Assembly: GCF_001270745.1 (NCBI RefSeq) | Contig: NZ_KQ434755.1 | Span: 228,542-292,541, forward strand | Source: Jiangella muralis | GTDB lineage: Bacteria; Actinomycetota; Actinomycetes; Jiangellales; Jiangellaceae | DNA: 64,000 nucleotides | Direction: 5' to 3' | In this document: piece after piece, positions 1 to 64,000 of the stretch | Layout of the letters: the number at the start of each line of letters is the position of its first letter | Position numbering within the stretch: the stretch's first letter is position 1 | Translations under genes and position numbers: made by a program | The notes under the pieces: generated by a model | What the model was told of the DNA's origin: nothing | Databases searched by the model: none | Seen by the model: the letters and a program-made list of their open reading frames with translations, nothing else

Positions 1-1816
1 CCCGCAGCCTCGGCCGCGGGTTGACGCCGGACTCCCAGGGGAGCGACGGGTCGTAGACGTCGATGCCCGCGCCGGTGTAGGTGCCGTAGATCAGTAGGCC
101 GTCGTGCGAGTGGAAGTCCATGATCTGACCGCTCAACGGCAGGCTGGTGGCCTCGCCGGTGTCCGGGTCGATGTGCGCGAACGCGGCGCCGCCGGTGTAG
201 ATGTCACCCGCTGGGCCGGTGCCGATGGTGCGCATCGTGGTCGCCGCGCCGAGCGCGTCGGTGGGCAGCATCTTGCAGGAGTCGGTGGCCGGGTCGAAGG
301 CGAAGAACTCGCCGTTGTTGCCGCGCGCCGTCACCAGCACCTGGTCGGACATGCCGTCGATCTGCATCGGCACGTCGCTCCAGTTCCGCACCGCCGAGCC
401 GCCGATGTCGAAGCAGGTGGGCCGGGTCGCCCCGGTGTCCAGGTCATAGGCCAGCGACTTGCCGCCGACGAGCGGGAACATCACCTCGCGGTGGGTCACG
501 CCGTCGCGCACGGTCTCGAACTCCGGCGAGACGTTCAGTCCGACGACGGGCTGCTCGATCTCGTCCACCCAGGTGCCGGTGGTCAGGTCGTAGACGTGCA
601 GGATGCTCGACGGCCGGTAGCGGACGAACATGAGGTTGCCGCGGATGTCGATGTCGTCGACGAACTCCTGGTTCGTCTCCGACGGCGGGTTCGGCAGGAT
701 GGTCACCACGTCGGTGGTCAGGTCGACCTTGGCCAGGACGGCGGCGGTGGCGCCGAGGCCGACGTACGCGGTCTCGCCGACGATGTCGATGACCCGGGCG
801 TACTTGTTGCCGGGGTTGACGGTGCCGTGGTCGTGCCAGCTGCCGTCGGTGGGGTTGTAGGAGAAGAGCTTGCCGTCGGGGTACGAGCCCCACACGACGC
901 GGCCCGACTCGGTCATGCCGATGCCCCAGAGGTTCGTCTGGCCGTACGGCTTCTCGTTCAGCAGCTCGAAGGTCATGGCGTCGGGGTCGAACCGGTAGAT
1001 GGCACCGACGAAGTCGCTGCCGATGTAGATGCTGCGGTCGTCGGCGGTCACGTAGGTCCAGGCCTGGCCGATCTTGGGCATCTCCTGGCTGTGCAGCAGT
1101 TCGCCGGTGTTGATGTCCACCACGCTCGCGACCGACGGCTCGCCCTTGGCGATCACCACTCCGATGGCCCGGCCGGAGGCGTCGGTGGTGTAGCCGATGC
1201 CAGCCGACACGAGATCGGTCAGTGGCCGGCCGAGGCTCTCCTCGGTCCCGCGGAACGGCGCCGGCTCGAACCGGACGTTGTCCACGTAGGCGTCGACGGT
1301 CGCGGTGCTGCCGCTGTTCATCACCACCTGGGCCTGCGTGGCGCCCGCGGGCACGGTGGTCACCCAGGTCTGCGGGGACCACGCGTTGAGCACGGAGTCC
1401 CAGCTGTAGGTGTCGATGCCGACTCGGGTCCCGGCGCTGTCCAGGTAGTACACGGTGGAGTTCATGGTCCCGGACGTGACGTAGAGGTCGAGCCGGATGC
1501 GGTACTCCTCACCGGCGACGGCCGGTACCGCGGCGGAGGCGATGGCGCCGCCGAGCCTCGTGTCCGGGTCGGCGAAGTGCAGGCTCTGGGCGCCGTGGGA
1601 GGCGCGTTCGCCGGTCACCTCGGCGGTCCCCGCGGGCGGCAGCCACAACGTCGACCAGCCTTCGATCGCACCGTCCGCACCCACCGGTGCCTCGAAGCTG
1701 GGGTTGACCAGCGGATTGCTGCCGTCTTCCGCCGACGCCGCGGGCGCGGCGGCGGCCGGTACGGCCGCCATCAGCCCGGCCGCCAGGACCGAGACGCCTC
1801 GTCTTCTCCACGTCAT
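1..1816 (-). CDS. Secreted beta-propeller protein with N-terminal CBM-like domain (partial, runs off the window)
   Basis: The 605 visible codons start at ATG 1816, behind an AAGGAG ribosome site; the 3' end lies outside the window. Residues 1-29 are a signal peptide ending in an AlaXAla-type site. Residues about 30-200 open with NPLVNPSFEAP and have the look of a galactose-binding-like carbohydrate module. The rest is a string of beta-propeller blades with recurring D-P-D/N-T-G turns (SYNPTDGSWHDHG, AFDPATDSCKM). It lies 37 bp after the related gene at 1854-4280 and is probably the last gene of a three-gene secreted-protein operon. No catalytic motif is visible. A role in binding or cleaving an extracellular polysaccharide is inferred from its neighbours. 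The gene is certain; the function is not. Confidence 0.85.
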   Translation of the reverse strand, partial: MTWRRRGVSVLAAGLMAAVPAAAAPAASAEDGSNPLVNPSFEAPVGADGAIEGWSTLWLPPAGTAEVTGERASHGAQSLHFADPDTRLGGAIASAAVPAVAGEEYRIRLDLYVTSGTMNSTVYYLDSAGTRVGIDTYSWDSVLNAWSPQTWVTTVPAGATQAQVVMNSGSTATVDAYVDNVRFEPAPFRGTEESLGRPLTDLVSAGIGYTTDASGRAIGVVIAKGEPSVASVVDINTGELLHSQEMPKIGQAWTYVTADDRSIYIGSDFVGAIYRFDPDAMTFELLNEKPYGQTNLWGIGMTESGRVVWGSYPDGKLFSYNPTDGSWHDHGTVNPGNKYARVIDIVGETAYVGLGATAAVLAKVDLTTDVVTILPNPPSETNQEFVDDIDIRGNLMFVRYRPSSILHVYDLTTGTWVDEIEQPVVGLNVSPEFETVRDGVTHREVMFPLVGGKSLAYDLDTGATRPTCFDIGGSAVRNWSDVPMQIDGMSDQVLVTARGNNGEFFAFDPATDSCKMLPTDALGAATTMRTIGTGPAGDIYTGGAAFAHIDPDTGEATSLPLSGQIMDFHSHDGLLIYGTYTGAGIDVYDPSLPWESGVNPRPRLR

Positions 1817-1853
1817 GTGGCACTCCTTCGCAAGTGGTGGCAGCGGGATGTCG

Positions 1854-4280
1854 TCAGAGGCCGGCGCATTGGCCGGTGCGGGCGCCGGTGACGGTGTTGG
1901 GTTCGCCGTCGCTGACCGGTGCGGGGTCGTTGCCGGTGCAGGCGAGGGCCCCGGTGATGGTGTTGCCGCCGACGACGGGTGGCGCCGTGGTGGTGTTGCC
2001 GGTCAGGCTGACCGGGCCGGTGATCTCGTTGCCCGTGACGGCGAGGGTGCCGGTGGTGCCGGTGAGGAGGATCGGCCCGGTGATCCGGGAGCCGGTGATG
2101 ATGACGGTGTCGGCGCCGCTGGTGGCGATGGGGCCGCTGACGGTGGCGTCGGTGATGCAGAGCGTGCCGTCGGTGACCGACAGCGGCCCGACGTGGGTGC
2201 CGGTGATCTCCTGGTCGCAGACGACGGGGTCGGGGACGTCGTACGTGAACAGGTGGACGCCGGTCGAGAACAGGATGTCGCCGTTGGGGTCGACGTTGGC
2301 GTAGTTGCCGGCGCCGTTGACCAGCCGGGTGTACTCCATGGTGTCCGGGTCGATGCGGAACAGCGAGCCGCGGTTGGTGCCGTAGACGTTGCCGTCGGCG
2401 CCGGTCACCAGGTAGGCCCAGGCCCAGACCGTGCCGGAGCCGTAGCGGTGGCCCAGCAGCTTCTCGGAGTAGACGATCTGCTCCTGCGCGGGGTCGTACT
2501 TGAAGACGGTGTCCTCGGAGACGCCCCAGATCAGGCCGTCGGGGCCGACGGTGAGGCCGGTGACGCCCTCGTCGCCGGCCACCGGGACGAAGTCGTGCAC
2601 CTTCTGCCCGGTGTCGGGGTCGAACACGACGAAGTGCGCCTCGGTCTGGCCGGACGGGGGAGCGCCCAGGCCGCCGTCGAGCGTGGTGCCCACGTACAGC
2701 AGCCCTTCGTGGTAGAGCACCGAGATCACCGACTGCTCCGCCACGATCTGCGTGGTGAAGACGGTCTTCTCCTGGGTGGCGAAGTCGTACATCGTGACGG
2801 CGCCCTGATGGGTGCCGTAGTAGGGGACGGTGCCCATGAAGACGCGGTCGTTCTGTTCGTCGTAGTCCATGGCGAACGGGCGGTCCTGGTCCTCGGCCTT
2901 GAGATCGAACAGCAGCCTCGGCGCCGCGCCGGACGCGGGGTCGTACTCCAGCAGCTTCCCGTTGCCATACGCGCCGAGCAGCATCTTCCCGTCCCGCACG
3001 GCCGCGGACTCGTACTGGCCGGACTGCAGCGTCGCGCCGATCTCGCCGGTGACCGAGTCGAACGGCGTGAGCCCGATCATGTAGCCGGAGGCGTACATCG
3101 AGTCGGGACCGGTCAGGATCTTCTGCACCGTCACCGGGTTGGCGAAGTCGACCGTGTGCAGTTCGGACCGACCGGTGGTCGGGTTCATCAGGACGCTGCC
3201 GCCCTGGGTCGCGGCGAGCATGCTGTAGCCGGGCCACTCGGGGTCGTCGAGCTGGATCCAGCGGCTGTCGTTGAGGTAGGCGTTCGTCTTGATGCCGAGG
3301 TCGCGCGTGGTCGCGGTGGCGGAGTCGTACTCCCAGAAGTTCGTGCCGAACCCGAAGATGAACTTGCCGGGAGCGTCGGGGCGGGCGGACACGTGGTATC
3401 CGAACGCTTCTCGGTCCTTGCCCGTCCAGTACTCGACGGTGTCGTCGGGTCGCAGGACCAGCAGCTGGCTGGAGACCGTGCGGGCGAACAACCGGTCCCC
3501 GGTGAAGGTGAAGGTGTTGATGAACGTCTCGTCCATCAGCCCGGGCGCGTTCTCCGCGGTGATCAGCGCGGTCTTCGTCCCGTCGGACGTGATCTTGTAG
3601 ACCTGGGCCCGCGTCCCGCCCACGCCGACGTAGAGGGTGTCGCGCTCGAAGTCGTACGCGAGCGCCCGGACGTAGGCCTGGGTCGGGTCGACGGCGCCCA
3701 GGTTGACGATGGAGCCGTCGGCCGGGTCGTACTTGAAGAGGTACCCCTTCGGGTAGGTGCCGATGTACATGGTGCCGTCGGGGCCGGCGGTCATCGTGAT
3801 GGGGTAGCCGTCGCCGGGCTTGTCGGGGTTGACGAGGCCGAGATCGGTCACCTGCTGGGTGGCGGGGTCGTACTGCCACAGCTTGTAGTCGTGGTTGGTG
3901 CCGATGTAGACCTTGCCGTCGGTGGACTTCCTGATCTCGAAGTTCCCCTCGGCGCCGGCCAACGGCAACGCGCGGATGACCTCGCCGGTGTTGGCGTCGG
4001 CGACGACGAGCGTGCACGGGTTGTCGGTGTCCGCGTGGCCGCGGTAGGCGCCGTAGGTGACGGCCCTGCCGTCCTCCTCGCCGAGCACCGAGTTGGTGGT
4101 GATCTTGCTGGTCACCGGCGTTCCCAGGTAGCTGATCGCCGGGTCCTGGGCCAGCACGTCGTCCGGGGTCGGGCTGGACGGGAGCGGCGGCGGCGTCGCG
4201 GCGGCGGCCGGCGGGCCGGCGAGTGCCGCGCCGGTCAGCGCGAGTCCCGCGGCGGTGACCAGGGAGAGGATTCGGTGCAT
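1854..4280 (-). CDS. Secreted beta-propeller protein with C-terminal beta-helix-like domain
   Basis: An 808-residue protein starting at ATG 4280 (GAGG 5 nt upstream); open frame further upstream lacks a signal peptide, so it was not used. Residues 1-28 are a signal peptide. Residues about 45-680 form a propeller with repeated 'GPDG(T/L)(M/I)' and 'YDPA' blade motifs. Residues about 688-808 repeat ITGPxxLTGN-like turns, suggesting a small right-handed beta-helix, and hold four cysteines (about 688, 708, 781, 805) that could form two disulfides. It is a close paralogue of the product of 4318-7269, sharing stretches such as VTVQKILTGPDSMYASGYM, but lacks that protein's N-terminal CBM-like module. 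This points to tandem duplication. It probably acts outside the cell on a carbohydrate; the activity is unknown. Confidence 0.85.
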   Translation of the reverse strand: MHRILSLVTAAGLALTGAALAGPPAAAATPPPLPSSPTPDDVLAQDPAISYLGTPVTSKITTNSVLGEEDGRAVTYGAYRGHADTDNPCTLVVADANTGEVIRALPLAGAEGNFEIRKSTDGKVYIGTNHDYKLWQYDPATQQVTDLGLVNPDKPGDGYPITMTAGPDGTMYIGTYPKGYLFKYDPADGSIVNLGAVDPTQAYVRALAYDFERDTLYVGVGGTRAQVYKITSDGTKTALITAENAPGLMDETFINTFTFTGDRLFARTVSSQLLVLRPDDTVEYWTGKDREAFGYHVSARPDAPGKFIFGFGTNFWEYDSATATTRDLGIKTNAYLNDSRWIQLDDPEWPGYSMLAATQGGSVLMNPTTGRSELHTVDFANPVTVQKILTGPDSMYASGYMIGLTPFDSVTGEIGATLQSGQYESAAVRDGKMLLGAYGNGKLLEYDPASGAAPRLLFDLKAEDQDRPFAMDYDEQNDRVFMGTVPYYGTHQGAVTMYDFATQEKTVFTTQIVAEQSVISVLYHEGLLYVGTTLDGGLGAPPSGQTEAHFVVFDPDTGQKVHDFVPVAGDEGVTGLTVGPDGLIWGVSEDTVFKYDPAQEQIVYSEKLLGHRYGSGTVWAWAYLVTGADGNVYGTNRGSLFRIDPDTMEYTRLVNGAGNYANVDPNGDILFSTGVHLFTYDVPDPVVCDQEITGTHVGPLSVTDGTLCITDATVSGPIATSGADTVIITGSRITGPILLTGTTGTLAVTGNEITGPVSLTGNTTTAPPVVGGNTITGALACTGNDPAPVSDGEPNTVTGARTGQCAGL

Positions 4281-4317
4281 CACTACCTCGCTTGTCGTCG
4301 GGTCGAGAGGCGCGTGG

Positions 4318-7269
4318 TCAGAGGCCGGCGCACTGGCCGGCGGTGGGGCCGGTGACGGTGTTGGGGTCGCCGCCGTCGACCGGCGCCGGCGCGTTGCCAC
4401 TGCAGGCCAGCGGACCGTCGATGCGGTTGTCGCCGACGACGGACGGCGCCTCAGTGGTGTTGCCGGTGAGGCTGACCGCCCCGGTGATGTCGTTGCCGGT
4501 GAGGGTGAGCGTCCCGGTGGTGCCGGTGAGGTGGATCGGCCCGGTGATCGTGGAGCCGGTGATGGCGACAGTGTCGGCGCCGGTGGCGGTGATCGGGCCG
4601 CTGACGGTGGCGTCGGTGACGCAGAGCGTGCCGTCCGTGACCGCCACCGGTCCGGTATGAGTGCCGGTGATCTCCCGGTCGCACTGGAGCGCGTCGGGGA
4701 CGTCGTACCTGTACACGTCCACACCGTGGGAGAAGAGGAGGTCGCCGTTCGCGTCGACGTTGGCGTAGTTGCCGACGCCGTTCACGAGGAGCGTGTACTC
4801 CATCGTCTCGGGGTCGATCCGGAACACCGAGAACCGGTTCGTGCCGTAGACGTTGCCGTCGGCGCCGGTCACCAGGTAGGCCCAGGCCCAGACGGTGCTG
4901 GTGCCGTACCGGGTGCGCAGCAGCTTCTCGGAGAAGACGATCTCCTCGGTCGCCGGGTCGTACTTGAAGACGGTGTCCTCCGACACGCCCCAGATCAGCC
5001 CGTCCGGGCCCACCGTCAGGCCGGTCACGCCCTCGTCGCCGGCCACCGGGATGATGTCGCGCACCTGCTGCCCGGTGTCGGGGTCGAAGACGACGAAGTG
5101 GCCGTCGGTCTGGCCGGACGGGGGAGCGCCGAGGCTGCCGTCGACGGTCGTGCCGGCGTACACGAGCCCGTCGTGGTAGAGCACCGAGATGACCGACTGG
5201 TCGGTGACGATGCCGGTCGTGTGGACGATCTTCTCCCCGGTGGCGAAGTCGTACTGGGTGAGCGCGCCCTGGTTGGAGCCGTAGTAGGCGACCGTGCCGA
5301 CGAACAGCCGGTCGTTCTCCTCGTCGTAGTCCATGCCGAACGGGCGGTCCTGGCCCTCGGCCTTGAGGTCGAACAGCAGCCGCGGCGCGACTTCGGCGGC
5401 CGGGTCGTACTCCGATACCCGGCCGTTGCCGTACGAGCCGAGCAGCATCGTGTCGCCGCGGACCGCCGACGACTCGTACTGGCCGGACTGCAGCGTCTCG
5501 CCGGCCTCGCCGGTGACCGAGTCGAACGGCGCGAGTCCGACCATGTAGCCGGAGGCGTACATCGAATCCGGCCCGGTGAGGATCTTCTGCACGGTGACCG
5601 GGTTGGCGAACTCGACGGTGTGCGGCTCGGACCGGCCGGTCGCCGGGTTCATCAGCACCGTGCCGTCCTGCGTGGCGGCGAGCAGGCTGTAGCCGGGCCA
5701 CTCGGGATCGTCCAGTTGCACCCAGCGGCTGTCGTTGAGGTACCCGTTCGTCGCGATGCCCAGGTTGCGGGTGGTCCGGGTCGCGGAGTCGTACTCCCAG
5801 AACGTCGAGCCGAACGTGAAGACGTACTTGCCGGGCGCGTCCGGGCGGGCCGAGACGTGGTACCCGTGCATCTCGTTGCCCTGGCCCCTCCAGTACTCCA
5901 CCGTGTCGTCGGCCCGGATGACCAGCAGTTGGTTGGCGACCCGGGCGAAGAGGCGGTCGTCGACGAAGGTGAACGTGCTGACGAACGACTCGTCCATGGC
6001 GCCGGGCGTGGCCTCGTCGCTGAGCAGTTCCGTCGTGGTGCCGTCGGGGGCCACCTTGAAGATCTGGGCCCGGGTGCCGCCGGTGCCGACGTAGAGGGTG
6101 TCCCGCTCGAAGTCGTAGGCCAGGCCCTTGATGTAGGCCTGGGTCGGATCGACCGCACCGAGGTTGGTGATCGAGTCGTCGGCCGGGTCGTACAGGTACA
6201 GGTAGCCCTTGGGGTACGTGCCGATGTACATGGTGCCGTCGGGGCCGGCGGTCATGGTGAAGGCGTGGCCGTCCTTGGGGGTCTGCGGGTTGAGCGGCCC
6301 GATGTCCCGGAGTTGCTGGGTTCCGGGGTCGTACGACCACAGGTGGAAGTCGGGGGTGGTGGCGAAGTAGATGGTGCCGTCGGTCGAGGCCCGCGTCTCG
6401 AACGTCCCTTCGGCGCCGGCGGCCGGCAGGGCGCGGATGACCTCGCCGGTGTCGGCGTTCGCCACCACGAACGTGGCCGGGTGATCGGTGTCCGGGTGGC
6501 CTCGGTAGACGCCGTACGTGACGGCCGTGCCACCCTCGTCGCCGAGCACCGCGTTCGTGGTGATCTTGCTGGTGACGGGCGTCCCCAGGTGCGAGATCCG
6601 CGGGTTCTGCGCGACGACGTCCGCCGGCGTGGGGTCGGTCAGCCGGGGCGGCTCGACGGCGCCGGCGGTGACCGTGACCGTGTCGAAGTAGCCGGCGCCG
6701 CGCGGGGAGGTGGCCGAGTAGAGCAGGACGGTGCCGGTGACCGCGCCCTCGGGGGCGGTGGCGGTGATCGACGTCTTGGTCCACGCGCCGCCGGTCTCGC
6801 CCTGCGGGGTGGCGACGTTCGTGAGGCGGTGGCCCTCGGCGTCGTAGAACCGCAGGTAGACGGCGAGCTGGTCGCGGTCGACGCGGGTCATCGCCGCGGC
6901 CGTGTAGGCCCGCCGCACCTCGACGTCGAAGTGGTCGCTCTCGATGGCGACGCCGTAGACGTCGGACCCGTCGGTGATCGACAGGCTGTGGGTGCCGTCC
7001 TGCGCCGCGTCCTCGGTGACCGCGTACGAGGTGTCCGGCCGCTCCGCACCCACCAGCTGCCACCCTGGGATCGCCCCGTCGGCGACGGGCTCCTCGAACG
7101 ACGGGTTGACCAGGACCGGGTCCGCCACCGCGGCGGACCCCGCGGCCGGCGCAGGCGTCGCCGCCGATGCCAGCAGCAGCGCGGTGGCGCCGAGAAGCGC
7201 GGCGGCGCGGGCCGCGAGGCGACCGGCCAGCCCTGGGCCGTGGGGTCCGTTCACGTGCCGAGAAGTCAT
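4318..7269 (-). CDS. Large secreted CBM-propeller-beta-helix protein
   Basis: A 983-residue protein starting at ATG 7269 with a GGAAAGGGAG ribosome site. A signal peptide covers residues 1-43 (GATALLLASAATPAPA core). A CBM-like domain (about 48-195, beginning DPVLVNPSFEEP) is followed by a long propeller nearly collinear with the neighbouring paralogue. The C-terminal 120-residue domain has the same four cysteines and the ending GQCAGL. It is the first gene of the secreted trio; only 37 bp separate it from the next. An overlapping pair of LacI-type operator sites lies 84-109 bp upstream, so it is probably under control of the regulator at 11533-12543. No hydrolase or lyase active site could be recognised, so it may be a binding protein or a new enzyme fold use. 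Confidence 0.87.
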   Translation of the reverse strand: MTSRHVNGPHGPGLAGRLAARAAALLGATALLLASAATPAPAAGSAAVADPVLVNPSFEEPVADGAIPGWQLVGAERPDTSYAVTEDAAQDGTHSLSITDGSDVYGVAIESDHFDVEVRRAYTAAAMTRVDRDQLAVYLRFYDAEGHRLTNVATPQGETGGAWTKTSITATAPEGAVTGTVLLYSATSPRGAGYFDTVTVTAGAVEPPRLTDPTPADVVAQNPRISHLGTPVTSKITTNAVLGDEGGTAVTYGVYRGHPDTDHPATFVVANADTGEVIRALPAAGAEGTFETRASTDGTIYFATTPDFHLWSYDPGTQQLRDIGPLNPQTPKDGHAFTMTAGPDGTMYIGTYPKGYLYLYDPADDSITNLGAVDPTQAYIKGLAYDFERDTLYVGTGGTRAQIFKVAPDGTTTELLSDEATPGAMDESFVSTFTFVDDRLFARVANQLLVIRADDTVEYWRGQGNEMHGYHVSARPDAPGKYVFTFGSTFWEYDSATRTTRNLGIATNGYLNDSRWVQLDDPEWPGYSLLAATQDGTVLMNPATGRSEPHTVEFANPVTVQKILTGPDSMYASGYMVGLAPFDSVTGEAGETLQSGQYESSAVRGDTMLLGSYGNGRVSEYDPAAEVAPRLLFDLKAEGQDRPFGMDYDEENDRLFVGTVAYYGSNQGALTQYDFATGEKIVHTTGIVTDQSVISVLYHDGLVYAGTTVDGSLGAPPSGQTDGHFVVFDPDTGQQVRDIIPVAGDEGVTGLTVGPDGLIWGVSEDTVFKYDPATEEIVFSEKLLRTRYGTSTVWAWAYLVTGADGNVYGTNRFSVFRIDPETMEYTLLVNGVGNYANVDANGDLLFSHGVDVYRYDVPDALQCDREITGTHTGPVAVTDGTLCVTDATVSGPITATGADTVAITGSTITGPIHLTGTTGTLTLTGNDITGAVSLTGNTTEAPSVVGDNRIDGPLACSGNAPAPVDGGDPNTVTGPTAGQCAGL

Positions 7270-7352
7270 CGCGACTAGCTCCCTTTCCTCGCCGGAATGG
7301 AACCGAGCGCCGCGCATGCAAGGGGAGCGGCCGGAGCGGCCGGCGGACGATA

Positions 7353-7378
7353 CAACCGATTGCATGCAAGCGGTTGCA
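7353..7378. promoter_or_regulatory. Overlapping pair of LacI-family operator sites
   Basis: A 24-bp dyad, CAACCGATTGCA/TGCAAGCGGTTG (7353-7376), matches its own reverse complement in 11 of 12 half-site positions. It can also be read as two overlapping sites of the LacI/GalR form GCAANCGNTTGC, namely cAACCGATTGCa and GCAAGCGGTTGC. The same core recurs as GCAATCGCTTGC at 11479-11490 beside the LacI-type gene. It lies between the DUF4127 gene and the first secreted-protein gene, in position to control the latter. Confidence 0.75.
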
Positions 7379-7406
7379 AGGAAGCTAGCGGTCTGGCCGC
7401 GAGCCG

Positions 7407-8900
7407 TCAAGAGGGCGTGGTGGCCACCCGCGTCAGGTCGAAGTCGACGGTGAACGTGTACGACCAGGGCAGCCTGGCGTTGTCGATGCGCCACCCGGCG
7501 AGCGCGTCGACACCGGCCGCCCAGGCGCGAAGATCACGGGTGATCCGGTCGTGGACAGCCGGCAACTCGTCGAGCGGGGGGTCGAGGAGCCCACGGGCGG
7601 CGGCCTCGTCCTGGATCCGTCGCCGCACGACCGGCAGGTAGTGGGCGTCCTCGATGATCTTGCGGGCCAGGAAGCGGCGTCGTTCGGCGGCCGCGGCCTC
7701 GGTCCCGTCGAGAACGGCCGCGACGCCGGCGGCGAGGGTGGTGCCGATCGAGTTGCCGGCGGTGTTCCAGCCGCCGTAGGCGCTCAGGCGTCCCAGTGCC
7801 GACCGCGCGTCCAGCGCCTCGACCAGCCGGGGGTCGCCGCCGTTGGCGTAGTGCACGTCGGCCAGCGCCACCACGTGACCGCCGTCGAGCAGCCGTTCGA
7901 CGGCGTCGGCGAGCGAGTCCACCGGCGCCGCGGCGGCGAGGTCAGGTGGCGAGGACACCCAGTCGCCGGGCTCGCGCGCCGGTGGGTGCACGGCGAGCAC
8001 CAGGTCCGCGTCGGCGGGATCGGCCACCTGGACGCCGCCGACGGCCCGGATCTGGTTCCCTAGGCCGACCCGGAGCGGCCGGTCCTCGTACGGCGCGATG
8101 CGGTCGAGGCCGGCTTCGTCCGGGCAGACGACCGCGATCCGCGGCCGCACGCCGGCGGCGCTGGCCGCGACGCGGGCCACCAGCACGCTGGGCACCTCGT
8201 CGGCGCCCGGATACATCAGCACGTCGGCGCCGAGACGGTCGGCCCAGTGCCCGAGCAGGCGGCGCTCGGCCGCCGGCAGGCCGCGCGGCGCGGTGTCGTC
8301 CGAGGAGATCACCAGCGTGTCGAAGGCGCCGTCGGCCGCCAGCTCCAGCGCGGCGAGGTTCACCGCGTGGTTGCGGGCACGACGCCGCACGAGGTCGCGG
8401 ACGTACTCGTCGGGAACGCGCGCGCGGGCGGCGGCGACCGCCGTCTCGTCGGCCTCGCCGAGCGACGCCTCATCCCACAGCCTGGAGAGCGTCCCGAGCG
8501 CCGCGCCGTGGGTGGCCCAGTACTCCGGCTCCTGTCGGGAGCGGGCGCGGTTGTCGTAGGTGGGAAGCCGGGTCACGACGCCGTAGGCGGTCACCGGCGC
8601 CCCGAGCTCGCGCAGGACGGAGAGCCGCGGGACGACGTCGGCCATCCGGTCATCGGTGTTCCGCGACGGGATCAGCCCACCGTGCACGAGCAGTTCGAGC
8701 GAGACCAGCACATGGTCGACGTCGGGCGCGACGCGACGCAGCCAGCCGGCGAGGGCCGCGGTGTCGGCGGGCGTCCGGAACGACGGCATCAGCTCCGCGG
8801 GCGGTGTCACGACGTCGACGCCGGCGCAGCGGCCGATCGTCGCCGCGTAGCCGCGGGTGTTCGGCCGCTCGTCGGGCGGGAGCAGGGCGATGCGGGTCAC
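7407..8900 (-). CDS. DUF4127 family protein
   Basis: A 497-residue protein whose N-terminus, RIALLPPDERPNTRGYA, is the hallmark of DUF4127, a family of unknown function. I chose GTG 8900 because GGAAGG lies 7 nt upstream. GTG 8909 is possible but sits on top of the ribosome site. No signal peptide or membrane segment is seen, so it is cytoplasmic. Other conserved-looking stretches are SLELLVHGGLIPSR (about 65-80), ISSDDTAPRG (about 195-205) and ADVHYANGGDP (about 350-360), rich in Asp and His and so possibly a metal or sugar site. It follows the enolase-superfamily gene by 22 bp, in the same operon. A step in breakdown of an unusual sugar or sugar acid is inferred from context only. Confidence 0.9.
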   Translation of the reverse strand: MTRIALLPPDERPNTRGYAATIGRCAGVDVVTPPAELMPSFRTPADTAALAGWLRRVAPDVDHVLVSLELLVHGGLIPSRNTDDRMADVVPRLSVLRELGAPVTAYGVVTRLPTYDNRARSRQEPEYWATHGAALGTLSRLWDEASLGEADETAVAAARARVPDEYVRDLVRRRARNHAVNLAALELAADGAFDTLVISSDDTAPRGLPAAERRLLGHWADRLGADVLMYPGADEVPSVLVARVAASAAGVRPRIAVVCPDEAGLDRIAPYEDRPLRVGLGNQIRAVGGVQVADPADADLVLAVHPPAREPGDWVSSPPDLAAAAPVDSLADAVERLLDGGHVVALADVHYANGGDPRLVEALDARSALGRLSAYGGWNTAGNSIGTTLAAGVAAVLDGTEAAAAERRRFLARKIIEDAHYLPVVRRRIQDEAAARGLLDPPLDELPAVHDRITRDLRAWAAGVDALAGWRIDNARLPWSYTFTVDFDLTRVATTPS

Positions 8901-8922
8901 GTCGGGCACCTTCCGGAGGGGG

Positions 8923-10239
8923 TCAGTAGAGGCCGGGCTCGGCCGGCGCGGAGATCGTCACGGCGCCGTCGCGCACGGTCGTGAGGTCCGGCCGGTCGCG
9001 GCCGAGCCGGTCGTTGGCCGCCGGCGCGTACTGCCGGCTGTTGTACTCCAGCAGCGGTGCGGGCAGGTCGAACAGGCTGACCAGCCGGGCCGAGTGCACC
9101 AGCGCGAGGTCGACCGCGGTGAGGTCCTGGACGGTCACGTAGAGACCGGCCGTCTTGGCGGCGGCGTGCGCGAGCAGCGCGGCGCTGTGCCCCTTGCCCG
9201 CCTTGATGACGATCCCGCTCCAGCCGGCGTCCCGCAGCGCCGGCACGGTGTGCGGATCGGTCAGCCCCTCGTCCATGACGATGGGAAGGCGGCGGCCGAT
9301 GCGGGCCAGTCCGGCCGGATCCGGCGTCGCGTCCCGCGGCACCGGCTGCTCGACGTAGCCGACGGCCCGGCCGGCCGCTGGATCGATTCGCTCGAGCTCG
9401 TCCAGCAGGTCCTCGACGTCGTCCGGCCGCTGGTAGCCCTCGTTCGGGTCGATCGCCAGCGCCAGGTCGAGGCCGAGGTCCCGGCCCAGCCGGTGAACGG
9501 CGGCCACCCGCAGGGCGTCCTCGCTCGCGTCGCGGGCATGGACCTTGACCTTCACGTGCCGCACGCCGTCGGCCGTGATCCACTCGCGCAGGGACCGCTG
9601 GTCGTCCGCGGCGTCGTCCGGCTCGAGCGGGTCGGTCGCGCCGGCCAGGTGCTGGACCTCCAGCCGGGTCCGGCGGGCGGCGAGGAAGTCGCCCGGCCAC
9701 CGGCCGCTCAGCGCCGGACCGAGCGAGACGCCGAGGTCGTCGTGCAGGTGCCGCCCGGTGTACATCGTGTGGGCGGGGCGCTGCGCGGCCCGGGCCCAGG
9801 CGTCGTGCAGCGCGTTGTCGACGGCGCCGAGCGACAGCAGTGCGGCCAGCGACGGCACCGGCTCACCGAGCCGGGCGGCCGCGGCGATGCCCGCGGCGGC
9901 GTCGCCGACGGCCTCGTGGGCGTCGAGCCAGCGGCGGATCGGGTCGACCGGCGGCAGGCCGCACGATTCGTCGGCCAGCCGGCGGGTCAGGTCGCGCAGG
10001 ACGGCGTCGCGCTGCTCGACCGTGAGCGCGGAGCCCGGCCAGGCCCACGGGACCGAGAGGATCGACGCGCCGCGGCCCGTGGCGAGCCGGCCCGCGCGGT
10101 TGCGGACGTCCAGCTCGACGACGGCCACCGTGAACCACGCGATGGTCCGGCCGCTGATGACGAAGGGGTGGTCGAGGTCGGTCTGCGAGAACGCCACCCG
10201 GGCGTCGAGCACCTCGACGTCGGTGTCGATCCCGGTCAC
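8923..10239 (-). CDS. Enolase-superfamily (mandelate racemase/muconate lactonizing-like) enzyme
   Basis: A 438-residue protein starting at a GTG that overlaps the stop of the epimerase gene by two bases. The C-terminal barrel shows the superfamily pattern: KVK (K230, K232) on the second strand, then metal ligands in AIDPNEGY (D264), YVEQPVP (E297) and VMDEGL (D323/E324). A later lysine pair in VIKAGKGH (about 346, 349) may be the partner base. The N-terminal capping domain is long (about 200 residues). Members of the superfamily abstract a proton alpha to a carboxylate and then racemise, dehydrate or cycloisomerise. With an AGE-family epimerase beside it, a sugar acid is a likely substrate. 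The precise subgroup could not be assigned. Confidence 0.88.
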   Translation of the reverse strand: MTGIDTDVEVLDARVAFSQTDLDHPFVISGRTIAWFTVAVVELDVRNRAGRLATGRGASILSVPWAWPGSALTVEQRDAVLRDLTRRLADESCGLPPVDPIRRWLDAHEAVGDAAAGIAAAARLGEPVPSLAALLSLGAVDNALHDAWARAAQRPAHTMYTGRHLHDDLGVSLGPALSGRWPGDFLAARRTRLEVQHLAGATDPLEPDDAADDQRSLREWITADGVRHVKVKVHARDASEDALRVAAVHRLGRDLGLDLALAIDPNEGYQRPDDVEDLLDELERIDPAAGRAVGYVEQPVPRDATPDPAGLARIGRRLPIVMDEGLTDPHTVPALRDAGWSGIVIKAGKGHSAALLAHAAAKTAGLYVTVQDLTAVDLALVHSARLVSLFDLPAPLLEYNSRQYAPAANDRLGRDRPDLTTVRDGAVTISAPAEPGLY

Positions 10240-11462
10240 GGCTGGGCCTCCAGTTCGACGAGCTGCAGGAGGTTGCGGGCGATGTGGAACGGGTCCTTCA
10301 CCGGCAGCGCCACGACCTCGTCGAGCGGCCGGCCCGCGCGGTCGCGGATCTGGATCCATTCCGCGCCGTCGGCGCCGCCGGGGAAGGTGTCCAGCGTGTA
10401 GTCCCAGATGCGGTCGAACCACTCGCCCGCGCCGGTGTCGCCGTAGCGGCGCGCGGCCAGCGCCGTGGTGTAGGCGGCCTCGGTGTGCACCCACCAGAGC
10501 TTGGTGTCCCAGGTGCGGGCGAGCAGCCGCTCATACGGCGTGCCCGAGTCGCGGCCGCGGGGCGCCGCGGGCGCGGCGCGGTCGACGTAGCGGAACAGGC
10601 CGCCGTGGGTCTCGTCCCAGGCCGACGCGCACAACGGCGCCACACTGGCCAGCAGGTCCGGGACGACGTCCGGGCGGCCGAGCAGCTCGGCCGTGTGCAG
10701 CGCGACCCACAGGCCCTCCAGCGCGTGGCCGGGTACCCGGTGCCGCGCCACCAGCGTCTCGTCGAGGGCCGGGCCGGTGGGCCGCATCTCCACGAAGGTG
10801 CCGTCGGGGAGCCGGTGGGTGAGCACGACGTCCAGCGCCGTCTCCAGGCGGTGCCGGTCCGGCTCCGGCAGGCCGCCGAGCCGCTGCCGTGCCTCCGCGT
10901 GCACGAGCAGCGTGTTGAGCAGGATCATCCGCGGCCCGAACGCGACGAAGCCAGGCGGGACGTCGTACGGCGGTGTCGGCGCGGTGCCGTCGTCGATGTC
11001 GCGGGCGGCCCGCGCCAGGATCGGCTCGGCGAGCTCCAGCCAGCCCGGCTCCGCGGTGACGGCGGCCAGTTCGGCCAGCCCCATGACCACGAAGCAGTCG
11101 GCGTACACGCTGCGCGTCTCGCCGTTCGGCCCGGCCGCCGGCGTGCCGTCGGTGGCCGTGACGAAGTGGCACGTCGCGTCGTCGCGGATGGCGTGGCGGG
11201 CGAGGAACGCCGCGCCGGCCTCGGCCTGCCGGACGAGGGCGGCGGCGTCGGCGTCGAGCAGGCCGCGCCCGGCCAGCCCGGCCGCACGGGCGAGCAGCCA
11301 GACGAAGCGCCCCTGCGACCACGTGTACTTGTCGGTCGACGCCAGCGTGCGGCCGCGGTTGTCGAAACACGTGTGGAAACCGCCGTGCTCGGGGTCGATC
11401 CCGTGCTCCAGCCAGAACGGCAGGATGACCTTCTCCAGTTCGGTCCGCGCCTTGGATCGCAT
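10236..11462 (-). CDS. AGE family (N-acylglucosamine 2-epimerase-like) sugar epimerase/isomerase
   Basis: A 408-residue protein, the usual AGE length. ATG 11462 is chosen because GAGGAAGG lies just upstream; a TTG four codons earlier overlaps that ribosome site. It has the (alpha/alpha)6-barrel signature residues: PFWLEHGIDPEHGGF at the start, Trp-Arg-rich TWSQGRFVW (about 48-55), RHRVPGHALEG with the catalytic-type His at about 246, and KLWWVHTEA. Family members interconvert aldoses and ketoses or epimerise N-acetylhexosamines. It is first in the leftward operon with the enolase-superfamily and DUF4127 genes and is divergent from the LacI-type regulator, whose operator lies in the shared gap. 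It acts in the cytoplasm; the substrate is unknown. Confidence 0.9.
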   Translation of the reverse strand: MRSKARTELEKVILPFWLEHGIDPEHGGFHTCFDNRGRTLASTDKYTWSQGRFVWLLARAAGLAGRGLLDADAAALVRQAEAGAAFLARHAIRDDATCHFVTATDGTPAAGPNGETRSVYADCFVVMGLAELAAVTAEPGWLELAEPILARAARDIDDGTAPTPPYDVPPGFVAFGPRMILLNTLLVHAEARQRLGGLPEPDRHRLETALDVVLTHRLPDGTFVEMRPTGPALDETLVARHRVPGHALEGLWVALHTAELLGRPDVVPDLLASVAPLCASAWDETHGGLFRYVDRAAPAAPRGRDSGTPYERLLARTWDTKLWWVHTEAAYTTALAARRYGDTGAGEWFDRIWDYTLDTFPGGADGAEWIQIRDRAGRPLDEVVALPVKDPFHIARNLLQLVELEAQP

Positions 11463-11478
11463 CGCCTTCCTCAAGGTA

Positions 11479-11512
11479 GCAATCGCTTGCAGTAGATTTT
11501 CGCGGCTACAGT
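11479..11512. promoter_or_regulatory. LacI-type operator and regulator promoter in the divergent gap
   Basis: GCAATCGCTTGC (11479-11490) matches the operator core at 7353-7378. It lies 17 bp upstream of the epimerase ATG. For the regulator, TACAGT (11507-11512) is a good -10 element and the operator covers the expected -35 region. One site could therefore repress both directions. With this -10, transcription would begin near 11518. Confidence 0.65.
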
Positions 11513-11532
11513 AGCGCGTGGAAAGGAGAGCA

Positions 11533-12543
11533 GTGGCAGGCGAACGATCGAAACGGGTGACGATCTACTCGATCGCCCAGGAATGCGGCGTTTCGGCGTC
11601 GACGGTGTCGCGGGCCTTCACCCGCCCGGACATCGTGAACGACGATGTCCGCGAGCGCATCCATGCCGTCGCGAAGCGCCTGGGCTACCAGCCGAACAAG
11701 GCGGCGCGCGGACTGGCCACCGGCCGTGCGGGCATGGTGGGCCTGCTCGTCCCCGACATCACCAACCCGTTCTTCCCGCCGCTCGTCCGCGCGATCCAGC
11801 AGGCCGCGTCCGTCCAGGACTGGTCGGTCCTGCTGCTCGACGCCGACGAGGTGGCCGACGAGGAGACCGAGCTCGTCGAGCAGGTCAGGGCACAGGTCGA
11901 CGGCCTGATCGTCGCGTCGCCGCGCTCGCCCGACGCCGACCTCGAGGACACCCTCGGCGACCTCCCCGCCGTCGTCGTGAACCGCGTCGTCGCTGGCCGG
12001 CCGAGCGTCGTCTGCGACAACTCGGCGGCGCTGACGGCGGCCGGGCAGCACCTGCACCAGCTCGGGCACCGGCGGTTCGCGCTGCTGCGCGGCCCCGAGG
12101 CGTCCTGGGCGGCGCGCCAGCGGGCCGAGGCGATCCGCGGCTGGGCGCTCGCGGCCGGGGTCGAGCTGGTCGAGCTCGGCGACTTCGCCGCGTCCTACGA
12201 GGGCGGACGCGAGGCGGCGCCGGCGCTGCTCGGCAGCGACGCCACGGCGGCGTTCGCGTTCGACGACCTCATGGCCTGCGGCGTGCTCGCCGGCCTGGCC
12301 GAGGCCGGCCGCTCCGTCCCCGACGACCACAGCCTGGTCGGCTGCGACGACGTCCTCCTCGCCCAGACGGTGACGCCCAGCCTCACCACCGTCACCGCAC
12401 CCGTCGGTGAGCTGGGGACGACGGCCATCGAGCTGCTCCATGCGGCCATGCGGGGCGAGGACGCCCGCCAGGTGCGCCTCGACGGCACGCTGACGCTGCG
12501 CGCGTCCACCGGAGCCGTACCGGCAGGTGTCGTCAGCCGCTGA
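11533..12543 (+). CDS. LacI/GalR family transcriptional regulator
   Basis: A 336-residue repressor. GTG 11533 is preferred for the AAGGAG 4 nt upstream; GTG 11518 could serve as a leaderless start. Residues about 8-60 form the LacI helix-turn-helix and hinge (TIYSIAQECGVSASTVSRAF, then LGYQPNKAARGLATGR). The remainder is a periplasmic-binding-protein-like sensor domain (VGLLVPDITNPFFP, FAFDDLMACGVL, TPSLTTV). It is divergent from the epimerase-enolase-DUF4127 operon and shares its operator. The ligand is probably a sugar or sugar acid derived from the polymer handled by the secreted proteins. This is inferred, as the sensor pocket cannot be read from sequence. Confidence 0.92.
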   Translation: MAGERSKRVTIYSIAQECGVSASTVSRAFTRPDIVNDDVRERIHAVAKRLGYQPNKAARGLATGRAGMVGLLVPDITNPFFPPLVRAIQQAASVQDWSVLLLDADEVADEETELVEQVRAQVDGLIVASPRSPDADLEDTLGDLPAVVVNRVVAGRPSVVCDNSAALTAAGQHLHQLGHRRFALLRGPEASWAARQRAEAIRGWALAAGVELVELGDFAASYEGGREAAPALLGSDATAAFAFDDLMACGVLAGLAEAGRSVPDDHSLVGCDDVLLAQTVTPSLTTVTAPVGELGTTAIELLHAAMRGEDARQVRLDGTLTLRASTGAVPAGVVSR

Positions 12544-12726
12544 CCGCGGCCTGCTCCCGCCACATTCTCGCTGGTGAGACCGGCTCCCTAGCCAGCGGCG
12601 TTGTCAGCCGGGCCAGGACGCCCCGGGCCGAGGTTGGTCACGGGGACATGGCCGGCGTCGTGACCTGCTGCCTAGATTGACGAGCATGCCGGGCACCTCG
12701 GGCCCCGGAACGCGAGGGGGAGCGGT

Positions 12727-14313
12727 GTGCGAATGGACTGGATGACCGGCGGCCAGGCGGCGGTGACGGCGCTCGCCGCCCACGGCGTCGAGGTGGTCTT
12801 CGGGATCCCCGGCAGCCACAACCTGGAGGTCTACCGGCACCTGACCGCGGCCGGCATCCGGCACGTCGTCTGCCGGCACGAGCAGGGCGCCGGCTATGCG
12901 GCCGACGGGTACGCGCGGGTCGCCGGGCGGCCCGGGGTGATCGTCACGACCAGCGGGCCGGGCATCCTCAACGCGGCGGCGGCACTGGCCAGCGCCTACG
13001 GCGACTCCGTGCCGGTGCTGGCCATCACGCCGGGACCGCCGCGCGGCACCGAGCGGCTGGACCGCGGCTGGATGCACGAGGTGAAGGACCAGCGCGCCGC
13101 GCTGGACGCGATCGTGGACCGCGCCCTGCGCTGCGAGAGCCCGCAGGCCGTGGCCGACGCGGTCGGCGACGTGTTCGCCGGCTGGGCCGCCACCCGGACC
13201 CGCCCGGTCGTCCTGGAGATCCCGGTCGACGTGCTCGCCGAGGCCGGCCCGGTCGGTCCGATCGGCGCCCGGCCGGCGCCGGCCGCGCCGATCGCACCGG
13301 ACGACGCCCTGGCCAGGGCGGCCGGCCTGCTCGACGCCGCCGCGACGCCGGTCGTCGTCGCCGGTGGCGGGGCGATCCGCGCCACCGCGGCGGTCCGGGC
13401 GCTGGCCGAGCGGCTGGGCGCGCCGGTCGTCGAGACCCAGCGGGGCAAGGGCGTCCTGCCGGCCGGCCACGAGCTGGCCGTCGGGCCGGCGCTGGGCACC
13501 ACGGCCGGACGGGCGCTCGTGCGCGCGGCCGACGTCGTCCTCGTCGTCGGCACCGAGCTGAGCGACGCCGAGGCCGGCGGCGAACCGCTGGCCTGCACCG
13601 GCACCGTGATCCGGGTGGACCTCAGCCCCGCCCAGCTGCACAAGAACCTGCCCGCCGACCTGCCGCTGCTGGGCGACGCCGCGCAGGTGCTGGACCGGCT
13701 GGCCGCGCTGGTCCAGCCGGCCGGCGACGACGACGGCGCCGCCCGGGCGCGACAGGCCGCCGACGCCGTCGCGGCGGAGCTGGACGACGTGCTGCGGCCG
13801 CACCGCTGGATCCACGACGCGCTGGTGAAGGTGCTGCCGGCCGGCGCCGTGCTCACCGGCGACAGCTCACAGGTGACCTACAAGGGGACCATCCACCTGT
13901 GGCCCGCACCGGCGCCGGACCGGGTCCTGGCGCCGTCCGGGTTCGCCACCCTCGGCTACGCCGTCCCGGCCGCCGTCGGCGCGACCGTGGCCGACCCCGG
14001 CGTGCCGGTCGTCGCCGTGCTCGGCGACGGCGCCCTGATGTTCAGCGTCCAGGAGCTGCGGACCGCCGCCGACCTCGGACGCCCGCTGCCGGTCGTCGTC
14101 GCCGACAACGGCGGCTACGCCGAGATCGCCGAGGAGATGGACGCCGCGGGGATCCCGCGGCTCGGTGTCGACCTGCCACCGCCGGACTATCCGGCACTGG
14201 CCGCCGCCATGGGCGCGGCCTACGCGGCCGTGGCGGACGCGGCGACGCTCGCCGACGCCGTCGCCGCCGCGCTCGACCATCCGGGGCCGACGTTGATCCT
14301 GGCCCGGTCCTGA
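12727..14313 (+). CDS. ThDP-dependent decarboxylase of the acetolactate synthase-like family
   Basis: A 528-residue protein with the full pyruvate-oxidase-type layout. The N-terminal PYR domain has GIPGSHN and the catalytic-type glutamate in CRHEQGAGYAADGYAR. The central domain carries VVVAGGGA. The C-terminal PP domain has the ThDP motif GDGALMFSVQEL followed by DNGGY (about 432-465). It resembles the guanidino-oxoacid decarboxylase (AruI) branch more than true acetolactate synthases, and no small subunit is adjacent. GTG 12727 fits a GAGGGGG ribosome site; ATG 12733 is possible. It begins the operon with the Pot-type importer 25 bp downstream and probably decarboxylates a 2-oxo acid from the imported compound. 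The 183 bp before it hold only a weak hairpin (12569-12597). Confidence 0.85.
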   Translation: MRMDWMTGGQAAVTALAAHGVEVVFGIPGSHNLEVYRHLTAAGIRHVVCRHEQGAGYAADGYARVAGRPGVIVTTSGPGILNAAAALASAYGDSVPVLAITPGPPRGTERLDRGWMHEVKDQRAALDAIVDRALRCESPQAVADAVGDVFAGWAATRTRPVVLEIPVDVLAEAGPVGPIGARPAPAAPIAPDDALARAAGLLDAAATPVVVAGGGAIRATAAVRALAERLGAPVVETQRGKGVLPAGHELAVGPALGTTAGRALVRAADVVLVVGTELSDAEAGGEPLACTGTVIRVDLSPAQLHKNLPADLPLLGDAAQVLDRLAALVQPAGDDDGAARARQAADAVAAELDDVLRPHRWIHDALVKVLPAGAVLTGDSSQVTYKGTIHLWPAPAPDRVLAPSGFATLGYAVPAAVGATVADPGVPVVAVLGDGALMFSVQELRTAADLGRPLPVVVADNGGYAEIAEEMDAAGIPRLGVDLPPPDYPALAAAMGAAYAAVADAATLADAVAAALDHPGPTLILARS

Positions 14314-14338
14314 CAACCAGAGAATGAGGTCGATTGGC

Positions 14339-15409
14339 ATGAAGAGCAGAAACCTGGCCGTCGCGAGCATCGCCGGCGCTGCCGCGCTGCTGCTGGCCGC
14401 CTGCGGAGGCGGCGGCGACACCGCCCAGACCGGCGGGGACAGCGGGTCGGTCACGTTCGTCGCCTGGGGCGGCAACGCTCAGGAGGCCGCCACCAAGGGC
14501 TGGCTCGAGCCGTTCTCCGAGGAGACCGGCATCCAGGTCGTCCAGGACAGCCCCAACGACTACGCGAAGTTCCAGCAGATGGTCGAGGGCGGGAACGTCA
14601 TCTGGGACGTCGTCCAGTCCGGCTCCGACATCGGCGTCGTCGACGACCCCAACGGCATCCTCACCGAGATCGACTGCACCGTGGTGCCCTGCGACGAGCT
14701 GAACGGCCTGTTCGGGGCGGAGAAGTACGGCATCCCCGCCCTGGTGTTCAGCGTCGTGCTCGGCTACAACACCGAGGCGTTCGACCAGGCGCCGACGTCA
14801 TGGGCGGACTTCTTCGACGTCGAGGCGTTCCCCGGCCAGCGCGCCGTCTACGCCAAGGACGCCTCCGGCGGCCTGCAGGGCCTGCTCGACCTCGCGCTCA
14901 TCCAGGACGGCGTCCCCATCGACGAGCTGTACCCGCTGGACGTCGAGCGGGCGCTGGCCAAGCTGGAGACGATCAAGGACCACCTGATCTTCTACAACGA
15001 CTTCGCCGAGTGCACGAACCTGCTCGCGACCGGCGAGGCCGTCATGGCCAACTGCTACAACGGCCGCATCGCGCTGGCCAAGGACGAGGGGCTGCCGGTC
15101 GATCTCGTGTGGTCCAACCAGGTCCAGTACGCCGACTACATGGTCGTGCCGAAGGGCGCTCCGGCCGAGGAGAACGCCATGCAGCTGATCGCCTACATGG
15201 TCGACAAGGACACCAGCGCCCAGCTGGGCAACTTCATCGCCTACGGGTCGCCGAACCCGCAGGCGTCGCCGGACCCGGCGGTCGCGGACACGCTGCCGAC
15301 GTCGAACGAGCTGTCCGGTGCCGACGCCCCGATCCGCATCGACGACGCGTGGTGGGTGCCGAACCTCGAGGCCGTCAACCAGCGCTGGGCGGAGTGGAAG
15401 GCACAGTGA
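14339..15409 (+). CDS. Spermidine/putrescine-type (PotD-like) ABC substrate-binding lipoprotein
   Basis: A 356-residue lipoprotein. ATG 14339 follows GAGG by 9 nt; ATG 14324 lacks a ribosome site. The signal peptide ends in the lipobox LLAAC (Cys about 22), so the mature protein is anchored outside the membrane. The body is a family-1-type binding protein (TFVAWGGNAQEAATKGW, VVQSGSDIGVV, YNTEAFDQAPTSWADFFD), typical of PotD/PotF and opine or gamma-aminobutyrate binders. Its permeases and ATPase follow with overlapping junctions. The ligand is probably a cationic or amide-type nitrogen compound, judging by the decarboxylase and amidohydrolase in the same operon. Confidence 0.9.
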   Translation: MKSRNLAVASIAGAAALLLAACGGGGDTAQTGGDSGSVTFVAWGGNAQEAATKGWLEPFSEETGIQVVQDSPNDYAKFQQMVEGGNVIWDVVQSGSDIGVVDDPNGILTEIDCTVVPCDELNGLFGAEKYGIPALVFSVVLGYNTEAFDQAPTSWADFFDVEAFPGQRAVYAKDASGGLQGLLDLALIQDGVPIDELYPLDVERALAKLETIKDHLIFYNDFAECTNLLATGEAVMANCYNGRIALAKDEGLPVDLVWSNQVQYADYMVVPKGAPAEENAMQLIAYMVDKDTSAQLGNFIAYGSPNPQASPDPAVADTLPTSNELSGADAPIRIDDAWWVPNLEAVNQRWAEWKAQ

Positions 15410-16275
15410 CGTCGCCAGAGACGGGCCGGCGCCTGCGCCGGCCCGACTTCTGGACGCTGGCCGGCCTGCCCGGGCTGCTGTTCGTGCTGCTCGCCTTCGG
15501 CGTCCCGATGGTGACGATCGTCGTGCGCAGCCTCACCGACCCGTCGCCGGAGAACTTCCAGTTCCTCTTCACCGACGAGCTGTTCCGCCGCTCGCTGCTG
15601 CGGACGGTGTACGTGGCGCTGCTGGTGACGGGGCTCAGCGTGCTGCTGGGCTACCCGTACGCGTACGCGATGGCGCGCAGCGGGCCGGTGCTGCGGACGT
15701 GGCTGATGGGCGCGCTGCTGCTGTCGTTCTGGACCAGCCTGCTGGTGCGCACGTTCGCCTGGGGCGTCCTGCTCAGCAACACCGGCGTCGTCAACGACCT
15801 GCTGCTCGACCTCGGCGTCATCGACCAGCCGCTGCCGCTGATCCGGAACCTGTTCGCCGTGCTCGTCGGCATGGTGCACGTGCTGGTGCCGTTCGCGATC
15901 CTGGCGATCTACGCGTCGCTGCGCGGCGTGGACGCCGAGCTCGAGCAGGCGGCGCAGGTCATGGGGGCGCGTCCGGCGCGGGCGTTCTGGCACGTGACGC
16001 TGCCGCTCTCCATGCCCGGGGTGGCGGCCGGCGCGGTGCTGGTGTTCGTGCTGTCGCTCGGGTTCTACCTGACGCCGGCGCTGCTCGGCGGGCCGGCCGA
16101 CATCCTCGTCAGCCAGTCGATCGTGCTGCAGGTGCAGCAGTACCTCGACCCCGGCGTCGGGTCGGCGATGGCCGTGGTCCTGCTCGCGCTCGTACTGGCG
16201 TTCCTGGCCATCGCGTCGAAGGTGGTCGGGCTCGGGCGCATCCTCGGCGTGACCGGCAAGGAGGGGACCTCATGA
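15406..16275 (+). CDS. PotB-like ABC permease
   Basis: A 289-residue inner-membrane protein starting at GTG 15406, which overlaps the binding protein's stop (GTGA). Six hydrophobic segments are visible (first at about 17-40, LAGLPGLLFVLLAFG). The EAA loop is seen as ELEQAAQVMGARPARAFWHVTLPLS (about 183-207), the contact with the ATPase. It pairs with the PotC-like permease that begins four bases before its stop. Confidence 0.92.
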   Translation: MTSPETGRRLRRPDFWTLAGLPGLLFVLLAFGVPMVTIVVRSLTDPSPENFQFLFTDELFRRSLLRTVYVALLVTGLSVLLGYPYAYAMARSGPVLRTWLMGALLLSFWTSLLVRTFAWGVLLSNTGVVNDLLLDLGVIDQPLPLIRNLFAVLVGMVHVLVPFAILAIYASLRGVDAELEQAAQVMGARPARAFWHVTLPLSMPGVAAGAVLVFVLSLGFYLTPALLGGPADILVSQSIVLQVQQYLDPGVGSAMAVVLLALVLAFLAIASKVVGLGRILGVTGKEGTS

Positions 16276-17063
16276 GGGCCGGCCTGTTCGTGCGGGTGTT
16301 CGGCCTGGTGTTCGCCGCGATCCTGATCATCCCGACGGTGGTCGTGACCGCGACGGCGTTCACCGAGGGCAGCATCATCACCTTCCCGCCGCAGGGGATG
16401 TCGTGGCGGTGGTTCGAGGAGGTGCTGACCGACCCGGTGTGGACCGGGGCGATCCGCACCAGCCTAACGGTCGGCGTGCTCGCGGCGGTGATCGCCGTCC
16501 TGGTGGGGACGTCGCTCGCGCTGGCGGCCGCGCGTAGCGGGCTGCTCCCGAGCAGCCTGGTCGTGGCCGTCGGCATGACCCCGATGGTGGTGCCGCTGGT
16601 CGTCGTCGCCATCGGCGTCTACTTCGTCTACGTGCGCATCGGGCTCTACGGCGGCATCCTGTCGCTGGCCCTGGCGCACGCGGTGCTGGGCGTCCCGTTC
16701 GTCCTCGTCAACGTGCTGGCGGCGCTGCGCTCGCTGGACCCGCACGTGGAGGAGGCGGCGCGGGCCTGCGGCGCCGGTCCGGTGCGGACGCTGCTGCGCG
16801 TCACCGTCCCGCAGATCCTCCCGGCGGCGCTGATCGGCGGGCTGTTCGCCTTCATCACGTCGTGGGACGAAGTGGTCGTGGCGATCTTCCTCAACACGCC
16901 CACGCTGCGCACCCTGCCGGTCGTCATCTGGGGGCAGGTGCGCTCCGGCCTGGAGCCGTCCACGTCGGCCGTCGCCACCATCCTCACCGTCGTCTCGCTG
17001 GTCGTCTTCGCCCTCACGGCCGCCATCAGCTCTCGTCGATCCCGGAGTCGCCGTGTTCACTGA
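16272..17063 (+). CDS. PotC-like ABC permease
   Basis: A 263-residue inner-membrane protein, ATG overlapping the previous stop (ATGA). It has about six transmembrane segments, beginning VFGLVFAAILIIPTVVV, and an EAA motif EEAARACGAGPVRTLLRVTVP (about 161-180). It is the second half of the heterodimeric channel with the gene before it. The tail is basic ([11 protein letters not shown]), and the last 11 bases overlap the ATPase gene, which suggests translational coupling. Confidence 0.92.
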   Translation: MRAGLFVRVFGLVFAAILIIPTVVVTATAFTEGSIITFPPQGMSWRWFEEVLTDPVWTGAIRTSLTVGVLAAVIAVLVGTSLALAAARSGLLPSSLVVAVGMTPMVVPLVVVAIGVYFVYVRIGLYGGILSLALAHAVLGVPFVLVNVLAALRSLDPHVEEAARACGAGPVRTLLRVTVPQILPAALIGGLFAFITSWDEVVVAIFLNTPTLRTLPVVIWGQVRSGLEPSTSAVATILTVVSLVVFALTAAISSRRSRSRRVH

Positions 17064-18192
17064 CAAGTCCCGATCGCGCGGCACGGACGCGCCCGGTGCC
17101 GGCCTGTCCCTGGAGGGCATCGCCAAGCACTACGGCTCGGTCCGCGCCGTCGACGACGTCTCGCTGACCATCGAACCCGGCCAGTTCGTCACGCTGCTGG
17201 GCGCCTCCGGCTCCGGCAAGACGACCCTGCTGCGGGTGATCGCCGGGTTCCTGGAGCCGTCCGCCGGCCGCGTGCTGATCGACGGCCGCGACGTCACCGC
17301 GGTGCCGGTGCATCGCCGCAACATCGGCATGGTGTTCCAGAGCTACGCGCTCTTCCCGCACCTGTCGGTCGCGCGGAACATCGCGTTCCCGCTGGCCATG
17401 CGCGGTATGCGCAAGGCGGAGCGGCGCGAACTGGTGACGCAGGCGCTGGAGTCGGTGCACCTGCCCGGCTACGAGGACCGGATGCCGGCCCAGCTCTCAG
17501 GCGGGCAGCGGCAGCGGGTCGCGCTGGCCCGGGCGATCGTCTCCCGCCCCAGCCTGCTGCTGATGGACGAGCCGCTGGGCGCGCTGGACCGCCGGCTGCG
17601 CGAGGTCCTGCAGGTGGAGATCCTCAAACTCAGCCGGGAGCTCGGGCTGACGGTCGTCAACGTCACGCACGACCAGGAGGAGGCGTTCACGATGAGCGAC
17701 CGGATCGCCCTGCTGGCCGACGGCAAGCTGGTCCAGTACGCCTCGCCGGAGGAGATCTACACCCGCCCGGTCTCCGACGTCGCCGCCGGCTTCCTCGGCG
17801 AGGCCAACCTGCTGCGCGGCGTGCTGACCCGCGCCGCGGACGGACGGCTGACGCTGCCCGCGCAGGACGGCCACGTCGAGATCGACGCCGCGACGGCCGT
17901 CCGCTCCGCCCCCGACGCCGGCGACGAGGTGGTCGTCGTGGTGCGGCCGTGGTCGGTCGGCGTCGAGCGGCTGGGCCGGGACGGCGCCGAGCCCGGCGCA
18001 CCGTGCTGGCTGCGCGGCCGGCTCAGCGCCGTCATCTACGCCGGCGACTCGCAGAAGCTCATCGTCGAGCGTCCCGACGGCTCCGAGGTGGTCGTGCGCC
18101 GCTCGATGGACGGCCAGTTCGAGGCCGCGCCGGGAGAGGAGGTCCTGCTGACCTGGTCGTCCCGCGACGCCGTCGTCACCACGGCCGGCTGA
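17053..18192 (+). CDS. PotA-like ABC ATPase
   Basis: A 379-residue ATPase starting at GTG 17053 with GGAG 5 nt upstream. Walker A is GASGSGKTT (about 50-58), signature LSGGQRQR (about 146), Walker [13 protein letters not shown] (about 165) and H-loop VTHDQ. The C-terminal 120 residues form a TOBE domain, as in PotA/UgpC-type ATPases. It energises the importer encoded by the three preceding genes. All catalytic residues are present. Confidence 0.94.
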
Positions 18193-18233
18193 GCCGCCGT
18201 ACCCGTTCGTGCACTTCCAGAAAGGAACCGTTC

Positions 18234-19814
18234 ATGTCGTTCACCAGCCGGCAGTCGTTGGCCGTCAAGCTCGTCGATGACCTGGCCCCCGAGCTGTCCG
18301 AATTCCACCGCCAGATCTGGTCGTACTCCGAGAGCGCCTGGCGCGAGTACCGGTCGGCCAAGCTGTACGTGGACCGGCTGCGAGCGGAGGGCTTCGAGGT
18401 CGAGGAGGGCTCCGGCGGGATGCCGACGGCGTTCCACGCGACCTGGGGGAGCGGCGGACCGCAGGTGGCGGCCTACGCCGAGTACGACGCCACGCCCGGC
18501 TACAGCCAGGACGCCGTCGCCGAGCGCGGCCCGCAGCCGGGGCTGCACCACTGGGCGCCGGGCTTCACCGACGCGCACAGTGCCCTCGGCGTCGGCGCGC
18601 TGGCCGGCGCGATCGCGGCCAAGCGGGCGCTGGAGCAGACCGGCGGCCCCGGCACGATCCACCTGTTCGGCGAGCCGGCCGAGAAGGTCTGCGGGTCCAA
18701 GGCCGTGCACGCGGCGAAGGGCTACTACGACGACCTCGACGCGGCGATCAGCTACCACCCGTACTGGCACAACACCGCGCTGTGGGACATCACCAACTGC
18801 CTCTACTGGTCGGTGGTCTTCACGTTCGAGTGCGTGGAGGAGGAGCCGTGGGGCAAGGAGCTGTTCCGCAGCAACTCCGTCGGCAGCCACAACCTGGTCC
18901 GCTCGCCGGGTGCGCTGGACGCGCTCAGCCTGATGGTCACGACGACCAAGTACACCAAGGAGAACATGTTCCCGAGCACGGGCTCGTGGACGCTCAACGA
19001 GGCGGTGCTGGGGGCCAGCCACGCGACCGCCGACAACCTGCCGCCGCGCATCTCGCAGCTGCAGTTCAGCTGGCGCTCGCCGCTGTACGACATCCAGGAG
19101 CAGATCCAGGAGATCCTGGTCCGCAACGCCCGGCACGTCGCCGCCATCACCAACACGAAGGTCTCCATGCGGTGGGTCACCCGGACCCGTCCCGGCCTGC
19201 CGAACCACGCGCTGACGACCGCGCTGTACGAGAACCTCACCGAGCTGGGCCCGACGACGTTCGGGCCGGAGGCACGGGCGTTCGCCGCCCAGCTGGAGAA
19301 GGCCGTCGGGCTGGAGCCGTCGGAGGCGCCGTTCCTGCCCGAGAACGAGGTGCTGATCAGCCCGCAGGAGACCGACCGCAGCATCCGCGAGCACCTGGTG
19401 CCCTGGCAGGACTGCACCGGCGCGGACGACTACACCGAGTACTCCTGGCACGCGCCGACGGTGCGCTTCTTCACGTCCAAGCCGTTCCTCGGCCAGCTCG
19501 GCATCGACCTGTGGCACTGGGCGAACAACGCGATGAACGGCTACCCCGCCGCCATCGACCCGTGCTGGATCAAGGGCGGCCAGACCATCGCCGCCACGGT
19601 CCTGCAGGCGATCGACGACGAGGCGATGCTGGCCACGGCCAAGGAGGAGTACGAGCGGCGCCGCGGCGCGGCCGACCCGCGGCTGGTGCGCCCGCTGCTG
19701 CCGGCCGACTTCGCCGCGCCGACCGAGCTGCCCTGGCCGGAGTACGTGCAGACCGCCCGCGGCTTCGAGTGGACCCTGCCGACCAGCCGCGACTACGGCG
19801 AGCGCATCGCGTGA
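18234..19814 (+). CDS. M20-family amidohydrolase (AbgB-like)
   Basis: A 526-residue cytoplasmic hydrolase (AGAAAGGAAC ribosome site). It resembles the p-aminobenzoyl-glutamate hydrolase B / aminoacylase branch of M20. Metal-site stretches are TDAHSALGVGAL (about 117-128), LFGEPAEKVCGSK (about 143-155), where the usual Glu pair reads Glu-Lys, and ISYHPYW (about 174-180). A late His-Asp cluster, QDCTGADDYTEYSWHAP (about 392-408), closes the site. A lid/dimer domain interrupts the catalytic domain. It follows the importer ATPase by 41 bp, so it probably splits the imported amide. Whether the Glu-to-Lys position matters is unclear, as the alignment was made by eye. Confidence 0.85.
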   Translation: MSFTSRQSLAVKLVDDLAPELSEFHRQIWSYSESAWREYRSAKLYVDRLRAEGFEVEEGSGGMPTAFHATWGSGGPQVAAYAEYDATPGYSQDAVAERGPQPGLHHWAPGFTDAHSALGVGALAGAIAAKRALEQTGGPGTIHLFGEPAEKVCGSKAVHAAKGYYDDLDAAISYHPYWHNTALWDITNCLYWSVVFTFECVEEEPWGKELFRSNSVGSHNLVRSPGALDALSLMVTTTKYTKENMFPSTGSWTLNEAVLGASHATADNLPPRISQLQFSWRSPLYDIQEQIQEILVRNARHVAAITNTKVSMRWVTRTRPGLPNHALTTALYENLTELGPTTFGPEARAFAAQLEKAVGLEPSEAPFLPENEVLISPQETDRSIREHLVPWQDCTGADDYTEYSWHAPTVRFFTSKPFLGQLGIDLWHWANNAMNGYPAAIDPCWIKGGQTIAATVLQAIDDEAMLATAKEEYERRRGAADPRLVRPLLPADFAAPTELPWPEYVQTARGFEWTLPTSRDYGERIA

Positions 19815-19863
19815 GTGACCGGCGCCCGCCGGTCGGCCGGCGGCGTGCGCCGGTCTACTGGAG

Positions 19864-21063
19864 GTGACCGGCGGGGGGCCGCCGCGGCTGCCGCTGTTCG
19901 GTTCGCTGGCGCTCGTGTGCGCGCTGGAGACCCTGTTCGCGGCGGCCGTCCCGGCGCTGCTGCTCACCCGGCTGGCCGGCGCGCAGTATCTGGTGGGCGT
20001 CGTGATCGGCGCCGCGCTCGGGCTCGGCCTGCTGGCGACGCCGGCGGCGACGGCGCGGCTGGGGCGCGGCGCCGGGCGGGCGGTGGTGGCCTGGTGCGCG
20101 GCCGGCCTGCTGGTGTCCGGGGCGCTGTCGCTGACCCCGGCCGCGCTGCCGGTGGCCGCCGTCGTCGGCACCGCCCTGGTCTTCGGGGTGGCGCGGGCCG
20201 TCACGATGCTCGCGCTGCTCACCGAGGTGGGCCGGCTGGGGCCGGCGTCGCGCGGCCAGGGCCTCAACAGCACCGCGCAACGGCTGGGCTCCGGCCTGGG
20301 CGGGCTGGCCGCCGGCTGGGTGGTCGCCGGTGAGCGGTATGCGGCGGGCGCAGCGCTGCTCGCCGGTGGCGCGGCCGTCGTCGTGCTGCTGAGCCGGTGG
20401 AGCACGTCCGGCCCGGCCGGCGAGCACTCGGCGACGCCGGCGGTCGTGCCGGTGCGGCGGCGCTTCGCCGAGACCGGGGCGCTGCTGCGCCGTGACCGTG
20501 CGGTGCAGGCGGCCAGCCTGGTCAACCTGCTGGTGTGGCTGTGCGTGATCGTCGGCAACTCGCTGGTTCCGGTCGCGCTGCTGGACCGCGGCTGGTCCGC
20601 CGCGTCGACCGGGGCCGGCATCGTCGTGCTGGTGCTGCTGCGCGACCTGGCCGCCGCCGCGGCCGGCGCGACCTGCTGGCCGCTCGTGCGCCGGCTGCCG
20701 GTCGCCACCATCGTCGGCGGGGCGACGGCGCTACAGGTGGCCGCCGTGGTGGTGATGCTGGCCGGCGGGTTCGGCATCGCCGCCCTGGCCGCCGCGTCGG
20801 TGTTGTCCGGCGCCGCCGTCGCCGTCGGCATCGCCTGCGCGAACGTCGTCGTGACCAGCGCCTCCTGGGCGGCGCCGGAGCGGATCCCGGTCCGGCTCGC
20901 GGCGAGCCAGTACCTCACCGGCCTGCCGATCACGGCTGCGTCGATCCTGCTGGTGGTGGCGCTGGACGAGCTCGGCGGGACGACCGCGCTGGTGCTGACG
21001 GCGGCGGCGACGGTCCTCGCCGGCGCGGCGGCCGCGGGACGGTTGGTGGCCGGGGCCCGCTAG
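19864..21063 (+). CDS. Major facilitator superfamily transporter
   Basis: A 399-residue membrane protein with about 12 hydrophobic segments. It starts at GTG 19864. GGAG directly abuts the start codon, an unusual spacing, and no other start is available before an in-frame stop at 19816. It lacks a clear drug-antiporter motif C. It is the last gene of the ThDP decarboxylase/Pot/amidohydrolase operon (49 bp gap) and may export a product or supplement uptake. Repeat-rich non-coding DNA follows. Confidence 0.8.
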   Translation: MTGGGPPRLPLFGSLALVCALETLFAAAVPALLLTRLAGAQYLVGVVIGAALGLGLLATPAATARLGRGAGRAVVAWCAAGLLVSGALSLTPAALPVAAVVGTALVFGVARAVTMLALLTEVGRLGPASRGQGLNSTAQRLGSGLGGLAAGWVVAGERYAAGAALLAGGAAVVVLLSRWSTSGPAGEHSATPAVVPVRRRFAETGALLRRDRAVQAASLVNLLVWLCVIVGNSLVPVALLDRGWSAASTGAGIVVLVLLRDLAAAAAGATCWPLVRRLPVATIVGGATALQVAAVVVMLAGGFGIAALAAASVLSGAAVAVGIACANVVVTSASWAAPERIPVRLAASQYLTGLPITAASILLVVALDELGGTTALVLTAAATVLAGAAAAGRLVAGAR

Positions 21064-21172
21064 GGATCTTCGGCGGCGCGGATCGACGCCCAGCGATGCC
21101 GACCGGCGCGGGTGCGCTGGGAGTAGTGCTCGCCTCGTGGTGCGGCAGTTGGCCTGGTCTGCTGCGTTGGCC

Positions 21173-21235
21173 GGGGTCTGCCGCGTTCGCCGCTTTGTGG
21201 CAGGGGGACGGCCAACGCGGCAGACCCCCCGGCGC
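21173..21235 (+). repeat. Dispersed intergenic repeat R1, copy A, inside a 15-bp inverted repeat
   Basis: GGGGTCTGCCGCGTT (21173-21187) pairs perfectly with AACGCGGCAGACCCC (21214-21228). The loop and right arm carry the core GGCAGGGGGACGGCCAAC (from 21199), which recurs at about 37640 and 47771 and, inverted, at about 37197. The conserved segment extends to GGCGC at 21235. Confidence 0.75.
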
Positions 21236-21267
21236 ACGGTCGGCGGCACCGGCCGCGGTTGGGCGCG

Positions 21268-21350
21268 CACCTTGGCTAGGCTGACCGCCGCCCGGACGTC
21301 CGGTTCGTCCCGATTTCCAGCATGGTCAGCAGTGCCAAGGCACCCGCGGC
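21268..21350 (+). repeat. Dispersed intergenic repeat R2, copy A (about 83 bp)
   Basis: The block from CACCTTGGCTAGGCTGA to GTGCCAAGGCACCCGCG is almost identical to 47843-47925, with about four substitutions. Read as protein, three of those four changes alter the amino acid, so coding constraint is unlikely. In both places it follows R1 by about 35-40 bp, so R1 and R2 form one compound element. Confidence 0.8.
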
Positions 21351-21487
21351 GATCAGCCCACCAACCTGCGTAGATCACGAGGACTTGTTCATCTAGGGGT
21401 GTATCCCGAGTCCGTGGCCTATCGGCGACGCCCAGGTGGCGCCTCACCTAGACACCGCTGCGGCTCGTGACGATGTGCGCACCGATG

Positions 21488-21553
21488 AGAACCATGATCA
21501 TGGCGCTATTTGTGTCGCCAGAGCAGCACAAACAGCGCCATGATCATGATTCT
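21488..21553. repeat. Long 27-bp-stem palindrome between convergent genes
   Basis: The left arm 21488-21514 (AGAACCATGATCATGGCGCT...) pairs with the right arm 21527-21553, with two mismatches, both of which can wobble-pair in RNA. The loop is 12 nt. Each arm also contains the palindrome CATGATCATG. It could be a bidirectional terminator for the MFS and PucR genes or a small fold-back repeat element; no U-run follows either side. Confidence 0.7.
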
Positions 21554-21624
21554 TACCGGCGGGAGCGGTGCTCGCTCGCGCCCGTTCCCCCTCTCGTGCG
21601 GGGCACCTCGGTCGGATTCGCTCC

Positions 21625-21650
21625 GCTAGCTCCGCCCGCTAGCTCCGCCC
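21625..21650. repeat. 13-bp tandem duplication over the PucR stop codon
   Basis: GCTAGCTCCGCCC occurs twice head to tail (21625-21637, 21638-21650). The TAG stop of the PucR gene lies in the second unit. The first unit lies just beyond the gene, so the protein is unaffected. Confidence 0.7.
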
Positions 21651-23174
21651 GGCCTCAGCCGCCGGGTGGGCGGTCACCGCGAGCCACAGCTGCATCCGCC
21701 CGGCGGTGGCGGACAGGTCGAGGCCGGTGAGCCGCTCGATCTGGGCCACCCGGTACTTCACCGTGTTGCGGTGCACGACCAGCGTCTCGGCGGCGCGGGC
21801 GATGGAGAAGTCCTCGTCGATCAGCGCCCGCACCGTGCCCATCAGGTTGGCCGGGGTGCGCTGGTCGGCCTCGATCAGCGGCCGCAGGCGTTCCCGGGCC
21901 AGCTCCGCCAGCGCCGGCTGCTCCTGCGCCATGAGCAGCCCGGACAGGCTCAGCGCGCGGCGCGGGTTGACGCCGGGACCGCGGCTCATGCCCTCGCGGG
22001 CCTCGAGGTAGCTGGTGCGCAGCCCGTCGGCGCCGGGCAGCATCGTGCCGGTGCCGACGTGGGGGGTGCCGCCCTGGGCGACGAGGTGGGCGTGCAGCAT
22101 GCGGGCGTACTCGTCGGGGTCGCCGCTCTCCGGCACGACCAGGCACAGCGCACCGTCGACGTGCGCGGACAGGCCGACGTTCTCGGCGCGGTCGATCGGC
22201 AGCGGGAGCACCTGACGGGACAGGTCGCGCCGCGGGTCGGCGAACCGGCCGAGGATGACGGCGTGCGGCTCCGCGGCGACGACGCCGTGCCGGGCCAGCC
22301 GCCGCTCCGCCTCCGACTGTGACAGCGCGCGTCGCACGACGTCCTCGATGACCTGGCCGGCCAGCTCGCGCCGGCCGCTCAGCTCGGCCGCGTGCCGGGC
22401 CAGTTCCAGGCCGATCAGCCCGACGGCGAAGTGCAGCATGTCGGCGGAGTCCGGCGGATCGGGGGTGATCAGGTAGCCGGCCGGCACGCCGCCGGCCGTG
22501 ATCGGCGTCCGGGTCTCCCCGCCGCGCGGCCGGGCGCCCAGGTGGTGCGCGTCGTACGGGGTGGCGACGGCGTGCGCGGGCGGGTACTGCGCGATGATCC
22601 CGCCCTGCGGATCGACGACGCGGACGTGCTGGCCGAGGCTGCGCGACAGCGCGGCGACGGTCGCCTGGACGCTGCCGGTCGACAGCACGGTCTCCAGCAG
22701 CACGGTCTGCGCCTGCGCCTGCCGGCTGGCAGTGAGGCAGTCGGCCCGGTGGATCACCTGGTCGGCGACGTACCGGCTGATGGCCGCGAACGGCGTGCCG
22801 GCGGCGACGGCGAGCACGGCCAGGCCGGCGTCGGCCGCGGCGGACACGACCGGGGGAGACACCGCGCGGAGCGGGCCGTCCAGCCCGAAGCCGACGCACG
22901 AGGCGCCGGCGCTGCCGAGGCGGTGGACGAAGGCGACCTGGTCGTCGACGGTGCGCAGCCGGCGGCCGCGGGTCAGCACCAGCGAGCCGTGGACCACGTG
23001 CGGCGTGGGGTCGGCCTGCTCGGTCTCGGTGACCCAGGTGACGCTCGCCTCGGTGTCGTCCGGGCCCAGCAGCCGCAGGCCGAGCCCGGCGGCGGCGAGG
23101 TCGGACGCGGTGCAGGAGCGGGTGTGCGGCGCCGGTGCGTGCGGCCGCGTCAGCGGGAGGGCGGAGATGGTCAC
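21639..23174 (-). CDS. PucR family transcriptional regulator
   Basis: A 511-residue regulator starting at GTG 23174 (GGGAG 5 nt upstream). The N-terminal part (about 20-150) is a PucR-type sensor domain (SLVLTRGRRL, GAGPF-like AVAAGTPFAAISRYV). A GGDEF-like middle part (about 290-390) carries VILGRFADPRRD and ALCLVVPESGD. The C-terminal HTH_30 is characteristic: TVRALIDEDFSIARAAETLVVHRNTVKYRV. PucR proteins often control purine and other nitrogen catabolism, which fits the C-N hydrolases on both sides. It is divergent from the Lrp-type regulator across 251 bp that contains TTGACA (23300) and a TAGGAT -10-like box (23346). Confidence 0.9.
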   Translation of the reverse strand: MTISALPLTRPHAPAPHTRSCTASDLAAAGLGLRLLGPDDTEASVTWVTETEQADPTPHVVHGSLVLTRGRRLRTVDDQVAFVHRLGSAGASCVGFGLDGPLRAVSPPVVSAAADAGLAVLAVAAGTPFAAISRYVADQVIHRADCLTASRQAQAQTVLLETVLSTGSVQATVAALSRSLGQHVRVVDPQGGIIAQYPPAHAVATPYDAHHLGARPRGGETRTPITAGGVPAGYLITPDPPDSADMLHFAVGLIGLELARHAAELSGRRELAGQVIEDVVRRALSQSEAERRLARHGVVAAEPHAVILGRFADPRRDLSRQVLPLPIDRAENVGLSAHVDGALCLVVPESGDPDEYARMLHAHLVAQGGTPHVGTGTMLPGADGLRTSYLEAREGMSRGPGVNPRRALSLSGLLMAQEQPALAELARERLRPLIEADQRTPANLMGTVRALIDEDFSIARAAETLVVHRNTVKYRVAQIERLTGLDLSATAGRMQLWLAVTAHPAAEAGRS

Positions 23175-23425
23175 GTCACTCCCGGCAACTCGGAGCGGCC
23201 CGGCCCAGCTGCCGCCGGGGCTCGGTACTCTCGGGCGTCCCGACGCCGGCGCCGGGCTGGATGCGGGTCACCGTCATGATGGCTGCCTCCTTGGGCCGAT
23301 TGACATCGACCGACCTAATGGCACGGAGTATTGACGTCTTGACGCTAGGATGCAAGGGATGTTTGCTGAATTTATCGAAGTGACACGTGATCATGCGTGG
23401 CGTGCCGAAGGGTGAATCCGCTCTG

Positions 23426-24346
23426 ATGGACGAGAAGGACCACGAGATCTTCCAGTGCCTGCGCGACGACGGCCGCAGCCCGGCCGCGCGCATCGGCGAG
23501 GAGGTCGGACTGTCGGCGGACGCCGTCCGCGCCCGCATCGCGAAGCTGGCCGACGACGGCGTGCTGCGCATCATCGGCGTCGTCGATCCGAGCAGCCTGG
23601 GCTACTTCTGCCTCGGCACGCTCGGCCTGGACTACCGCGGCGACATCGGCGAGCTGGTCGAGACGCTGCGGTCGCTGAGCTTCGTCACGTTCGTCGCCCT
23701 CACGCTCGGCGAGCACAACGTCATCTGCGAGATCGCCGCCACCGACGACGCCGAGCTGCTGGAGCACGCGACCTCGGTCGTCGGCCAGATCGCCGGCGTG
23801 CGCGGGCTGGAGATGTGGCGCATGGTCGACGTGCTCAAGTGGGAGGGCGAGGGGCGGCCGGAATCCACTCAGGCCGGCTCCCGGCGCAGTTACGACGGCC
23901 TCGACGGCGACCTGCTGCGGCTGCTGGTGCGCGACCCGCGGATGACCTTCCGCACCCTCGCCGAGCAGATCGGCCAGCCGTACTCGCTGGTGCGCCGGCG
24001 CGCCCAGGCGTTGTTCGACGACGGCGCCATCCGCGCGTCCGCGGTGCTGGACCGCAGCTCCGCGCACGCCGGCACCATGGGCATGCTGGGCCTGACGCTG
24101 ACCGGCCCGCGGATCGACGCGGCGCTGGAGTTCGCCGTCGCGCAGCCGAAGATCACCATCGCCGTGCGCGCCGTCGGCCGCTTCTCGGCCACCCTCGAAG
24201 TCGTCTGCGACACCCCCGCTGAGCTGGTCGCACTCGCCGACCGGGTGAGCGAGCTGCCCGCGGTCAGCGCGGTGTCGACATACCTCTACGCACGCAGCCC
24301 GGTGCTGCCGATGCCCTGGCTGTTCCGCCGCGCGCCCCAGGGCTGA
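23426..24346 (+). CDS. Tandem Lrp/AsnC family regulator
   Basis: A 306-residue protein made of two full Lrp/AsnC units. First unit: HTH (MDEKDHEIFQCLRDDGR, SADAVRARIAKL) and a RAM-like sensor (FVALTLGEHNVICEIA). Second unit: HTH from about residue 158 (DGDLLRLLVRDPRMTFRTLA) and a second sensor (TIAVRAVGRFSATLEVVC). Single-unit members are about 150 residues. ATG 23426 is chosen because the frame from there starts as Lrp proteins normally do; GTG 23387 and ATG 23393 are possible. It lies next to two other regulators and probably senses an amino acid or its degradation product. Confidence 0.87.
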   Translation: MDEKDHEIFQCLRDDGRSPAARIGEEVGLSADAVRARIAKLADDGVLRIIGVVDPSSLGYFCLGTLGLDYRGDIGELVETLRSLSFVTFVALTLGEHNVICEIAATDDAELLEHATSVVGQIAGVRGLEMWRMVDVLKWEGEGRPESTQAGSRRSYDGLDGDLLRLLVRDPRMTFRTLAEQIGQPYSLVRRRAQALFDDGAIRASAVLDRSSAHAGTMGMLGLTLTGPRIDAALEFAVAQPKITIAVRAVGRFSATLEVVCDTPAELVALADRVSELPAVSAVSTYLYARSPVLPMPWLFRRAPQG

Positions 24347-24350
24347 TCTT

Positions 24351-24371
24351 TTTCGGCACTCCGTGCCGAAA
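24351..24371. promoter_or_regulatory. Perfect 9-bp-arm palindrome upstream of the GntR gene
   Basis: TTTCGGCAC-TCC-GTGCCGAAA lies just after the Lrp-type stop codon and 39 bp before the GntR start. TTGACG follows immediately (24374). As a terminator it is poor, because the T-run is on the wrong side. An operator, perhaps for GntR autoregulation, is more likely. Confidence 0.5.
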
Positions 24372-24410
24372 CCTTGACGACCCGCCGGGGCTCTGGCAGC
24401 ATCAGCGGTC

Positions 24411-25178
24411 ATGCGGTCAGACCAGCAGACCTTCAGGCCATTGCGCGGCGTCCATCGGCGCTATCTGCAGGTGGCGTTCCAGATCCTCCAGGCCATCGGC
24501 TCCGGCCAGACGCCGCTCGGCTCGCGGCTCCCGTCCGACCGCGACCTCGCCGAGCTCATGGGCGTCAGCCGGCTGACCGTCCGGGAGGCGGTGCTGGCGC
24601 TCGAGGTCGTCGGCATCCTGCAGGTGCGCTCCGGTGACGGCACCTACGTCGCCCACGACGGCACCCGGTCCTCGGCGATGGGCGAGCTGCTCACCGGCGC
24701 CTCCTTCCAGGTGCCGACGGCGGAGGTGCTGGAGGCGCGGCTCGCGGTCGAGCCGGTGGCGGTCGCGTTCACGGCGCAGCGGATCACCGACGCGGAGGCG
24801 GCCGAGATCGAGGAGCTGATCGACCGCGCCGCCGGGCTGGCCGAGGACGTCGACGGGCTCGGCGACTTCGTCAGCCTCGGCCTGGAGTTCCACGCGCACC
24901 TGCTCCAGCGCTGCCGCAACGCGCACCTCGCGGCGTTCACGACCGCGCTGGTCGACCTCGACGAGCACCCGCTGTGGACGCTGCTGAACGCCCAGGCCGT
25001 GCAGTCGGTCGAGGCGCGGCTCCAGCAGGTCGACGAGCACCGCGAGATCCTGCGCGCCGTCCGGGAGCACGACGCGGACCGTGCGGCGGCGCTGATCACC
25101 ACCCACCTGGAGCACCTGCGCGACCAGGTGTACCAGCTCACCTCCACGTTCGCGCCGCAGTCCCAGCCCAGCCAGTAG
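24411..25178 (+). CDS. GntR/FadR family transcriptional regulator
   Basis: A 255-residue regulator. The N-terminal winged helix contains LGSRLPSDRDLAELMGVSRLTVREAV (about 36-62), followed by VRSGDGTYVA. The C-terminal all-helical FCD domain (about 100-240) has the metal-binding-type arrangement: Glu/Arg in VLEARLAVEP, FHAHLL and a final DEHREIL...TTHLEHL histidine series. It is the first gene of the long rightward operon, 16 bp before E1 alpha, so it probably represses the operon until a carboxylate ligand binds. Confidence 0.92.
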   Translation: MRSDQQTFRPLRGVHRRYLQVAFQILQAIGSGQTPLGSRLPSDRDLAELMGVSRLTVREAVLALEVVGILQVRSGDGTYVAHDGTRSSAMGELLTGASFQVPTAEVLEARLAVEPVAVAFTAQRITDAEAAEIEELIDRAAGLAEDVDGLGDFVSLGLEFHAHLLQRCRNAHLAAFTTALVDLDEHPLWTLLNAQAVQSVEARLQQVDEHREILRAVREHDADRAAALITTHLEHLRDQVYQLTSTFAPQSQPSQ

Positions 25179-25194
25179 AAGAGAGGCAGACGCG

Positions 25195-26226
25195 ATGACC
25201 CAGCAAGCCACGCCCGACCGGACGCTTCCGTTGCCGGGCGACACCCTGGTCGGCCTCTACCGCACGATGGCCCTGATCAGAGCGTTCGAAGAGCGCGTGC
25301 ACGAGCTGTTCACCGAGGGCGAGCTGCCCGGTTTCCTGCACCTGTGCTCCGGCCAGGAGGCGGTCGCCGCCGGTGTGATCGCGCAGCTGGAGCGCGCGGA
25401 CATGATCACCTCGACGCACCGCAACCACGGGCACGCGCTGGCCAAGGGCGTCGACCCGCGGGCCATGATGATCGAGCTGTACGGGCGCGCCGGCGGCTCC
25501 AACTCGGGCAAGGGCGGCTCGATGCACCTCGCCGACCCGGCCGTCGGCCACCTGGCCAGCGGCGGCATCGTCGGGGCCAGCGCGCCGCTCGCGCTCGGCC
25601 CGGCGCAGGCGGCCAAGCTGGCCGGCACCGGCGCGGTCGCGGTCGCGTTCTTCGGCGACGGCGGGGCGCAGCAGGGCACGGTGCTGGAGGCGATGAACCT
25701 CGCCGCCGTGTGGAAGCTGCCGGTCGTGTTCGTCTGCGAGAACAACCTGTTCGGCCAGGCGACCACCGTCGACTACGCCTCCGCGGCCGCGCCGTACGCG
25801 CGGGCCGAGGGGTTCGGCCTGCCGGCCGAGCGGGTCGACGGGCAGGACGTGGTGGCCGTGTACGAGGCGGCCGGCCGCGCCGTCGAGCGGGCCCGCGCCG
25901 GCGACGGCCCGTCCTACCTGGAGTGCCTGACCTACAGCTACCACGGCGCCTGGGAGGGCGAACCGAAGCGGTCCTACCGCCGGCCCGAGGTGGAGTCCGA
26001 CTTCCGCCGCCGCGACCCGCTCCGCCTGCTCGACGACGTCCTGACCGCGGCGCTGCCGGACTGGCTGGACATCAAGGACCGAGTGGACGACGAGGCCGCC
26101 GAGCAGGTGGACGGCGCCGTCGAGGCCGGCCGCGCCGCGCCCTACCCCGACCCGTCGACGGTGCTCACCGGCGTGTACGCCGACCCGAACGTCGTCATCG
26201 ACCGCGACGGCCTGGCCGTCCGCTGA
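25195..26226 (+). CDS. ThDP-dependent dehydrogenase E1 alpha subunit (AcoA/PdhA-like)
   Basis: A 343-residue protein of normal E1-alpha length. The ThDP and magnesium motif reads FFGDGGAQQGTVLEAMNLAA (about 154-173) followed by CENNLFGQ (about 182). The phosphorylation-loop-type region TSTHRNHGHALAKG (about 72-85) and GGSMHLAD are present. It pairs with the E1 beta gene 22 bp downstream. E1 enzymes decarboxylate 2-oxo acids or cleave acyloins. No E2 or E3 gene lies anywhere in the window, so the acyl or aldehyde product is either passed to components encoded elsewhere or handled differently. An SDR gene follows directly. Confidence 0.92.
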   Translation: MTQQATPDRTLPLPGDTLVGLYRTMALIRAFEERVHELFTEGELPGFLHLCSGQEAVAAGVIAQLERADMITSTHRNHGHALAKGVDPRAMMIELYGRAGGSNSGKGGSMHLADPAVGHLASGGIVGASAPLALGPAQAAKLAGTGAVAVAFFGDGGAQQGTVLEAMNLAAVWKLPVVFVCENNLFGQATTVDYASAAAPYARAEGFGLPAERVDGQDVVAVYEAAGRAVERARAGDGPSYLECLTYSYHGAWEGEPKRSYRRPEVESDFRRRDPLRLLDDVLTAALPDWLDIKDRVDDEAAEQVDGAVEAGRAAPYPDPSTVLTGVYADPNVVIDRDGLAVR

Positions 26227-26248
26227 TCATCAGCAGAGAGGACCGAGC

Positions 26249-27277
26249 ATGAAGACCCTGTCGTTCGCCGACGCGATCAACGAGGCGCTGCGGCTGGAGA
26301 TGACCCGTGACCCGCGGGTCTTGGTGACCGGCGAGGACGTGTCCGGTGGCGCCACCATCCCGGGGTTCGAGCGGGCCGACGCGTGGGGCGGCGTCTTCGG
26401 CGTCACCCGCGGGCTGGTCGCCGAGTTCGGCCGGGACCGCGTCATCGACACGCCGATCTCCGAGTCCGCGTTCATCGGCGCGGCCATCGGGGCAGCCGCC
26501 GCCGGCTACCGCACCGTGACCGAGCTGCAGTTCCTCGACTTCATGGGCGTCTGCCTGGACCAGATCATCAACCAGGCGGCGAAGCTGCGCTACGCCCGCG
26601 GCGACCGCGCGCCGGGCGTCCCGATCGTCATCCGCGCGATGATCGGCGCCGGGTCGCGCGCCGGCAGCACGCAGTCGCAGAGCCACTACTCGTCGGTCGC
26701 GCACTTCCCGGGGCTCAAGGTCGTCGTGCCGGCCACGCCGGCCGATGCCAAGGGCCTGATGATCGCGGCCATCCGCGACGAGGACCCGGTGCTGTTCCTG
26801 GAGAACAAGGCGCTCTACGAGACCAAGGGACCGGTGCCGGACGGCGACGAGCCGGTGCCGATCGGCCGGGCCCGGGTCGCCCGCGAGGGCGGCGACGTCA
26901 CGATCGTGACGATCGCGCGGATGCTCTCGGTGGCCGAGAAGGCCGCCAAGGAGCTGTCCGAGCGGGGCATCGAGGCGGAGATCATCGACGTGCGCACGGT
27001 GGCGCCGCTGGACCTCACGACGATCCTGGAGTCCGTCGAGCGCACCGGCCGGCTCGTCGTCGTCGACGAGGACACCCCGCGCTGCTCGGTGGCCTCCGAC
27101 ATCGTCGCGCTGGTCAGCAGCCGGGCGTTCGACCGGCTGACCGCCGCGCCGCGGATGGTCACCCCGCCGCACACGCCGGTGCCGTTCGCGCCGGTGCTGG
27201 AGGACGCGTACATCCCGAGTCCGGAACAGGTGGTCGAAGCGGTGCTGGCGACGGCCGGTCAGGAGGTGGCGGCATGA
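26249..27277 (+). CDS. ThDP-dependent dehydrogenase E1 beta subunit (AcoB/PdhB-like)
   Basis: A 342-residue partner of the preceding E1 alpha. The N-terminal PYR-type domain has GEDVSGGATIPGF, DTPISESAFIGAAIG with the conserved ThDP-activating glutamate, and TELQFLDFMG. The C-terminal transketolase domain has DVRTVAPLD and VVDEDTPRCS. Heterotetramer formation with E1 alpha is expected. The stop overlaps the start of the SDR gene (ATGA), so the three are translated as a unit. Confidence 0.92.
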   Translation: MKTLSFADAINEALRLEMTRDPRVLVTGEDVSGGATIPGFERADAWGGVFGVTRGLVAEFGRDRVIDTPISESAFIGAAIGAAAAGYRTVTELQFLDFMGVCLDQIINQAAKLRYARGDRAPGVPIVIRAMIGAGSRAGSTQSQSHYSSVAHFPGLKVVVPATPADAKGLMIAAIRDEDPVLFLENKALYETKGPVPDGDEPVPIGRARVAREGGDVTIVTIARMLSVAEKAAKELSERGIEAEIIDVRTVAPLDLTTILESVERTGRLVVVDEDTPRCSVASDIVALVSSRAFDRLTAAPRMVTPPHTPVPFAPVLEDAYIPSPEQVVEAVLATAGQEVAA

Positions 27278-28155
27278 GCGCCGAACAGGGCTTCGAGACC
27301 GGCCGCCACGCCGGCAAGGTGGCTCTGATCAGCGGCGGAGCCCGCGGTCAGGGCCGCGAGATCGCCGTCCGGCTGGCCCGCGAGGGCGCCGACATCGCCA
27401 TGTTCGACCTGTGCGAGCAGCCGGCGACGTCGCAGTACCCGGGCGCGACCACGGAGGACCTGGCCGAGACCGTCCGGCTGGTCGAGGAGACCGGCCAGAA
27501 GGTGCTGTCGGCCGTCGTGGACGCCCGCGACCACGCCGCCGTCGACGCGTTCGTCGACGACACCATCGCGTGGGCCGGGAAGATCGACCTCGTCTGCGCC
27601 AACGCCGGCCTGGTGACCTGGGTGCCGTTCCTCGACCTCAGCCCGCAGCAGTGGGCCGACGTCATGGACATCAACGTCACCGGCGTGTTCAACACCGTCC
27701 AGCCGGTCCTGCGGCACATGGTCGCCCGGCAGCAGGGCAGCGTCGTGCTCACCTCGTCGGTCAACGGCGTGGAGCCCGGCGAGAGCATCGCCCACTACAC
27801 CGCGTCCAAGCACGCGGTGCTCGGGCTGACGAAGAACCTCGCCCTCGAGTTCGGCCCGGCCAACATCCGGGTGAACGCGGTCATGCCCAGCGCGGTCAAC
27901 ACCGTCATGGGCAACAACAGCACGAACCTGAAGTGGATCTTCGGCCGCGACGACGCGACGGAGGACGACTACCTGGCCGCGACGCGGCAGTGGCACATCC
28001 TCCGCAACCGGCCCGCGCTGCACCCGTCCGCGGTCGCCGACGTCGTGTCCTGGCTGTGCGGCCACGACGCCCGCTTCATCACCGGGACGGCGGTCCCCGT
28101 CGACGCCGGCCACCTCGTCCTCCCCGGCTTCAACCACAAGCCTCTGTTCGACTGA
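27274..28155 (+). CDS. Mycofactocin-coupled SDR family oxidoreductase (SDR-1)
   Basis: A 293-residue classical SDR: nucleotide motif ISGGARGQG (about 19-27), NAG, catalytic Ser in TSSVNG and YTASK. After the second strand it has the longer loop seen in mycofactocin-dependent SDRs (DLCEQPATSQYPGATTEDLA...), which is thought to trap the nicotinamide cofactor so that mycofactocin must re-oxidise it. The C-terminus (KWIFGRDDAT, VDAGHLVLPGFNH) closely matches SDR-3 at 45994-46875, which also follows an E1 beta gene. Oxidation of a secondary alcohol to a ketone is likely. Mycofactocin biosynthesis genes are not in the window. Confidence 0.9.
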   Translation: MSAEQGFETGRHAGKVALISGGARGQGREIAVRLAREGADIAMFDLCEQPATSQYPGATTEDLAETVRLVEETGQKVLSAVVDARDHAAVDAFVDDTIAWAGKIDLVCANAGLVTWVPFLDLSPQQWADVMDINVTGVFNTVQPVLRHMVARQQGSVVLTSSVNGVEPGESIAHYTASKHAVLGLTKNLALEFGPANIRVNAVMPSAVNTVMGNNSTNLKWIFGRDDATEDDYLAATRQWHILRNRPALHPSAVADVVSWLCGHDARFITGTAVPVDAGHLVLPGFNHKPLFD

Positions 28156-28180
28156 GGCCCAACTGTTTGGAGGTGGTCCC

Positions 28181-29860
28181 GTGATCGACAACGGGATGGT
28201 CTCGCGACGCAGTCTGCTCAAACTCGGCGGCATCGCCGTGACGTTGCCGCTACTCGGCACCGTGGCGTGCAGCCGCACACCGGCGCCGTCCGGCGAGCCG
28301 TCGGCCGGCGGTGACGGCGCCCAGCTCACCATCGCCGTCAGCGCCCTGATGGCCTCGCTGGACCGGGAGTACGAGATCGGCGCGGCGTCGATGGAGGCGA
28401 TGAACAACCTCTTCGAGCCGCTGGTCGAGTTCTCCCGCCGGCCGTTCGGCGACAGCGGCTCCCCCCGGCAGCACTTCGACTCCAGCACCTGGGAACTGCG
28501 GCTGCTGGCCGAGGAGCCCGCCGTGTCCGACGACGGGCTCACCTGGACGCTGGTCTTCCGCGACGACGTCAGCAGCCACTCCGGCAACCCGCTGACGGCG
28601 GAGGACTTCGCGTACGCGATCGAGCGGCACCAGCAGGTCTGGGTGCTCGGCTCGTTCTACAACTTCGTCGCCGGGCTACTGCCGCGCGAGCGGATCAGCT
28701 GGAACGTCGTCGACGCGCAGACCCTCGAGGTCACCACCGAGCAGCCGAGTCCGTTGTTCAAGATCCTGCTGCAGAACAACTTCGCGTTCGGCCTGTTCGA
28801 CGCCGTCGCCTCGCGGGCGGCGGGCACCGACGCCGACCCGTGGGCCACGGAGTGGATGAAGGCCAACGGCTCCGAGGCCGGCCACGGCCCGTACACGATC
28901 AGCAGCCACCAGCCGGGCCAGCAGACGGTGTTCACCGCGTTCGACGGCTACCACGGCGGCGCCCCGGCGGTGCAGACCGTCGTGCACCGTCAGGTCGACT
29001 CGTCCAGCACCCGGGTGGCGCTGCTGAAGTCCGGTGAGGTCGACATCGTCCGCGACCTGCTGCCGACGGAGCTGAAGTCGCTGGAGGGCGCCGACGGCGT
29101 CGTCGTCGACAACTTCGACCAGTCGCTGTTCCTGCTGCTGTTCATGATGATGAACAACTCGGTCGCGCCGTTCGACGACCCGCTCGTGCGGCAGGCCGTC
29201 GCCTACGCGACGCCCTACCAGCAGATCGTCGACGACGTGTACCAGGGCTACGCCTCGCCGTGGAAGGGCGTGATCAGCCGCGACTACCCGTACTTCGACC
29301 CGGACGCCTGGATCTACGGCGACGGAGCGAACCCGGACAAGGCGCGCGAGCTGCTGGCGCAGGCCGGCTACGCCGACGGGTTCAGCTGCGAGCTGTTGTG
29401 CAACTCCAGCGAGCCGGTGTCGGAGCAGGTCGCGATCCTGGTCCAGTCGTCGCTGAGCGAGATCGGGATCGACTTCCGGCTGAACAAGCTGTCCGCCGCG
29501 GCCTTCACCGAGCGGCTCACCGGCAAGCAGTACGAGGGCGCCGCGATCTGGCAGGACCTCGCCCTCACCCCGGACATCGGCTACAACTGCTTCCTCTACT
29601 ACCGGTCGACGGCGTTCGCCAACGTCGCCGGGTACGCGTCGGACTCCACCGACCAGCTCATCGACGTGCTGCTCACGACGATGGACGGGCCGGAGCGGGA
29701 GGCCGTTGCCAAGGAGTTCCAGCGCCAGATCGTGGCGGACTCGCCGGCGGTCTTCCTGGCCCAGCCGCACTACGTCGTGGCCCGCCGCGACCACGTCAAG
29801 GGCGTCACGGCCTACCCGTCGCGCACGATCCGGTTCGACGAGATCGAGCTGGCGCGATGA
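28181..29860 (+). CDS. Oligopeptide/nickel-type (family 5) ABC substrate-binding lipoprotein
   Basis: A 559-residue binding protein starting at GTG 28181 (GGAGG upstream). The N-terminus combines a twin-arginine-like motif (SRRSLLKLGG) with a lipobox ending in Cys (LLGTVAC, about 27), so it may be a Tat-exported lipoprotein. Family-5 features include LFEPLVEF, GLTWTLVFRDDVSSHSGNPLTAEDF (about 120-145), GPYTI and FDDPLVRQAVAYA. DppA/OppA relatives bind peptides, but many actinobacterial members bind other small molecules. Its two permeases and two ATPases follow. Confidence 0.92.
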   Translation: MIDNGMVSRRSLLKLGGIAVTLPLLGTVACSRTPAPSGEPSAGGDGAQLTIAVSALMASLDREYEIGAASMEAMNNLFEPLVEFSRRPFGDSGSPRQHFDSSTWELRLLAEEPAVSDDGLTWTLVFRDDVSSHSGNPLTAEDFAYAIERHQQVWVLGSFYNFVAGLLPRERISWNVVDAQTLEVTTEQPSPLFKILLQNNFAFGLFDAVASRAAGTDADPWATEWMKANGSEAGHGPYTISSHQPGQQTVFTAFDGYHGGAPAVQTVVHRQVDSSSTRVALLKSGEVDIVRDLLPTELKSLEGADGVVVDNFDQSLFLLLFMMMNNSVAPFDDPLVRQAVAYATPYQQIVDDVYQGYASPWKGVISRDYPYFDPDAWIYGDGANPDKARELLAQAGYADGFSCELLCNSSEPVSEQVAILVQSSLSEIGIDFRLNKLSAAAFTERLTGKQYEGAAIWQDLALTPDIGYNCFLYYRSTAFANVAGYASDSTDQLIDVLLTTMDGPEREAVAKEFQRQIVADSPAVFLAQPHYVVARRDHVKGVTAYPSRTIRFDEIELAR

Positions 29861-29870
29861 ACGCGGCGCC

Positions 29871-30899
29871 ATGAGCAGGCTGATCGGCCGGCGCCTGGCG
29901 CTGCTCGTCCCGCAGCTGTTGCTGATCTGCTTCGTCAGCTTCCTGCTGATCCAGCTGACCCCGGGCAGCCAGGCCCGGGCTCAGCTGGGCAGCAGCGCGT
30001 CGGACGAGGCGGTGGCGGCGCTGGAGGACGAGCTGGGGTTGAACGACCCGTGGCCGGCGCAGTTCGTCCGCTATCTCGGCGGGCTGCTGCGCGGCGACCT
30101 CGGCACCTCGTGGACGACCGGCCAGCCGGTGCTCGACGACATCGCCCGCCGGGCCCCGGCCACGCTGGAGCTGATCACCGTGTCGTTCGCGGTGATCATC
30201 GTGCTGGCGCTGCTGCTGGGGCTGGCCGGCGGGTTCGCCCGGAACCTGCTGGGCCGGATCGGCGACAAGATCAGCTACGTCTACTCGCTGATGGCGGGCG
30301 CGGTGCCGGACTTCTGGTTCGCCATGATCATGGTGTTCGTCTTCTACTACACGTTCCCGATCGCGGTCGCGCCGGTCGGCCAGTACGACGAGGCGTTCGG
30401 CACGCCGGCGGTGATCACCGGGTCGGTGCTGATCGACACCATCGTCACCGGCGACGTCCCGGTGCTGGTGAGCCACCTCGACCACCTGATCCTGCCGGTC
30501 CTCGCACTCGTCTTCATCAACACCGCGCCGATCCTGCGGATGGTCCGCAGCAGCGTCGGCGAGGCGCTGACGTCGGGCTACATCACCCTCGCCCGGGCGA
30601 ACGGGCTGCCGCAGCGGCGCATCGTGGGGTACGCGCTGCGCAGCGCGCTGCCGCCGATCGTCACGCTGGCCGGCGTCTGGTACACGATGCTGATCGCCGG
30701 CGCGGTGCTCACCGAGACCATCTTCAGCTGGGGTGGCGTCGGCCAGTACGCCGTCCAGGCGGTGCAGAGCGCCGACTGGGCCGCGCTGCAGGGCGTCGTC
30801 CTGCTGGCCGCCCTGCTCTCGCTGCTCGTCTACCTGGCGATCGACCTGGTGCACGCCTGGATCGACCCGCGGGTCCGCGCCTCCGGAGGGACCCGATGA
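29871..30899 (+). CDS. DppB-like ABC permease
   Basis: A 342-residue membrane protein starting at ATG 29871, 10 bp after the binding protein. It begins with a typical DppB segment (RRLALLVPQLLLICFVSFLLI) and PGSQA motif. It has about six transmembrane helices and an EAA-type loop TLARANGLPQRRIVGYALRSALPP (about 238-262). The last four bases overlap the next permease. Confidence 0.93.
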   Translation: MSRLIGRRLALLVPQLLLICFVSFLLIQLTPGSQARAQLGSSASDEAVAALEDELGLNDPWPAQFVRYLGGLLRGDLGTSWTTGQPVLDDIARRAPATLELITVSFAVIIVLALLLGLAGGFARNLLGRIGDKISYVYSLMAGAVPDFWFAMIMVFVFYYTFPIAVAPVGQYDEAFGTPAVITGSVLIDTIVTGDVPVLVSHLDHLILPVLALVFINTAPILRMVRSSVGEALTSGYITLARANGLPQRRIVGYALRSALPPIVTLAGVWYTMLIAGAVLTETIFSWGGVGQYAVQAVQSADWAALQGVVLLAALLSLLVYLAIDLVHAWIDPRVRASGGTR

Positions 30900-31741
30900 C
30901 CACCGTCGCGCCCACGTCCACGCCGACGCGGCGGCGCAACCCGCAGCTGCTGATCGGGCTGACCGCCGTCGCGGTGATCCTGCTGGTGGCGCTGCTCGCG
31001 CCGCTGCTGGCCACGCACGATCCGGTGCGGGTGTCCGGTGCCGTGCTGCAGCCGCCGTCGGGCGAGCACTGGCTCGGCACCGACCGGTCCGGCCTCGACA
31101 TCTTCTCCCGGGTCGTCTACGCGCCCCGCGTCGACCTGCTGCTGGCCGGCGTCGGCACGCTGCTGGCCGCGCTGCTGGGCGTCCCGCTGGGCGCGCTGGC
31201 CGGGTACGCGCCGGGCATCGTCGGCGAGGCGATCAGCCGGACGCTCGACGTCGTGCAGGCGTTCCCGTTCTTCATCCTCGCGATGTGCCTGCTCGGGATC
31301 GTGGGCGGCTCGCTGCCGAACATCATCGCGGTGCTGGCGATCGTCAACGCCCCGATCTACGCCCGGCTCATGCACAGCCAGACCCGCACGCTGCGCGGCC
31401 GGATGTTCATCGACGCCGCCCGCGTCTCCGGCTGCCGGCCGCGGCAGGTGATCCTCGGCCACATCGTCCCGAACTCGCTGAGCCCGATCCTCGCGCAGAT
31501 GTCGGTGACGCTCGGCATGTCGATCATCCTGGTCGCCGGCGTCAGCTTCGTCGGCGCCGGGGTCGAGCCGCCGACCGCCGAGTGGGGCGTGATGATCGGC
31601 GACGGCTCCGGCGGCATGTTCACCGGGCAGTGGTGGCCGGTGGTCTTCCCCGGCATCGCGCTGGCGCTGACGGTCGTCGCGTTCGCGCTCGTCTCCAACG
31701 GCATCACCGTCGCCAACCAGCAGAGGAGCCGTCGTGCCTGA
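30896..31741 (+). CDS. DppC-like ABC permease
   Basis: A 281-residue membrane protein (ATGA overlap with the preceding stop). DppC features are HWLGTDRSGLDIFSRVVYAPR (about 58-78) and the EAA loop DAARVSGCRPRQVILGHIVPN (about 173-193). It forms the channel with the DppB-like protein. It overlaps the ATPase gene by 8 bp. Confidence 0.93.
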   Translation: MTTVAPTSTPTRRRNPQLLIGLTAVAVILLVALLAPLLATHDPVRVSGAVLQPPSGEHWLGTDRSGLDIFSRVVYAPRVDLLLAGVGTLLAALLGVPLGALAGYAPGIVGEAISRTLDVVQAFPFFILAMCLLGIVGGSLPNIIAVLAIVNAPIYARLMHSQTRTLRGRMFIDAARVSGCRPRQVILGHIVPNSLSPILAQMSVTLGMSIILVAGVSFVGAGVEPPTAEWGVMIGDGSGGMFTGQWWPVVFPGIALALTVVAFALVSNGITVANQQRSRRA

Positions 31742-32522
31742 CACCCCTGTGCTCGACGTCGCCGGCCTGGAGGTCGGCAACGACGCGGACCGCCCGTTCA
31801 CCCTCGGGCCGCTGGACCTCGCGCTGGCGGCGCGGGAGATCGTCGGCGTCGTCGGCGACTCCGGCGCCGGCAAGTCGCTGTTCGTCTCGACCCTCACCCA
31901 GACGCTGCGCCCATCGGCCACCGTCGTGAGCGGTCAGGTGCGGTTCGAGGACGTCGACCTGCTGACGCTGGACCACCGCCGGCAGCAGCGCATCCGCGGC
32001 GCCCGGATCGGGTTCATCGGCTCGAACCCGCACGGGCTGCTGCACCCGATGCTGCCGGTCGGCCGGCAGGTGGCGAACGTGCTGCGGGCGCACGAGCCGG
32101 TCTCCAAGGCCGAGGCACGGGCCCGGGTGCTGGACATGTTCAGCGCGGTCGGCATCCCCGACCCGGCCCGCCGGCTGGACGCGTACCCGCACGAGCTCAG
32201 CGGCGGGATGGCGCAGCGCGTCGTCATCGCGGTCGGGCTGATCTGCGACCCGGACCTGATCGTCGCCGACGAGCCGACCGCCGGCCTGGACGTCACCATC
32301 CAGGCGCAGGTGCTGGAGCTGATCGAGGCGCTGGTGCGGTCGCGGGACAACCGGGCGCTGCTGCTGGCCACCCGCGACCTCGGCATCGTCGCGCGGTTCT
32401 GCGACCGCGTCGTCGTGCTGGACGACGGCCAGGTGGCCGAGCAGGGGCCGGTGCGCGACCTGTTCCGTACGCCGGAGGCCGCGATCAGCCGCGAGCTGCT
32501 CACCGCGGCGCGGGGATTCTAG
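31734..32522 (+). CDS. DppD-like ABC ATPase
   Basis: A 262-residue ATPase starting at GTG 31734. Walker A is GDSGAGKS (about 41-48), signature ELSGGMAQRV (about 146), Walker B LIVADEPTAGLD (about 170). The H-loop position reads LATRDLG where ATHD is usual, so the switch histidine appears replaced by Arg. It is shorter than typical DppD (about 330) and lacks the C-terminal cysteine-rich oligopeptide-ABC extension, which its partner retains. The frame is intact to the stop, so this does not look like a recent truncation. Confidence 0.88.
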   Translation: MPDTPVLDVAGLEVGNDADRPFTLGPLDLALAAREIVGVVGDSGAGKSLFVSTLTQTLRPSATVVSGQVRFEDVDLLTLDHRRQQRIRGARIGFIGSNPHGLLHPMLPVGRQVANVLRAHEPVSKAEARARVLDMFSAVGIPDPARRLDAYPHELSGGMAQRVVIAVGLICDPDLIVADEPTAGLDVTIQAQVLELIEALVRSRDNRALLLATRDLGIVARFCDRVVVLDDGQVAEQGPVRDLFRTPEAAISRELLTAARGF

Positions 32523-32531
32523 GAGGCGGCG

Positions 32532-33548
32532 ATGACCAACGACGAGACGGTGCTGGAGTGCGCCGAGCTGGTCCGGCACTTCCCGGTCAAGGGCAGCGAC
32601 AAGGTCGTGCAGGCCGTCAACGACGTGTCGCTGACGTTCGGCGCGGGCGAGACGGTGGCGCTGGTCGGCGAGAGCGGCTCGGGCAAGACGACGGTCGGCC
32701 GGATGATCCTCGGCCTGCTGGCGCCGACGTCCGGGCGGATCGTCTACCAGGGCACGGCGCTGGACGAGATGGACCGGCGGCAGCGGCGCGATTTCCGGGC
32801 CGGCGTCCAGGCGGTGTTCCAGGACCCGTACGACTCGCTCGACCCGCGCCGCCCGGTGCTGGCCAGCGTCCGCGAGCCACTGCGGCGGCTGGAGCTGGAG
32901 GAGTCGGCGCGCGACGGCACGCGGCGCGCGATGGCGGCGCTCGAGGCCGTGGGGTTGGCCGGCATCACGCCGAAGACCCGGCCGCATGACCTCAGCGGCA
33001 GCGCCTGCCAGCGGGTCGGCATCGCCCGCGCGCTGGTCACCCGGCCGCGGTTCATCGTGCTGGACGAGCCGACGTCGGCGCTCAGCCCGATCGCCCGGGC
33101 CGAGGTGATGCGGTCGCTGCACGACGTGCAGCAGTCCACTGGCGTGTCCTACCTGTTCATCACGCACGACCTCGCCGTCGTGGAGTCGCTGGCGCACCGG
33201 GTCGCGGTGATGTACCTCGGCCGCGTCGTCGAGGCGGCCGCCGCCGGCGACGTCTTCGGCCGCCGACTGCACCCCTACACCGAGGCGCTGCTCGGCTCGG
33301 TCCTCTTCCCCGACCCGGACCGGCTGGACGGGTTCGGGGTGCTGCGCGGCGAGATCCCCAGCCCGATCGACCTGCCGCCGGGCTGCGCGTTCGCCTCGCG
33401 GTGTGCCATCGCCGGCGACGACTGCCGCACGGCTGTCCCGCCGCTCATCGACGACGCCGTCGCCGGGCACCACGTGGCCTGCATCCGTCAGCTCTCCCGC
33501 AGCCGCGACCGGCAACTGGCGTCCACTCTCAGGAAGGAGACCCCCTGA
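32532..33548 (+). CDS. DppF-like ABC ATPase with atypical signature motif
   Basis: A 338-residue ATPase. Walker A GESGSGKTT (about 45-53), Q-loop VFQDPYDSLDPR, Walker B FIVLDEPTSALS (about 175), H-loop FITHDLAV. The ABC signature reads LSGSACQRVGIARAL instead of LSGGQxQRV. The C-terminal oligopeptide-ABC domain has the cysteine set CAFASRCAIAGDDC...VAC, which in this family can hold an iron-sulfur centre. It pairs with the DppD-like ATPase 9 bp upstream. Its TGA overlaps the next ATG. Confidence 0.9.
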   Translation: MTNDETVLECAELVRHFPVKGSDKVVQAVNDVSLTFGAGETVALVGESGSGKTTVGRMILGLLAPTSGRIVYQGTALDEMDRRQRRDFRAGVQAVFQDPYDSLDPRRPVLASVREPLRRLELEESARDGTRRAMAALEAVGLAGITPKTRPHDLSGSACQRVGIARALVTRPRFIVLDEPTSALSPIARAEVMRSLHDVQQSTGVSYLFITHDLAVVESLAHRVAVMYLGRVVEAAAAGDVFGRRLHPYTEALLGSVLFPDPDRLDGFGVLRGEIPSPIDLPPGCAFASRCAIAGDDCRTAVPPLIDDAVAGHHVACIRQLSRSRDRQLASTLRKETP

Positions 33549-34441
33549 TGACCGATCTCTCCGGCAAGGTCGCCCTGATCAGCGGCGCCGCCCGGGGCCA
33601 GGGGCGCTCGCACGCGCTGGCGCTGAGCCGCGCCGGCGCCAGGATCGTCGGCTTCGACCTCTGCGAGCAGATCCCCGCGACGAAGATCCCGATGTCCACG
33701 CCGGCCGACCTGGAGGAGACGAAGACGCTCGTCGAGGCCGCCGGCGGCGAGATGCTGGCCATCCGGGCCGACGTCCGGGAGTCCGCGCAGACCAGCGCCG
33801 TCGTCGACCAGGCGATGGACCGGTTCGGCCGCATCGACATCGTCGTCGCCAACGCCGGCATCGACTCGATCGACGCGACCATCGACCTGCCCGACGAGGC
33901 CTGGGACGCCGTCATCGACGTCAACCTCACCGGCGTGTTCCGCACCATCCGCCCGGCGCTGCGGCCGATGATCGAGGCCGGCCGCGGCGGCTCGATCATC
34001 GTCACGTCGTCCTGCGCAGGCCTCACGCCCTACCCCAACCACGTGCACTACGGGGCGGCGAAGTACGGCGTCATCGGCATCACCCAGTGCCTGGCGCTGG
34101 AGCTGGCCGCGCACCGCATCCGCGTCAACGCGCTGGCGCCGTCGGCCGTCGGGACCGACCTGGCGCTCAACCCGGTGCTGTTCAAGCTGTTCACCGGGAA
34201 GGCGGACGCCACCGCCGAGGACGCCGCGCCGATCTTCCAGAGCCTCAACCTGATCGAGCGGCCGTGGCTGGAGCCGGAGGAGGTCAGCAACGCCGTGGTC
34301 TGGCTGTCCGGCGACGAGACCCGGGCGATCACCGGCATCGTGCTGCCGCTGGACCTCGGCTTCATGATCAAGGGCCCGTTCAACGCCCGCGACGCGGCCA
34401 TGCGCCTGGACGGCAACAGCTCCGAGGGACTGGTCTCGTGA
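33548..34441 (+). CDS. Mycofactocin-coupled SDR family oxidoreductase (SDR-2)
   Basis: A 297-residue classical SDR: ISGAARGQGRSHA (about 11-23), ANAG, Ser in TSSCAG and YGAAK. The mycofactocin-type insertion is present (DLCEQIPATKIPMSTPADLEETKTLVE). The C-terminus differs from SDR-1 and SDR-3 and ends with GFMIKGPFNARD plus a tail, suggesting another substrate. It starts at the ATG within the TGATG of the ATPase stop, so it is coupled to the importer, and it precedes a SnoaL-like gene with a GTGA overlap. Confidence 0.9.
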   Translation: MTDLSGKVALISGAARGQGRSHALALSRAGARIVGFDLCEQIPATKIPMSTPADLEETKTLVEAAGGEMLAIRADVRESAQTSAVVDQAMDRFGRIDIVVANAGIDSIDATIDLPDEAWDAVIDVNLTGVFRTIRPALRPMIEAGRGGSIIVTSSCAGLTPYPNHVHYGAAKYGVIGITQCLALELAAHRIRVNALAPSAVGTDLALNPVLFKLFTGKADATAEDAAPIFQSLNLIERPWLEPEEVSNAVVWLSGDETRAITGIVLPLDLGFMIKGPFNARDAAMRLDGNSSEGLVS

Positions 34442-34839
34442 CCGACCCGGCGGGGTGGCGCGAGCGCTTCCTCACCGTCTACGAGGCGGCCCGCTGCACC
34501 GGCGACGTCGATTCCCTCTCGGAGCTGCTCGCTCCCGGCCTGCGGCTGGAGGACCCGCAGCTGCCTGGCGGCGCCGGCACCCGGGCGGACCTGCTGCGGC
34601 TCACCGCCGACCTGGCGGCGCGATGCACCCGGCTGGCCGTCCGGCGGCACGGCCCGGTGTGCGTCAGCGCCGGCGGTGACGTGTTCACCCAGCGCTGGTT
34701 CGTCGAGGCCGAACCCGCCGATGCCGGAACCGTGCACGTCGAGACGTTCGAGTCGTTCACCGTGACCGGCGGGCTGGTCAGCGCCGTGGCGATCGTCGTC
34801 CGGGATCTGAGGAGCAGCGATGTCCGTGCCGCAGTTTGA
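34438..34839 (+). CDS. SnoaL-like (NTF2-fold) protein
   Basis: A 133-residue protein with the helix-then-sheet pattern of NTF2-fold proteins (FLTVYEAARCTGDVDSLSELLAPGLRLEDPQ at the start, TFESFTVTGGLVSAVAI at the end). Family members are small cyclases, isomerases, hydrolases or accessory binders; catalytic residues cannot be assigned here. It starts at a GTG overlapping the SDR-2 stop and runs 20 bp into the hydantoinase gene, so it is part of the same pathway. Confidence 0.7.
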   Translation: MTDPAGWRERFLTVYEAARCTGDVDSLSELLAPGLRLEDPQLPGGAGTRADLLRLTADLAARCTRLAVRRHGPVCVSAGGDVFTQRWFVEAEPADAGTVHVETFESFTVTGGLVSAVAIVVRDLRSSDVRAAV

Positions 34840-36214
34840 CCTCGTCCTCACCGGGGGGACCGTGGCCAACGCCGACGGCGACTTCCGCGCGGACGTCGCC
34901 GTCGCCGGCGGGCGGATCGCCGCCGTGTGGCCGGCCGGCACCGCGCCGGCGTACTCGGCCGGCGAGGTGCGCGACTGCACCGGCCAGTGGATCCTGCCCG
35001 GCGGCGTGGACCCGCACGTGCACGTCGGCATCACCTTCGGCGACGTCGTCACGTCCGAGGGGCATGCGGCCTGCACCCGCGCGGCGCTGGCCGGCGGCAC
35101 CACGACGATCGTCGACTTCGCCATCCCGCGGCCCGGCCAGGACCCGCTCGCGGCGGTGCTGGAGCGGCAGGAGGGGGCCCGCCGCGGCGCCGTCACCGAC
35201 TACGCGCTGCACGGCTGCTTCACCGACGAGCACGTCGGGAACCTGGACCAGATCGACGAGCTGGTGCGGCTCGGCGTCCGGACCATCAAGGTCTACACGA
35301 CCTACCGCGACGAGCTGATGGCCGGCGACAAGCTCATCGCCGCGGTGATGAGCGCGCTGCGCCCGCACCAGGGCCTGACCTACGTCCACGCCGAGGACAA
35401 CACGACCATCGAGCGGCTGCTGGCCGAGCTGGGCGACGCCGGGCCGATCCCGTACGAGAAGATCGTCGAGGCGCGGCCGGAGTCGGCCGAGGAGAAGGCC
35501 GTCGCCCACGTGCTCGCGCTGGCGCAGGAGCAGCGCGCGCCGGTCTACTTCGTGCACCAGTCCACCCCGGCCGCCACCGAGCTGACCCGCGCCGCGCGGG
35601 CCGCCGGCGTCCCGGCGTTCTCCGAGGTCTGCCCGCACTACCTGCTGCTGGACGAGTCCGTCTACGCCGGCCGGTCGGGGGAGTGCTTCACCTGCTGCCC
35701 GCCGCTGCGGGCCCGGCCGACGGTCGACGCGCTGCTGGCCCGGGCGCTCGCTGGGCAGGTGGACACCATCGCCAGCGACCACTGCGCGTTCCGGCGCGAC
35801 CACAAGTCGGCCAACGCGCACGAGCTGCGGCAGATGCCGTTCGGGATGCCGGGCGTGCAGACCCGGCTGCCGGTGGTGCTGTCCGAGCTGGTCGTGCACC
35901 GGGGGCTGCCGGTCTCCGCCGCCGTCGAGCTGCTGTCCGCCGGCCCGGCCCGGCTCAGCGGCCTGTACCCGCGCAAGGGCGTCGTGCGGGCCGGGTCCGA
36001 CGCCGACCTCGTGCTGTGGTCCCGCGACGGCGAGACGGAGATCTCCGCCGCCGGCCTGGAGCAGGACAGCGACTACACGCCCTTCGAGGGACTGCGGGTG
36101 CACGGCCGCATCACCACGGTCGTGCGGGCCGGCGTCGTCGTCATCGGCGACGGCGCCGTCGCCGACCCACCGGCCGGGCAGCTGCTGCCGTCCGGCCCGA
36201 TCATCGTCGACTGA
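34820..36214 (+). CDS. Dihydropyrimidinase/hydantoinase family cyclic amidohydrolase
   Basis: A 464-residue amidohydrolase of normal hydantoinase length. Binuclear metal-site residues are visible: DPHVHVG (His pair, about 56-62), the Lys expected to be carbamylated in TIKVYTTY (about 157), YVHAED (about 192), YFVHQS (about 240) and the final Asp in SDHCAF (about 317). Its family opens cyclic amides such as dihydropyrimidines and hydantoins. The neighbours include a Dpp-type importer and two SDRs, so a cyclic imide or ureide ring in the imported compound is plausible. Cytoplasmic, no signal peptide. Confidence 0.92.
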   Translation: MSVPQFDLVLTGGTVANADGDFRADVAVAGGRIAAVWPAGTAPAYSAGEVRDCTGQWILPGGVDPHVHVGITFGDVVTSEGHAACTRAALAGGTTTIVDFAIPRPGQDPLAAVLERQEGARRGAVTDYALHGCFTDEHVGNLDQIDELVRLGVRTIKVYTTYRDELMAGDKLIAAVMSALRPHQGLTYVHAEDNTTIERLLAELGDAGPIPYEKIVEARPESAEEKAVAHVLALAQEQRAPVYFVHQSTPAATELTRAARAAGVPAFSEVCPHYLLLDESVYAGRSGECFTCCPPLRARPTVDALLARALAGQVDTIASDHCAFRRDHKSANAHELRQMPFGMPGVQTRLPVVLSELVVHRGLPVSAAVELLSAGPARLSGLYPRKGVVRAGSDADLVLWSRDGETEISAAGLEQDSDYTPFEGLRVHGRITTVVRAGVVVIGDGAVADPPAGQLLPSGPIIVD

Positions 36215-36230
36215 GAGAGGAGCGCCGTCC

Positions 36231-37136
36231 ATGACGCGCGTCGTCGTCCTGGGTGACACCGCCGCAACCCGCTACTTCCTGCGGCAGGGGTTGAGCATCC
36301 AGCAACTGGAGTTCGTGGGGCTGGCCACCGGGCCGGACCGGGAGCGGCTGGCCTACGGTTTCGAGTACGGCTCGGCCGCGAGCCGGTTCAAGGGCACCGT
36401 CGAGGTCGGCGCCGACGCGGTCGTGCTGGCCGGACGGTACGGCCGCGGCGGGCTGCGGCACGACACCATCCCGTTCCTGGACATGGCTGCCTCGGCCGGG
36501 GAGCCGGTCAAGCCGGACGTCGTGGTGCTCGCGGCGGACTGGGACCGGCCGCTGCCCGGCTGGCTCACCGAGTCCGCGCCCCGGGTCGTCCGGTTCGGCC
36601 GGCCCACGTCCGTCGCGCCGGAGGCGGTCGTCGTGCCGCCGGCGGTGGGGTGGGTGGCGGGGGAGATCGCCGCGGCGATCCGGCCGCTCTCGGCCGTCAC
36701 CGCTGCGGCCGTTCTTGTTGACGGTGGCGGCGTCGACGGGGACCCGGACCGGGCCGCGGCGCTGGCCGCCCGCGGCGGCGCTGCCGGTGCGGTCGTCGAT
36801 CCGTGGTCCGCCGGCGACGACATCGTGGCCGCGACGGTGGCCGACGGCGCGCCGCGCGCGGTGGCGACCGCCGTGCTCCACCTCGCCGTCGAGGAGCCGG
36901 TCGAGGCGGCGGCGGTGGTCCGCCGCATCACCTCCGCGGCCCGTCGCACCCGCCTCGACGTCCGCCCCGGCCCGGCCGGCGGCGCCGACGCGCTCGGCTC
37001 GGCGGGCGCGCTGGTCGACGCCTCCGCGGTGACGGCGGCCGGCCGGTCGGTGGTGGTCCCGTTCCACTGCGACGTGCGCACCCTGGAAGCCGCCCTCGCC
37101 TGCGACGTCACCACCGGGCTCGCGACCTGGGCCTGA
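36231..37136 (+). CDS. GAPDH-fold-like protein without catalytic site, function unknown
   Basis: A 301-residue protein. The first 75 residues align by eye with the Rossmann half of glyceraldehyde-3-phosphate dehydrogenase: VVVLGDTAATRYFLRQGL in place of INGFGRIGR, then RLAYGFEYGSAASRFKGTVE matching the tYLLKYDSvHGrF segment. The end, VVVPFHCDVRTLEAALACD, also recalls the family. The catalytic Cys motif (SCTTNC) is absent, and the middle is low-complexity and Ala/Val/Asp-rich. It is the last gene of the operon, 16 bp after the hydantoinase. It could be a degenerate dehydrogenase, a nucleotide-binding regulator or a scaffold. The assignment rests on pattern recognition only. Confidence 0.7.
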   Translation: MTRVVVLGDTAATRYFLRQGLSIQQLEFVGLATGPDRERLAYGFEYGSAASRFKGTVEVGADAVVLAGRYGRGGLRHDTIPFLDMAASAGEPVKPDVVVLAADWDRPLPGWLTESAPRVVRFGRPTSVAPEAVVVPPAVGWVAGEIAAAIRPLSAVTAAAVLVDGGGVDGDPDRAAALAARGGAAGAVVDPWSAGDDIVAATVADGAPRAVATAVLHLAVEEPVEAAAVVRRITSAARRTRLDVRPGPAGGADALGSAGALVDASAVTAAGRSVVVPFHCDVRTLEAALACDVTTGLATWA

Positions 37137-37161
37137 CGCGCTCTCGGGGTTGGTGCAAGTT

Positions 37162-37197
37162 GCGCCGGGTCCGCACGTGGGCCGTCCCCCTGCTGCC
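37162..37197 (-). repeat. Dispersed repeat R1, copy C (inverted), outer left arm of the nest
   Basis: The reverse complement reads GGCAGCAGGGGGACGGCC-CACGTGCGGACC-CGGCGC. It matches copy D at 37640-37676 almost base for base in the opposite orientation, so the two form the outer arms of a 515-bp inverted repeat. Confidence 0.8.
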
Positions 37198-37309
37198 AAG
37201 AACGGGCAGCGATCAGGGGGCGGGGGAAGTGCGGGCAGAGCCCGCCCGGCGGCGTGGGGCTGTGATGGTGGTGGTCGTCTTCGATATCGGGGGCCGTGGT
37301 CTGGGTGTG

Positions 37310-37366
37310 TCGAGGACGGTTTCTGCCATCGAGGACGACTTTCGCTGTTGAGGACGACGGGGCGGG
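37310..37366 (+). repeat. Three tandem 19-bp repeats
   Basis: Units begin at 37310, 37329 and 37348 with TCGAGGACG, TCGAGGACG and TTGAGGACG. The period is exactly 19 bp, while the second half of each unit varies. The array lies inside the nested inverted repeats. Exact spacing with variable filler resembles a protein-binding array or a slipped duplication. Confidence 0.65.
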
Positions 37367-37464
37367 TCCTGGTCTGGTGTGACGTCCTGGTCTGTGGTTG
37401 CGCTTTATGGCGGTTTCAGGGCTGGTGGCGTGACTGGGGACCAGGACGTGACGGCAGACCAGGA
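37366..37464. repeat. Inner nested stems of the 37.4-kb element
   Basis: GTCCTGGTCTG (37366-37376) pairs with CAGACCAGGA (37455-37464). Inside it ACGTCCTGG (37382-37390) pairs with CCAGGACGT (37441-37449). GTCCTGGTCTG is also directly repeated at 37384-37394. The arrangement could form a forked RNA or DNA hairpin. Confidence 0.65.
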
Positions 37465-37639
37465 GGCCGACGCCGCAGTGTCCCGCGAACGGTGCATATC
37501 GGGCGCGGGCTGTGTCCGGTTCTTCCCCGTCCCCCTGATAGGTGCCCGTTCTTGGCCGGGAGTGCGCGGGTCAAGCGGTCACCGTCGCGCGAAGCGCCTA
37601 TGGGTCCGCTTGAGGCGCGTGGTTCCGGCTAAGAAAATG

Positions 37640-37676
37640 GGCAGCAGGGGGACGGCCAACGTGCGGACCACGGCGC
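37640..37676 (+). repeat. Dispersed repeat R1, copy D, outer right arm of the nest
   Basis: GGCAGCAGGGGGACGGCCAA followed by CGTGCGGACCACGGCGC. It is the same repeat as at 47771 and 21199 and the mirror of copy C. Confidence 0.8.
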
Positions 37677-37820
37677 ACTGCCGGAAGGCGGCGAACGGAC
37701 GGCCGCCGGCGCACGGAAGCAGTTCGGCGCACCGATTGCAGCTCCAGCCAGCCAGCCTCATGACCCGACCACCGCAGGCCTCACCCGCGGAAGCGATGGG
37801 CGCGGCCGGCGGCGGCAGTG

Positions 37821-37896
37821 AGCTACAGTAACGCTTCAATAAAACTGCAACTGATCGCTTTACAACTCCTGATTCGTAGCTACAGTAACGATGTAG
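37821..37896 (+). promoter_or_regulatory. Promoter and repeated operator-like site of the MerR-XRE-cupin gene
   Basis: AGCTACAGTAACG occurs twice (37821-37833 and 37878-37890), 57 bp apart. The second copy lies in CTACA-GTAACGA-TGTAG, a short dyad. TTTACA (37859-37864) and TACAGT (37881-37886), 16 bp apart, make a credible -35/-10 pair. The repeated box therefore overlaps the -10, as expected for autoregulation by the gene that starts at 37916 behind GGAGGAGG. Confidence 0.55.
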
Positions 37897-37915
37897 TTCT
37901 AGTGGAGGAGGCCGC

Positions 37916-38740
37916 GTGTACACGGTGACCGAGGCGGCGCAGCTCGTCGGAGTCAGCAGCGGCACGCTCCGGCTGTGGGAGGCGCAGGGGCTGGTCCAGC
38001 CGCAGCGTGGGCCGGGCGGGCGGCGTCGCTACAGCGAGGCCGACCTCGAGCGGCTGCGCAAGATCCAGTGGTGGCGCCGGGTGCGCGGGCTGAACGCGCC
38101 GGCCATCCGGCGGGAGCTGGAGCGGGAGGAGTACGCGCGTCTCGGCGACGCCCAGCCGGCGGCGCCGGCGCGCCCGGAGCGGGCCGACCTGCAGCTGCGC
38201 ACGGCGCGCCGCCGGGCCGGGCTGACGCTCAAGCAGCTCAGCGAGCGCTCCGGGCTGAGCGTGTCGTTCCTCAGCGCGGTCGAGCGTGGGGTGAGCGCCC
38301 CGTCGCCGACGGCGGCCGCGCGGCTGACGGCGGCGCTGCACGGCGACGTGCGGGTCGACGCGCAGCAGGAGTCGCCGGTGCACCGCCTCGGCTCGGGCAA
38401 GCGGGTCGACATCGCGCCCGGCATCACCTACGAGTGGCTCTCCGGCCACCAGGGCCTGCTGGAGCCGCAGCTGGCCGTCGTCCAGCCCGGCGCGCACAGC
38501 GACAACACGTACCAGCACGACGGCGAGGAGTTCCTCGTCGTCCTGTCCGGCAGCTTCGAGCTCGTTCTCGGCGAGGCCGTGCGGGCGCTCACGCCGCGCG
38601 ACTCCGTCCACTTCGACAGCCAGGTGCCGCACTCGTGGGCCAACCGCGGCGACGTCGAGGCGGAGGTGCTGTGGATCACCACCGAGCGGGGCGTCTGGCA
38701 GGCCGGCTCCAGCAGCCATGGACCGCGGAAGGACGGATGA
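37916..38740 (+). CDS. MerR-XRE-cupin three-domain transcriptional regulator
   Basis: A 274-residue regulator with two different DNA-binding domains. Residues about 1-68 are MerR-type (TVTEAAQLVGVSSGTLRLWE, GGRRRYSEADLERL). Residues about 92-147 are an XRE-type helix-turn-helix (LRTARRRAGLTLKQLSERSG). Residues about 180-265 are a cupin sensor with metal-type residues in NTYQHDGEEFLVVLSG and VPHSWAN. XRE-cupin regulators are common; the MerR addition is unusual. It starts the 11-gene operon and ends 1 bp before the PuuE-like gene, so it probably senses the operon's substrate. Confidence 0.88.
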   Translation: MYTVTEAAQLVGVSSGTLRLWEAQGLVQPQRGPGGRRRYSEADLERLRKIQWWRRVRGLNAPAIRRELEREEYARLGDAQPAAPARPERADLQLRTARRRAGLTLKQLSERSGLSVSFLSAVERGVSAPSPTAAARLTAALHGDVRVDAQQESPVHRLGSGKRVDIAPGITYEWLSGHQGLLEPQLAVVQPGAHSDNTYQHDGEEFLVVLSGSFELVLGEAVRALTPRDSVHFDSQVPHSWANRGDVEAEVLWITTERGVWQAGSSSHGPRKDG

Positions 38741-38741
38741 C

Positions 38742-39662
38742 GTGAGGACTCGTGACCTGGTCGGGTACGGCCGCCGGCTGCCGGCGGGGCGATGGCCCAA
38801 CGGCGCGCGGCTGGCCGTCTCGCTGGTGCTCAACTACGAGGAGGGCTCCGAGCGCAGCTTCGCCATGGGCGACGCCGATCAGGAGACCGGCACCGAGTGG
38901 GGCCAGTACCCGTACCCCGCCGGCATCGCGAACCTGGCGATGGAGTCGATGTACGAGTACGGCTCGCGGGTCGGCGTCTGGCGCATCTTCGACATCGCCG
39001 ACTCCTTCGACGTCCCGCTGACGATCTTCGCCTGCGCCCAGGCGTTCGAGCTCAACCCCGACGTCGCCGCGTACGTCCGCGACAGCGCGCACGAGGTGTG
39101 CAGCCACGGGTACCGCTGGGAAGAGGTCTTCCGGCTGACGGAGCAGGAGGAGGCCGAGCACATCCGGCTCGCCGTCGCCAGCCTGGAGAAGACCGTCGGA
39201 CGCCGCCCCGCCGGCTGGTACTGCCGCTACGGCCCGAGCACCCGCACCCGCGAACTGCTGGTCGCCGAGGGCGGCTTCCGCTACGACAGCGACTCCTACG
39301 CCGACGACGCGCCGTACTTCGTGCTGGCCGGCGGTGAGCGCCGGCTGGTCGTGCCGTACTCGCCCGACGTCAACGACTTCCGGTTCTGGCAGGCCAACGG
39401 GCCGGCCACCGCGGCGCTGCTGACCGAGTACCTCACCGACAGCTTCGACGAGTTGTACCGGGAGTCCGAGCGGACGCCGCGGATGCTCTCGTTCGGCCTG
39501 CACCCGCGCATCATCGGCCGGCCCGGCCGCATCCGGGCGCTGCGCGACTTCATCGAGTACGCGCTCGGCCACGACGGCGTCTGGTTCGCGACCCGCGAGG
39601 AGATCGCCGACGCCTGGCTGCGGCGCGACGCGGTTGACGTCGACGAGCAGGCGGTCCGGTGA
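38742..39662 (+). CDS. PuuE-like polysaccharide deacetylase family hydrolase (allantoinase type)
   Basis: A 306-residue NodB-fold protein. GTG 38742 is chosen for GGAAGGA 8 nt upstream. The start VGYGRRLPAGRWPNGARLAV and VLNYEEGSERSF match the PuuE branch, cofactor-light allantoinases unrelated to the hydantoinase fold. Also seen are CSHGYRWEEV (about 123), CRYGPSTRTRELL (about 163) and GLHPRIIGRPGRI (about 257-269). It probably hydrolyses an allantoin-like ureide or another C-N bond. It is followed by a small cupin gene with GTGA overlap, an arrangement reminiscent of ureide pathways, but the specificity is not proved. Confidence 0.85.
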   Translation: MRTRDLVGYGRRLPAGRWPNGARLAVSLVLNYEEGSERSFAMGDADQETGTEWGQYPYPAGIANLAMESMYEYGSRVGVWRIFDIADSFDVPLTIFACAQAFELNPDVAAYVRDSAHEVCSHGYRWEEVFRLTEQEEAEHIRLAVASLEKTVGRRPAGWYCRYGPSTRTRELLVAEGGFRYDSDSYADDAPYFVLAGGERRLVVPYSPDVNDFRFWQANGPATAALLTEYLTDSFDELYRESERTPRMLSFGLHPRIIGRPGRIRALRDFIEYALGHDGVWFATREEIADAWLRRDAVDVDEQAVR

Positions 39663-40039
39663 CCGCCCTGCCGGCGCCCGACCCGTCCGCCGGGCCCGTC
39701 CAGCAGGCCGTGCTCGCGGCCGAGCCGGCGCCGTCCGGCCACCCCGGGTACGGGCTGCACGCCGGGGTCACACACCTGCTCCCCGGCGGCTCGACCCCGC
39801 TGATCAGGCACGACGTCGCCGAGTTCGTGCTGGTGCACGACGGCGTCCTCGACGCCGAGCTGGACGGCGCCGTCCGCCGGGTCCGCCGCGGCGACCACTT
39901 CACCGTCCCGGCCGGGTGCTGGCACGGCTTCACCAACCCCGGCGCGGAGCCGGCCTCGATGATCTTCGCCTTCGGCGGCGAGCCGGGACCGGTCACCGTG
40001 CGACGCGACCGTCCGGCCCGTGAAGGGAGCCTGCCATGA
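39659..40039 (+). CDS. Small single-domain cupin
   Basis: A 126-residue protein with one cupin barrel: LLPGGSTPLIRHDVAEFVLVHDGVLDAELD (about 41-70) and the second motif GDHFTVPAGCWHGFTNPG (about 80-97), where His91 may bind metal. It could be an isomerase or a ureidoglycolate-lyase-like enzyme, or an accessory binder. Both ends overlap neighbours by four bases, so it is tightly coupled to the PuuE-like enzyme and the importer ATPase. Confidence 0.8.
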   Translation: MTALPAPDPSAGPVQQAVLAAEPAPSGHPGYGLHAGVTHLLPGGSTPLIRHDVAEFVLVHDGVLDAELDGAVRRVRRGDHFTVPAGCWHGFTNPGAEPASMIFAFGGEPGPVTVRRDRPAREGSLP

Positions 40040-40848
40040 CCGGTGCGACCAACGGCCCCGCCACGACCCCAGCGGTGACGGCCGTCGAGGACGGGCAGCC
40101 GCTGATCGAGGCCGGCGGCGTCGACATGGCCTTCCGGACCGGCCGCGGCCGCCGGGCCGAGGAGCACCGGGTGCTCGAGGACGTCAGCTTCGGCATCGGC
40201 GCCGGCGAGTTCGTGTCCGTCATCGGCCCGTCCGGCGGCGGCAAGACCACCCTGCTCAGCCTGATCGCCGGCCTCGCCACGCCCACCGGCGGCCGGATCG
40301 TCGTCGGCGGCCGGCCGGTCACCGGGCCGGGCGCGGACCGCGGCGTCGTGTTCCAGCAGGACGCGATCCTGCCGTGGCGCACCGTGCGGCGCAACGTCGA
40401 GTACGGCCTCGAGCGGGCCGGCCTGCCGCGCACCGAGCGGGCCGAGCGGGCGGCCGAGTTCATCGAGCTGGTCGGGCTGACGAAGTTCGCCGACTACCTG
40501 CCCAAGCAGCTGTCCGGCGGGATGAAGAAGCGGGTGGCGATCGCCGCCGTGCTGGCCAACGACCCGGCCGTGCTGCTGATGGACGAGCCGTTCGGCGCGC
40601 TCGACTACTCGACCCGCGTGCACCTGCAGGACGAGTTGCTGCGGATCTGGGAGCAGCGCCGCGTCACCACGGTGTTCGTCACGCACGACATCGAGGAGGC
40701 GCTCTACCTCTCCGACCGGATCCTGGTGCTGGCCGGCGGCCGGCTGGCCGAGGACTTCGCCGTCCCGTTCGGCCGCCCGCGCCACCCGGAGCTGCGCATG
40801 GGCGCCCAGATCCAGCAGGCCAGGAGCCATCTCTGGGGCTACCTGTGA
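40036..40848 (+). CDS. NitT/TauT-type ABC ATPase
   Basis: A 270-residue ATPase. Walker A GPSGGGKTT (about 65-73), VVFQQDAILPW, signature QLSGGMKKRVAIA (about 157), Walker B LLMDEPFGALD (about 178), FVTHDIEEALYLSD. The family imports nitrate, sulfonates, thiamine precursors, riboflavin or other small organics. It serves the two permeases at 40845 and 43092. Confidence 0.93.
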   Translation: MTGATNGPATTPAVTAVEDGQPLIEAGGVDMAFRTGRGRRAEEHRVLEDVSFGIGAGEFVSVIGPSGGGKTTLLSLIAGLATPTGGRIVVGGRPVTGPGADRGVVFQQDAILPWRTVRRNVEYGLERAGLPRTERAERAAEFIELVGLTKFADYLPKQLSGGMKKRVAIAAVLANDPAVLLMDEPFGALDYSTRVHLQDELLRIWEQRRVTTVFVTHDIEEALYLSDRILVLAGGRLAEDFAVPFGRPRHPELRMGAQIQQARSHLWGYL

Positions 40849-41681
40849 GACTGCACCGGCTCGCCGTCAGCGCCCTGGGCTGCCTCGCGCTGGTCGCCGC
40901 GTGGGAGGTCGGCGCCTACGTCGTCGGCGGGCGCAGCGCGAACCCGGAGATCGTCTGGCCGCACCTGTCCGACGTGCTCGGCGAGGCGCTGCCCGCGCTG
41001 GCCACCGTCGACACCACCGGCGGCCAGCAGCTGACCGGCGTCGCGGACCCCAGCCTGAGCGGCGCGGCCCGGGTGCTCGGCGAACAGGCCCTGGTCACCA
41101 CGCTGCGGGTGCTCGGCGGGACCGCGCTGGGCCTGATCGCCGGCGTCGCGCTCGGGTTCCTGCTCGCCACGGTGGGCTGGTTCCGGCGCACGTTCTCGCC
41201 GGTGCTGCAGACGCTGCGGCAGGTCCCGCTGTTCGCACTGACCCTGCTCTTCGTCATCTGGTTCGGCGGCACGACCACCGGGATCGTGGTCTTCGTCGCG
41301 TTCGGGACCGGGCTGATGATGATGGTCGCGACGCAGGAGGCCATCGCGTCCGTCCCCGCCGTCCACGTCACCTACGCACGCACCCTCGGCGCCACCCGTG
41401 CCGGCGTGCTGCGCACCGTCGTGGCACCGGCCATCGTCCCGCAGCTGGCGGCGACCACCCTCGTCGTCGTCGGGCTGGCCTGGGCCATGGTCATGGCCGC
41501 CGAGTTCCTCGGCACCCAGCAGGGTCTCGGGCGGCTCATCCTCTTCTTCCAGATGTTCCAGCTGACCGACCGGATGGTCGTGGTCGCGGGCGTCCTGACG
41601 GTGCTCGCGGTCGCCTCCCAGCTGGTCCTGACGCAGGTTCTCGCCCGGCTGACCCGCTGGGTCCCGCGCGAGAACGGCTGA
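40845..41681 (+). CDS. NitT/TauT-type ABC permease 1
   Basis: A 278-residue membrane protein starting at GTG 40845 (GTGA overlap). About six hydrophobic segments and an EAA-type loop VTYARTLGATRAGVLRTVVAPAIVP (about 174-198). A periplasmic stretch of about 50 residues (30-80) follows the first helix. A second, distinct permease of the same class lies beyond the binding-protein gene, so a heterodimeric channel is likely. Confidence 0.9.
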   Translation: MRLHRLAVSALGCLALVAAWEVGAYVVGGRSANPEIVWPHLSDVLGEALPALATVDTTGGQQLTGVADPSLSGAARVLGEQALVTTLRVLGGTALGLIAGVALGFLLATVGWFRRTFSPVLQTLRQVPLFALTLLFVIWFGGTTTGIVVFVAFGTGLMMMVATQEAIASVPAVHVTYARTLGATRAGVLRTVVAPAIVPQLAATTLVVVGLAWAMVMAAEFLGTQQGLGRLILFFQMFQLTDRMVVVAGVLTVLAVASQLVLTQVLARLTRWVPRENG

Positions 41682-41706
41682 CCCTCCGACAGACAGGAGT
41701 TCACCG

Positions 41707-43077
41707 ATGATCTCCAGGCGCACCGCGGCACTGGTCGCGCTCGCCGGGTTGTCGTTCGGCGCGCTGGGCGCGTGCGGCGACGACTCGTCCGGCGACGGCA
41801 CCACCCCCGCTCTGGACGAGAGCCTGACCAACGTCGGCGTCGGCGCGTGGGACGGGGTCCTCGGCGTCGACATCACCGACGCCGACCCCGCCGTCCCCGA
41901 CGTCGAGGTCCGGCTCGCGCAGGCCCCGTTCTGGGACCACAGCACCGAGCAGATCGGCATCGAGCTGGGCTACTTCACCGACGCCGGCATCACCGTGACG
42001 CCGCAGCCGTCCGGGACCATCCTCGGGATGGACCAGATCGCGCCCCAGCTGCTGGCCGGGCAGATCGACGTGGGCACGATGGTCCCGCAGATCTGGACGT
42101 CCTCGCTGGACCAGGGCGTCACCGCGCGGGTGTTCACGTCGCGCGACATCTTCATGGGGCACGCCTTCCTGGCCGCGCCGGGCACCGGTGCACGCTCCGT
42201 CGGCGACTTCATGGATGACGGCATGGGCTGGGACGACGCCGTCGTCGCCGCCCTGGAGCAGCTCGTGGGCCAGACGGTGTACGTCACCGACGAGGCCAGC
42301 CCGCGCTCGTTCCGCGAGGTGGCGCTGGAGGCGGCCGGGCTGACCCCGGACGACTTCGAGTCCAACGTCCTCGACGACACCACCATGCAGCAGCTGGCCA
42401 TCAGCGGCCGGGCCGACTTCGTCGCGCCGGCGTCCGGGCCGAACATCGTCTCGCTGATCGCCGAGGGCTGGATCCCGCTGGTCAGCACCAGCGACATCGT
42501 CGAGCACGGCAACGCCGACCAGCTGCTGACCGTCGTCGTCAACACCGGACTGGCGGCCGAGGTGTCCTGGCTGCGGGCGAACCCGGAGACGGCGCTGCGG
42601 CTGGCGTCGGTCGGCTACCGGATCATCGACCTCAAGAAGACCGACCCGGAGGCGGCGGCGGGCATCCAGATCCCGTTCATCAACAGCATCGCCGGGACGT
42701 CGTTCACGATGGCGGACGCGGAGACGCTGGACCAGCGGATCGACCCGTTCTACTCGTTCGAGGAGCAGACCGAGTTCTTCCAGGACGAGGCGTCGCCGTT
42801 CTACTGGTCCAAGCCGATCGACGCGACGGTCGAGAGCCTGCGCGACGCGGGCCTGCTCACCGGCGAGCACGAGGCGTCCGACGTCTCGTGGGCCGACAGC
42901 ACCTGGCTGACGCTGGACTCGCTGCGCGCGCAGAGCGCCGAGCTGATCGACGAGCTGACGGCATCCGGCCTCACCGGCCAGGCGGCCGAGCAGCTCGCCG
43001 AGGCGGAGGAGTACCTCGCCGCCCGCAACTATCTGGACGCGTTCCGCTTCGCCAACGCCGCGAAGCTCAACGCCTGA
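41707..43077 (+). CDS. NitT/TauT-type ABC substrate-binding lipoprotein, longer than usual
   Basis: A 456-residue lipoprotein with signal peptide and lipobox FGALGAC (Cys about 23). The binding-protein core resembles NMT1/SsuA-type proteins (EQIGIELGYFTDAGITV, LLAGQIDVGTMVPQIW). It is over 100 residues longer than most. The extra part follows about residue 330 (FYSFEEQTEFFQDEASPFYW, then a helical C-terminus). It lies between the two permease genes. Confidence 0.9.
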   Translation: MISRRTAALVALAGLSFGALGACGDDSSGDGTTPALDESLTNVGVGAWDGVLGVDITDADPAVPDVEVRLAQAPFWDHSTEQIGIELGYFTDAGITVTPQPSGTILGMDQIAPQLLAGQIDVGTMVPQIWTSSLDQGVTARVFTSRDIFMGHAFLAAPGTGARSVGDFMDDGMGWDDAVVAALEQLVGQTVYVTDEASPRSFREVALEAAGLTPDDFESNVLDDTTMQQLAISGRADFVAPASGPNIVSLIAEGWIPLVSTSDIVEHGNADQLLTVVVNTGLAAEVSWLRANPETALRLASVGYRIIDLKKTDPEAAAGIQIPFINSIAGTSFTMADAETLDQRIDPFYSFEEQTEFFQDEASPFYWSKPIDATVESLRDAGLLTGEHEASDVSWADSTWLTLDSLRAQSAELIDELTASGLTGQAAEQLAEAEEYLAARNYLDAFRFANAAKLNA

Positions 43078-43091
43078 CCGGGGAGCGCACG

Positions 43092-43883
43092 GTGTCCATC
43101 GTGGTGTCCGTGACGCGGCGGGCCGGCGGCCTGGCCGGTGCGCTGCTGCTGCTCGCGCTGTGGGCGTGGCTGAGCACGAGGACGGTGCCGACGCGGCTGC
43201 CCGGGCCGGACGCCGTCCTGCGGGTGATGGCCGAGAGCCTGACGTCCTCGCCGGTCATCGCGGCGCAGGGCGGCGGCTCGGGCGGGTTCCTCCCGCACAT
43301 CTGGGCGACGCTCTGGCACACCGTGGTCGCGGTGGCCGCCGGCGCGCTGCTGGGCTGCGGGCTGGGCTGGGCGCTGGCCACCGCGCAGGGCGTGCGGTGG
43401 CTGCTGCAGCCGCCGCTGGAGATCCTGCGGCTGGTGCCCAGCCTGGTCGCGGTGCCGTTCTTCGTGCTGTGGTTCGGCATCGGGCCGGTGCCGCAGTTCG
43501 CCCTGATCGTCGGCTACACGGTGCTGGTCATGCAGGTCGCGGCGTACACGGCGGTCCGCGACTTCCCGCCGCACGTCCGCGACTACGCCCGGACCATGGG
43601 CGCGGGCCGGTGGGCCGTCGCGCGCACCGTGCTGCTGCCCGGCGCGCTGCCCGGCCTGCTGGGCTCGCTGCGGGTGACGCTGCAGCTGGCCTGGGGCCTG
43701 GCCGTCGTCGCGGAGCTGCTGGGCGCGCAGGTCGGCGTGGGCCGGGTGATGTCGTCGGCGGCGCGGCTGTTCCGCACCGACTACGTGATGGCGGGACTGG
43801 TCTGGATCTCGGTGATCGCGATGGTCACCGACGCGGTGTTCCGCTGGGCGATCCGCCGCACGACCGCCTGGAGCAGGGACTGA
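43092..43883 (+). CDS. NitT/TauT-type ABC permease 2
   Basis: A 263-residue membrane protein. GTG 43092 is preceded by GGGAG at 7 nt. EAA-type loop RDYARTMGAGRWAVARTVLLPGALP (about 165-189). It differs clearly from permease 1, so it is not a recent duplicate. It is the last transport gene before the E1 alpha gene 38 bp downstream. Confidence 0.9.
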   Translation: MSIVVSVTRRAGGLAGALLLLALWAWLSTRTVPTRLPGPDAVLRVMAESLTSSPVIAAQGGGSGGFLPHIWATLWHTVVAVAAGALLGCGLGWALATAQGVRWLLQPPLEILRLVPSLVAVPFFVLWFGIGPVPQFALIVGYTVLVMQVAAYTAVRDFPPHVRDYARTMGAGRWAVARTVLLPGALPGLLGSLRVTLQLAWGLAVVAELLGAQVGVGRVMSSAARLFRTDYVMAGLVWISVIAMVTDAVFRWAIRRTTAWSRD

Positions 43884-43921
43884 CGTTCGGCGGGGAAGCC
43901 CGCCGAGGAGAAGAGGTAGAG

Positions 43922-44950
43922 GTGACGATCGACGACGACCGGCGCCGTGGCGTCCTGGCGACCATGATCGCCGCGCGCGCGTTCGAGGACGGGCTCGGCG
44001 CCGAGTTCGCGAAACAGCGCGCCCACGCCAAGGGCGCCTTCGGCGGGCGCAACGGCGCCTTCGAGGACCACAGCCTGGAGTTCCGCATCCCCATCCAGGG
44101 CAACATCGAGCTGTCCACCGGGCAGGAGGCGGGGCCGGCCGCGCTGTGCAGCTGGCTCACCGCCGACGACTACGCGGCCGGGACGCACCGGTCGCATTCG
44201 CTGGCCGTCGCCAAGGGCGTGCGGTGGCGGCCGATGCTGGCCGAGATCTACGGCCGCGCGACCGGGCTGTGCGGCGGCCGCGGCGGCGACTTCATGCTCA
44301 ACGATCCGGCGGTGAACTTCGAGAACAGCGCCATCATGGCGCAGCTGACCGCCGTCGCCCTGGGGCACGCGTTCGCGCACCGGCGCGGCGGCACCGGCGG
44401 GGTGGCCGCGGCGGTCATCGGCGACGGCGCCAGCAACCAGGGCGTCGTGCACGAGTCGATGAACCTCGCCGCGCTCTGGCGACTGCCGGTGCTGTTCGTC
44501 ATCGAGGACAACGGCTACGCGATCAGCACGCCGCGGCGCCGGTCCAGCCCGGTCGGCGACCTCAGCGTCCGGGCCGCGGCCTACGACATGCCCGGCGCCT
44601 CGGTCGACGACCGCGACGTCGACGCGGTGATCGAGACGTTCGGCACGGCGGTGGCCCGGGCCCGCGGCGGCGACGGGCCGAGCCTGGTCGTCGTCCGCAC
44701 GCACCGGCTGCGCGGAGCCTTCGAGGGCGACAACCAGTCGTACCGCCCGTCCGGCGAGCTGGACGGCGAGGCCGCGGCGGACAGCCTGCCGGCCTACGCC
44801 GCGCGGCTGCTGGCCGAGGACGTCGTCACCCAGCAGTGGCTGGACGAGACCCGGGCCGCGGCGGACCGCTCCTTCGACGACGCGCTCCGGTTCGCCGAGT
44901 CGTCGCCGTTCCCCGATCCCGAGCACGCGCTGGAAGGACTGTTCGCATGA
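43922..44950 (+). CDS. ThDP-dependent dehydrogenase E1 alpha subunit, second copy
   Basis: A 342-residue E1 alpha. ThDP motif VIGDGASNQGVVHESMNLAA (about 160-179) then IEDNGYAIST (about 194-203), which is closer to true acetoin/pyruvate-type E1 than the first copy's ENNLFGQ. The region around THRSHSLAVAKG (about 88-99) is also conserved. A longer N-terminus carries GGRNGAFEDHSLEFRIPIQG. The start is GTG 43922, after a purine-rich GAGGAGAAGAGG tract. It pairs with the E1 beta gene overlapping by four bases. E2 and E3 are again absent. Confidence 0.9.
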   Translation: MTIDDDRRRGVLATMIAARAFEDGLGAEFAKQRAHAKGAFGGRNGAFEDHSLEFRIPIQGNIELSTGQEAGPAALCSWLTADDYAAGTHRSHSLAVAKGVRWRPMLAEIYGRATGLCGGRGGDFMLNDPAVNFENSAIMAQLTAVALGHAFAHRRGGTGGVAAAVIGDGASNQGVVHESMNLAALWRLPVLFVIEDNGYAISTPRRRSSPVGDLSVRAAAYDMPGASVDDRDVDAVIETFGTAVARARGGDGPSLVVVRTHRLRGAFEGDNQSYRPSGELDGEAAADSLPAYAARLLAEDVVTQQWLDETRAAADRSFDDALRFAESSPFPDPEHALEGLFA

Positions 44951-45969
44951 CCACTACCGTGCCGGCCGGGCGCCAGCTCACCTTCACCGAGGCGATGGTC
45001 GAGGCGCTGGAGTTCGCCTTCGCCGAGGACGACGGTGTCTTCCTGATGGGCGAGGACGTCGGCGTCATGGGCGGGGTGGCGGGCCAGACCCGCGGCCTGC
45101 ACGCCCGCTACGGCGACGATCGCATCCTCGACACCCCGATCTCCGAGGCGGCCTTCTTCGGCCTGGCCGCCGGCGCCGCCCAGCGTGGGCTGCGGCCGGT
45201 GGTCGAGCTGATGCGGGTCGACTTCGCCGGCGTCGTGATGGACCAGATCTACAACTACATCGCCAAGATCGGCTACTGCACCGGCGGCCGGCGCCGGGTC
45301 CCGATGACGATCATGACCCAGGTGGGCAACCCGCTGCGGCAGGGCGCGGTGCACGCGCAGACGCTGTACGGCACCTTCGCGCACATCCCCGGCCTGCGCC
45401 TGGTCGCGCCCGCGACCAGCCACGACGCCAAGGGGCTGCTGCGGGCGGCGATCCGCTGCGACGACCCGGTGGTGTTCTTCTTCCACTCCAGCCTGCTGGC
45501 CATCCCGTACGGCGTGGGGGTGGAGGAGTGGACCGCGCTGCCGGTGGCCGAGGACGACTACGAGATCCCGCTCGGCGTCGCCCGCACCATCCGCCCGGGC
45601 GACGACGTCACCGTCGTGTCGATGTCGCACACCGTGCACGACTGCCTCCGGGCCGCCCGCCGGCTGGCCGCCGACGGCATCTCCTGCGACGTCGTCGACC
45701 TGCGCACCATCGTCCCGCTCGACGTCGACCACATCGTCGCGTCGGTGGCGCGCACCGGCCGGCTGCTCGTCGTCGACGAGGACTACGCGTTCGCCGGGCT
45801 GAGCGCCCAGATCGTCGCGTCCGTCCTGGAGGCGGGCGTGTCGCTGGCCGTGCCGCCGGCGCGGGTCGCCCGGGCGCACGTGCCGATCCCGTACTCGCTG
45901 CCGCTGGACGACGCGGTGCGGCCGGGCGTCGCCCGCATCGAGGCCGCCGCCCGCGCGCTGGTGGCCTGA
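44947..45969 (+). CDS. ThDP-dependent dehydrogenase E1 beta subunit, second copy
   Basis: A 340-residue E1 beta starting at ATG 44947 (ATGA overlap). GEDVGVMGGVAGQTRGL, DTPISEAAFFGLAAG with the conserved glutamate, and VVDLRTIVPLD and VVDEDYAFAG in the C-terminal domain. Same architecture as the protein from 26249-27277 but well diverged, so the two modules are old paralogues or separate acquisitions. A mycofactocin-type SDR follows 24 bp later, as in the first module. Confidence 0.92.
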   Translation: MTTTVPAGRQLTFTEAMVEALEFAFAEDDGVFLMGEDVGVMGGVAGQTRGLHARYGDDRILDTPISEAAFFGLAAGAAQRGLRPVVELMRVDFAGVVMDQIYNYIAKIGYCTGGRRRVPMTIMTQVGNPLRQGAVHAQTLYGTFAHIPGLRLVAPATSHDAKGLLRAAIRCDDPVVFFFHSSLLAIPYGVGVEEWTALPVAEDDYEIPLGVARTIRPGDDVTVVSMSHTVHDCLRAARRLAADGISCDVVDLRTIVPLDVDHIVASVARTGRLLVVDEDYAFAGLSAQIVASVLEAGVSLAVPPARVARAHVPIPYSLPLDDAVRPGVARIEAAARALVA

Positions 45970-45993
45970 CCCCGTCAACCCGAGGAGAGAACG

Positions 45994-46875
45994 ATGAGCC
46001 TGTCCGGCAAGACCTTCCTGATCACCGGGGGAGCCCGCGGCCAGGGCCGCGCGATCGCCCTGAAGGCGGCGTCGCTCGGCGCGCGGGTCGCCGTCGTCGA
46101 CGTCTGCCACGACGTCGACACCGTCCCGTACGCGCTGGGCACGAAGGACGACCTGGCCGAGACGAAGCGGCTGGTGGAGGAGCTCGGCTCGTCCTGCCTG
46201 ACGCTGGCCGGCGACGTCCGCTCGCAGGACGACATGGACCACGCCGTCGCCGCCACCGTCGAGGAGTACGGCGCCGTCGACGTGTTCTGCGCCAGCGCCG
46301 GCGTGCACAGCTTCGTGCCGTTCTGGGAGATGACCGCGGAGCAGTGGCACACCGTGCTGGACATCAACCTCACCGGTGTCTGGCACGGCGCCCGGGCGGT
46401 CGCGCCGCGGATGATCGAGCAGTCCAGCGGCGCGATCATCATCACGTCGTCGGTGATGGGCCACGAGACCGGCAAGGACCTCGCCCACTACGCGGCGTCC
46501 AAGCACGGCGTGCTCGGGCTGATGAAGAGCATCGCCTACGAGCTGGGCCGCTACGGCATCCGCTGCAACGCCGTCCTGCCCAGTGTCGTGCACACCGCGA
46601 TGGGGGAGAACCCGGAGACCCGCAAGTGGATCTTCGGCCGCGACGACGCCACCACGCAGGACTACATCGAGGCGACGAAGCACTGGCACCTGCTGCCGGG
46701 CCGGTCCGGGCTGCCGCCGAGCGCCATCGCCGACGCCATCGTCTGGCTGGCCTCGGACGAGGCCCGCTACATCACCGGTGTCGAGCTGCCGGTGGACGCC
46801 GGGCACCTGCAGCTGCAGGGCTTCAACCACGAGGTCGTCGAGCGCGACGGGGAGCCGGTCGGACCATGGTACTGA
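45994..46875 (+). CDS. Mycofactocin-coupled SDR family oxidoreductase (SDR-3)
   Basis: A 293-residue SDR (ITGGARGQGRAIA, SSVMG, YAASK). The mycofactocin-type loop is clear: DVCHDVDTVPYALGTKDDLA. The region KWIFGRDDAT...DYIEATKHWH and VDAGHLQLQGFNH parallels SDR-1, and both follow an E1 beta gene. This supports a conserved E1alpha-E1beta-SDR cassette. GAGGAGAG ribosome site. Likely oxidises a secondary alcohol or diol. Confidence 0.92.
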   Translation: MSLSGKTFLITGGARGQGRAIALKAASLGARVAVVDVCHDVDTVPYALGTKDDLAETKRLVEELGSSCLTLAGDVRSQDDMDHAVAATVEEYGAVDVFCASAGVHSFVPFWEMTAEQWHTVLDINLTGVWHGARAVAPRMIEQSSGAIIITSSVMGHETGKDLAHYAASKHGVLGLMKSIAYELGRYGIRCNAVLPSVVHTAMGENPETRKWIFGRDDATTQDYIEATKHWHLLPGRSGLPPSAIADAIVWLASDEARYITGVELPVDAGHLQLQGFNHEVVERDGEPVGPWY

Positions 46876-47678
46876 GCACTGACGGCTGGGTCGTGGTGGT
46901 CAGCGGGGCGGCCCGCGGCCAGGGCCTGAGCCACGCGAAGGCATACGCCGCCGACGGCGCGCACGTCGTGCTGCTGGACGTGCCCTCGGGGCTGGCGACC
47001 GTCCCGTACCCGGTGTCGGACCAGGACGACCTGGCCGCCGCGCACGAGGAGGTCGACGCGGCCGGGACGGGCACCGTCCTCAGCTACGCCGCCGACGTCC
47101 GCGACGCCGACCGGGTCGCCGAGGTGCTGGCCGACGTCGCCGATCGCCTCGGCGGCGTCGACGTCGCCGTCGCCAACGCGGGGATCTTCAGCTTCGCCCC
47201 GTCCACCTGGGAGTTGCCGCCCGAGACGTGGAAGGAGTGCAGCGACACGATCCTCTACGGCTCGTGGACGCTGGCCCGCGCGGCGATCCCGCACATGCTC
47301 GGCCGCGCGGGCGCCAACCTCGTCTTCGTCGGGTCGGTGTCGGCGCACAAGGGCATCGCCGCCACCGGCCACTACGTCGCCGCCAAACACGGCGTCGTCG
47401 GGCTGATGAAGACGCTCGCGGTGGAGCTGGCCCCGGAGGGCATCCGGTCGAACATGATCTCGCCGACGGCCGCGCGGACGGTCATGGCCACCAGCCCGGC
47501 GATGGCCGAGTGCGTCCGCTACCAGGAGGATCGCGGCTCGAATATGTCGAACCTGCTGGCGGTCGACCTGATCGAACCGCGCGACGTCACCGACGCCGTG
47601 CTGTGGATCAGCTCCGACCACGCGCGCTACGTCACGGGCGAGGTGATCAAGGTCGACGCCGGCTTCACCGTCCGCTGA
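46866..47678 (+). CDS. Mycofactocin-coupled SDR family oxidoreductase (SDR-4)
   Basis: A 270-residue SDR whose ATG 46866 overlaps the end of SDR-3 by 10 bp. VSGAARGQGLSHA, ANAGIF, Ser in VGSVSAHKG and YVAAK are present. The insertion DVPSGLATVPYPVSDQDDLA is of the mycofactocin-dependent type. It is shorter at the C-terminus than SDR-3 (ends VDAGFTVR). It is the last gene of the operon. Two SDRs in series suggest two consecutive alcohol oxidations or oxidation of both epimers. Confidence 0.9.
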   Translation: MVLSTDGWVVVVSGAARGQGLSHAKAYAADGAHVVLLDVPSGLATVPYPVSDQDDLAAAHEEVDAAGTGTVLSYAADVRDADRVAEVLADVADRLGGVDVAVANAGIFSFAPSTWELPPETWKECSDTILYGSWTLARAAIPHMLGRAGANLVFVGSVSAHKGIAATGHYVAAKHGVVGLMKTLAVELAPEGIRSNMISPTAARTVMATSPAMAECVRYQEDRGSNMSNLLAVDLIEPRDVTDAVLWISSDHARYVTGEVIKVDAGFTVR

Positions 47679-47770
47679 CCCGGCCCGCCGGGCTCGCCCC
47701 GTGTCCGCACGAACGTTGGTCCGGCCTCACCGCCGACTGGCGGCGGGGTTCGCCGCGTTGGCCGTTGTGC

Positions 47771-47803
47771 GGCAGGGGGACGGCCAACGTGCGGACCCGG
47801 CGC
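47771..47803 (+). repeat. Dispersed intergenic repeat R1, copy B
   Basis: GGCAGGGGGACGGCCAACGT followed by GCGGACCCGGCGC. Upstream GTTGGCCGT (about 47758) can pair with ACGGCCAAC in the repeat, and GTCCGCACG near 47706 mirrors CGTGCGGAC, so this copy also sits in an imperfect inverted repeat. It lies in the 277-bp gap between SDR-4 and the TetR gene. Confidence 0.75.
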
Positions 47804-47842
47804 ACGGCCGGCCGCGGCTGGCGTCACCCGGTCACCGGCCAT

Positions 47843-47925
47843 CACCTTGGCTAGGCTGATCGCCGCCCGGACGTCCGGTTCATCCCGATATCCAGCATGG
47901 CCAGCAGTGCCAAGGCACCCGCGTC
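47843..47925 (+). repeat. Dispersed intergenic repeat R2, copy B
   Basis: Nearly identical to 21268-21350. Weaker similarity continues to CATCTAGGGG at the TetR stop codon, matched by CATCTAGGGG near 21391. The element therefore reaches, or supplies, the 3' end of the TetR gene. Confidence 0.78.
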
Positions 47926-47955
47926 GAGCTGCCCGCCCAGGCTGCGTAGAAACAT

Positions 47956-48600
47956 CTAGGGGCGCAGGCGGCCGGGGTCGAGGAGCTCGCGGGGGAGTAC
48001 CTCTCGCCACCACTGCTCGATCCGGTCGGGCGTCCACTGGCGCTCGGTGACGAAGGTCGAGTAGGCGTCGATGTTGCAGATGGCGGCGTAGATGTCGATC
48101 GCGGTGGGCAGGTCCAGGCCGTCGCGCAGCGAGCCGGGCGGCCACGATTCGAAGACCTGCCGCCGGTTCCGATCCGCGGCCTTGCGGCCGTTGGTGTAGA
48201 TGGCGGCGAGTTCGGGTTCGCTGCGGCCGGCGTCGCGGATCAGGACGATGATGTCGCCGGCGCGTTCGTAGAGGCGGCGGTCGAAGGAGGCCATGCTGGC
48301 GAGCTGGTCCGCGGGGTCGGCGGCGGGATGCTCGAGTTCCGCGAGCATCTGCGCGGGGTCGGCCGAGAGTCCGGCGGCGTCGGCGAGGGCGCGGGTCAGG
48401 CCGGTCTTGTTCTGGTAGGCGGCGTAGACCGTCGGCACGGAGACGCCGGCCTCGCGGGCGACGTCGCGGACGGTCGTGGCGGCCCAGCCCTGCGCGAGGA
48501 AGAGCCGGCGCGCCGCCCGGGCGATCTCCGCACGGGTCTCCATGGCCTGTGTCTCTCGCCGCAGCGAATCGTAGCGGCGCTTCTTGGGTTCGTCGGGCAT
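47956..48600 (-). CDS. TetR family transcriptional regulator
   Basis: A 214-residue regulator. The N-terminal helix-turn-helix is ETRAEIARAARRLFLAQGWA, then TVRDVAREAGVSVPTVYAAY (about 20-65). The ligand domain is unassigned. ATG 48600 is favoured by GGGGGTGG just upstream; ATG 48612 would be nearly leaderless. It is divergent from the MFS exporter gene across an A/T-rich 36-48-bp gap, the usual layout for a TetR repressor of an efflux pump. The TAG stop lies at the border of the R2 repeat. Confidence 0.88.
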   Translation of the reverse strand: MPDEPKKRRYDSLRRETQAMETRAEIARAARRLFLAQGWAATTVRDVAREAGVSVPTVYAAYQNKTGLTRALADAAGLSADPAQMLAELEHPAADPADQLASMASFDRRLYERAGDIIVLIRDAGRSEPELAAIYTNGRKAADRNRRQVFESWPPGSLRDGLDLPTAIDIYAAICNIDAYSTFVTERQWTPDRIEQWWREVLPRELLDPGRLRP

Positions 48601-48612
48601 CCCCACCCCCAT

Positions 48613-48648
48613 TGGCTTTACGTGTTATCTAATGAATATAGTGCCTGT
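48613..48648. promoter_or_regulatory. A/T-rich divergent promoter region with leaderless start
   Basis: TATAGT (48637-48642) ends 6 nt before the exporter ATG 48649, and no ribosome site is visible, so the exporter mRNA is probably leaderless. TAGATA on the other strand (48631-48626) could be the -10 of the TetR gene. A weak dyad (TTAT...ATA) overlaps both boxes and could be the TetR operator. Confidence 0.6.
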
Positions 48649-49995
48649 ATGACCCGCGATCGGTCCGGTCCCGTGCTGGCCACGGTATGCGTGGCGTTCT
48701 TCATGACGATGCTCGACACCACCATCGTCAACATCGCGCTCCCCGACATCCAGCACCGGCTCGACGCCTCACTGTCGCAGGCGCTGTGGGTGGTCAACGG
48801 CTACACGCTGGTCTTCGCGGTGCTGCTGCTGACCTTCGGCCGGCTCGCCGACCGGTACAGCCCGCGGACGATGTTCCTCGCCGGCCTGGCGACGTTCACC
48901 GTCGCCTCCGCGCTGTGCGGCCTGGCGCAGGACCCCGCTCAGCTGATCGCGACCCGCGCGTTGCAGGGCGCCGGGGCCGCCATGCTGATGCCTCAGACGC
49001 TGACGCTCATCACGACGACGTTCCCGCCGGAGCGGCGCGGCTTCGCGTTCGGCGTGTGGAGCGGTGTCGCCGGGCTGGCGACCGTCGCGGGCCCGGCCGC
49101 CGGCGGGCTGCTGGTCGACGCACTCACGTGGCGCTCGATCTTCCTCGTCTACGTCCCGCTCGGGCTGATCGCGCTCGCGGCGGGGTACGCCCTCATTCCC
49201 GAACGGGCGTCGCGGCGGGACCGCGCGGCCGGCCTCGACCTCGTTGGCATGCTGCTGTCGACGGGCGGACTGTTCCTGACCGTGTTCGCCCTGCTCGAGG
49301 GGGAGTGGTACGCAGGCGGTCCGGGGCTCTTGCTGCTGGCCGGGTTCGTGCTGCACCAGCGCACGACGCAGGGCCGGGCGCCGCTGGTGCCGTTCGAGCT
49401 GTTCGGACGGCGGAACTTCGCCCTGATGAACGCGGTGCTGATGGCCGCCTTGTTCGCCACGGTCGCGCTGCTGCTCGTCTACACGCTCTACCTGCAGTCG
49501 GTGCGGGACCTGACGCCGACGGAGGCGGGGCTGATCCTCGCCCCGCCGGCCGTGGCCACGCTGCTCATCTCGCCGGTCATGGGCCGCCTCGCCGACAGGG
49601 TCGACCCGCGGCTCATCTTCCCGCCCGGCCTCGCGCTGTTCGCCGCGGGTTTCCTCGTGCTGCTCGCCGCGTCCGGCGACGACACCGACGTGCTGGCGCT
49701 GCTGCCGGGGATGATCATCTGCGGTGTCGGCGCCGGCATCGTGTTCGCGCCCGCGAACGCGCTCGCCATGCGCGACGTCCCGCCCGCGATGGCCGGCGCC
49801 GCCTCCGGCGTGATCAGCACCCTGCGCCAGGTCGGAACGCTGCTCGGCGCGGTCGTCGTCGGCGCCATCCTGCAGGCGGGCGGCTCCTACACCGACGCGA
49901 TGCCGGCCGCGATCTGGACCGTCGTCGGCGTGCTCGTGCTCACCGCGATCGTCACGACCCGCACCCATCCGCCGTCCGGAAGGCAGACCCCATGA
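48649..49995 (+). CDS. EmrB/QacA-type MFS drug exporter (DHA2-like)
   Basis: A 448-residue membrane protein. The first helix region MLDTTIVNIALPDI is the DHA2 signature, motif A is FGRLADRYSPRTMF (about 64-77), and GPAAGGLLVDALTWRSIFLV is motif C-like (about 144-163). Fourteen helices are usual for this family; here the length allows 12-14. Regulated by the adjacent TetR protein. Its stop overlaps the start of an AttH-like gene. Confidence 0.9.
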   Translation: MTRDRSGPVLATVCVAFFMTMLDTTIVNIALPDIQHRLDASLSQALWVVNGYTLVFAVLLLTFGRLADRYSPRTMFLAGLATFTVASALCGLAQDPAQLIATRALQGAGAAMLMPQTLTLITTTFPPERRGFAFGVWSGVAGLATVAGPAAGGLLVDALTWRSIFLVYVPLGLIALAAGYALIPERASRRDRAAGLDLVGMLLSTGGLFLTVFALLEGEWYAGGPGLLLLAGFVLHQRTTQGRAPLVPFELFGRRNFALMNAVLMAALFATVALLLVYTLYLQSVRDLTPTEAGLILAPPAVATLLISPVMGRLADRVDPRLIFPPGLALFAAGFLVLLAASGDDTDVLALLPGMIICGVGAGIVFAPANALAMRDVPPAMAGAASGVISTLRQVGTLLGAVVVGAILQAGGSYTDAMPAAIWTVVGVLVLTAIVTTRTHPPSGRQTP

Positions 49996-51044
49996 CCACC
50001 AGCAGACGACGCGTCATCGCGCTCGGCCTGGCCGCCACCGCGGCCCCCGTCCTCGGCCCGCTGGACCTCGCACCGGCCGCCGCCTCGCCGGCTCGGCCCG
50101 CTGCGCAGACCTTCCCTCGCTACGTGCGCCTGCCGGACGACCAGGCCTCCGACCCGGACGTCGGCTACGAGTGGTGGTACGTCGTCGGCCACGTCCGGGC
50201 CGGGCGGCGCTGGTACGGCTACGAGGTCACGATCAACCGCTCCAGCGCCGGCCCGGAGGTGCACGCGGCGATCACCGACGAGACCGCCGGCACGCACCGC
50301 GGGCTGGTCGAACGCTACGAGCCCGGCGAGGCGACGTTCTCCACCGACGTCCTCGACGTCCGCACGCCCGCCGCCACCCTGGCCGGCCCCATGGACGACA
50401 TGCGCCTCGCCGCGAGCCTGCCCGGCGCGCGGATCGAGCTGACGCTGCGCCATGCCGGTCCGGCGCTGTACCCCGGCGGCACCGGCCTCATCCCGTTCGC
50501 CGACGGTTTCAGCTACTACTACTCGCTACCGTCGCTGGCCACGCGCGGCACCCTCACCGTCGACGGCCACCCGCACCGGGTGCGCGGCACGTCCTGGCTC
50601 GACCGGCAATGGGGCACCTGGCACTGGGCGAGCATCCAACGTTGGACCTGGATGGCCGTCCACCTCGACAACGGCGACCGCCTGAACGTCTGGAACCTGA
50701 TCCAGGACGGCGACGACCAGGCCTACGCCACCATCGTCGACCCCGACGGCCACCACACGGTCGCGTCGATCGTCCCGCTCGCCGACCACGCCCGCGACTT
50801 CTGGACCAGCCCGCTGACCGGCCAGACCTACCCCACCCGCTGGCGGGTCGAGATCCCCGGCCGCGACACCCGGCTCGACATCCGCTCGCTGGTCACCGAG
50901 CAGGAACTCGACGTGTACTACCCCGGCCAGCCGCGCGGTCTCTACGAGGCCGACTGCGCCGTGACCGGCAGCTACGCCGGTCGGCGCATGACCGGGCGCG
51001 CCTACGTCGAGCTCTACGGCGACTGGAAGACGCCGGGTTCCTGA
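49992..51044 (+). CDS. Secreted AttH/CrtC-like lipocalin-fold protein
   Basis: A 350-residue protein with a twin-arginine-like signal (TSRRRVIALGLAATAAP) and an Ala-rich cleavage region near residue 37. The mature part resembles the AttH / carotenoid 1,2-hydratase family of two lipocalin-like domains: DVGYEWWYVVGHV (about 58-70), FSYYYSLPSLATRGTL, GTSWLDRQWGTWHW (about 199-212), GLYEADCAVTG. Family members hydrate double bonds or act on lipids. It is coupled to the exporter gene (ATGA overlap). Its 3' end overlaps the convergent M56 gene by 31 bp. Confidence 0.85.
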   Translation: MTTSRRRVIALGLAATAAPVLGPLDLAPAAASPARPAAQTFPRYVRLPDDQASDPDVGYEWWYVVGHVRAGRRWYGYEVTINRSSAGPEVHAAITDETAGTHRGLVERYEPGEATFSTDVLDVRTPAATLAGPMDDMRLAASLPGARIELTLRHAGPALYPGGTGLIPFADGFSYYYSLPSLATRGTLTVDGHPHRVRGTSWLDRQWGTWHWASIQRWTWMAVHLDNGDRLNVWNLIQDGDDQAYATIVDPDGHHTVASIVPLADHARDFWTSPLTGQTYPTRWRVEIPGRDTRLDIRSLVTEQELDVYYPGQPRGLYEADCAVTGSYAGRRMTGRAYVELYGDWKTPGS

Positions 51045-52003
51045 CCCGCCACCGCGGCGGACGGCAGGGGACAGGTGACGACGTGGACCGCGGCGCTGGC
51101 GGGCGCCGCGGCGAGCCAGGCCATCGTCATGAGCGGTCCGGCCACCGCGGCGGCGACGAGCAGGCCGCGCGCGGCGCCCAGTCGTTGACGTGGCACCAGC
51201 AGCCGCCGGACGCGTGCCCCGCTGCTGCTGCCGGCGCCGAGCGCGGGCGCGGACGGACGGCCGGCGGCCACCCGGAGGATGCCCTCGGCCAGCGTCAGCC
51301 GGTCGTGGGTGCGCAGGGCGGCGTCGTCTGCGGCCAGCTCGACCAGGAAGCACACCTGGTCGTGCGCGTGGGCGAAGGCCGGGACCCACGGGAAGGCCTG
51401 CTTCAGGACCAGCGCGGCCGCGATCAGGAGATCGTGCCTCGACCGCAGGTGGGCCCGCTCGTGCGCGACGACCGCCGCCAGCTGCGGGCGGCTGAGGCTC
51501 GCCAGCGCGGCGGTCGTGAGGACGATCTGGCGCCCGCGGCCGGGCAGGCAGTAGGCCTGGGGCACATCGTGGTCGATGACGGCGGCGCCGAGGGCCGGCT
51601 CGCGCCGGCCGATCAGCCGGAGCGCGACCGCGTGCCGCGCGCGTTCGGCGGCCCGCCACCGGGCGACCCGGAACGAGCACAGCGTCAGGCGGCCGGCCAC
51701 ACCGATCATGATCCCGGCGCCGGCCACCGCGGTCGCCGCACCGGCCGGGGTGGAGTACTGCGCCCGGATCTCGTCCACGCACAGGTGCACGAAGGTCGCG
51801 ACGTCCGTGGTCAGCGGAACGCTGGGCAACGTCATCGTCAGGCCGCCGAAGAGCACCGAGGCGACCGCGACGCCGCTGAGGGTGAGCCACACGGCGATGC
51901 CGAGCCGGGGCGCGCGCTGGGGCCACCCGGCACGTCGCAGCAGTGGCCCGCCGGCCGCCGCCAGGAACGTCCCCTGGAACAGCAGGAGCAGCGTCGCCGT
52001 CAT
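51014..52003 (-). CDS. M56 family membrane metallopeptidase (BlaR1/MecR1-like without sensor domain)
   Basis: A 329-residue membrane protein with about four hydrophobic segments. The zinc motif is VVAHERAHLRSRHD (HExxH, about 175-188), with a later ELAADDAAL (about 222) that can supply the third ligand. BlaR1-type sensors carry a beta-lactam-binding domain of about 250 residues at the C-terminus. None is present, as in most actinobacterial M56 proteins. It lies 4 bp after the BlaI-type repressor gene and probably inactivates that repressor by proteolysis in response to an unknown signal. Confidence 0.9.
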   Translation of the reverse strand: MTATLLLLFQGTFLAAAGGPLLRRAGWPQRAPRLGIAVWLTLSGVAVASVLFGGLTMTLPSVPLTTDVATFVHLCVDEIRAQYSTPAGAATAVAGAGIMIGVAGRLTLCSFRVARWRAAERARHAVALRLIGRREPALGAAVIDHDVPQAYCLPGRGRQIVLTTAALASLSRPQLAAVVAHERAHLRSRHDLLIAAALVLKQAFPWVPAFAHAHDQVCFLVELAADDAALRTHDRLTLAEGILRVAAGRPSAPALGAGSSSGARVRRLLVPRQRLGAARGLLVAAAVAGPLMTMAWLAAAPASAAVHVVTCPLPSAAVAGQEPGVFQSP

Positions 52004-52007
52004 GGGG

Positions 52008-52388
52008 CTACGACCCCCGCTCCGTCGTGGCCGCGTCCAACGCCGCCCGCAGCGCCGCCACCTCGTCGTCGCCCATCGACTCGACCAGGCGGAGCAGGGC
52101 GCCGGTGCGGTCCGTCGTCGTGGTCAGCGCCTCCCCGAGCAGGGCGGCCGTGTAGTCGTCCCGAGACCGGCTCGGCGCGTAGCGATGCGCCTTGCCGTCC
52201 CGGGCCCGGCTGAGCCAGCCCTTGCGATACAGGATGTCGACGACCGTCTGGACGGTGGTGTAGGCCCGCTCCGGGTGCTGGGGCAGCCGATCCTTGACCT
52301 CGCGGATGGTGATCGGGGCCGCGGCGGACCAGACGACGTCCATGATCGCCGCCTCCAACTCGCCGAACGGCCGCACCCGTGCCTCCAT
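52008..52388 (-). CDS. BlaI/MecI/CopY family transcriptional repressor
   Basis: A 126-residue winged-helix repressor: GELEAAIMDVVWSAAAPITI, then AYTTVQTVVDILYRKGWLSR (about 40-60), the characteristic recognition helix and wing. The C-terminal helix dimerises. ATG 52388 lies about 10 nt from the predicted transcription start (TACGAT -10 at 52411-52406). It is divergent from the gene at 52503 and cotranscribed with the M56 peptidase. Confidence 0.92.
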   Translation of the reverse strand: MEARVRPFGELEAAIMDVVWSAAAPITIREVKDRLPQHPERAYTTVQTVVDILYRKGWLSRARDGKAHRYAPSRSRDDYTAALLGEALTTTTDRTGALLRLVESMGDDEVAALRAALDAATTERGS

Positions 52389-52405
52389 CCGATCGCCTAA
52401 GGGAC

Positions 52406-52504
52406 ATCGTAGGTGATGCGCGCCGGCGCCGCGCTGGCGCGCCGCGACGAGTTCGGTCGTCCCTCCGTCCCGCCCGTGACACCTGTGTACGATCTTGTCA
52501 TCGT
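52406..52504. promoter_or_regulatory. Divergent promoters with BlaI-operator-like dyad
   Basis: TACGAT serves as -10 on the minus strand (52411-52406) and again on the plus strand (52488-52493). The plus-strand box lies in a dyad, ACGAT-CTTGTC-ATCGT (52489-52504), that covers the start codon at 52503. A related CATC-N6-GATG dyad lies at 52405-52418. Both sets fit binding by the BlaI-type repressor. Confidence 0.5.
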
Positions 52505-52931
52505 GTCGAGTCATCAACCGCTGTGGAGCCGATCCAGGCTCCGCTTCCTGCTGGTCTCGGCCGGAATCGTCCTGACGTATCTCGCTCTGCACCTCGTGCC
52601 CTGTTCCGACGGGCATGCCGAGGCGTCAGCCGCTCCGGTCGCCGCGCACGAGGTGTCGGTGCAGTTCGATGAGCCGGGGCACCACCCGCCGTCGTCCGAC
52701 GACTGCGACCACGCCGGTTCCGGGTCCGATCCGCATGACGAGACCTGCGTCGCGACGTCGCGCCCGCATGGCGGCTCCGACGCGATCTTCCTGGCGTTGC
52801 CGCTGGTCGCCGGTGGCTGGGGGCTCGGCCGGCGATCCGCGCCGGTCCGCCTCCTCGCGCGTGGCGCCCGCCGGGTCGTGCCGCGCCCCGGGCAAGACGT
52901 GCTCCGTTCCTGCTGCGTGTCGAGGCGCTGA
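52503..52931 (+). CDS. Small membrane protein with His/Asp/Cys-rich loop, unknown function
   Basis: A 142-residue protein from GTG 52503, which lies 10 nt after a TACGAT -10 box. It has a hydrophobic segment at about 13-31 ([18 protein letters not shown]), then a loop with [20 protein letters not shown] (about 56-75), rich in possible metal ligands. A second hydrophobic stretch follows at about 96-112. It ends with [10 protein letters not shown] do not recognise a family. Position opposite blaI and 109 bp before a PLP enzyme suggests control by BlaI. A metal-binding or thiol role is possible. Confidence 0.6.
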
Positions 52932-52988
52932 CAGGTCCTCGGGACGAGCGCTGCCGGCAGGCCGGCCGCGCCGCTCCCGCACGGGGCG

Positions 52989-53012
52989 ATGCGCGCCGGT
53001 ACCGCGGCGCAT
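52989..53012. promoter_or_regulatory. 24-bp imperfect palindrome before the PLP-enzyme gene
   Basis: ATGCGC-GC-CGGTACCG-CG-GCGCAT is symmetric at 20 of 24 positions, with a perfect CGGTACCG core. It lies 28 bp before the ATG at 53041. In a GC-rich genome such dyads arise by chance, so operator function is only a guess. Confidence 0.35.
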
Positions 53013-53040
53013 TCAGCTGCACGCACAGAACGGACACGTC

Positions 53041-54138
53041 ATGCTTTCTCACGACCTCGTTCCCGCGGTCTCCAACTCCGCGGGTGCGCATCTGTCTCGC
53101 GCCGTCGGCAACACGCCGGTGGTGTGGATCGACGCACCGTTCACCACCGATGGCCGCGGCTTCTGGGCCAAGCTGGAAGGGCACAACCCGGGCGGCATGA
53201 AGGACCGTCCGGCGCTGCACATGGTCGCCCGCGCCAGAGAGCGGGGCGAGCTGGCGCCCGGCGGCATGATCGTCGAGTCGACCAGTGGCACGCTCGGCCT
53301 GGGCCTGGCGCTCGCCGGCATCGTCTACGGGCACCCGGTCACGCTGGTGAGCGACCCCGGCATGGAGCCGATCGTCGCCCGGCTGCTGCGGGCCTACGGC
53401 GCCCGGGTCGAGACGGTCGAACGGCCGGACCCGATCGGCGGCTGGCAGGAGGCGCGCCGCCAGCGGGTCCGCGACGTCATGGGGCGGCATCCGGGCGCGT
53501 TCTGCCCCGACCAGTACGGCAACCCCGACAACGTCGAGGCGTACGCGACGCTGGCGACCGAGCTGGCCGGCCAGCTGGGCCGCATCGACGTCCTGGTCTG
53601 CTCGGTCGGGACGGGAGGGCACTCGTCCGGCGTCGCCAGGGTCCTGCGGCAGTACTACCCCGGCCTGCGCCTGGTCGGCGTCGACTCCGTCGGCTCGACG
53701 ATCTTCGGGCAGCCGGCCCGGTCCAGGGTGATGCGCGGCCTCGGCTCCAGCATCTACCCGGGCAACGTCGACTACCCGGCCTTCGACGAGGTGCACTGGG
53801 TCAGCGCCGCCGAGTCGGTGCACACCTGCCGCCGGCTGGCCGCGTCCCAGTACGCCTCCGGGGGCTGGAGCGTCGGTGCCGTGGCGCTCGTCGCCGGCTG
53901 GCTCGCCCGCACGCGCCCGGCCGACACCCGGATCGCGGCGATCTTCCCCGACGGCCCGCAGCGGTACTTCGACACCGTCTACAACGACGCCTACTGCGCC
54001 GAACGCGGCCTCCTGGAGGTGGCGCCGGCGGCCGAGCCGGACGTCGTGGCCCACCCGGGCGAGCGCGAGGTGTCCCGGTGGACGCGGTGCCCGGCCGTCG
54101 TGAACCCCGTCCTCGCCCGGGCGGAGGCCGGGCGGTGA
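53041..54138 (+). CDS. Cysteine synthase-like PLP-dependent enzyme (fold type II)
   Basis: A 365-residue enzyme with the landmarks of the cysteine synthase/CBS family. [10 protein letters not shown] lies at about 21, and the Schiff-base lysine in [13 protein letters not shown] at about 56. The substrate loop is [12 protein letters not shown] (about 80), and the glycine-rich phosphate loop [10 protein letters not shown] is near 193. It is about 50 residues longer than CysK, with a distinctive tail ([15 protein letters not shown]). No O-acetylserine or serine acetyltransferase gene is near. Beta-replacement or beta-elimination on an amino acid is expected. The stop overlaps the MFS start (GTGA). 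Confidence 0.88.
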
Positions 54139-55394
54139 TCGCCACGGTGCGTCAGCTGCGGACGTTCGACCGCCCGATCCGGCTGCTCGCGATCAGCCAG
54201 TTCGCGATCAACATCGGGTTCTACATGCTCATGCCGTATCTCGCGGCGCACCTGTCGGTCACGGTCGGCCTCGCCGGCTGGCTGGTCGGCCTGATCCTGG
54301 GCGCGCGCAACTTCTCGCAGCAGGGCATGTTCCTCGTCGGCGGCACCCTGGCCGACCGGCTCGGCTACAAGCGGCTCATCGTGGCGGGCTGCGCCCTGCG
54401 GGCGGCCGGATTCGTGCTGCTGGGCCTCGCCACCTCGGTGCCGGCGCTGGTCGTCGCGGCGATGGCCACCGGCTTCGCCGGCGCGCTGTTCAATCCGGCC
54501 GTCCGGGCGTACGTCGCCAAGGACGCCGGCGGGCGCAGGGTGGAGGCGTTCGCCGTCTTCAACGTCTTCTACCAGGCGGGCATCCTGCTCGGCCCGCTGA
54601 TCGGGCTGCTGCTGACGGCGGTCGCGTTCGAGCTCACCTGTCTGGTCGCGGCGCTCGTCTTCGCCGGGCTGACGGTCGCGCAGCTGCGGGCGCTGCCCGA
54701 CCGGCGTCCGGACGGTCCGCGGTCCTCCGTTCTGGCCGGCTGGCGCGTGGTGTTCGCGAACCGGCGGTTCCTGGCCTTCTCGCTGGTGATGGTCGGTTCG
54801 TACGTGCTCTCCTTCCAGGTGTACCTGGCGCTGCCACTGGAGACGGGCCGGCTCGCGTCGTCGCCGGAGGTGGCCACGGTCGAGGTGGGGATCCTGTTCG
54901 CGGTCTCCGGCCTGATCGCCGTCGTCGGTCAGCTGCGGGTGACCGAGTGGTGCCGGCGGCGCTGGGGCGGCGGCCGCTGCATCGCGGCCGGTCTCCTGCT
55001 GATGGCGGCGGCGTTCCTCGTGCCGCTACCGGTGGTGCTGCGTGACCCGCCGTCGGAGGTGCTCGCGTTCCTCCCGCTCCTGGTCTCGGTGGGCGTGCTC
55101 ACGATGGGTACGATGGTCGTGTTCCCCTTCGAGATGGACACCATCGTGTCGCTGGCGGGGGACCGGCTCGTGGCCACGCACTACGGGCTGTACAACACCA
55201 TCTGCGGCGTCGGCATTGCGGCCGGCACGCTGGGGACCGGCGGACTGCTCGAACTCGCGCGGGCGCAGGGCGTGCCGTGGGTTCCATGGCTGCTCCTGGC
55301 GGCGATCGGGACGGCCTGCGCGCTGGGCGTTCACGTCCTCGCCCGGTCCGGCCGGCTGCGGCCTCGGCCGGTCACACTGGCCGGGACCACCTGA
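54135..55394 (+). CDS. MFS transporter coupled to the PLP enzyme
   Basis: A 419-residue, 12-helix carrier from GTG 54135. Motif A is [14 protein letters not shown] (about 75-88). [17 protein letters not shown] (about 114-130) is typical of the MdtH/YfcJ-like drug-carrier group. Translational coupling to the PLP gene suggests it exports that enzyme's product or protects against its substrate. Confidence 0.88.
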
Positions 55395-55409
55395 TGACGC
55401 GCGCGACGT

Positions 55410-55440
55410 CCTCATCTACTATTCGCTTTAGTAGGTGAGG
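55410..55440. promoter_or_regulatory. 12-bp-arm palindrome with TACTA/TAGTA core before the methyltransferase gene
   Basis: CCTCATCTACTA-TTCGCTT-TAGTAGGTGAGG pairs at 11 of 12 positions; the exception can form G-U. TACTAT inside it (55418-55423) could be a -10 box. It may be an operator, possibly for the BlaI-type repressor, or a weak terminator of the MFS gene. No U-run follows. Confidence 0.5.
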
Positions 55441-55466
55441 GCGGCGCGCCGCGGGACAGGGGGCAC

Positions 55467-56189
55467 ATGAGCATTCCGAGCACCTGGTACGAGGTGTGGC
55501 AGCGCAAGGGCGAGCGTTTCGTCGCGTCCGGTCGTGCTGTTCCCAGCCGGGTCGAGCTGGCCGCACTCTCCGGTTACGACTCGCGGACGTCGGCACTCGA
55601 TCTCGACGAGTTCGACCGGCAGCGCGATCACATCGTCGTCTCGCTGGCGATCGCCGCCACCGACACCGTCTACGAGGTCGGGTGCGGCGCCGGCGCGCTG
55701 CTGCACGGCCTGGAGCCGCTCTGCGCGGGGGTCGGTGGCTCCGACTACGCGCCGGCGCTCATCGACGTGGCGCGCGGCGTCCTGGACTCCGACGACGTCG
55801 AGGTCCGCGAGGCGAGTGGGGTGAACCCGTTGCCGCGCTATGACGTCGTCGTCAGCAACGGCGTCTTCATCTACTTCCCGGACGCCGAGTACGCCCGGTT
55901 GGTCGTCGCCCTGATGGTGGCCAAGGCCCGGCGCGCTGTCGGTGTCTTCGACGTCAACGACCTGGCCAGACGTGAAGAGCACCAGGAAGCGCGCCGGGCG
56001 GCGTACGGTGCGGATGCGACGACGGGCGGGCTGCGGCAGCTCTACCTCGACCGGGCCTTCTTCACCTCCCTGGCCGCCGACCACGGTGTCAGCTGCGTCA
56101 TCCGCGACTCGGTGATGACGGGATCGATCAACGGGCGCTACCGCTACAACGTGGTCATGTCCCGTCGGGACGGCTCGTCACGAACGTGA
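55467..56189 (+). CDS. Class I SAM-dependent methyltransferase
   Basis: A 240-residue enzyme with SAM motif I VYEVGCGAGALL (about 68-79), an acidic post-motif in GGSDYAPALIDVARG (about 91-105) and motif-IV-like YDVVVSNGVFIYF (about 126-138). The start is ATG 55467. Reading of the target is not possible; the N-terminus (TWYEVWQRKGERF) resembles small-molecule or nonribosomal-product methyltransferases. It follows the PLP/MFS pair and its last 35 bp overlap the convergent GH89 gene. Confidence 0.88.
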   Translation: MSIPSTWYEVWQRKGERFVASGRAVPSRVELAALSGYDSRTSALDLDEFDRQRDHIVVSLAIAATDTVYEVGCGAGALLHGLEPLCAGVGGSDYAPALIDVARGVLDSDDVEVREASGVNPLPRYDVVVSNGVFIYFPDAEYARLVVALMVAKARRAVGVFDVNDLARREEHQEARRAAYGADATTGGLRQLYLDRAFFTSLAADHGVSCVIRDSVMTGSINGRYRYNVVMSRRDGSSRT

Positions 56190-58392
56190 GCGCGGCCCTG
56201 GCCTGCTCGAGCGCGTCGGCCGCCGGGCGCTCGGGGGAGGAGTCCTCGGCCGTGACCCACGCTTCGGCGACGGCGTACCAGTCGATCGGGGTGGTGGGGG
56301 CGCCGGTGAGCACGTTGCGGAGCTGCTGGAACCAGAGCGCCCAGCGTTGCCGGTAGTAGCCGCCGACGAGCCCGGACCAGTCCCGGTTCCCGTACTCCGT
56401 GAGCATGGTCGACTCCCGGGCGCCCCATGAGGTGAGCAGCCGCTTCCCCCATTCGACCAGGTGCGCACGTTCCTGCGGCGTCGCGCCGAGTGCGCGCGCC
56501 CCGTCCAGCCAGGTCTCGAGCCGGAACGCCGGGTGCGCGTGCAGCGTCGCGTCCTGCAGGTCGATGAGCTCGAGGAAGGTGGCGGTCCCGGTGTCGAAGG
56601 CGCCGACGTCGCCGGCGTCGAAGGCCGCGCTGATCCGGGGGAGGACGAGCCGGGCGTGGTCCGCGAGCACCTGCCGCGCGACGTCGACGAGGTCGTGGTC
56701 GAGCGACGGCGAGCGCCCGGCCTCGGCGGCCGCGATCAGCCCGGCCAGCGCGGGACGCAGCGCGTCGGCCGGGTACGGGAGGACCCGCGGCCCCACCATG
56801 CCGGCCTGGTTCGCGCCGAGGCTCGGGACGGCCGCCACGACGGAGTCGGTGCCGGCGTAGACGACGAACGCGGCGAAGGCATCGGGGTCGTCCGCGTGCG
56901 GCGCCTCGAAGATCGCCGGCACCGTCGTGGCGTCGAGAGTGGCGATGTCGACGGGCTGGCCGATGCCCACGAGAGCGGTCTCCTTCGGCGTCGGCGCCGT
57001 CTCGTCGACCCGCCAAGGGCCGTAGGCGTGCGTGCGCAGCACCCGCCAGGCGGCGGTCGCCCCCTCCGTCGACTGCCCATAGCGTGCCTCGACCCACTCC
57101 TCGAACCACGCGTCGAGGTCGATCGGCTCCGTCGTCCAGGCGAGGTCGTGGAAGAGATCCCAGACGACGGGGTTGTTCGCGACGCCCTCCGCCATGTCGG
57201 TGATCCCGACGAGGTTGCCGACGGGCTCGGTGTCCCCGAAGAGGGTCGCCGGCGTCGCCGCGATGGCCTCGACGTCGCCGTAGAGGCTGGTGCGGCCGCC
57301 GTAGTTGGGCAGGATGCCGTACGCCCATGGTGTGCCGTCGTAGCCGTTCATCTTCTGCCAGTGCTCGCCCACCAGGTCGAGGACGAGCAGGCGGCTGGTG
57401 TCGAGCGCGTCGAGCAGTTCGGGTTGCGGATTTCCGCCCCAGCCCTGCACCACCCAGGTGTAGCCGGCGTCGGCCGTCCGCATCGCGTCCTCGACCGCCC
57501 GTGCCGCGGCCGCGAGCGTCGAATCGCCGATCTTGCCGCCTTCGTGCAGGAGGTCGACCGCCCACCAGCCGGACAGCCCGAAGAGGTCGCGCTGCGCGCC
57601 GTAGAAGGCCTCGGCGACCTTCGCGTACTCGGCTGTGTCGGTCCGCAGCCAGTCGGGCCGGCGCGGTCCCGCGAGGTCGATGAACCACAGTCCTTGCGGC
57701 ACGATCTCCGAGCCGGGGTTCCGCTCGGCGAAGCCCGGCGGGACGGTGCCGCTGAAGCCGGGCAGGATCGGGGTGATCTCCAGCTCGGCCATGCGGGCGA
57801 AGACCTGGTGGGCGAGGTCCACCCGCCGCTCCACGATCCCCCGGGTGGTGCCGTCGCCGAAGTGCTCGACGTTGTTGAGCCACTGCCACGCCTGGTGCGA
57901 CGGCGGCACGATCCACCGCAGCAGCTCGGACTCGGTGTACCCGAACTGCTGGAACGCGTGCAGCCAGACCGCCTCCTGGCCGAGGGTGATGTGCGCGGCG
58001 TTGATCCCGCTCGCGGCCAGCAGGTCGAGTTCCCGCTCCCACTCGTCCCAGCCGAAGAACGGCGTGGTGTAGCCGCCGACGGTGATGTTGTAGGCCACCC
58101 GCCGCTGGTAGGGCGACGTGGCGGCGACGGTCGCCGCGGCCGGCAGTTCCGCGGGCCCGCGGATGCCGGAACGCGACACACTGCCGGTGCGGGTGCGCCG
58201 CGCGAACTGGGCGTAGGCGGCCAGCGCGACGCCCGGGGTGGTGGCGTCGATGCGCAGGATGCCGTCCGCCGTGGTCGCCTCGAAGGCGTCGGCGGCGCCG
58301 GCCGGGCCGACGGTGACGTCGATGCGCTCGGCCGGCAGGCCGCTGAGGCGCCGGATCCCGGCGAGGGCGGCGGCGGCTCGGTTCGTGGTCAT
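56155..58392 (-). CDS. GH89 alpha-N-acetylglucosaminidase (NAGLU-like)
   Basis: A 745-residue enzyme. Residues about 1-90 form the N-terminal alpha/beta domain. The barrel begins at SPYQRRVAYNITVGGYTTPF (about 92), with GQEAVWLHAFQQFGY (about 139), VEHFGDG, the acidic WWAVDLLHEGGKIG (about 292) and WGGNPQPELLDAL. A helical C-terminal domain follows. Human NAGLU removes terminal alpha-GlcNAc from heparan sulfate; bacterial relatives act on alpha-GlcNAc glycans. No signal peptide is seen, so it probably works inside on imported oligosaccharides, consistent with the sugar importer upstream. ATG 58392 has GGAGGAAAG. Confidence 0.92.
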   Translation of the reverse strand: MTTNRAAAALAGIRRLSGLPAERIDVTVGPAGAADAFEATTADGILRIDATTPGVALAAYAQFARRTRTGSVSRSGIRGPAELPAAATVAATSPYQRRVAYNITVGGYTTPFFGWDEWERELDLLAASGINAAHITLGQEAVWLHAFQQFGYTESELLRWIVPPSHQAWQWLNNVEHFGDGTTRGIVERRVDLAHQVFARMAELEITPILPGFSGTVPPGFAERNPGSEIVPQGLWFIDLAGPRRPDWLRTDTAEYAKVAEAFYGAQRDLFGLSGWWAVDLLHEGGKIGDSTLAAAARAVEDAMRTADAGYTWVVQGWGGNPQPELLDALDTSRLLVLDLVGEHWQKMNGYDGTPWAYGILPNYGGRTSLYGDVEAIAATPATLFGDTEPVGNLVGITDMAEGVANNPVVWDLFHDLAWTTEPIDLDAWFEEWVEARYGQSTEGATAAWRVLRTHAYGPWRVDETAPTPKETALVGIGQPVDIATLDATTVPAIFEAPHADDPDAFAAFVVYAGTDSVVAAVPSLGANQAGMVGPRVLPYPADALRPALAGLIAAAEAGRSPSLDHDLVDVARQVLADHARLVLPRISAAFDAGDVGAFDTGTATFLELIDLQDATLHAHPAFRLETWLDGARALGATPQERAHLVEWGKRLLTSWGARESTMLTEYGNRDWSGLVGGYYRQRWALWFQQLRNVLTGAPTTPIDWYAVAEAWVTAEDSSPERPAADALEQARAALTFVTSRPDGT

Positions 58393-58418
58393 CTTTCTTT
58401 CCTCCAGTGGGGTCGGCG

Positions 58419-59279
58419 TCATTTCAGGCCGGAGACGGCGAGGCCGTCGATCACTCGTCGCTGCATGACCAGGAAGACGATCAGGATGGGGGCGCACGCG
58501 AGCAGTGCGGCCGCCATCAGGACGGGGTAGTCGGTAACGAACCGCCCTTGCAGCGTCGCGAGCCCGACGGACAGCGGCTGCGTGCCCGGTTCGGTCGCGA
58601 CGACGAGCGGCCAGAGCAGGTCGTTCCACGACACGAGCACACCGACCACGGCCAGCGCGGAGAGGCCGGGCCGGGCCAGCGGGAGCATCACCTTCCGGAA
58701 GACCTGGAACGGGTTCGCGCCGTCGAGCCGCGCGGCCTCCTCCAGCTCGTCGGGCAGCCCGAGGAAGAACTGCCGCATGAGGAACGCGGAGAAGGCCGTG
58801 AAGATGCCCGGGGCCACGATCCCCGCCACGGTGTTCAGCCAGCCGAGCCCCTGGACGATCTGGTACTGCGAGATGAGGAAGACCTGCGGCGGGACCATCA
58901 TGATGGCGAGCACGAGCCCGAACATGAGCCCGCGGCCCGGGAAGCGCATCCGGGCGAAGGCGTAGCCGGCGAGCGCTCCGAGCAGGAGATGCCCGAGCAC
59001 CTTGATGACCGTGACGGTCACCGAGACGGTGAGCTGGGAGACGAACGGGAGCTGGGCGAAGACCTCGGAGTAGTTCTCGAAGTGCAACGACGACGGCCAC
59101 AGCTTCGGCGGGATCGACGTCACCTCGGCGTTCGTCGAGAGCGAGGTGATGATCTGCCAGGCGAACGGGAAGAGCATCACCAGGCTGCCGATGACGAGGA
59201 CGAGGTGGGCGAAGCCGTTCCGGCCGGTCCGGCGCTCGGCCGGCCGCCGGAGGGCGGGGGCGGAAGCGAGCTCAGGCAT
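58419..59279 (-). CDS. Sugar ABC permease, UgpE/MalG type
   Basis: A 286-residue, six-helix membrane protein with the EAA loop EEAARLDGANPFQVFRKVMLP (about 180-200) and the MalG-type ending QRRVIDGLAVSGLK. It lies 26 bp before the GH89 gene and overlaps the other permease by 8 bp. It imports mono- or oligosaccharides with a partner ATPase encoded elsewhere; actinobacteria often share one MsiK-type ATPase. Confidence 0.94.
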   Translation of the reverse strand: MPELASAPALRRPAERRTGRNGFAHLVLVIGSLVMLFPFAWQIITSLSTNAEVTSIPPKLWPSSLHFENYSEVFAQLPFVSQLTVSVTVTVIKVLGHLLLGALAGYAFARMRFPGRGLMFGLVLAIMMVPPQVFLISQYQIVQGLGWLNTVAGIVAPGIFTAFSAFLMRQFFLGLPDELEEAARLDGANPFQVFRKVMLPLARPGLSALAVVGVLVSWNDLLWPLVVATEPGTQPLSVGLATLQGRFVTDYPVLMAAALLACAPILIVFLVMQRRVIDGLAVSGLK

Positions 59280-60231
59280 AGTGGACCCACCTCCGCTGCA
59301 GCCGGAACTGGATCGCCGTGACGATCGCGACGATCAGCAGGATGACGAACGCGATCGCGGCTCCGTACCCGCGGTTGTTCAGCACGAACGACTCGTCGTA
59401 GAAGAGGTAGACGAGCGACTTGGTGTCCGCGATGACCGGGTTGTTGCCGAGGATGGCGAACAGCAGGTCGAACAGCTGGAAGCCGCCGATCACGTTCATG
59501 ACGACCACGAAGAAGATGGACGGGGTCAGCAGCGGCACGGTGATGCGGACGAACTGCGACCACCGGCTGGCGCCGTCGAGCGAGGCCGCCTCGTACAGCT
59601 CGGGCGGGATCGAGCGCAGGCCGGCCGAGAGGATGATGATGTTGAACCCCACCGCCATCCAGAGGCCCACGATGGCGACGGCGACGAGCGCGAATCCGGG
59701 CGTCGAGAGCCAGTAGGGCCCGTCGATGCCGAACAGCCCGAGGAAGGCGTTGATCACGCCGAAGTCGCCGTTGAACATGAGCCGCCACACCAGCGCGATG
59801 GCCACCGGCATGGCCAGGTACGGCAGGAAGAACATCGTCCGGTACACCATCGTCCCACGCAGCGTCGGGCGGTTCAGCAGCGTGGCGAGGCCGACGGCGA
59901 TGGGCACGCCGAGCAGCACGACGAGGACGTAGACGACGGTGTTGAACAGGGCGCGCAGGAACTCATCGTCGCTGAGCAGCGAGCGCCAGTTCTCGCCGCC
60001 GACGAAGGTCACACCCCCGAACGGCCCCCAGTCGGTGAAGCTGAAGTACGCGGTCTGGACGATGGGAAAGAGGTAGAAGACCGCGATGCCGAGGAAGAAC
60101 GGCCCGGCGAACAGCAGCGGCCACCAGCCCGAGTCGGATCGCCGGCGCCGGCTGCCGGGGTTCGGCGCACCGGCCCGGCCGGCCACGGTGCCCGTCGTGG
60201 CCGGCGGGCGGTCGTGCGTGGCGAGGCTCAT
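59272..60231 (-). CDS. Sugar ABC permease, UgpA/MalF type
   Basis: A 319-residue membrane protein; ATG 60231 overlaps the binding-protein stop (ATGA). A cytoplasmic N-terminal tail of about 33 residues is followed by six helices and the EAA loop YEAASLDGASRWSQFVRITVPLL (about 212-234). Forms the channel with the UgpE-like protein. Confidence 0.94.
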   Translation of the reverse strand: MSLATHDRPPATTGTVAGRAGAPNPGSRRRRSDSGWWPLLFAGPFFLGIAVFYLFPIVQTAYFSFTDWGPFGGVTFVGGENWRSLLSDDEFLRALFNTVVYVLVVLLGVPIAVGLATLLNRPTLRGTMVYRTMFFLPYLAMPVAIALVWRLMFNGDFGVINAFLGLFGIDGPYWLSTPGFALVAVAIVGLWMAVGFNIIILSAGLRSIPPELYEAASLDGASRWSQFVRITVPLLTPSIFFVVVMNVIGGFQLFDLLFAILGNNPVIADTKSLVYLFYDESFVLNNRGYGAAIAFVILLIVAIVTAIQFRLQRRWVHYA

Positions 60232-61499
60232 TCGGACTCCACCGCCTGGTTGAGCATGTCGTCCAGCTGTCGTGCCGCCTCCTCGGCGGTGATCTCGCCC
60301 GCGAACGCCTGCCCGGTGATCACCGTCTCCTCCGCGACCCAGGCGTGGGAGTTCCTCGCGACGGGGTACGGGACGGAGTAGTCGATCGCGTCGACGAACG
60401 TCTGCAGGCCGAGGTCCGGGTGGCTCTGGACGAACGCGTCGCTCGTCCCCTCGTAGGCGGAGAGAATGACACCGCTCTCGGCCTGGAGCCGCTGGGCCTG
60501 CTCGCCGGCGAGGAAGGCCTGGAACGCCTGGGCGGCGGCCAGGTTCTTCGACCGGGCGCTGACGACGTTCGTCAGCGCGTGGGTGACGGTCGCCTTGCGC
60601 TCGGCCTGGGGCAGCGGGACGGCGACGAAGTCGGCGGCGTTCGGTGCGGCCGCGACCAGGGCGATGCTGGCGCCGCCGATGGAGGGGAACATCGCGGCCT
60701 TGCCGTTCAGGAACCACTGGTCGGCCAGCGTCTCGGACAGCTGCGGGATCGTCGGTGACGATCCGTCCGCGATGAGGTCGGCCCAGACCTGCAGACCGCG
60801 GCTGCTGCCCGGCTCGTCCCAGCCGCTCGTGCCGTCGTCGGCGACCACCGAGCCGCCATAGGCGAAGACGGAGCTCCAGTAGGTCGGCTGGCCGTACGGG
60901 TAGAACGCGGTGCCGTAGATGCCCCGGTCGCCCAGGGCGTCACGAATGGCCTGGGACGTGGCGCGGAAGTCGTCGTAGGTCCAGTCCGGCGACGGGAGGG
61001 GGACCCCGGCCTGCTCGAAGAGCGCCTTGTTGATCCACACGGCGTTCGTGTCGACGTCCTTGGGCACCGCGAACTGCACGCCGTCGAGCTGGAAGAACTC
61101 GGTGAGGTGGTCCGGGTACTTCGACGGGTCGATCGCGCCCGACTCGATCAGGTCGTCGATCGGCGCCAGCTGGTCGTTGCCCGCGTAGAGCTCGAAGTAC
61201 GACATGTCCATCCAGAACACGTCGGGAAGGGTGTTCGACGACGCCTCCGTCTGGAGGGTGGTCCAGTACTGCGCGTACGGCCGGACGACCGGGGTGACCG
61301 TCACGTCCGGGTACTCCTCCCGGAACGCGTCGATGATCGCGTCGAGCGTCGGCTCCAGGTTCGGATCCCAATGCGCGTAGGTGATCTCGCCCGACACCTC
61401 GCCGGGATCCGAGGTGGTCGATCCGTCGCTGCCGGAGCAGGCGGCGAGCCCGAGCACGATGCCTGACGCGATGGCGATGCCTGCGACGAGCTTGTTCAT
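60228..61499 (-). CDS. Sugar ABC substrate-binding lipoprotein (family 1)
   Basis: A 423-residue lipoprotein from ATG 61499 with AAAGGAGAG. The lipobox is LGLAAC (Cys about 21). The body is a MalE/UgpB-type fold (ITYAHWDPNLEPTLDAIIDA, DVFWMDMSYFELYAGNDQLA, VPKDVDTNAVWINKALFEQA). With a GH89 gene in the operon, an alpha-GlcNAc-containing oligosaccharide is a plausible ligand. Confidence 0.93.
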   Translation of the reverse strand: MNKLVAGIAIASGIVLGLAACSGSDGSTTSDPGEVSGEITYAHWDPNLEPTLDAIIDAFREEYPDVTVTPVVRPYAQYWTTLQTEASSNTLPDVFWMDMSYFELYAGNDQLAPIDDLIESGAIDPSKYPDHLTEFFQLDGVQFAVPKDVDTNAVWINKALFEQAGVPLPSPDWTYDDFRATSQAIRDALGDRGIYGTAFYPYGQPTYWSSVFAYGGSVVADDGTSGWDEPGSSRGLQVWADLIADGSSPTIPQLSETLADQWFLNGKAAMFPSIGGASIALVAAAPNAADFVAVPLPQAERKATVTHALTNVVSARSKNLAAAQAFQAFLAGEQAQRLQAESGVILSAYEGTSDAFVQSHPDLGLQTFVDAIDYSVPYPVARNSHAWVAEETVITGQAFAGEITAEEAARQLDDMLNQAVESE

Positions 61500-61545
61500 G
61501 CTGCTCTCCTTTCGAACGCTCATTCAGGGGACGAAGGAACCGCGG

Positions 61546-62166
61546 CTACGGCGTTGTCGCGATGCCGAACAGGGGATGGTGCGGTGTGCTCGACGGAAGC
61601 TCGTGGAAGCCGAGCCGGTCGTAGAACGCGCGGGCGCCGACGTTGCTCGGGTCGATGCCGAGGTGGAGGGCGGGCACGCCGCGGGCCGCGAGTGCCGCCC
61701 GGTACAGGTCGACGAGGCGCCGGCCGAACCCCTGTCCCCGCAACGTGGGCAGCAGGTTGATGTGCAGCTGAGCGGGGTAGGCGTCGAGCTCGGCGATGCG
61801 CATCAACTCGGGCTGCCGTCCCACCTCGAGCAGCAGCGCCTCGCTGATCTGCGGCGCGTGGGCCGTCGGGGCGCCCGGGGCGGGATGCCTCGCCGCGATG
61901 ACGGGCACCCACTCGCGCCGCCACCACTCGATGAACGCGGCGGTGTCCGCGACGCCGATGAGGTAGCCGATCGCGTGTTTGCCGTCGTCGACGACGAGGG
62001 CGAGGTCGGGGGCGTACTCCAGATGCGGCAGCGCGGCCACGTCGGGCAGGAGCGTGTCGTCGGAGTACCACCCGGTCGCATCGCCGCCGCTCGCCCCTGT
62101 GCGGAGGCAGACGCGGGCGACGTCGTCGCGGTCGGCCGGGCGGTAGGCGCGGATCTCGACGCTCAT
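61546..62166 (-). CDS. GNAT acetyltransferase resembling the O-GlcNAcase HAT-like domain
   Basis: A 206-residue protein. IRAYRPADRDDVARVCLRTG at the start, AHLEYAPDLALVVDD, YPAQLHINLLPTLRGQGFG (acetyl-CoA pyrophosphate loop R/Q-x-x-G-x-G/A at about 147-152) and LGIDPSNVGARAFYDRLGF. By eye it resembles the bacterial acetyltransferases related to the C-terminal domain of human O-GlcNAcase. It starts at the ATGA of the preceding gene and lies 46 bp before the binding-protein gene. An acetyl-transfer role on an amino sugar is an attractive inference only. Confidence 0.85.
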   Translation of the reverse strand: MSVEIRAYRPADRDDVARVCLRTGASGGDATGWYSDDTLLPDVAALPHLEYAPDLALVVDDGKHAIGYLIGVADTAAFIEWWRREWVPVIAARHPAPGAPTAHAPQISEALLLEVGRQPELMRIAELDAYPAQLHINLLPTLRGQGFGRRLVDLYRAALAARGVPALHLGIDPSNVGARAFYDRLGFHELPSSTPHHPLFGIATTP

Positions 62167-63137
62167 CGGGCCGCTCCCGTCTCGTTCGCCGGGTGCTGGC
62201 GCAGGTGCAGCTCTCGCCCGCCGATGACCCACTCGGTGAGGAAGATCGAGCCGTCCGGGCCGGTCGCGACGCCATGCGGGCTGTTCAGCACGCCGTCGTG
62301 CAGCGGCGGGCGCAGCATCGCGCCGTCGATCTCGTGGTTCGGCCAGCCCGGCCGCTTCTCGCCGTCCGGGAACGGCACGAGCACGTCGAGCACGCCACGG
62401 TCGAGGTCGACGCTGTGCAGCGCGCCGTCGAGGTCGGTGACGATGAGCCGCTCGCCCAGCGTCGCGAGGCCGCTCGGGGCACGCATGCTCGGGTGGGTGA
62501 ACGCGCGGATGAAGTGCCCGTCGAGATCGAGGCGGACCAGGCGGCTGTTGCCGCGGTCGGCGACGACCAGTTCGGGCCCGGTCCGGCCGGCCCTGACGAG
62601 CGCGCCGTGCGGGCACCGGAACCGCGCTCCGCCGGCGCCCTGCACCGTCGTCGCCGCGCCGTCGCGGTACAGGTGCACCAGGCTCTCGCCGTAGCCGTCG
62701 GCCACCACGACCAGCGACTCGGTGTCGTCGACGGCGACGGAGGTCGGGTACCAGCCGTGCTCGGCGTAGCGCGGATGGTCCGGGCGGACGAGGTCGGTGA
62801 AGTCGCCCGAGGTGAGATCCAGCACGCCCGCACGTCCCTCGCGCACCTCCGGCTCGTACGCCGGTGGCCGCTGCTTCCAGCCGGGGTCGACCAGCCAGAG
62901 CCGCGGGCGGTCGGGGTCCGGGCCGAGCGTGATGTCGTGCACCTCGAGCAGCGGGACGGGGATCCGCTGCACGCGGACGGTCGGGAGGTGCCGCGCGATG
63001 ATCGCCCCGCCCGCGGCGTCGGTCCAGTACACCGTCCCGCCGGCGTCGGCGGCGATGCCTGCGTGCGACCATTCGGCGCCGTCGCGCCCGCTCGGCGACA
63101 GCGTCGCCCACGTCAGACCGTCGTTACCACGCGACAT
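62163..63137 (-). CDS. NHL-repeat/SMP-30-like beta-propeller protein
   Basis: A 324-residue protein from ATG 63137. It carries repeated propeller blades with NHL-type turns: YPTSVAVDDTESLVVVADGY, PHGALVRAGRTGPELVVADRGNSRLVRLDLDG (about 145-175), APSGLATLGERLIVTD and SPHGVATGPDGSIFLTEW. No signal peptide. Such proteins can be lactonases, lyases or binders; Glu/Asp/Asn metal ligands cannot be fixed by eye. It overlaps the P450 gene by 14 bp and the GNAT gene by 4 bp. Confidence 0.85.
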   Translation of the reverse strand: MSRGNDGLTWATLSPSGRDGAEWSHAGIAADAGGTVYWTDAAGGAIIARHLPTVRVQRIPVPLLEVHDITLGPDPDRPRLWLVDPGWKQRPPAYEPEVREGRAGVLDLTSGDFTDLVRPDHPRYAEHGWYPTSVAVDDTESLVVVADGYGESLVHLYRDGAATTVQGAGGARFRCPHGALVRAGRTGPELVVADRGNSRLVRLDLDGHFIRAFTHPSMRAPSGLATLGERLIVTDLDGALHSVDLDRGVLDVLVPFPDGEKRPGWPNHEIDGAMLRPPLHDGVLNSPHGVATGPDGSIFLTEWVIGGRELHLRQHPANETGAAR

Positions 63138-64000
63138 GGACACTCCCCGGCGAGTAGGTCGGCAGCGGCCCGGCGAACGGCAGCGGCTCCAGTTGATCGG
63201 CGCGCACCAGCCGCAGTGACGGCAGCCGGTCCAGCAGTTGGGTGATCGCCTCGGCGATGACCACCCGGGCGAGCTGCTGGCCGATGCACCCGTGGATGCC
63301 GTGGCCGAACGCGATGTGCCCGTAGGCGTCGCGGGTGACGTCGAAGGTGTCCGGGTCGGCGAACCGGTCACCGTCGCGGTTCGCCGCCACCGTCGACACC
63401 CAGACCGCCTCGCCCGCGCGGAAGTCGATCCCCTGCAGGGTCAGGTCCTCGGCGACGGTGCGCGGATGCGCGGAGACGAACATCGCGTGGAACCGGACGA
63501 ACTCCTCGACGGCGGGAGGAATCAGTGCGGGGTCGCTGCGCAGCGTCTCCCACTGGCCGGGATCGGTCAGCAGCGAGACCATGGTCGTCGGGATCATGAA
63601 GGCGATCGCGTCGCGTCCGGAGCCCATCAGCACCGACACGATCCCCAGGCTCTCCGCGTCGTTGAGCTCCGAGCGCAGGACGTCGCTGATGGTGTCCTCG
63701 CCGAGGTCGTCGCGCTTCAGCTCGAGCACCGCGCGGGCGAACTCGACCATCTCGGCCGGCCGCAGCTCCTCGGCGGCGAAGATGTCGGCGAACTCGCCGG
63801 ACTTGTGCTCCGGGATGCCCAGCACGCGGCAGTGGGCGAACACCGAGACGGGGACGGCGAGGTCCCAGAAGAGGTCGGCGGTGCCCCCGGCGGCGACGAG
63901 CTCGTCGAGCCGGCGTTCGATGAACGCGCGGACGTCCGGCAGCTGGCCGCGCACCGAGCGGACCGAGAACCGGCCGACGACGGTCCGCCGGATCCTCGTG
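63124..64000 (-). CDS. Cytochrome P450 (partial, runs off the window)
   Basis: The 5' part lies beyond position 64000; 292 codons are visible, including the stop. Helix-C-type TRIRRTVVGRFSVRSV is at the edge. The I-helix reads VSVLMGSGRDAIAFM: the acidic residue of the (A/G)GxDTT motif is kept but the conserved Thr is Ala. ExxR is EEFVRF, and the heme loop AFGHGIHGCIGQQLAR holds the Cys ligand. It is a soluble bacterial class P450. Leftward operon with the propeller protein; a ferredoxin gene is not visible. The substrate is unknown. Confidence 0.9.
   Translation of the reverse strand, partial: TRIRRTVVGRFSVRSVRGQLPDVRAFIERRLDELVAAGGTADLFWDLAVPVSVFAHCRVLGIPEHKSGEFADIFAAEELRPAEMVEFARAVLELKRDDLGEDTISDVLRSELNDAESLGIVSVLMGSGRDAIAFMIPTTMVSLLTDPGQWETLRSDPALIPPAVEEFVRFHAMFVSAHPRTVAEDLTLQGIDFRAGEAVWVSTVAANRDGDRFADPDTFDVTRDAYGHIAFGHGIHGCIGQQLARVVIAEAITQLLDRLPSLRLVRADQLEPLPFAGPLPTYSPGSVHVAW

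Follow-up and report, generated by a model that had tools for sequence, protein, structure and literature searches.

Two operons of the soil actinobacterium Jiangella muralis (25195–34441 and 38718–47678 of the window, the 64-kb stretch of DNA that was analysed) each combine an ABC importer with a ThDP-dependent E1α/E1β pair that is followed directly by an SDR of the mycofactocin type. Both E1 pairs carry alanine in place of an active-site loop histidine, and no lipoyl-domain gene was found in the window. We put at roughly 50% the probability that these ThDP enzymes act independently of E2 and cleave or convert what the SDR produces, each operon then serving as an import and two-step breakdown core.

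The genes of both modules, including the regulators and the two hydrolases, lie on the plus strand. The first module is preceded, at a distance of 16 bp, by a gene for a GntR/FCD regulator (24411–25178; Pfam FCD and GntR). E1α-1 (343 aa, 25195–26226) scores 296.5 bits against TIGR03182, below the equivalog cut-off, and E1β-1 (342 aa, 26249–27277) reaches 320.4 bits against NF006667, the cut-off of which is 321. SDR-1 (27274–28155) is followed by an Opp/Dpp-type solute-binding protein (28196–29860; SBP_bac_5, 241.4 bits), four more genes of the ABC importer (29871–33548; two permeases and two ATPases, permease 1 assigned by Pfam BPD_transp_1 and the others by position and sequence), and SDR-2 (33548–34441). 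A relative of D-hydantoinase/dihydropyrimidinase (34820–36214; TIGR02033 score of 342.9, below the cut-off of 393.25; PDB 3sfw, E 5e-70) comes next, and its membership in the operon is uncertain given the 378-bp gap after SDR-2. The predicted fold of the protein encoded at 36231–37136 was unusable (pLDDT 32.6). Module 2 has a MerR-HTH-cupin regulator (37916–38740; Pfam), a hydrolase of the PuuE-allantoinase/polysaccharide deacetylase family (38718–39662; Pfam; 3cl6, E 1.5e-85), and a cupin (39659–40039; Pfam). Its importer (40036–43883) consists of an ATPase (assigned by Pfam), a permease, an NMT1/THI5-like binding protein, and a second permease (both permeases assigned by sequence); the NMT1 match of the binding protein is weak, at 20.2 bits against a Pfam cut-off of 20.5. 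E1α-2 (342 aa, GTG start, 43922–44950; TIGR03182 224.3 bits, below the equivalog cut-off), E1β-2 (340 aa, 44947–45969; NF006667 284 bits, below the cut-off of 321), SDR-3 (45994–46875), and the divergent SDR-4 (46866–47678) complete the operon. The same E1α-E1β-SDR order in both operons (25195–28155 and 43922–46875), as read in the initial annotation, was thus confirmed. Of the importer and C-N hydrolase that it assigned to each module, the importers hold and both hydrolases exist, but that of module 1 lies beyond the gap just mentioned. Ephedrine catabolism was pursued as a literature lead, and nothing on it was found.

Searches of the 64-kb window for lipoyl domains, E2 catalytic domains, and E3, the last of which was sought only there, gave no matches, so that the claim that both operons lack a lipoyl E2 and an E3 is borne out. 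As controls, the lipoyl search recovered its target in two other loci, L126 and L274, the second of which also yielded the target of the E3 search, and the E2-domain profile gave matches in other fetched loci. The J. muralis genome holds six E2 matches and 11 lipoyl/biotinyl domains, none of which is on the contig that carries the window (C6, 381,785 bases), and none of the 11 domains occupies a free-standing lipoyl-sized frame (their open frames measure at least 348 aa). Neither an E2 nor a lipoyl domain was found beside the orthologous modules of two other genomes (G004 and G010); a dedicated E2 just outside the window or in an orthologous operon was not encountered. However, lacking an adjacent E2 does not in itself set these pairs apart. 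Among 118 relatives (the best-scoring E1α places against two queries, with longer flanks, together with three complexes of the J. muralis genome; not a random sample, nor every E1α place listed), up to 36 show no lipoyl gene in the flanking DNA retrieved, and this figure is a maximum, since contig ends or the edges of the fetched windows truncate some of the flanks. Being "E2-less" was consequently ruled out as a distinguishing trait: the E2 that had been noted as missing was indeed not found in either operon, yet its absence is not distinctive. Lipoyl or E2 labels were given to 82 relatives, in two cases (L182 and L287) on account of a gene that does not follow downstream in the same orientation. 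The short-flank relatives include L267 of J. muralis itself, and an E2 match (L003) lies just outside its flank.

The E1α and E1β proteins of both modules are homologous to the E1 of 2-oxo acid and acetoin dehydrogenases, and both modules retain the ThDP-activating glutamate of E1β, as do 95 of 95 relatives. The loop histidine of E1α is replaced by Ala252 in module 1 (codon 25948–25950) and by Ala266 in module 2 (codon 44717–44719); alanine occupies this position in all six rows from both modules of three genomes, as against histidine in 117 of the 118 relatives. In E1β, H128β is replaced by Gln142 in module 1 (codon 26672–26674) and kept as His136 in module 2, and the column holds histidine in 117 of 117 relatives, L285 being without E1β. 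The H271α column was set by aligning L267 to 1w85, and the H128β column was also identified. These substitutions were absent from the initial annotation. For Geobacillus E1p, H271α has been proposed to aid acyl transfer onto lipoate, and H128β to donate a proton in the reaction with lipoate (PMC2663715). The H271A variant of this enzyme and the H407A variant of E. coli E1p are reported to resemble qualitatively the I206A variant, in which DCPIP activity is raised several-fold and complex activity is about one-third (PMC2663715). Those laboratory mutants and the Jiangella proteins share the replacement of the same residue by alanine, whereas here the change is natural, occurs in three species, and affects an acetoin-type E1. 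A search of genome_contigs (84,980 species) with the motif T[YH][RS]xxGA[FWLC]EG[DE] gave three matches, none of them an E1α; because the motif is narrow (fixed codons, no tyrosine after the alanine, a T[YH] start) and genomes close to the window are perhaps uncovered, this is weak evidence of rarity. Loss of E2 alone does not bring loss of the histidine: of the 36 relatives whose retrieved flanks show no lipoyl gene, 35 have kept it. This retention, like that of H128β in module 2, speaks against the E2-independent reading.

The same residues bear on whether E2 and E3 might be supplied in trans, with the E1 pairs feeding the lipoyl domain of another complex of the genome and the SDRs carrying out separate steps. 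Such supply may be common, given that so many relatives have the histidine and no lipoyl gene nearby, and it would fit the E2 genes and lipoyl/biotinyl domains encoded elsewhere in the genome. It is nevertheless unlikely, as the residue proposed to aid lipoate transfer is alanine in both pairs, H128β is glutamine in module 1, and none of the 11 domains is on contig C6 or free-standing.

Trees indicate that the two E1 pairs, which are 40–42% identical to each other and both sit on long branches, descend from different acetoin-type lineages, and hence that the modules are no simple duplication. In joined E1α and E1β trees, the rows of which were hand-chosen to represent the main groups, a single origin of both pairs was rejected with 47 of 101 rows (AU 9.25e-6), and one clade was rejected with 49 of 124 rows (AU p 2.79e-4). 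With E1α only, one clade was not rejected (p 0.135). L162, which lies at a contig end without E1β, was excluded from trees and counts. In the 49-row tree, the fork that places module 2 with lipoyl rows rather than with L120, which has no lipoyl gene and keeps the loop histidine, has a support of only 84. In the nearest relatives of each pair, a lipoyl gene comes right after E1β; the partners in three scanned relatives are a lipoyl and α/β-hydrolase protein in L121, a near relative of module 1, which protein we take to be AcoC-like, a 77-aa lipoyl protein (L111), and a full E2 (L274). That both modules stem from a single E1-E1-SDR cassette duplicated in recent times was ruled out, because the pairs fall into different lipoyl-carrying groups at the identity given above. 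Judged from these placements, loss of the lipoyl partner and of the loop histidine seems to have occurred twice independently, which points to possible lipoyl-free breaking of C-C bonds.

SDR-1 (315.6), SDR-2 (339.6), and SDR-3 (327.8) pass the TIGR03971 cut-off of 300, whereas SDR-4 (269.3) does not; the SDRs of both trios are therefore of the mycofactocin type, as had been claimed, and share this assignment with known mycofactocin-coupled SDRs such as carveol dehydrogenases. Of the eight PDB entries that match SDR-3 best, five bear the name carveol dehydrogenase. SDR-1 and SDR-3 are 50% identical and belong to one tree group. Among 48 SDR rows chosen for their similarity, two of the C-terminal stretches said to be special to them, KWIFGRDDAT and GFNH, are confined to these two proteins and the orthologues of each, but the VDAGHL part is common to a wider subgroup. 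The SDR tree gives no firm closest pair among SDR-1, SDR-3, and L135, and the path from SDR-3 is about equally long to L133_15 of G002 (1.31) and to the orthologue of SDR-1 (1.34).

The mft locus of J. muralis encodes MftB, C, D, E, F, and R, all above their cut-offs. The island that contains both modules is colinear in three of 12 sampled Jiangella genomes, all three of which have mftC (including G004 and G010), as compared with seven of 12 in the sampled genus; the expected co-occurrence is thus present but not significant (chance 0.16). The trio with a mycofactocin-type SDR was found only in these three genomes of one genus. By eye, none of the 34 listed matches to the SDR-1/3 model in 393 genomes of the class lies near an E1α match outside them, although misses are possible since five or six candidates per genome were scored in the large searches. 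E1-SDR neighbours also exist elsewhere with SDRs that do not exceed the TIGR03971 cut-off, as in the trios of G099, G171, and G303, the last of which lacks mftC. The proposed link of the route to mycofactocin is consequently backed by the adjoining SDRs and the mft locus and is weakened by trios with classical SDRs. A limited look at the literature, covering parts of PMC3023750, PMC5264612, PMC11778925, and PMC6851703 among others, revealed no report of a mycofactocin-coupled SDR beside an E1 pair.

We infer the chemistry of the route, including the direction of the SDR step, as follows. The importer of each operon would take up a small organic compound, and the SDR, a mycofactocin-dependent nicotinoprotein, would turn a secondary alcohol into a ketone by oxidation, giving an acyloin, 1,2-dione, or 2-oxo compound; alternatively, it may oxidise or reduce a product. 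The adjacent E1αβ enzyme would break the bond between the carbonyl carbon and its neighbouring carbon, or decarboxylate, and the resulting ThDP-enamine could either be protonated with release of an aldehyde, in lyase fashion, or be oxidised by a small acceptor with release of an acid. The ancestral E1 lineages presumably handed an acyl group to a lipoyl protein, and both would then have lost the partner gene. This loss, together with the alanine in both modules and the glutamine in module 1, makes E2-independent action most likely, and the substitutions support the idea that these E1 pairs have a role other than lipoyl transfer.

Among the closest known systems is the acetoin dehydrogenase E1 (AcoA/AcoB; Ao:DCPIP oxidoreductase), which resembles the Jiangella proteins in its E1α-E1β pair. 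Ao:DCPIP oxidoreductase is part of the acetoin dehydrogenase system, and the E1 acts alone on acyloins and diketones (PMC12247030). In contrast, the Jiangella pairs are encoded with no lipoyl partner in their operon or nearby, have lost the loop histidine in both modules and the E1β histidine in module 1, and adjoin a mycofactocin-type SDR. An actinobacterial thiamine-dependent C-C lyase is the 2-hydroxyisobutyryl-CoA lyase of Actinomycetospora, in the pathway of which mycofactocin-type alcohol dehydrogenases were predicted among the induced proteins (PMC7176365). However, that lyase is a single chain of 590 aa, and its cluster employs the dehydrogenases MpdB and MpdC rather than an E1 pair with a mycofactocin-type SDR (PMC7176365).

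The E1 pairs might instead form C-C bonds, the SDR reducing or oxidising the resulting acyloin. Ao:DCPIP oxidoreductase ligates, and E1αβ carboligases occur in natural-product clusters, namely the αKADH2 enzymes (KbDH-α/β; aldgamycin and kosinostatin clusters), which share ThDP and the α-keto acid dehydrogenase superfamily with the Jiangella pairs (PMC12247030). Moreover, L201, the sole relative that has lost the loop histidine, has no nearby lipoyl gene, adjoins an SDR of the classical type, and lies in surroundings that read like a biosynthetic cluster. Yet αKADH2 carboligases serve branched-sugar biosynthesis, whereas the Jiangella genes lie amid importers and cyclic-amide hydrolases, and the importers, the hydrolase in or near each operon, and the GntR- or MerR-type regulators are traits of catabolic operons. 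Biosynthetic genes were not noticed, in passing, around the two operons. We consider carboligation rather improbable. Quite doubtful, too, is a more specific form of the E2-independent reading, in which the acceptor of the ThDP-enamine is no longer lipoamide but mycofactocin, acting directly or via NAD bound by the neighbouring SDR. The E1 would then cleave an acyloin or 2-oxo acid oxidatively, release an acid, and pass electrons to respiration via mycofactocin. Two observations fit this version: both E1 lineages have converged on the H271A state, in which DCPIP activity is reportedly raised and complex activity lowered in laboratory E1p (PMC2663715), and DCIP binds to a mycofactocin-type SDR of M. 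avium (PMC5264612). That the E1 pairs are degenerate or non-catalytic, as their long branches and the loss of otherwise near-invariant histidines might suggest, is very improbable, for the four E1 genes are under purifying selection (ω 0.04–0.41 against orthologues in two species), their frames are open in all three genomes, and the ThDP-activating glutamate is kept.

The role of the loop histidine has been studied by mutation (PMC2663715), and two natural E1 lineages in which it is replaced offer a test of the purpose of that residue. Both lineages are without the lipoyl partner of their relatives and stand beside SDRs of one subgroup, which also makes them a test of E2-free E1 function. If mycofactocin is the acceptor, the ThDP enzymes would be a second kind of enzyme for a cofactor that has so far been tied to alcohol and aldehyde dehydrogenases.

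Both E1 pairs lie in operons. Behind a GntR regulator, module 1 (25195-34441) encodes E1alpha-1, E1beta-1, SDR-1, five Opp/Dpp-type importer genes and SDR-2, and no gap exceeds 40 bp. The GntR gene is directly preceded by an Lrp/AsnC-type regulator with two matched AsnC-type HTH stretches (23426-24346), and a PucR regulator is found at 21639-23174. In module 2 (38718-47678 from the hydrolase to SDR-4), a MerR-cupin regulator, a PuuE-allantoinase-type hydrolase, a cupin and an ABC importer precede E1alpha-2, E1beta-2, SDR-3 and SDR-4; by our own gene calls the gaps are 80 bp or less (38 bp before E1alpha-2, given a start at 43922). The initial annotation assigned an importer and a C-N hydrolase to each module. 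The importers are indeed present in both, and the hydrolase lies within module 2; the counterpart of module 1, a D-hydantoinase relative, is located 378 bp 3' of SDR-2. The two cyclic-amide hydrolases suggest, as a guess, ureide- or imide-like substrates.

A third cluster (12733-21063) encodes an IlvB-like ThDP enzyme (TPP_enzyme N, M and C), an SBP_bac_8 binding protein accompanied by genes resembling permeases and ATPases, an M20-like peptidase with a Pfam score slightly below the cut-off, and a transporter-like protein that has no Pfam match and was read from sequence; three ThDP enzymes or pairs therefore lie within approx. 35 kb of the window. Two further members of the genus, G004 and G010, retain the region from approx. 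18.2 kb to 47.7 kb, including that portion of the third cluster, in colinear form, and the matched proteins are 83-99% identical. The 301-aa protein at 36231-37136, which has no Pfam or NCBIfam match and whose N-terminal ~70 residues show weak similarity to the beginning of GAPDH (PDB 8oha, E 0.01), shows the lowest identity among the island genes tested (83-90% in orthologues; omega 0.30-0.35), and its spacing from the MerR gene varies: 0.8 kb in the window, 0.1 kb in G004 and approx. 4.5 kb in G010. Pairwise omega against both species was 0.04-0.41 for the 13 island genes tested, a range equal to that of the four E1 genes. Orthologues of E1alpha-1 and E1alpha-2 (94-97%) occur in three of the 12 sampled genus members, the window counted; mftC is present in all three and in seven of the 12 overall.

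Neither a lipoyl domain nor an E2 catalytic domain nor an E3 was detected in the 64 kb by profile and tblastn searches; the control loci gave the expected matches, L126 and L274 in the lipoyl search and L274 in the search for E3. The genome (7.27 Mb, 76 contigs) contains six E2 matches and 11 lipoyl/biotinyl domains, none of them on the window's contig. The E1 pairs thus lack a dedicated E2/E3, as had been proposed, within 64 kb, and an E2 match or lipoyl domain on the same contig. Nor does a dedicated lipoyl gene adjoin the orthologous operons: the lipoyl/biotinyl domain nearest to module 1 is approx. 154 kb away in G004 and more than 1 Mb away in G010. A missing neighbouring E2 is often encountered among E1 relatives. 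In a non-random set of 118 (the best-scoring E1alpha places for two queries plus three complexes of the same genome), the gene flanks contain only a lipoyl domain in 53 cases, an E2 catalytic domain in 29 and neither in 36, the last figure being an upper bound for the fetched flanks.

The active sites differ from those of the relatives. In all three species, the loop His of E1alpha is replaced by Ala in both modules; His is found in 117 of the 118 relatives, the sole exception being L201, with Phe. In E1beta, module 2 retains the His, as do 117 of 117 relatives, and module 1 has Gln. Alignments place the His of L267, an E1alpha of the same genome, at chain position 271 of 1w85 and in the same column as the Ala of both modules, and the Gln of E1beta-1 at chain position 128 of 1w85_B (positions counted by hand from printed alignments); these columns therefore correspond to H271alpha and H128beta of Geobacillus E1p. 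There, H271alpha has been proposed to aid acetyl transfer onto the lipoyl domain, and H128beta to act as proton donor in the acetyl-to-lipoyl step (PMC2663715). In the same enzyme, I206A increases DCPIP activity several-fold and leaves approx. one third of complex activity; H271A, and H407A in E. coli, are said to resemble it qualitatively (PMC2663715). The Glu that activates ThDP is retained in the modules.

The two pairs appear to have separate origins. In the E1alpha tree (101 rows), L121-L123, which have lipoyl or E2, form a group with module 1, and L111-L119, L124 and L161, all with lipoyl, form one with module 2. In the E1beta tree, module 1 has companions of a similar kind, and the set for module 2 counts 15 rows, of which 11 have lipoyl and four lack it. 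With both His columns masked, joined E1alpha and E1beta trees rejected a single group for the modules (p = 9.25e-6, 47 rows; p = 2.79e-4, 49 rows including closer relatives); E1alpha by itself did not (p = 0.135). Three partner loci were scanned: near module 1, L121 encodes a lipoyl plus alpha/beta-hydrolase protein and L274 a full E2; near module 2, L111 encodes a 77-aa lipoyl protein. Two losses of the lipoyl partner and two His-to-Ala changes would explain this most simply. In the 49-row tree, module 2 is united with 12 lipoyl rows at a support of 84; addition of L120, which has no lipoyl gene and retains the loop His, gives a set supported at 99. Loss of the lipoyl gene may therefore go back to a wider module-2 lineage.

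SDR-1, SDR-2 and SDR-3 pass the cut-off of TIGR03971, the mycofactocin-coupled SDR family; SDR-4 does not. A stretch corresponding to the NAD-covering insertion was recognised by eye in all four, and the best PDB matches of SDR-3 are mostly carveol dehydrogenases by name. In nine crystal structures of mycobacterial family members, NAD is buried beneath the insertion, and DCIP binds an M. avium member, as judged by NMR (PMC5264612). Unlike the E1 pairs, SDR-1 and SDR-3 belong to one starred tree set of nine rows. The ninth is L135 of G295, with no E1 seen within 9 kb; the tree does not settle the closest pairing among the three. MftB, C, D, E, two F and R are above cut-offs in the genome of the window, and MftA was read by eye in G002 only, adjoining MftB. 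The mft locus (L160, G000:C8:66000-85999) contains three tandem mycofactocin-type SDRs as well as its two mftF glycosyltransferase genes. The midpoint potential of premycofactocin is quoted as -255 mV (PMC11778925).

Among the loci examined, the mycofactocin-type trio was found only in this island, and mftC accompanies it in three of three genomes, not a significant excess over the seven of 12 genus members. The proposed link with mycofactocin is weakened by E1-SDR neighbours elsewhere. L120 (G171), L201 (G099) and L207 (G303) have another SDR directly 3' of E1beta and no lipoyl gene, and in a fourth case, L208, an SDR match begins 70 bases past E1alpha, with E1beta upstream. In NCBIfam searches, the L201 SDR scored 186 against the TIGR03971 cut-off of 300, TIGR03971 was absent from the best 25 families of the L207 SDR, and the L120 SDR had no family match at the threshold applied; mftC is present in G099 and G171 and absent from G303. 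E1-SDR neighbours therefore occur without mycofactocin.

L201 (G099:C1:225000-234500, 3902-6665) adjoins genes read as sugar-phosphate cyclase-like and ATP-grasp-like, and is a possible natural-product carboligase. L120 and L232 (G003), E1 pairs that retain His and have no lipoyl gene nearby, lie beside amidohydrolase-like genes, L232 also with an IlvB-like ThDP enzyme and L120 with PucR-like and M20-like genes, again as read from sequence; the combination of an E1 pair and amide hydrolases may be more widespread in actinobacteria.

In the CC-licensed PMC papers searched, mycofactocin occurs in none together with lipoamide or thiamine diphosphate. A single paper, PMC6851703, has mycofactocin and pyruvate dehydrogenase E1, in unrelated places (an AceE enzyme list and expression of the mft locus on pyruvate). 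The thiamine lyase of PMC7176365 is a single-chain enzyme, and alcohol dehydrogenases of the mycofactocin type are mentioned in that paper; Haft 2011 (PMC3023750) contains no word starting with pyruvate dehydrogenase, thiamin, acetoin or lipo. The arrangement is real, constrained and unusual, and its E1 pairs are acetoin-type E1 enzymes that probably operate without lipoyl transfer.

Follow-up and report, generated by a model that had tools for sequence, protein, structure and literature searches.

Bacterial MITEs are short elements with terminal inverted repeats and no ORF, for which empty sites are found. A further class of short repeats is formed by the REPs. REPINs consist of two REPs in inverted orientation and are associated with RAYT transposases (PMC3116915). 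REPs are found mainly downstream of genes, between convergent or tandem ORFs, with many pairs in opposite orientation, and the CGTC REPs apparently also do without a dedicated transposase (PMC3733652; the word Actinobacteria is absent from its text). In addition, REPs are targets of insertion sequences, and the IS256, IS110 and IS5 families are listed as REP-associated (PMC1525189). In a limited literature search, the one Jiangella genome paper examined (PMC5292007) contained no description of the element studied here.

The locus lies in a stretch of 64,000 nucleotides of Jiangella muralis, the whole of which is called the window. Like REPINs and BIMEs, the Jiangella elements are inverted doublets of a palindromic unit and are non-coding, dispersed and non-autonomous. 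However, the unit of REPINs and BIMEs measures 20-40 bp, whereas the Jiangella unit, called A, is mostly 135-153 bp long, and the Jiangella elements differ in having variable inner hairpin modules. REPINs and BIMEs also have a RAYT in the genome, whereas no Y1/RAYT transposase gene (PF01797) was detected in the 12 Jiangella genomes, the control genomes being positive. With the GTAG and CGTC REPs the elements share their location downstream of genes and in convergent or tandem gaps, the pairs in opposite orientation and, for CGTC, the apparent absence of a dedicated transposase. In these REPs one end bears a GTAG or CGTC tag that is unpaired, whereas on inspection CGTC and GACG were located in the paired stem of A. 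Compared to MITEs, the terminal inverted repeats, short length, absence of an ORF and empty sites are alike, but no target-site duplication and, in G001, no parent insertion sequence was found, and the arms fold by themselves. The best reading is that the Jiangella family is REPIN/BIME-like in its behaviour, yet not a member of that class.

The window locus holds two hairpin units in inverted orientation

Three inverted repeats were found at the window locus, at 37168-37197/37640-37669 (30 nt, 97%), 37195-37229/37522-37556 (35 nt, 89%) and 37367-37392/37439-37464 (26 nt, 88%). The two outer levels belong to a single 145-bp hairpin unit, A, of which they form the two ends, and the copy as a whole is an inverted pair of A around the hairpins M1 and M2 (Table 1). 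The right A forms a hairpin on its own. The original prediction had described at least four concentric levels of inverted repeats within 515 bp. The inverted repeats are real, but they are not strictly concentric, the outer two being the ends of A, and the supposed third and fourth levels are a single stem. The extra DNA is also longer, about 675 bp compared to 11 bp in the relative G004. The predicted absence of a gene inside was consistent with our analysis, which gave only mechanical ORFs.

Table 1. Features of the window locus (positions in the window)
Feature	Position	Strand	Basis
DNA absent from the orthologous site of G004	37146-37820 (approximate)	.	orthologue comparison
Left A unit, lacking the inner part of its hairpin by deletion	37162-37229	-	inverted repeats and comparison of copies
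M1 hairpin module, GTCGTCTTCGAT..ATCGAGGACGAC	37264-37345 (approximate ends)	+	fold; M1-M2 at L008 without A
M2 hairpin module, TCCTGGTCTG..CAGACCAGGA	37367-37464	+	inverted repeat; without A in G001 gap L224
Right A unit, complete 145-bp hairpin, tip GCGCGAAGCGC	37525-37669	+	copies, compensatory changes, model matches

Folding of both strands had been proposed as a check, together with a search for further copies and empty sites. The folding energy of the region was far below that of 100 dinucleotide shuffles (z of -13.1 and -13.7 for the two strands), and the z-scores of the whole element were similar on both strands. Ungapped inverted matches numbered 27, against a shuffle mean of 11 and a maximum of 24; this test is weak because palindromes are counted twice, and the fold z-scores are the better one.

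Copies of A are dispersed in the genus Jiangella

The element was found at about 40 places in the 7.27-Mb J. muralis genome. The covariance model of A gave matches in 10 of the 12 Jiangella genomes (none in G003 and G006) and in 0 of 10 non-Jiangella genomes of the same family. Roughly 80 A units could be read from the list of model matches in G001; the counts of matches per genome include overlapping matches on both strands, so that the true unit numbers are lower. The original prediction had held that the outer-arm repeat also exists elsewhere, and this was borne out by the genome-wide copies and by truncated copies at window positions 21172-21217 and 47744-47804. A solitary copy without duplication, structure or transcript, which it had named as the contrary outcome, is not what was found. 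A second, hairpin-like repeat of 95 bp, CACCTTGGCTAGGCTGA..CAGCAGTGCCAAGG, is present in the window at 21268-21362 and 47843-47937 (92% identical), and both copies adjoin a truncated A-like end, at 21172-21217 and 47744-47789, respectively. Another palindromic repeat, B (117 bp, e.g. L016:1377-1493), has about 40 copies in the genome; it flanks some A elements and is also found apart from A.

All neighbouring A pairs (55 of 55) were orientated -/+. Elements of J. ureilytica and J. rhizosphaerae usually have an A(-) and an A(+) separated by a core of about 230-250 bp, and in the J. ureilytica elements the flanks are diverse and conservation starts near the outer CCCCGTCCCCCTG. The cores vary among species. 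For that of J. rhizosphaerae, J. aurantiaca has about 40 listed places, of which some 25 had no A close by according to our comparison; the J. muralis genome gave no copy of this core. M1-M2 also occur without A, and M2 stands alone in an orthologous gap of G001 (Table 1). Most A units had their nearest neighbour within the same species, with an identity of 0.80 within and 0.72 between species. Such clustering by species fits bursts or homogenisation inside species.

In the stem of A, two-sided compensatory changes were observed in 15 of the 33 predicted pairs. The tip GCGCGAAGCGC is common to many copies, others having longer, different loops. This covariation fits an RNA and a DNA hairpin alike and does not discriminate between them. 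On one strand, G-U mispairs exceeded A-C mispairs (103 vs 20 cells; 14 vs 5 columns, p=0.06 by columns), which is only suggestive of a strand-specific selection on RNA, and the fold z-scores of the whole element hardly differ between the strands. A large structured RNA, one of the possibilities raised in the original prediction, would agree with the compensatory changes and the mispair excess, but Rfam gave no match to the element at gathering score or E<=1.

Orthologous sites are empty in related species

Orthologous loci in the relatives were found with probes from the genes on both sides and then read. Several convergent gene pairs have a gap of 1-25 bp in one species and 340-740 bp of repeats in another. 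In J. muralis, L022 measures 740 bp, compared to 3 bp in both G004 and G010 and 6 bp in G001; L050 measures 697 bp (23 and 25 bp in two relatives) and L047 341 bp (21 bp in one relative), and at L023 the genes, 1186 bp apart in J. muralis, meet or overlap in G009. Similarly, the J. rhizosphaerae loci L065 (643 bp), L076 (595 bp) and L127 (621 bp) measure 1 bp (in G008), 4 bp and 13 bp, respectively, in relatives. The presence or absence at a site by itself does not distinguish gain from loss. At the window locus, urease-like genes (named by eye) adjoin the first flanking gene in G010 (L163) but not in J. muralis (window 37137-37915) or G004, so the history of this locus is less simple.

Some sites, among them the orthologous pairs L098 and L184, hold elements in several species, as would be expected if the elements were vertically inherited intergenic DNA that is occasionally lost and has no mobility. 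However, L022 is empty in all three relatives that were read, the cores are species-specific, and the same gap holds different hairpin types among species (L222, L225, L226 and L227). We therefore regard purely vertical inheritance as highly improbable. In other Jiangella species the same gene gaps contain hairpin repeats of different kinds (L203, L209, L222 and L225), and several of these repeats have TGATCAT-type stems.

The empty sites, together with the terminal inverted repeats, the many copies and the absence of an ORF, are also what a classical MITE would display, that is, a derivative of a DDE insertion sequence moved in trans by its transposase, with target duplications that have eroded. 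The fold-back or MITE-like character suggested in the original prediction holds as far as the multiple copies and empty sites are concerned, but no target duplication was found, nor an autonomous parent in G001. Direct-repeat scores in 54 pairs equalled those of mismatched flanks, no insertion sequence with A-type ends was found among the three long-spaced A pairs of G001, and the arms of the element fold individually. A classical MITE is therefore very unlikely. The alternative description as two head-to-head insertions of the same repeat came close, as the element pairs one repeat in inverted orientation, is present in many copies and has empty sites among its orthologues.

Elements are enriched between convergent genes

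Gene context was counted with our own simple ORF-calling script at loci picked by one exact pattern. In the loci of other species, 22 elements were located between convergent, 4 between divergent and 31 between tandem genes, compared to 34, 42 and 78 background gaps of at least 60 bp. Elements are thus enriched in convergent and depleted in divergent gaps (22 vs 4 against 34 vs 42; Fisher p=5e-4). The outer end of A pointed toward a stop codon 119 times and toward a start 48 times; single A units showed no significant preference for facing a stop codon (p=0.29).

This placement, along with the compensatory changes and the G-U excess in the stem, could indicate a bidirectional terminator or insulator that serves the host at 3' ends by stopping convergent read-through, the RNA hairpin being selected and turnover occurring by recombination. 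However, orthologous convergent pairs with gaps of 1-25 bp do without any such element, no intrinsic terminator (hairpin and U tract) was found in 37000-38000, the strand bias is not significant when counted by columns, and the placement equally fits the survival of harmless insertions. A terminator or insulator role is possible, but as an explanation of the elements we consider it unlikely.

Search for an enzyme

A RAYT-driven REPIN was rejected, as Y1_Tnp was not found in any of the 12 Jiangella genomes. No ORF could be assigned to the element either. In G001, three A pairs with long spacing were candidates for an autonomous copy; they contained only ordinary insertion sequences and were rejected. 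A split terminator as the target was also rejected, as the locus-specific complementarity of the outer flanks was not in excess over mismatched pairs. The insertion sequences inside the A elements of G001 (L183, L184 and L185) are IS256-, IS110- and IS5-like (named by eye); L185 shares a 415-aa protein with L183 and a 133-aa protein with L184. Interruption by these families resembles the use of REPs as targets of insertion sequences, but it may reflect only safe intergenic DNA.

A modular palindromic family

Taken together, the window locus is probably one copy of a Jiangella-specific, modular and dispersed family of non-autonomous palindromic elements, spread by an activity in trans or by recombination. 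The many copies, inverted pairing, compensatory stem, empty sites, position bias, modularity and clustering by species are supported directly. The unit is an inverted pair of the roughly 140-150-bp hairpin A, and the variable core between the two is built from at least one hairpin module; modules are also found on their own. In the proposed mechanism, a trans-acting activity that recognises the hairpins may spread the elements; alternatively, they may spread by recombination between copies. Copies sit in the gaps that follow stop codons, particularly between convergent genes, where they presumably do least harm, and the survivors would be those in harmless 3' gaps. Several modules are stacked in one gap, hence the nested look. 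More tentatively, and with considerable doubt, the family could be a palindromic system of the Actinobacteria that needs no Y1/RAYT and leaves no target duplication as it spreads into abutting convergent stops, via an undescribed hairpin-recognising activity.

In Jiangella, where no RAYT was detected, the elements show a lifestyle like that of REPs and BIMEs, with hairpin modules that are larger and can be exchanged, and with clear-cut empty sites. This makes Jiangella a tractable case for studying the spread of such repeats in the absence of RAYT, and whether convergent gaps are targeted or are merely the places where insertions survive.
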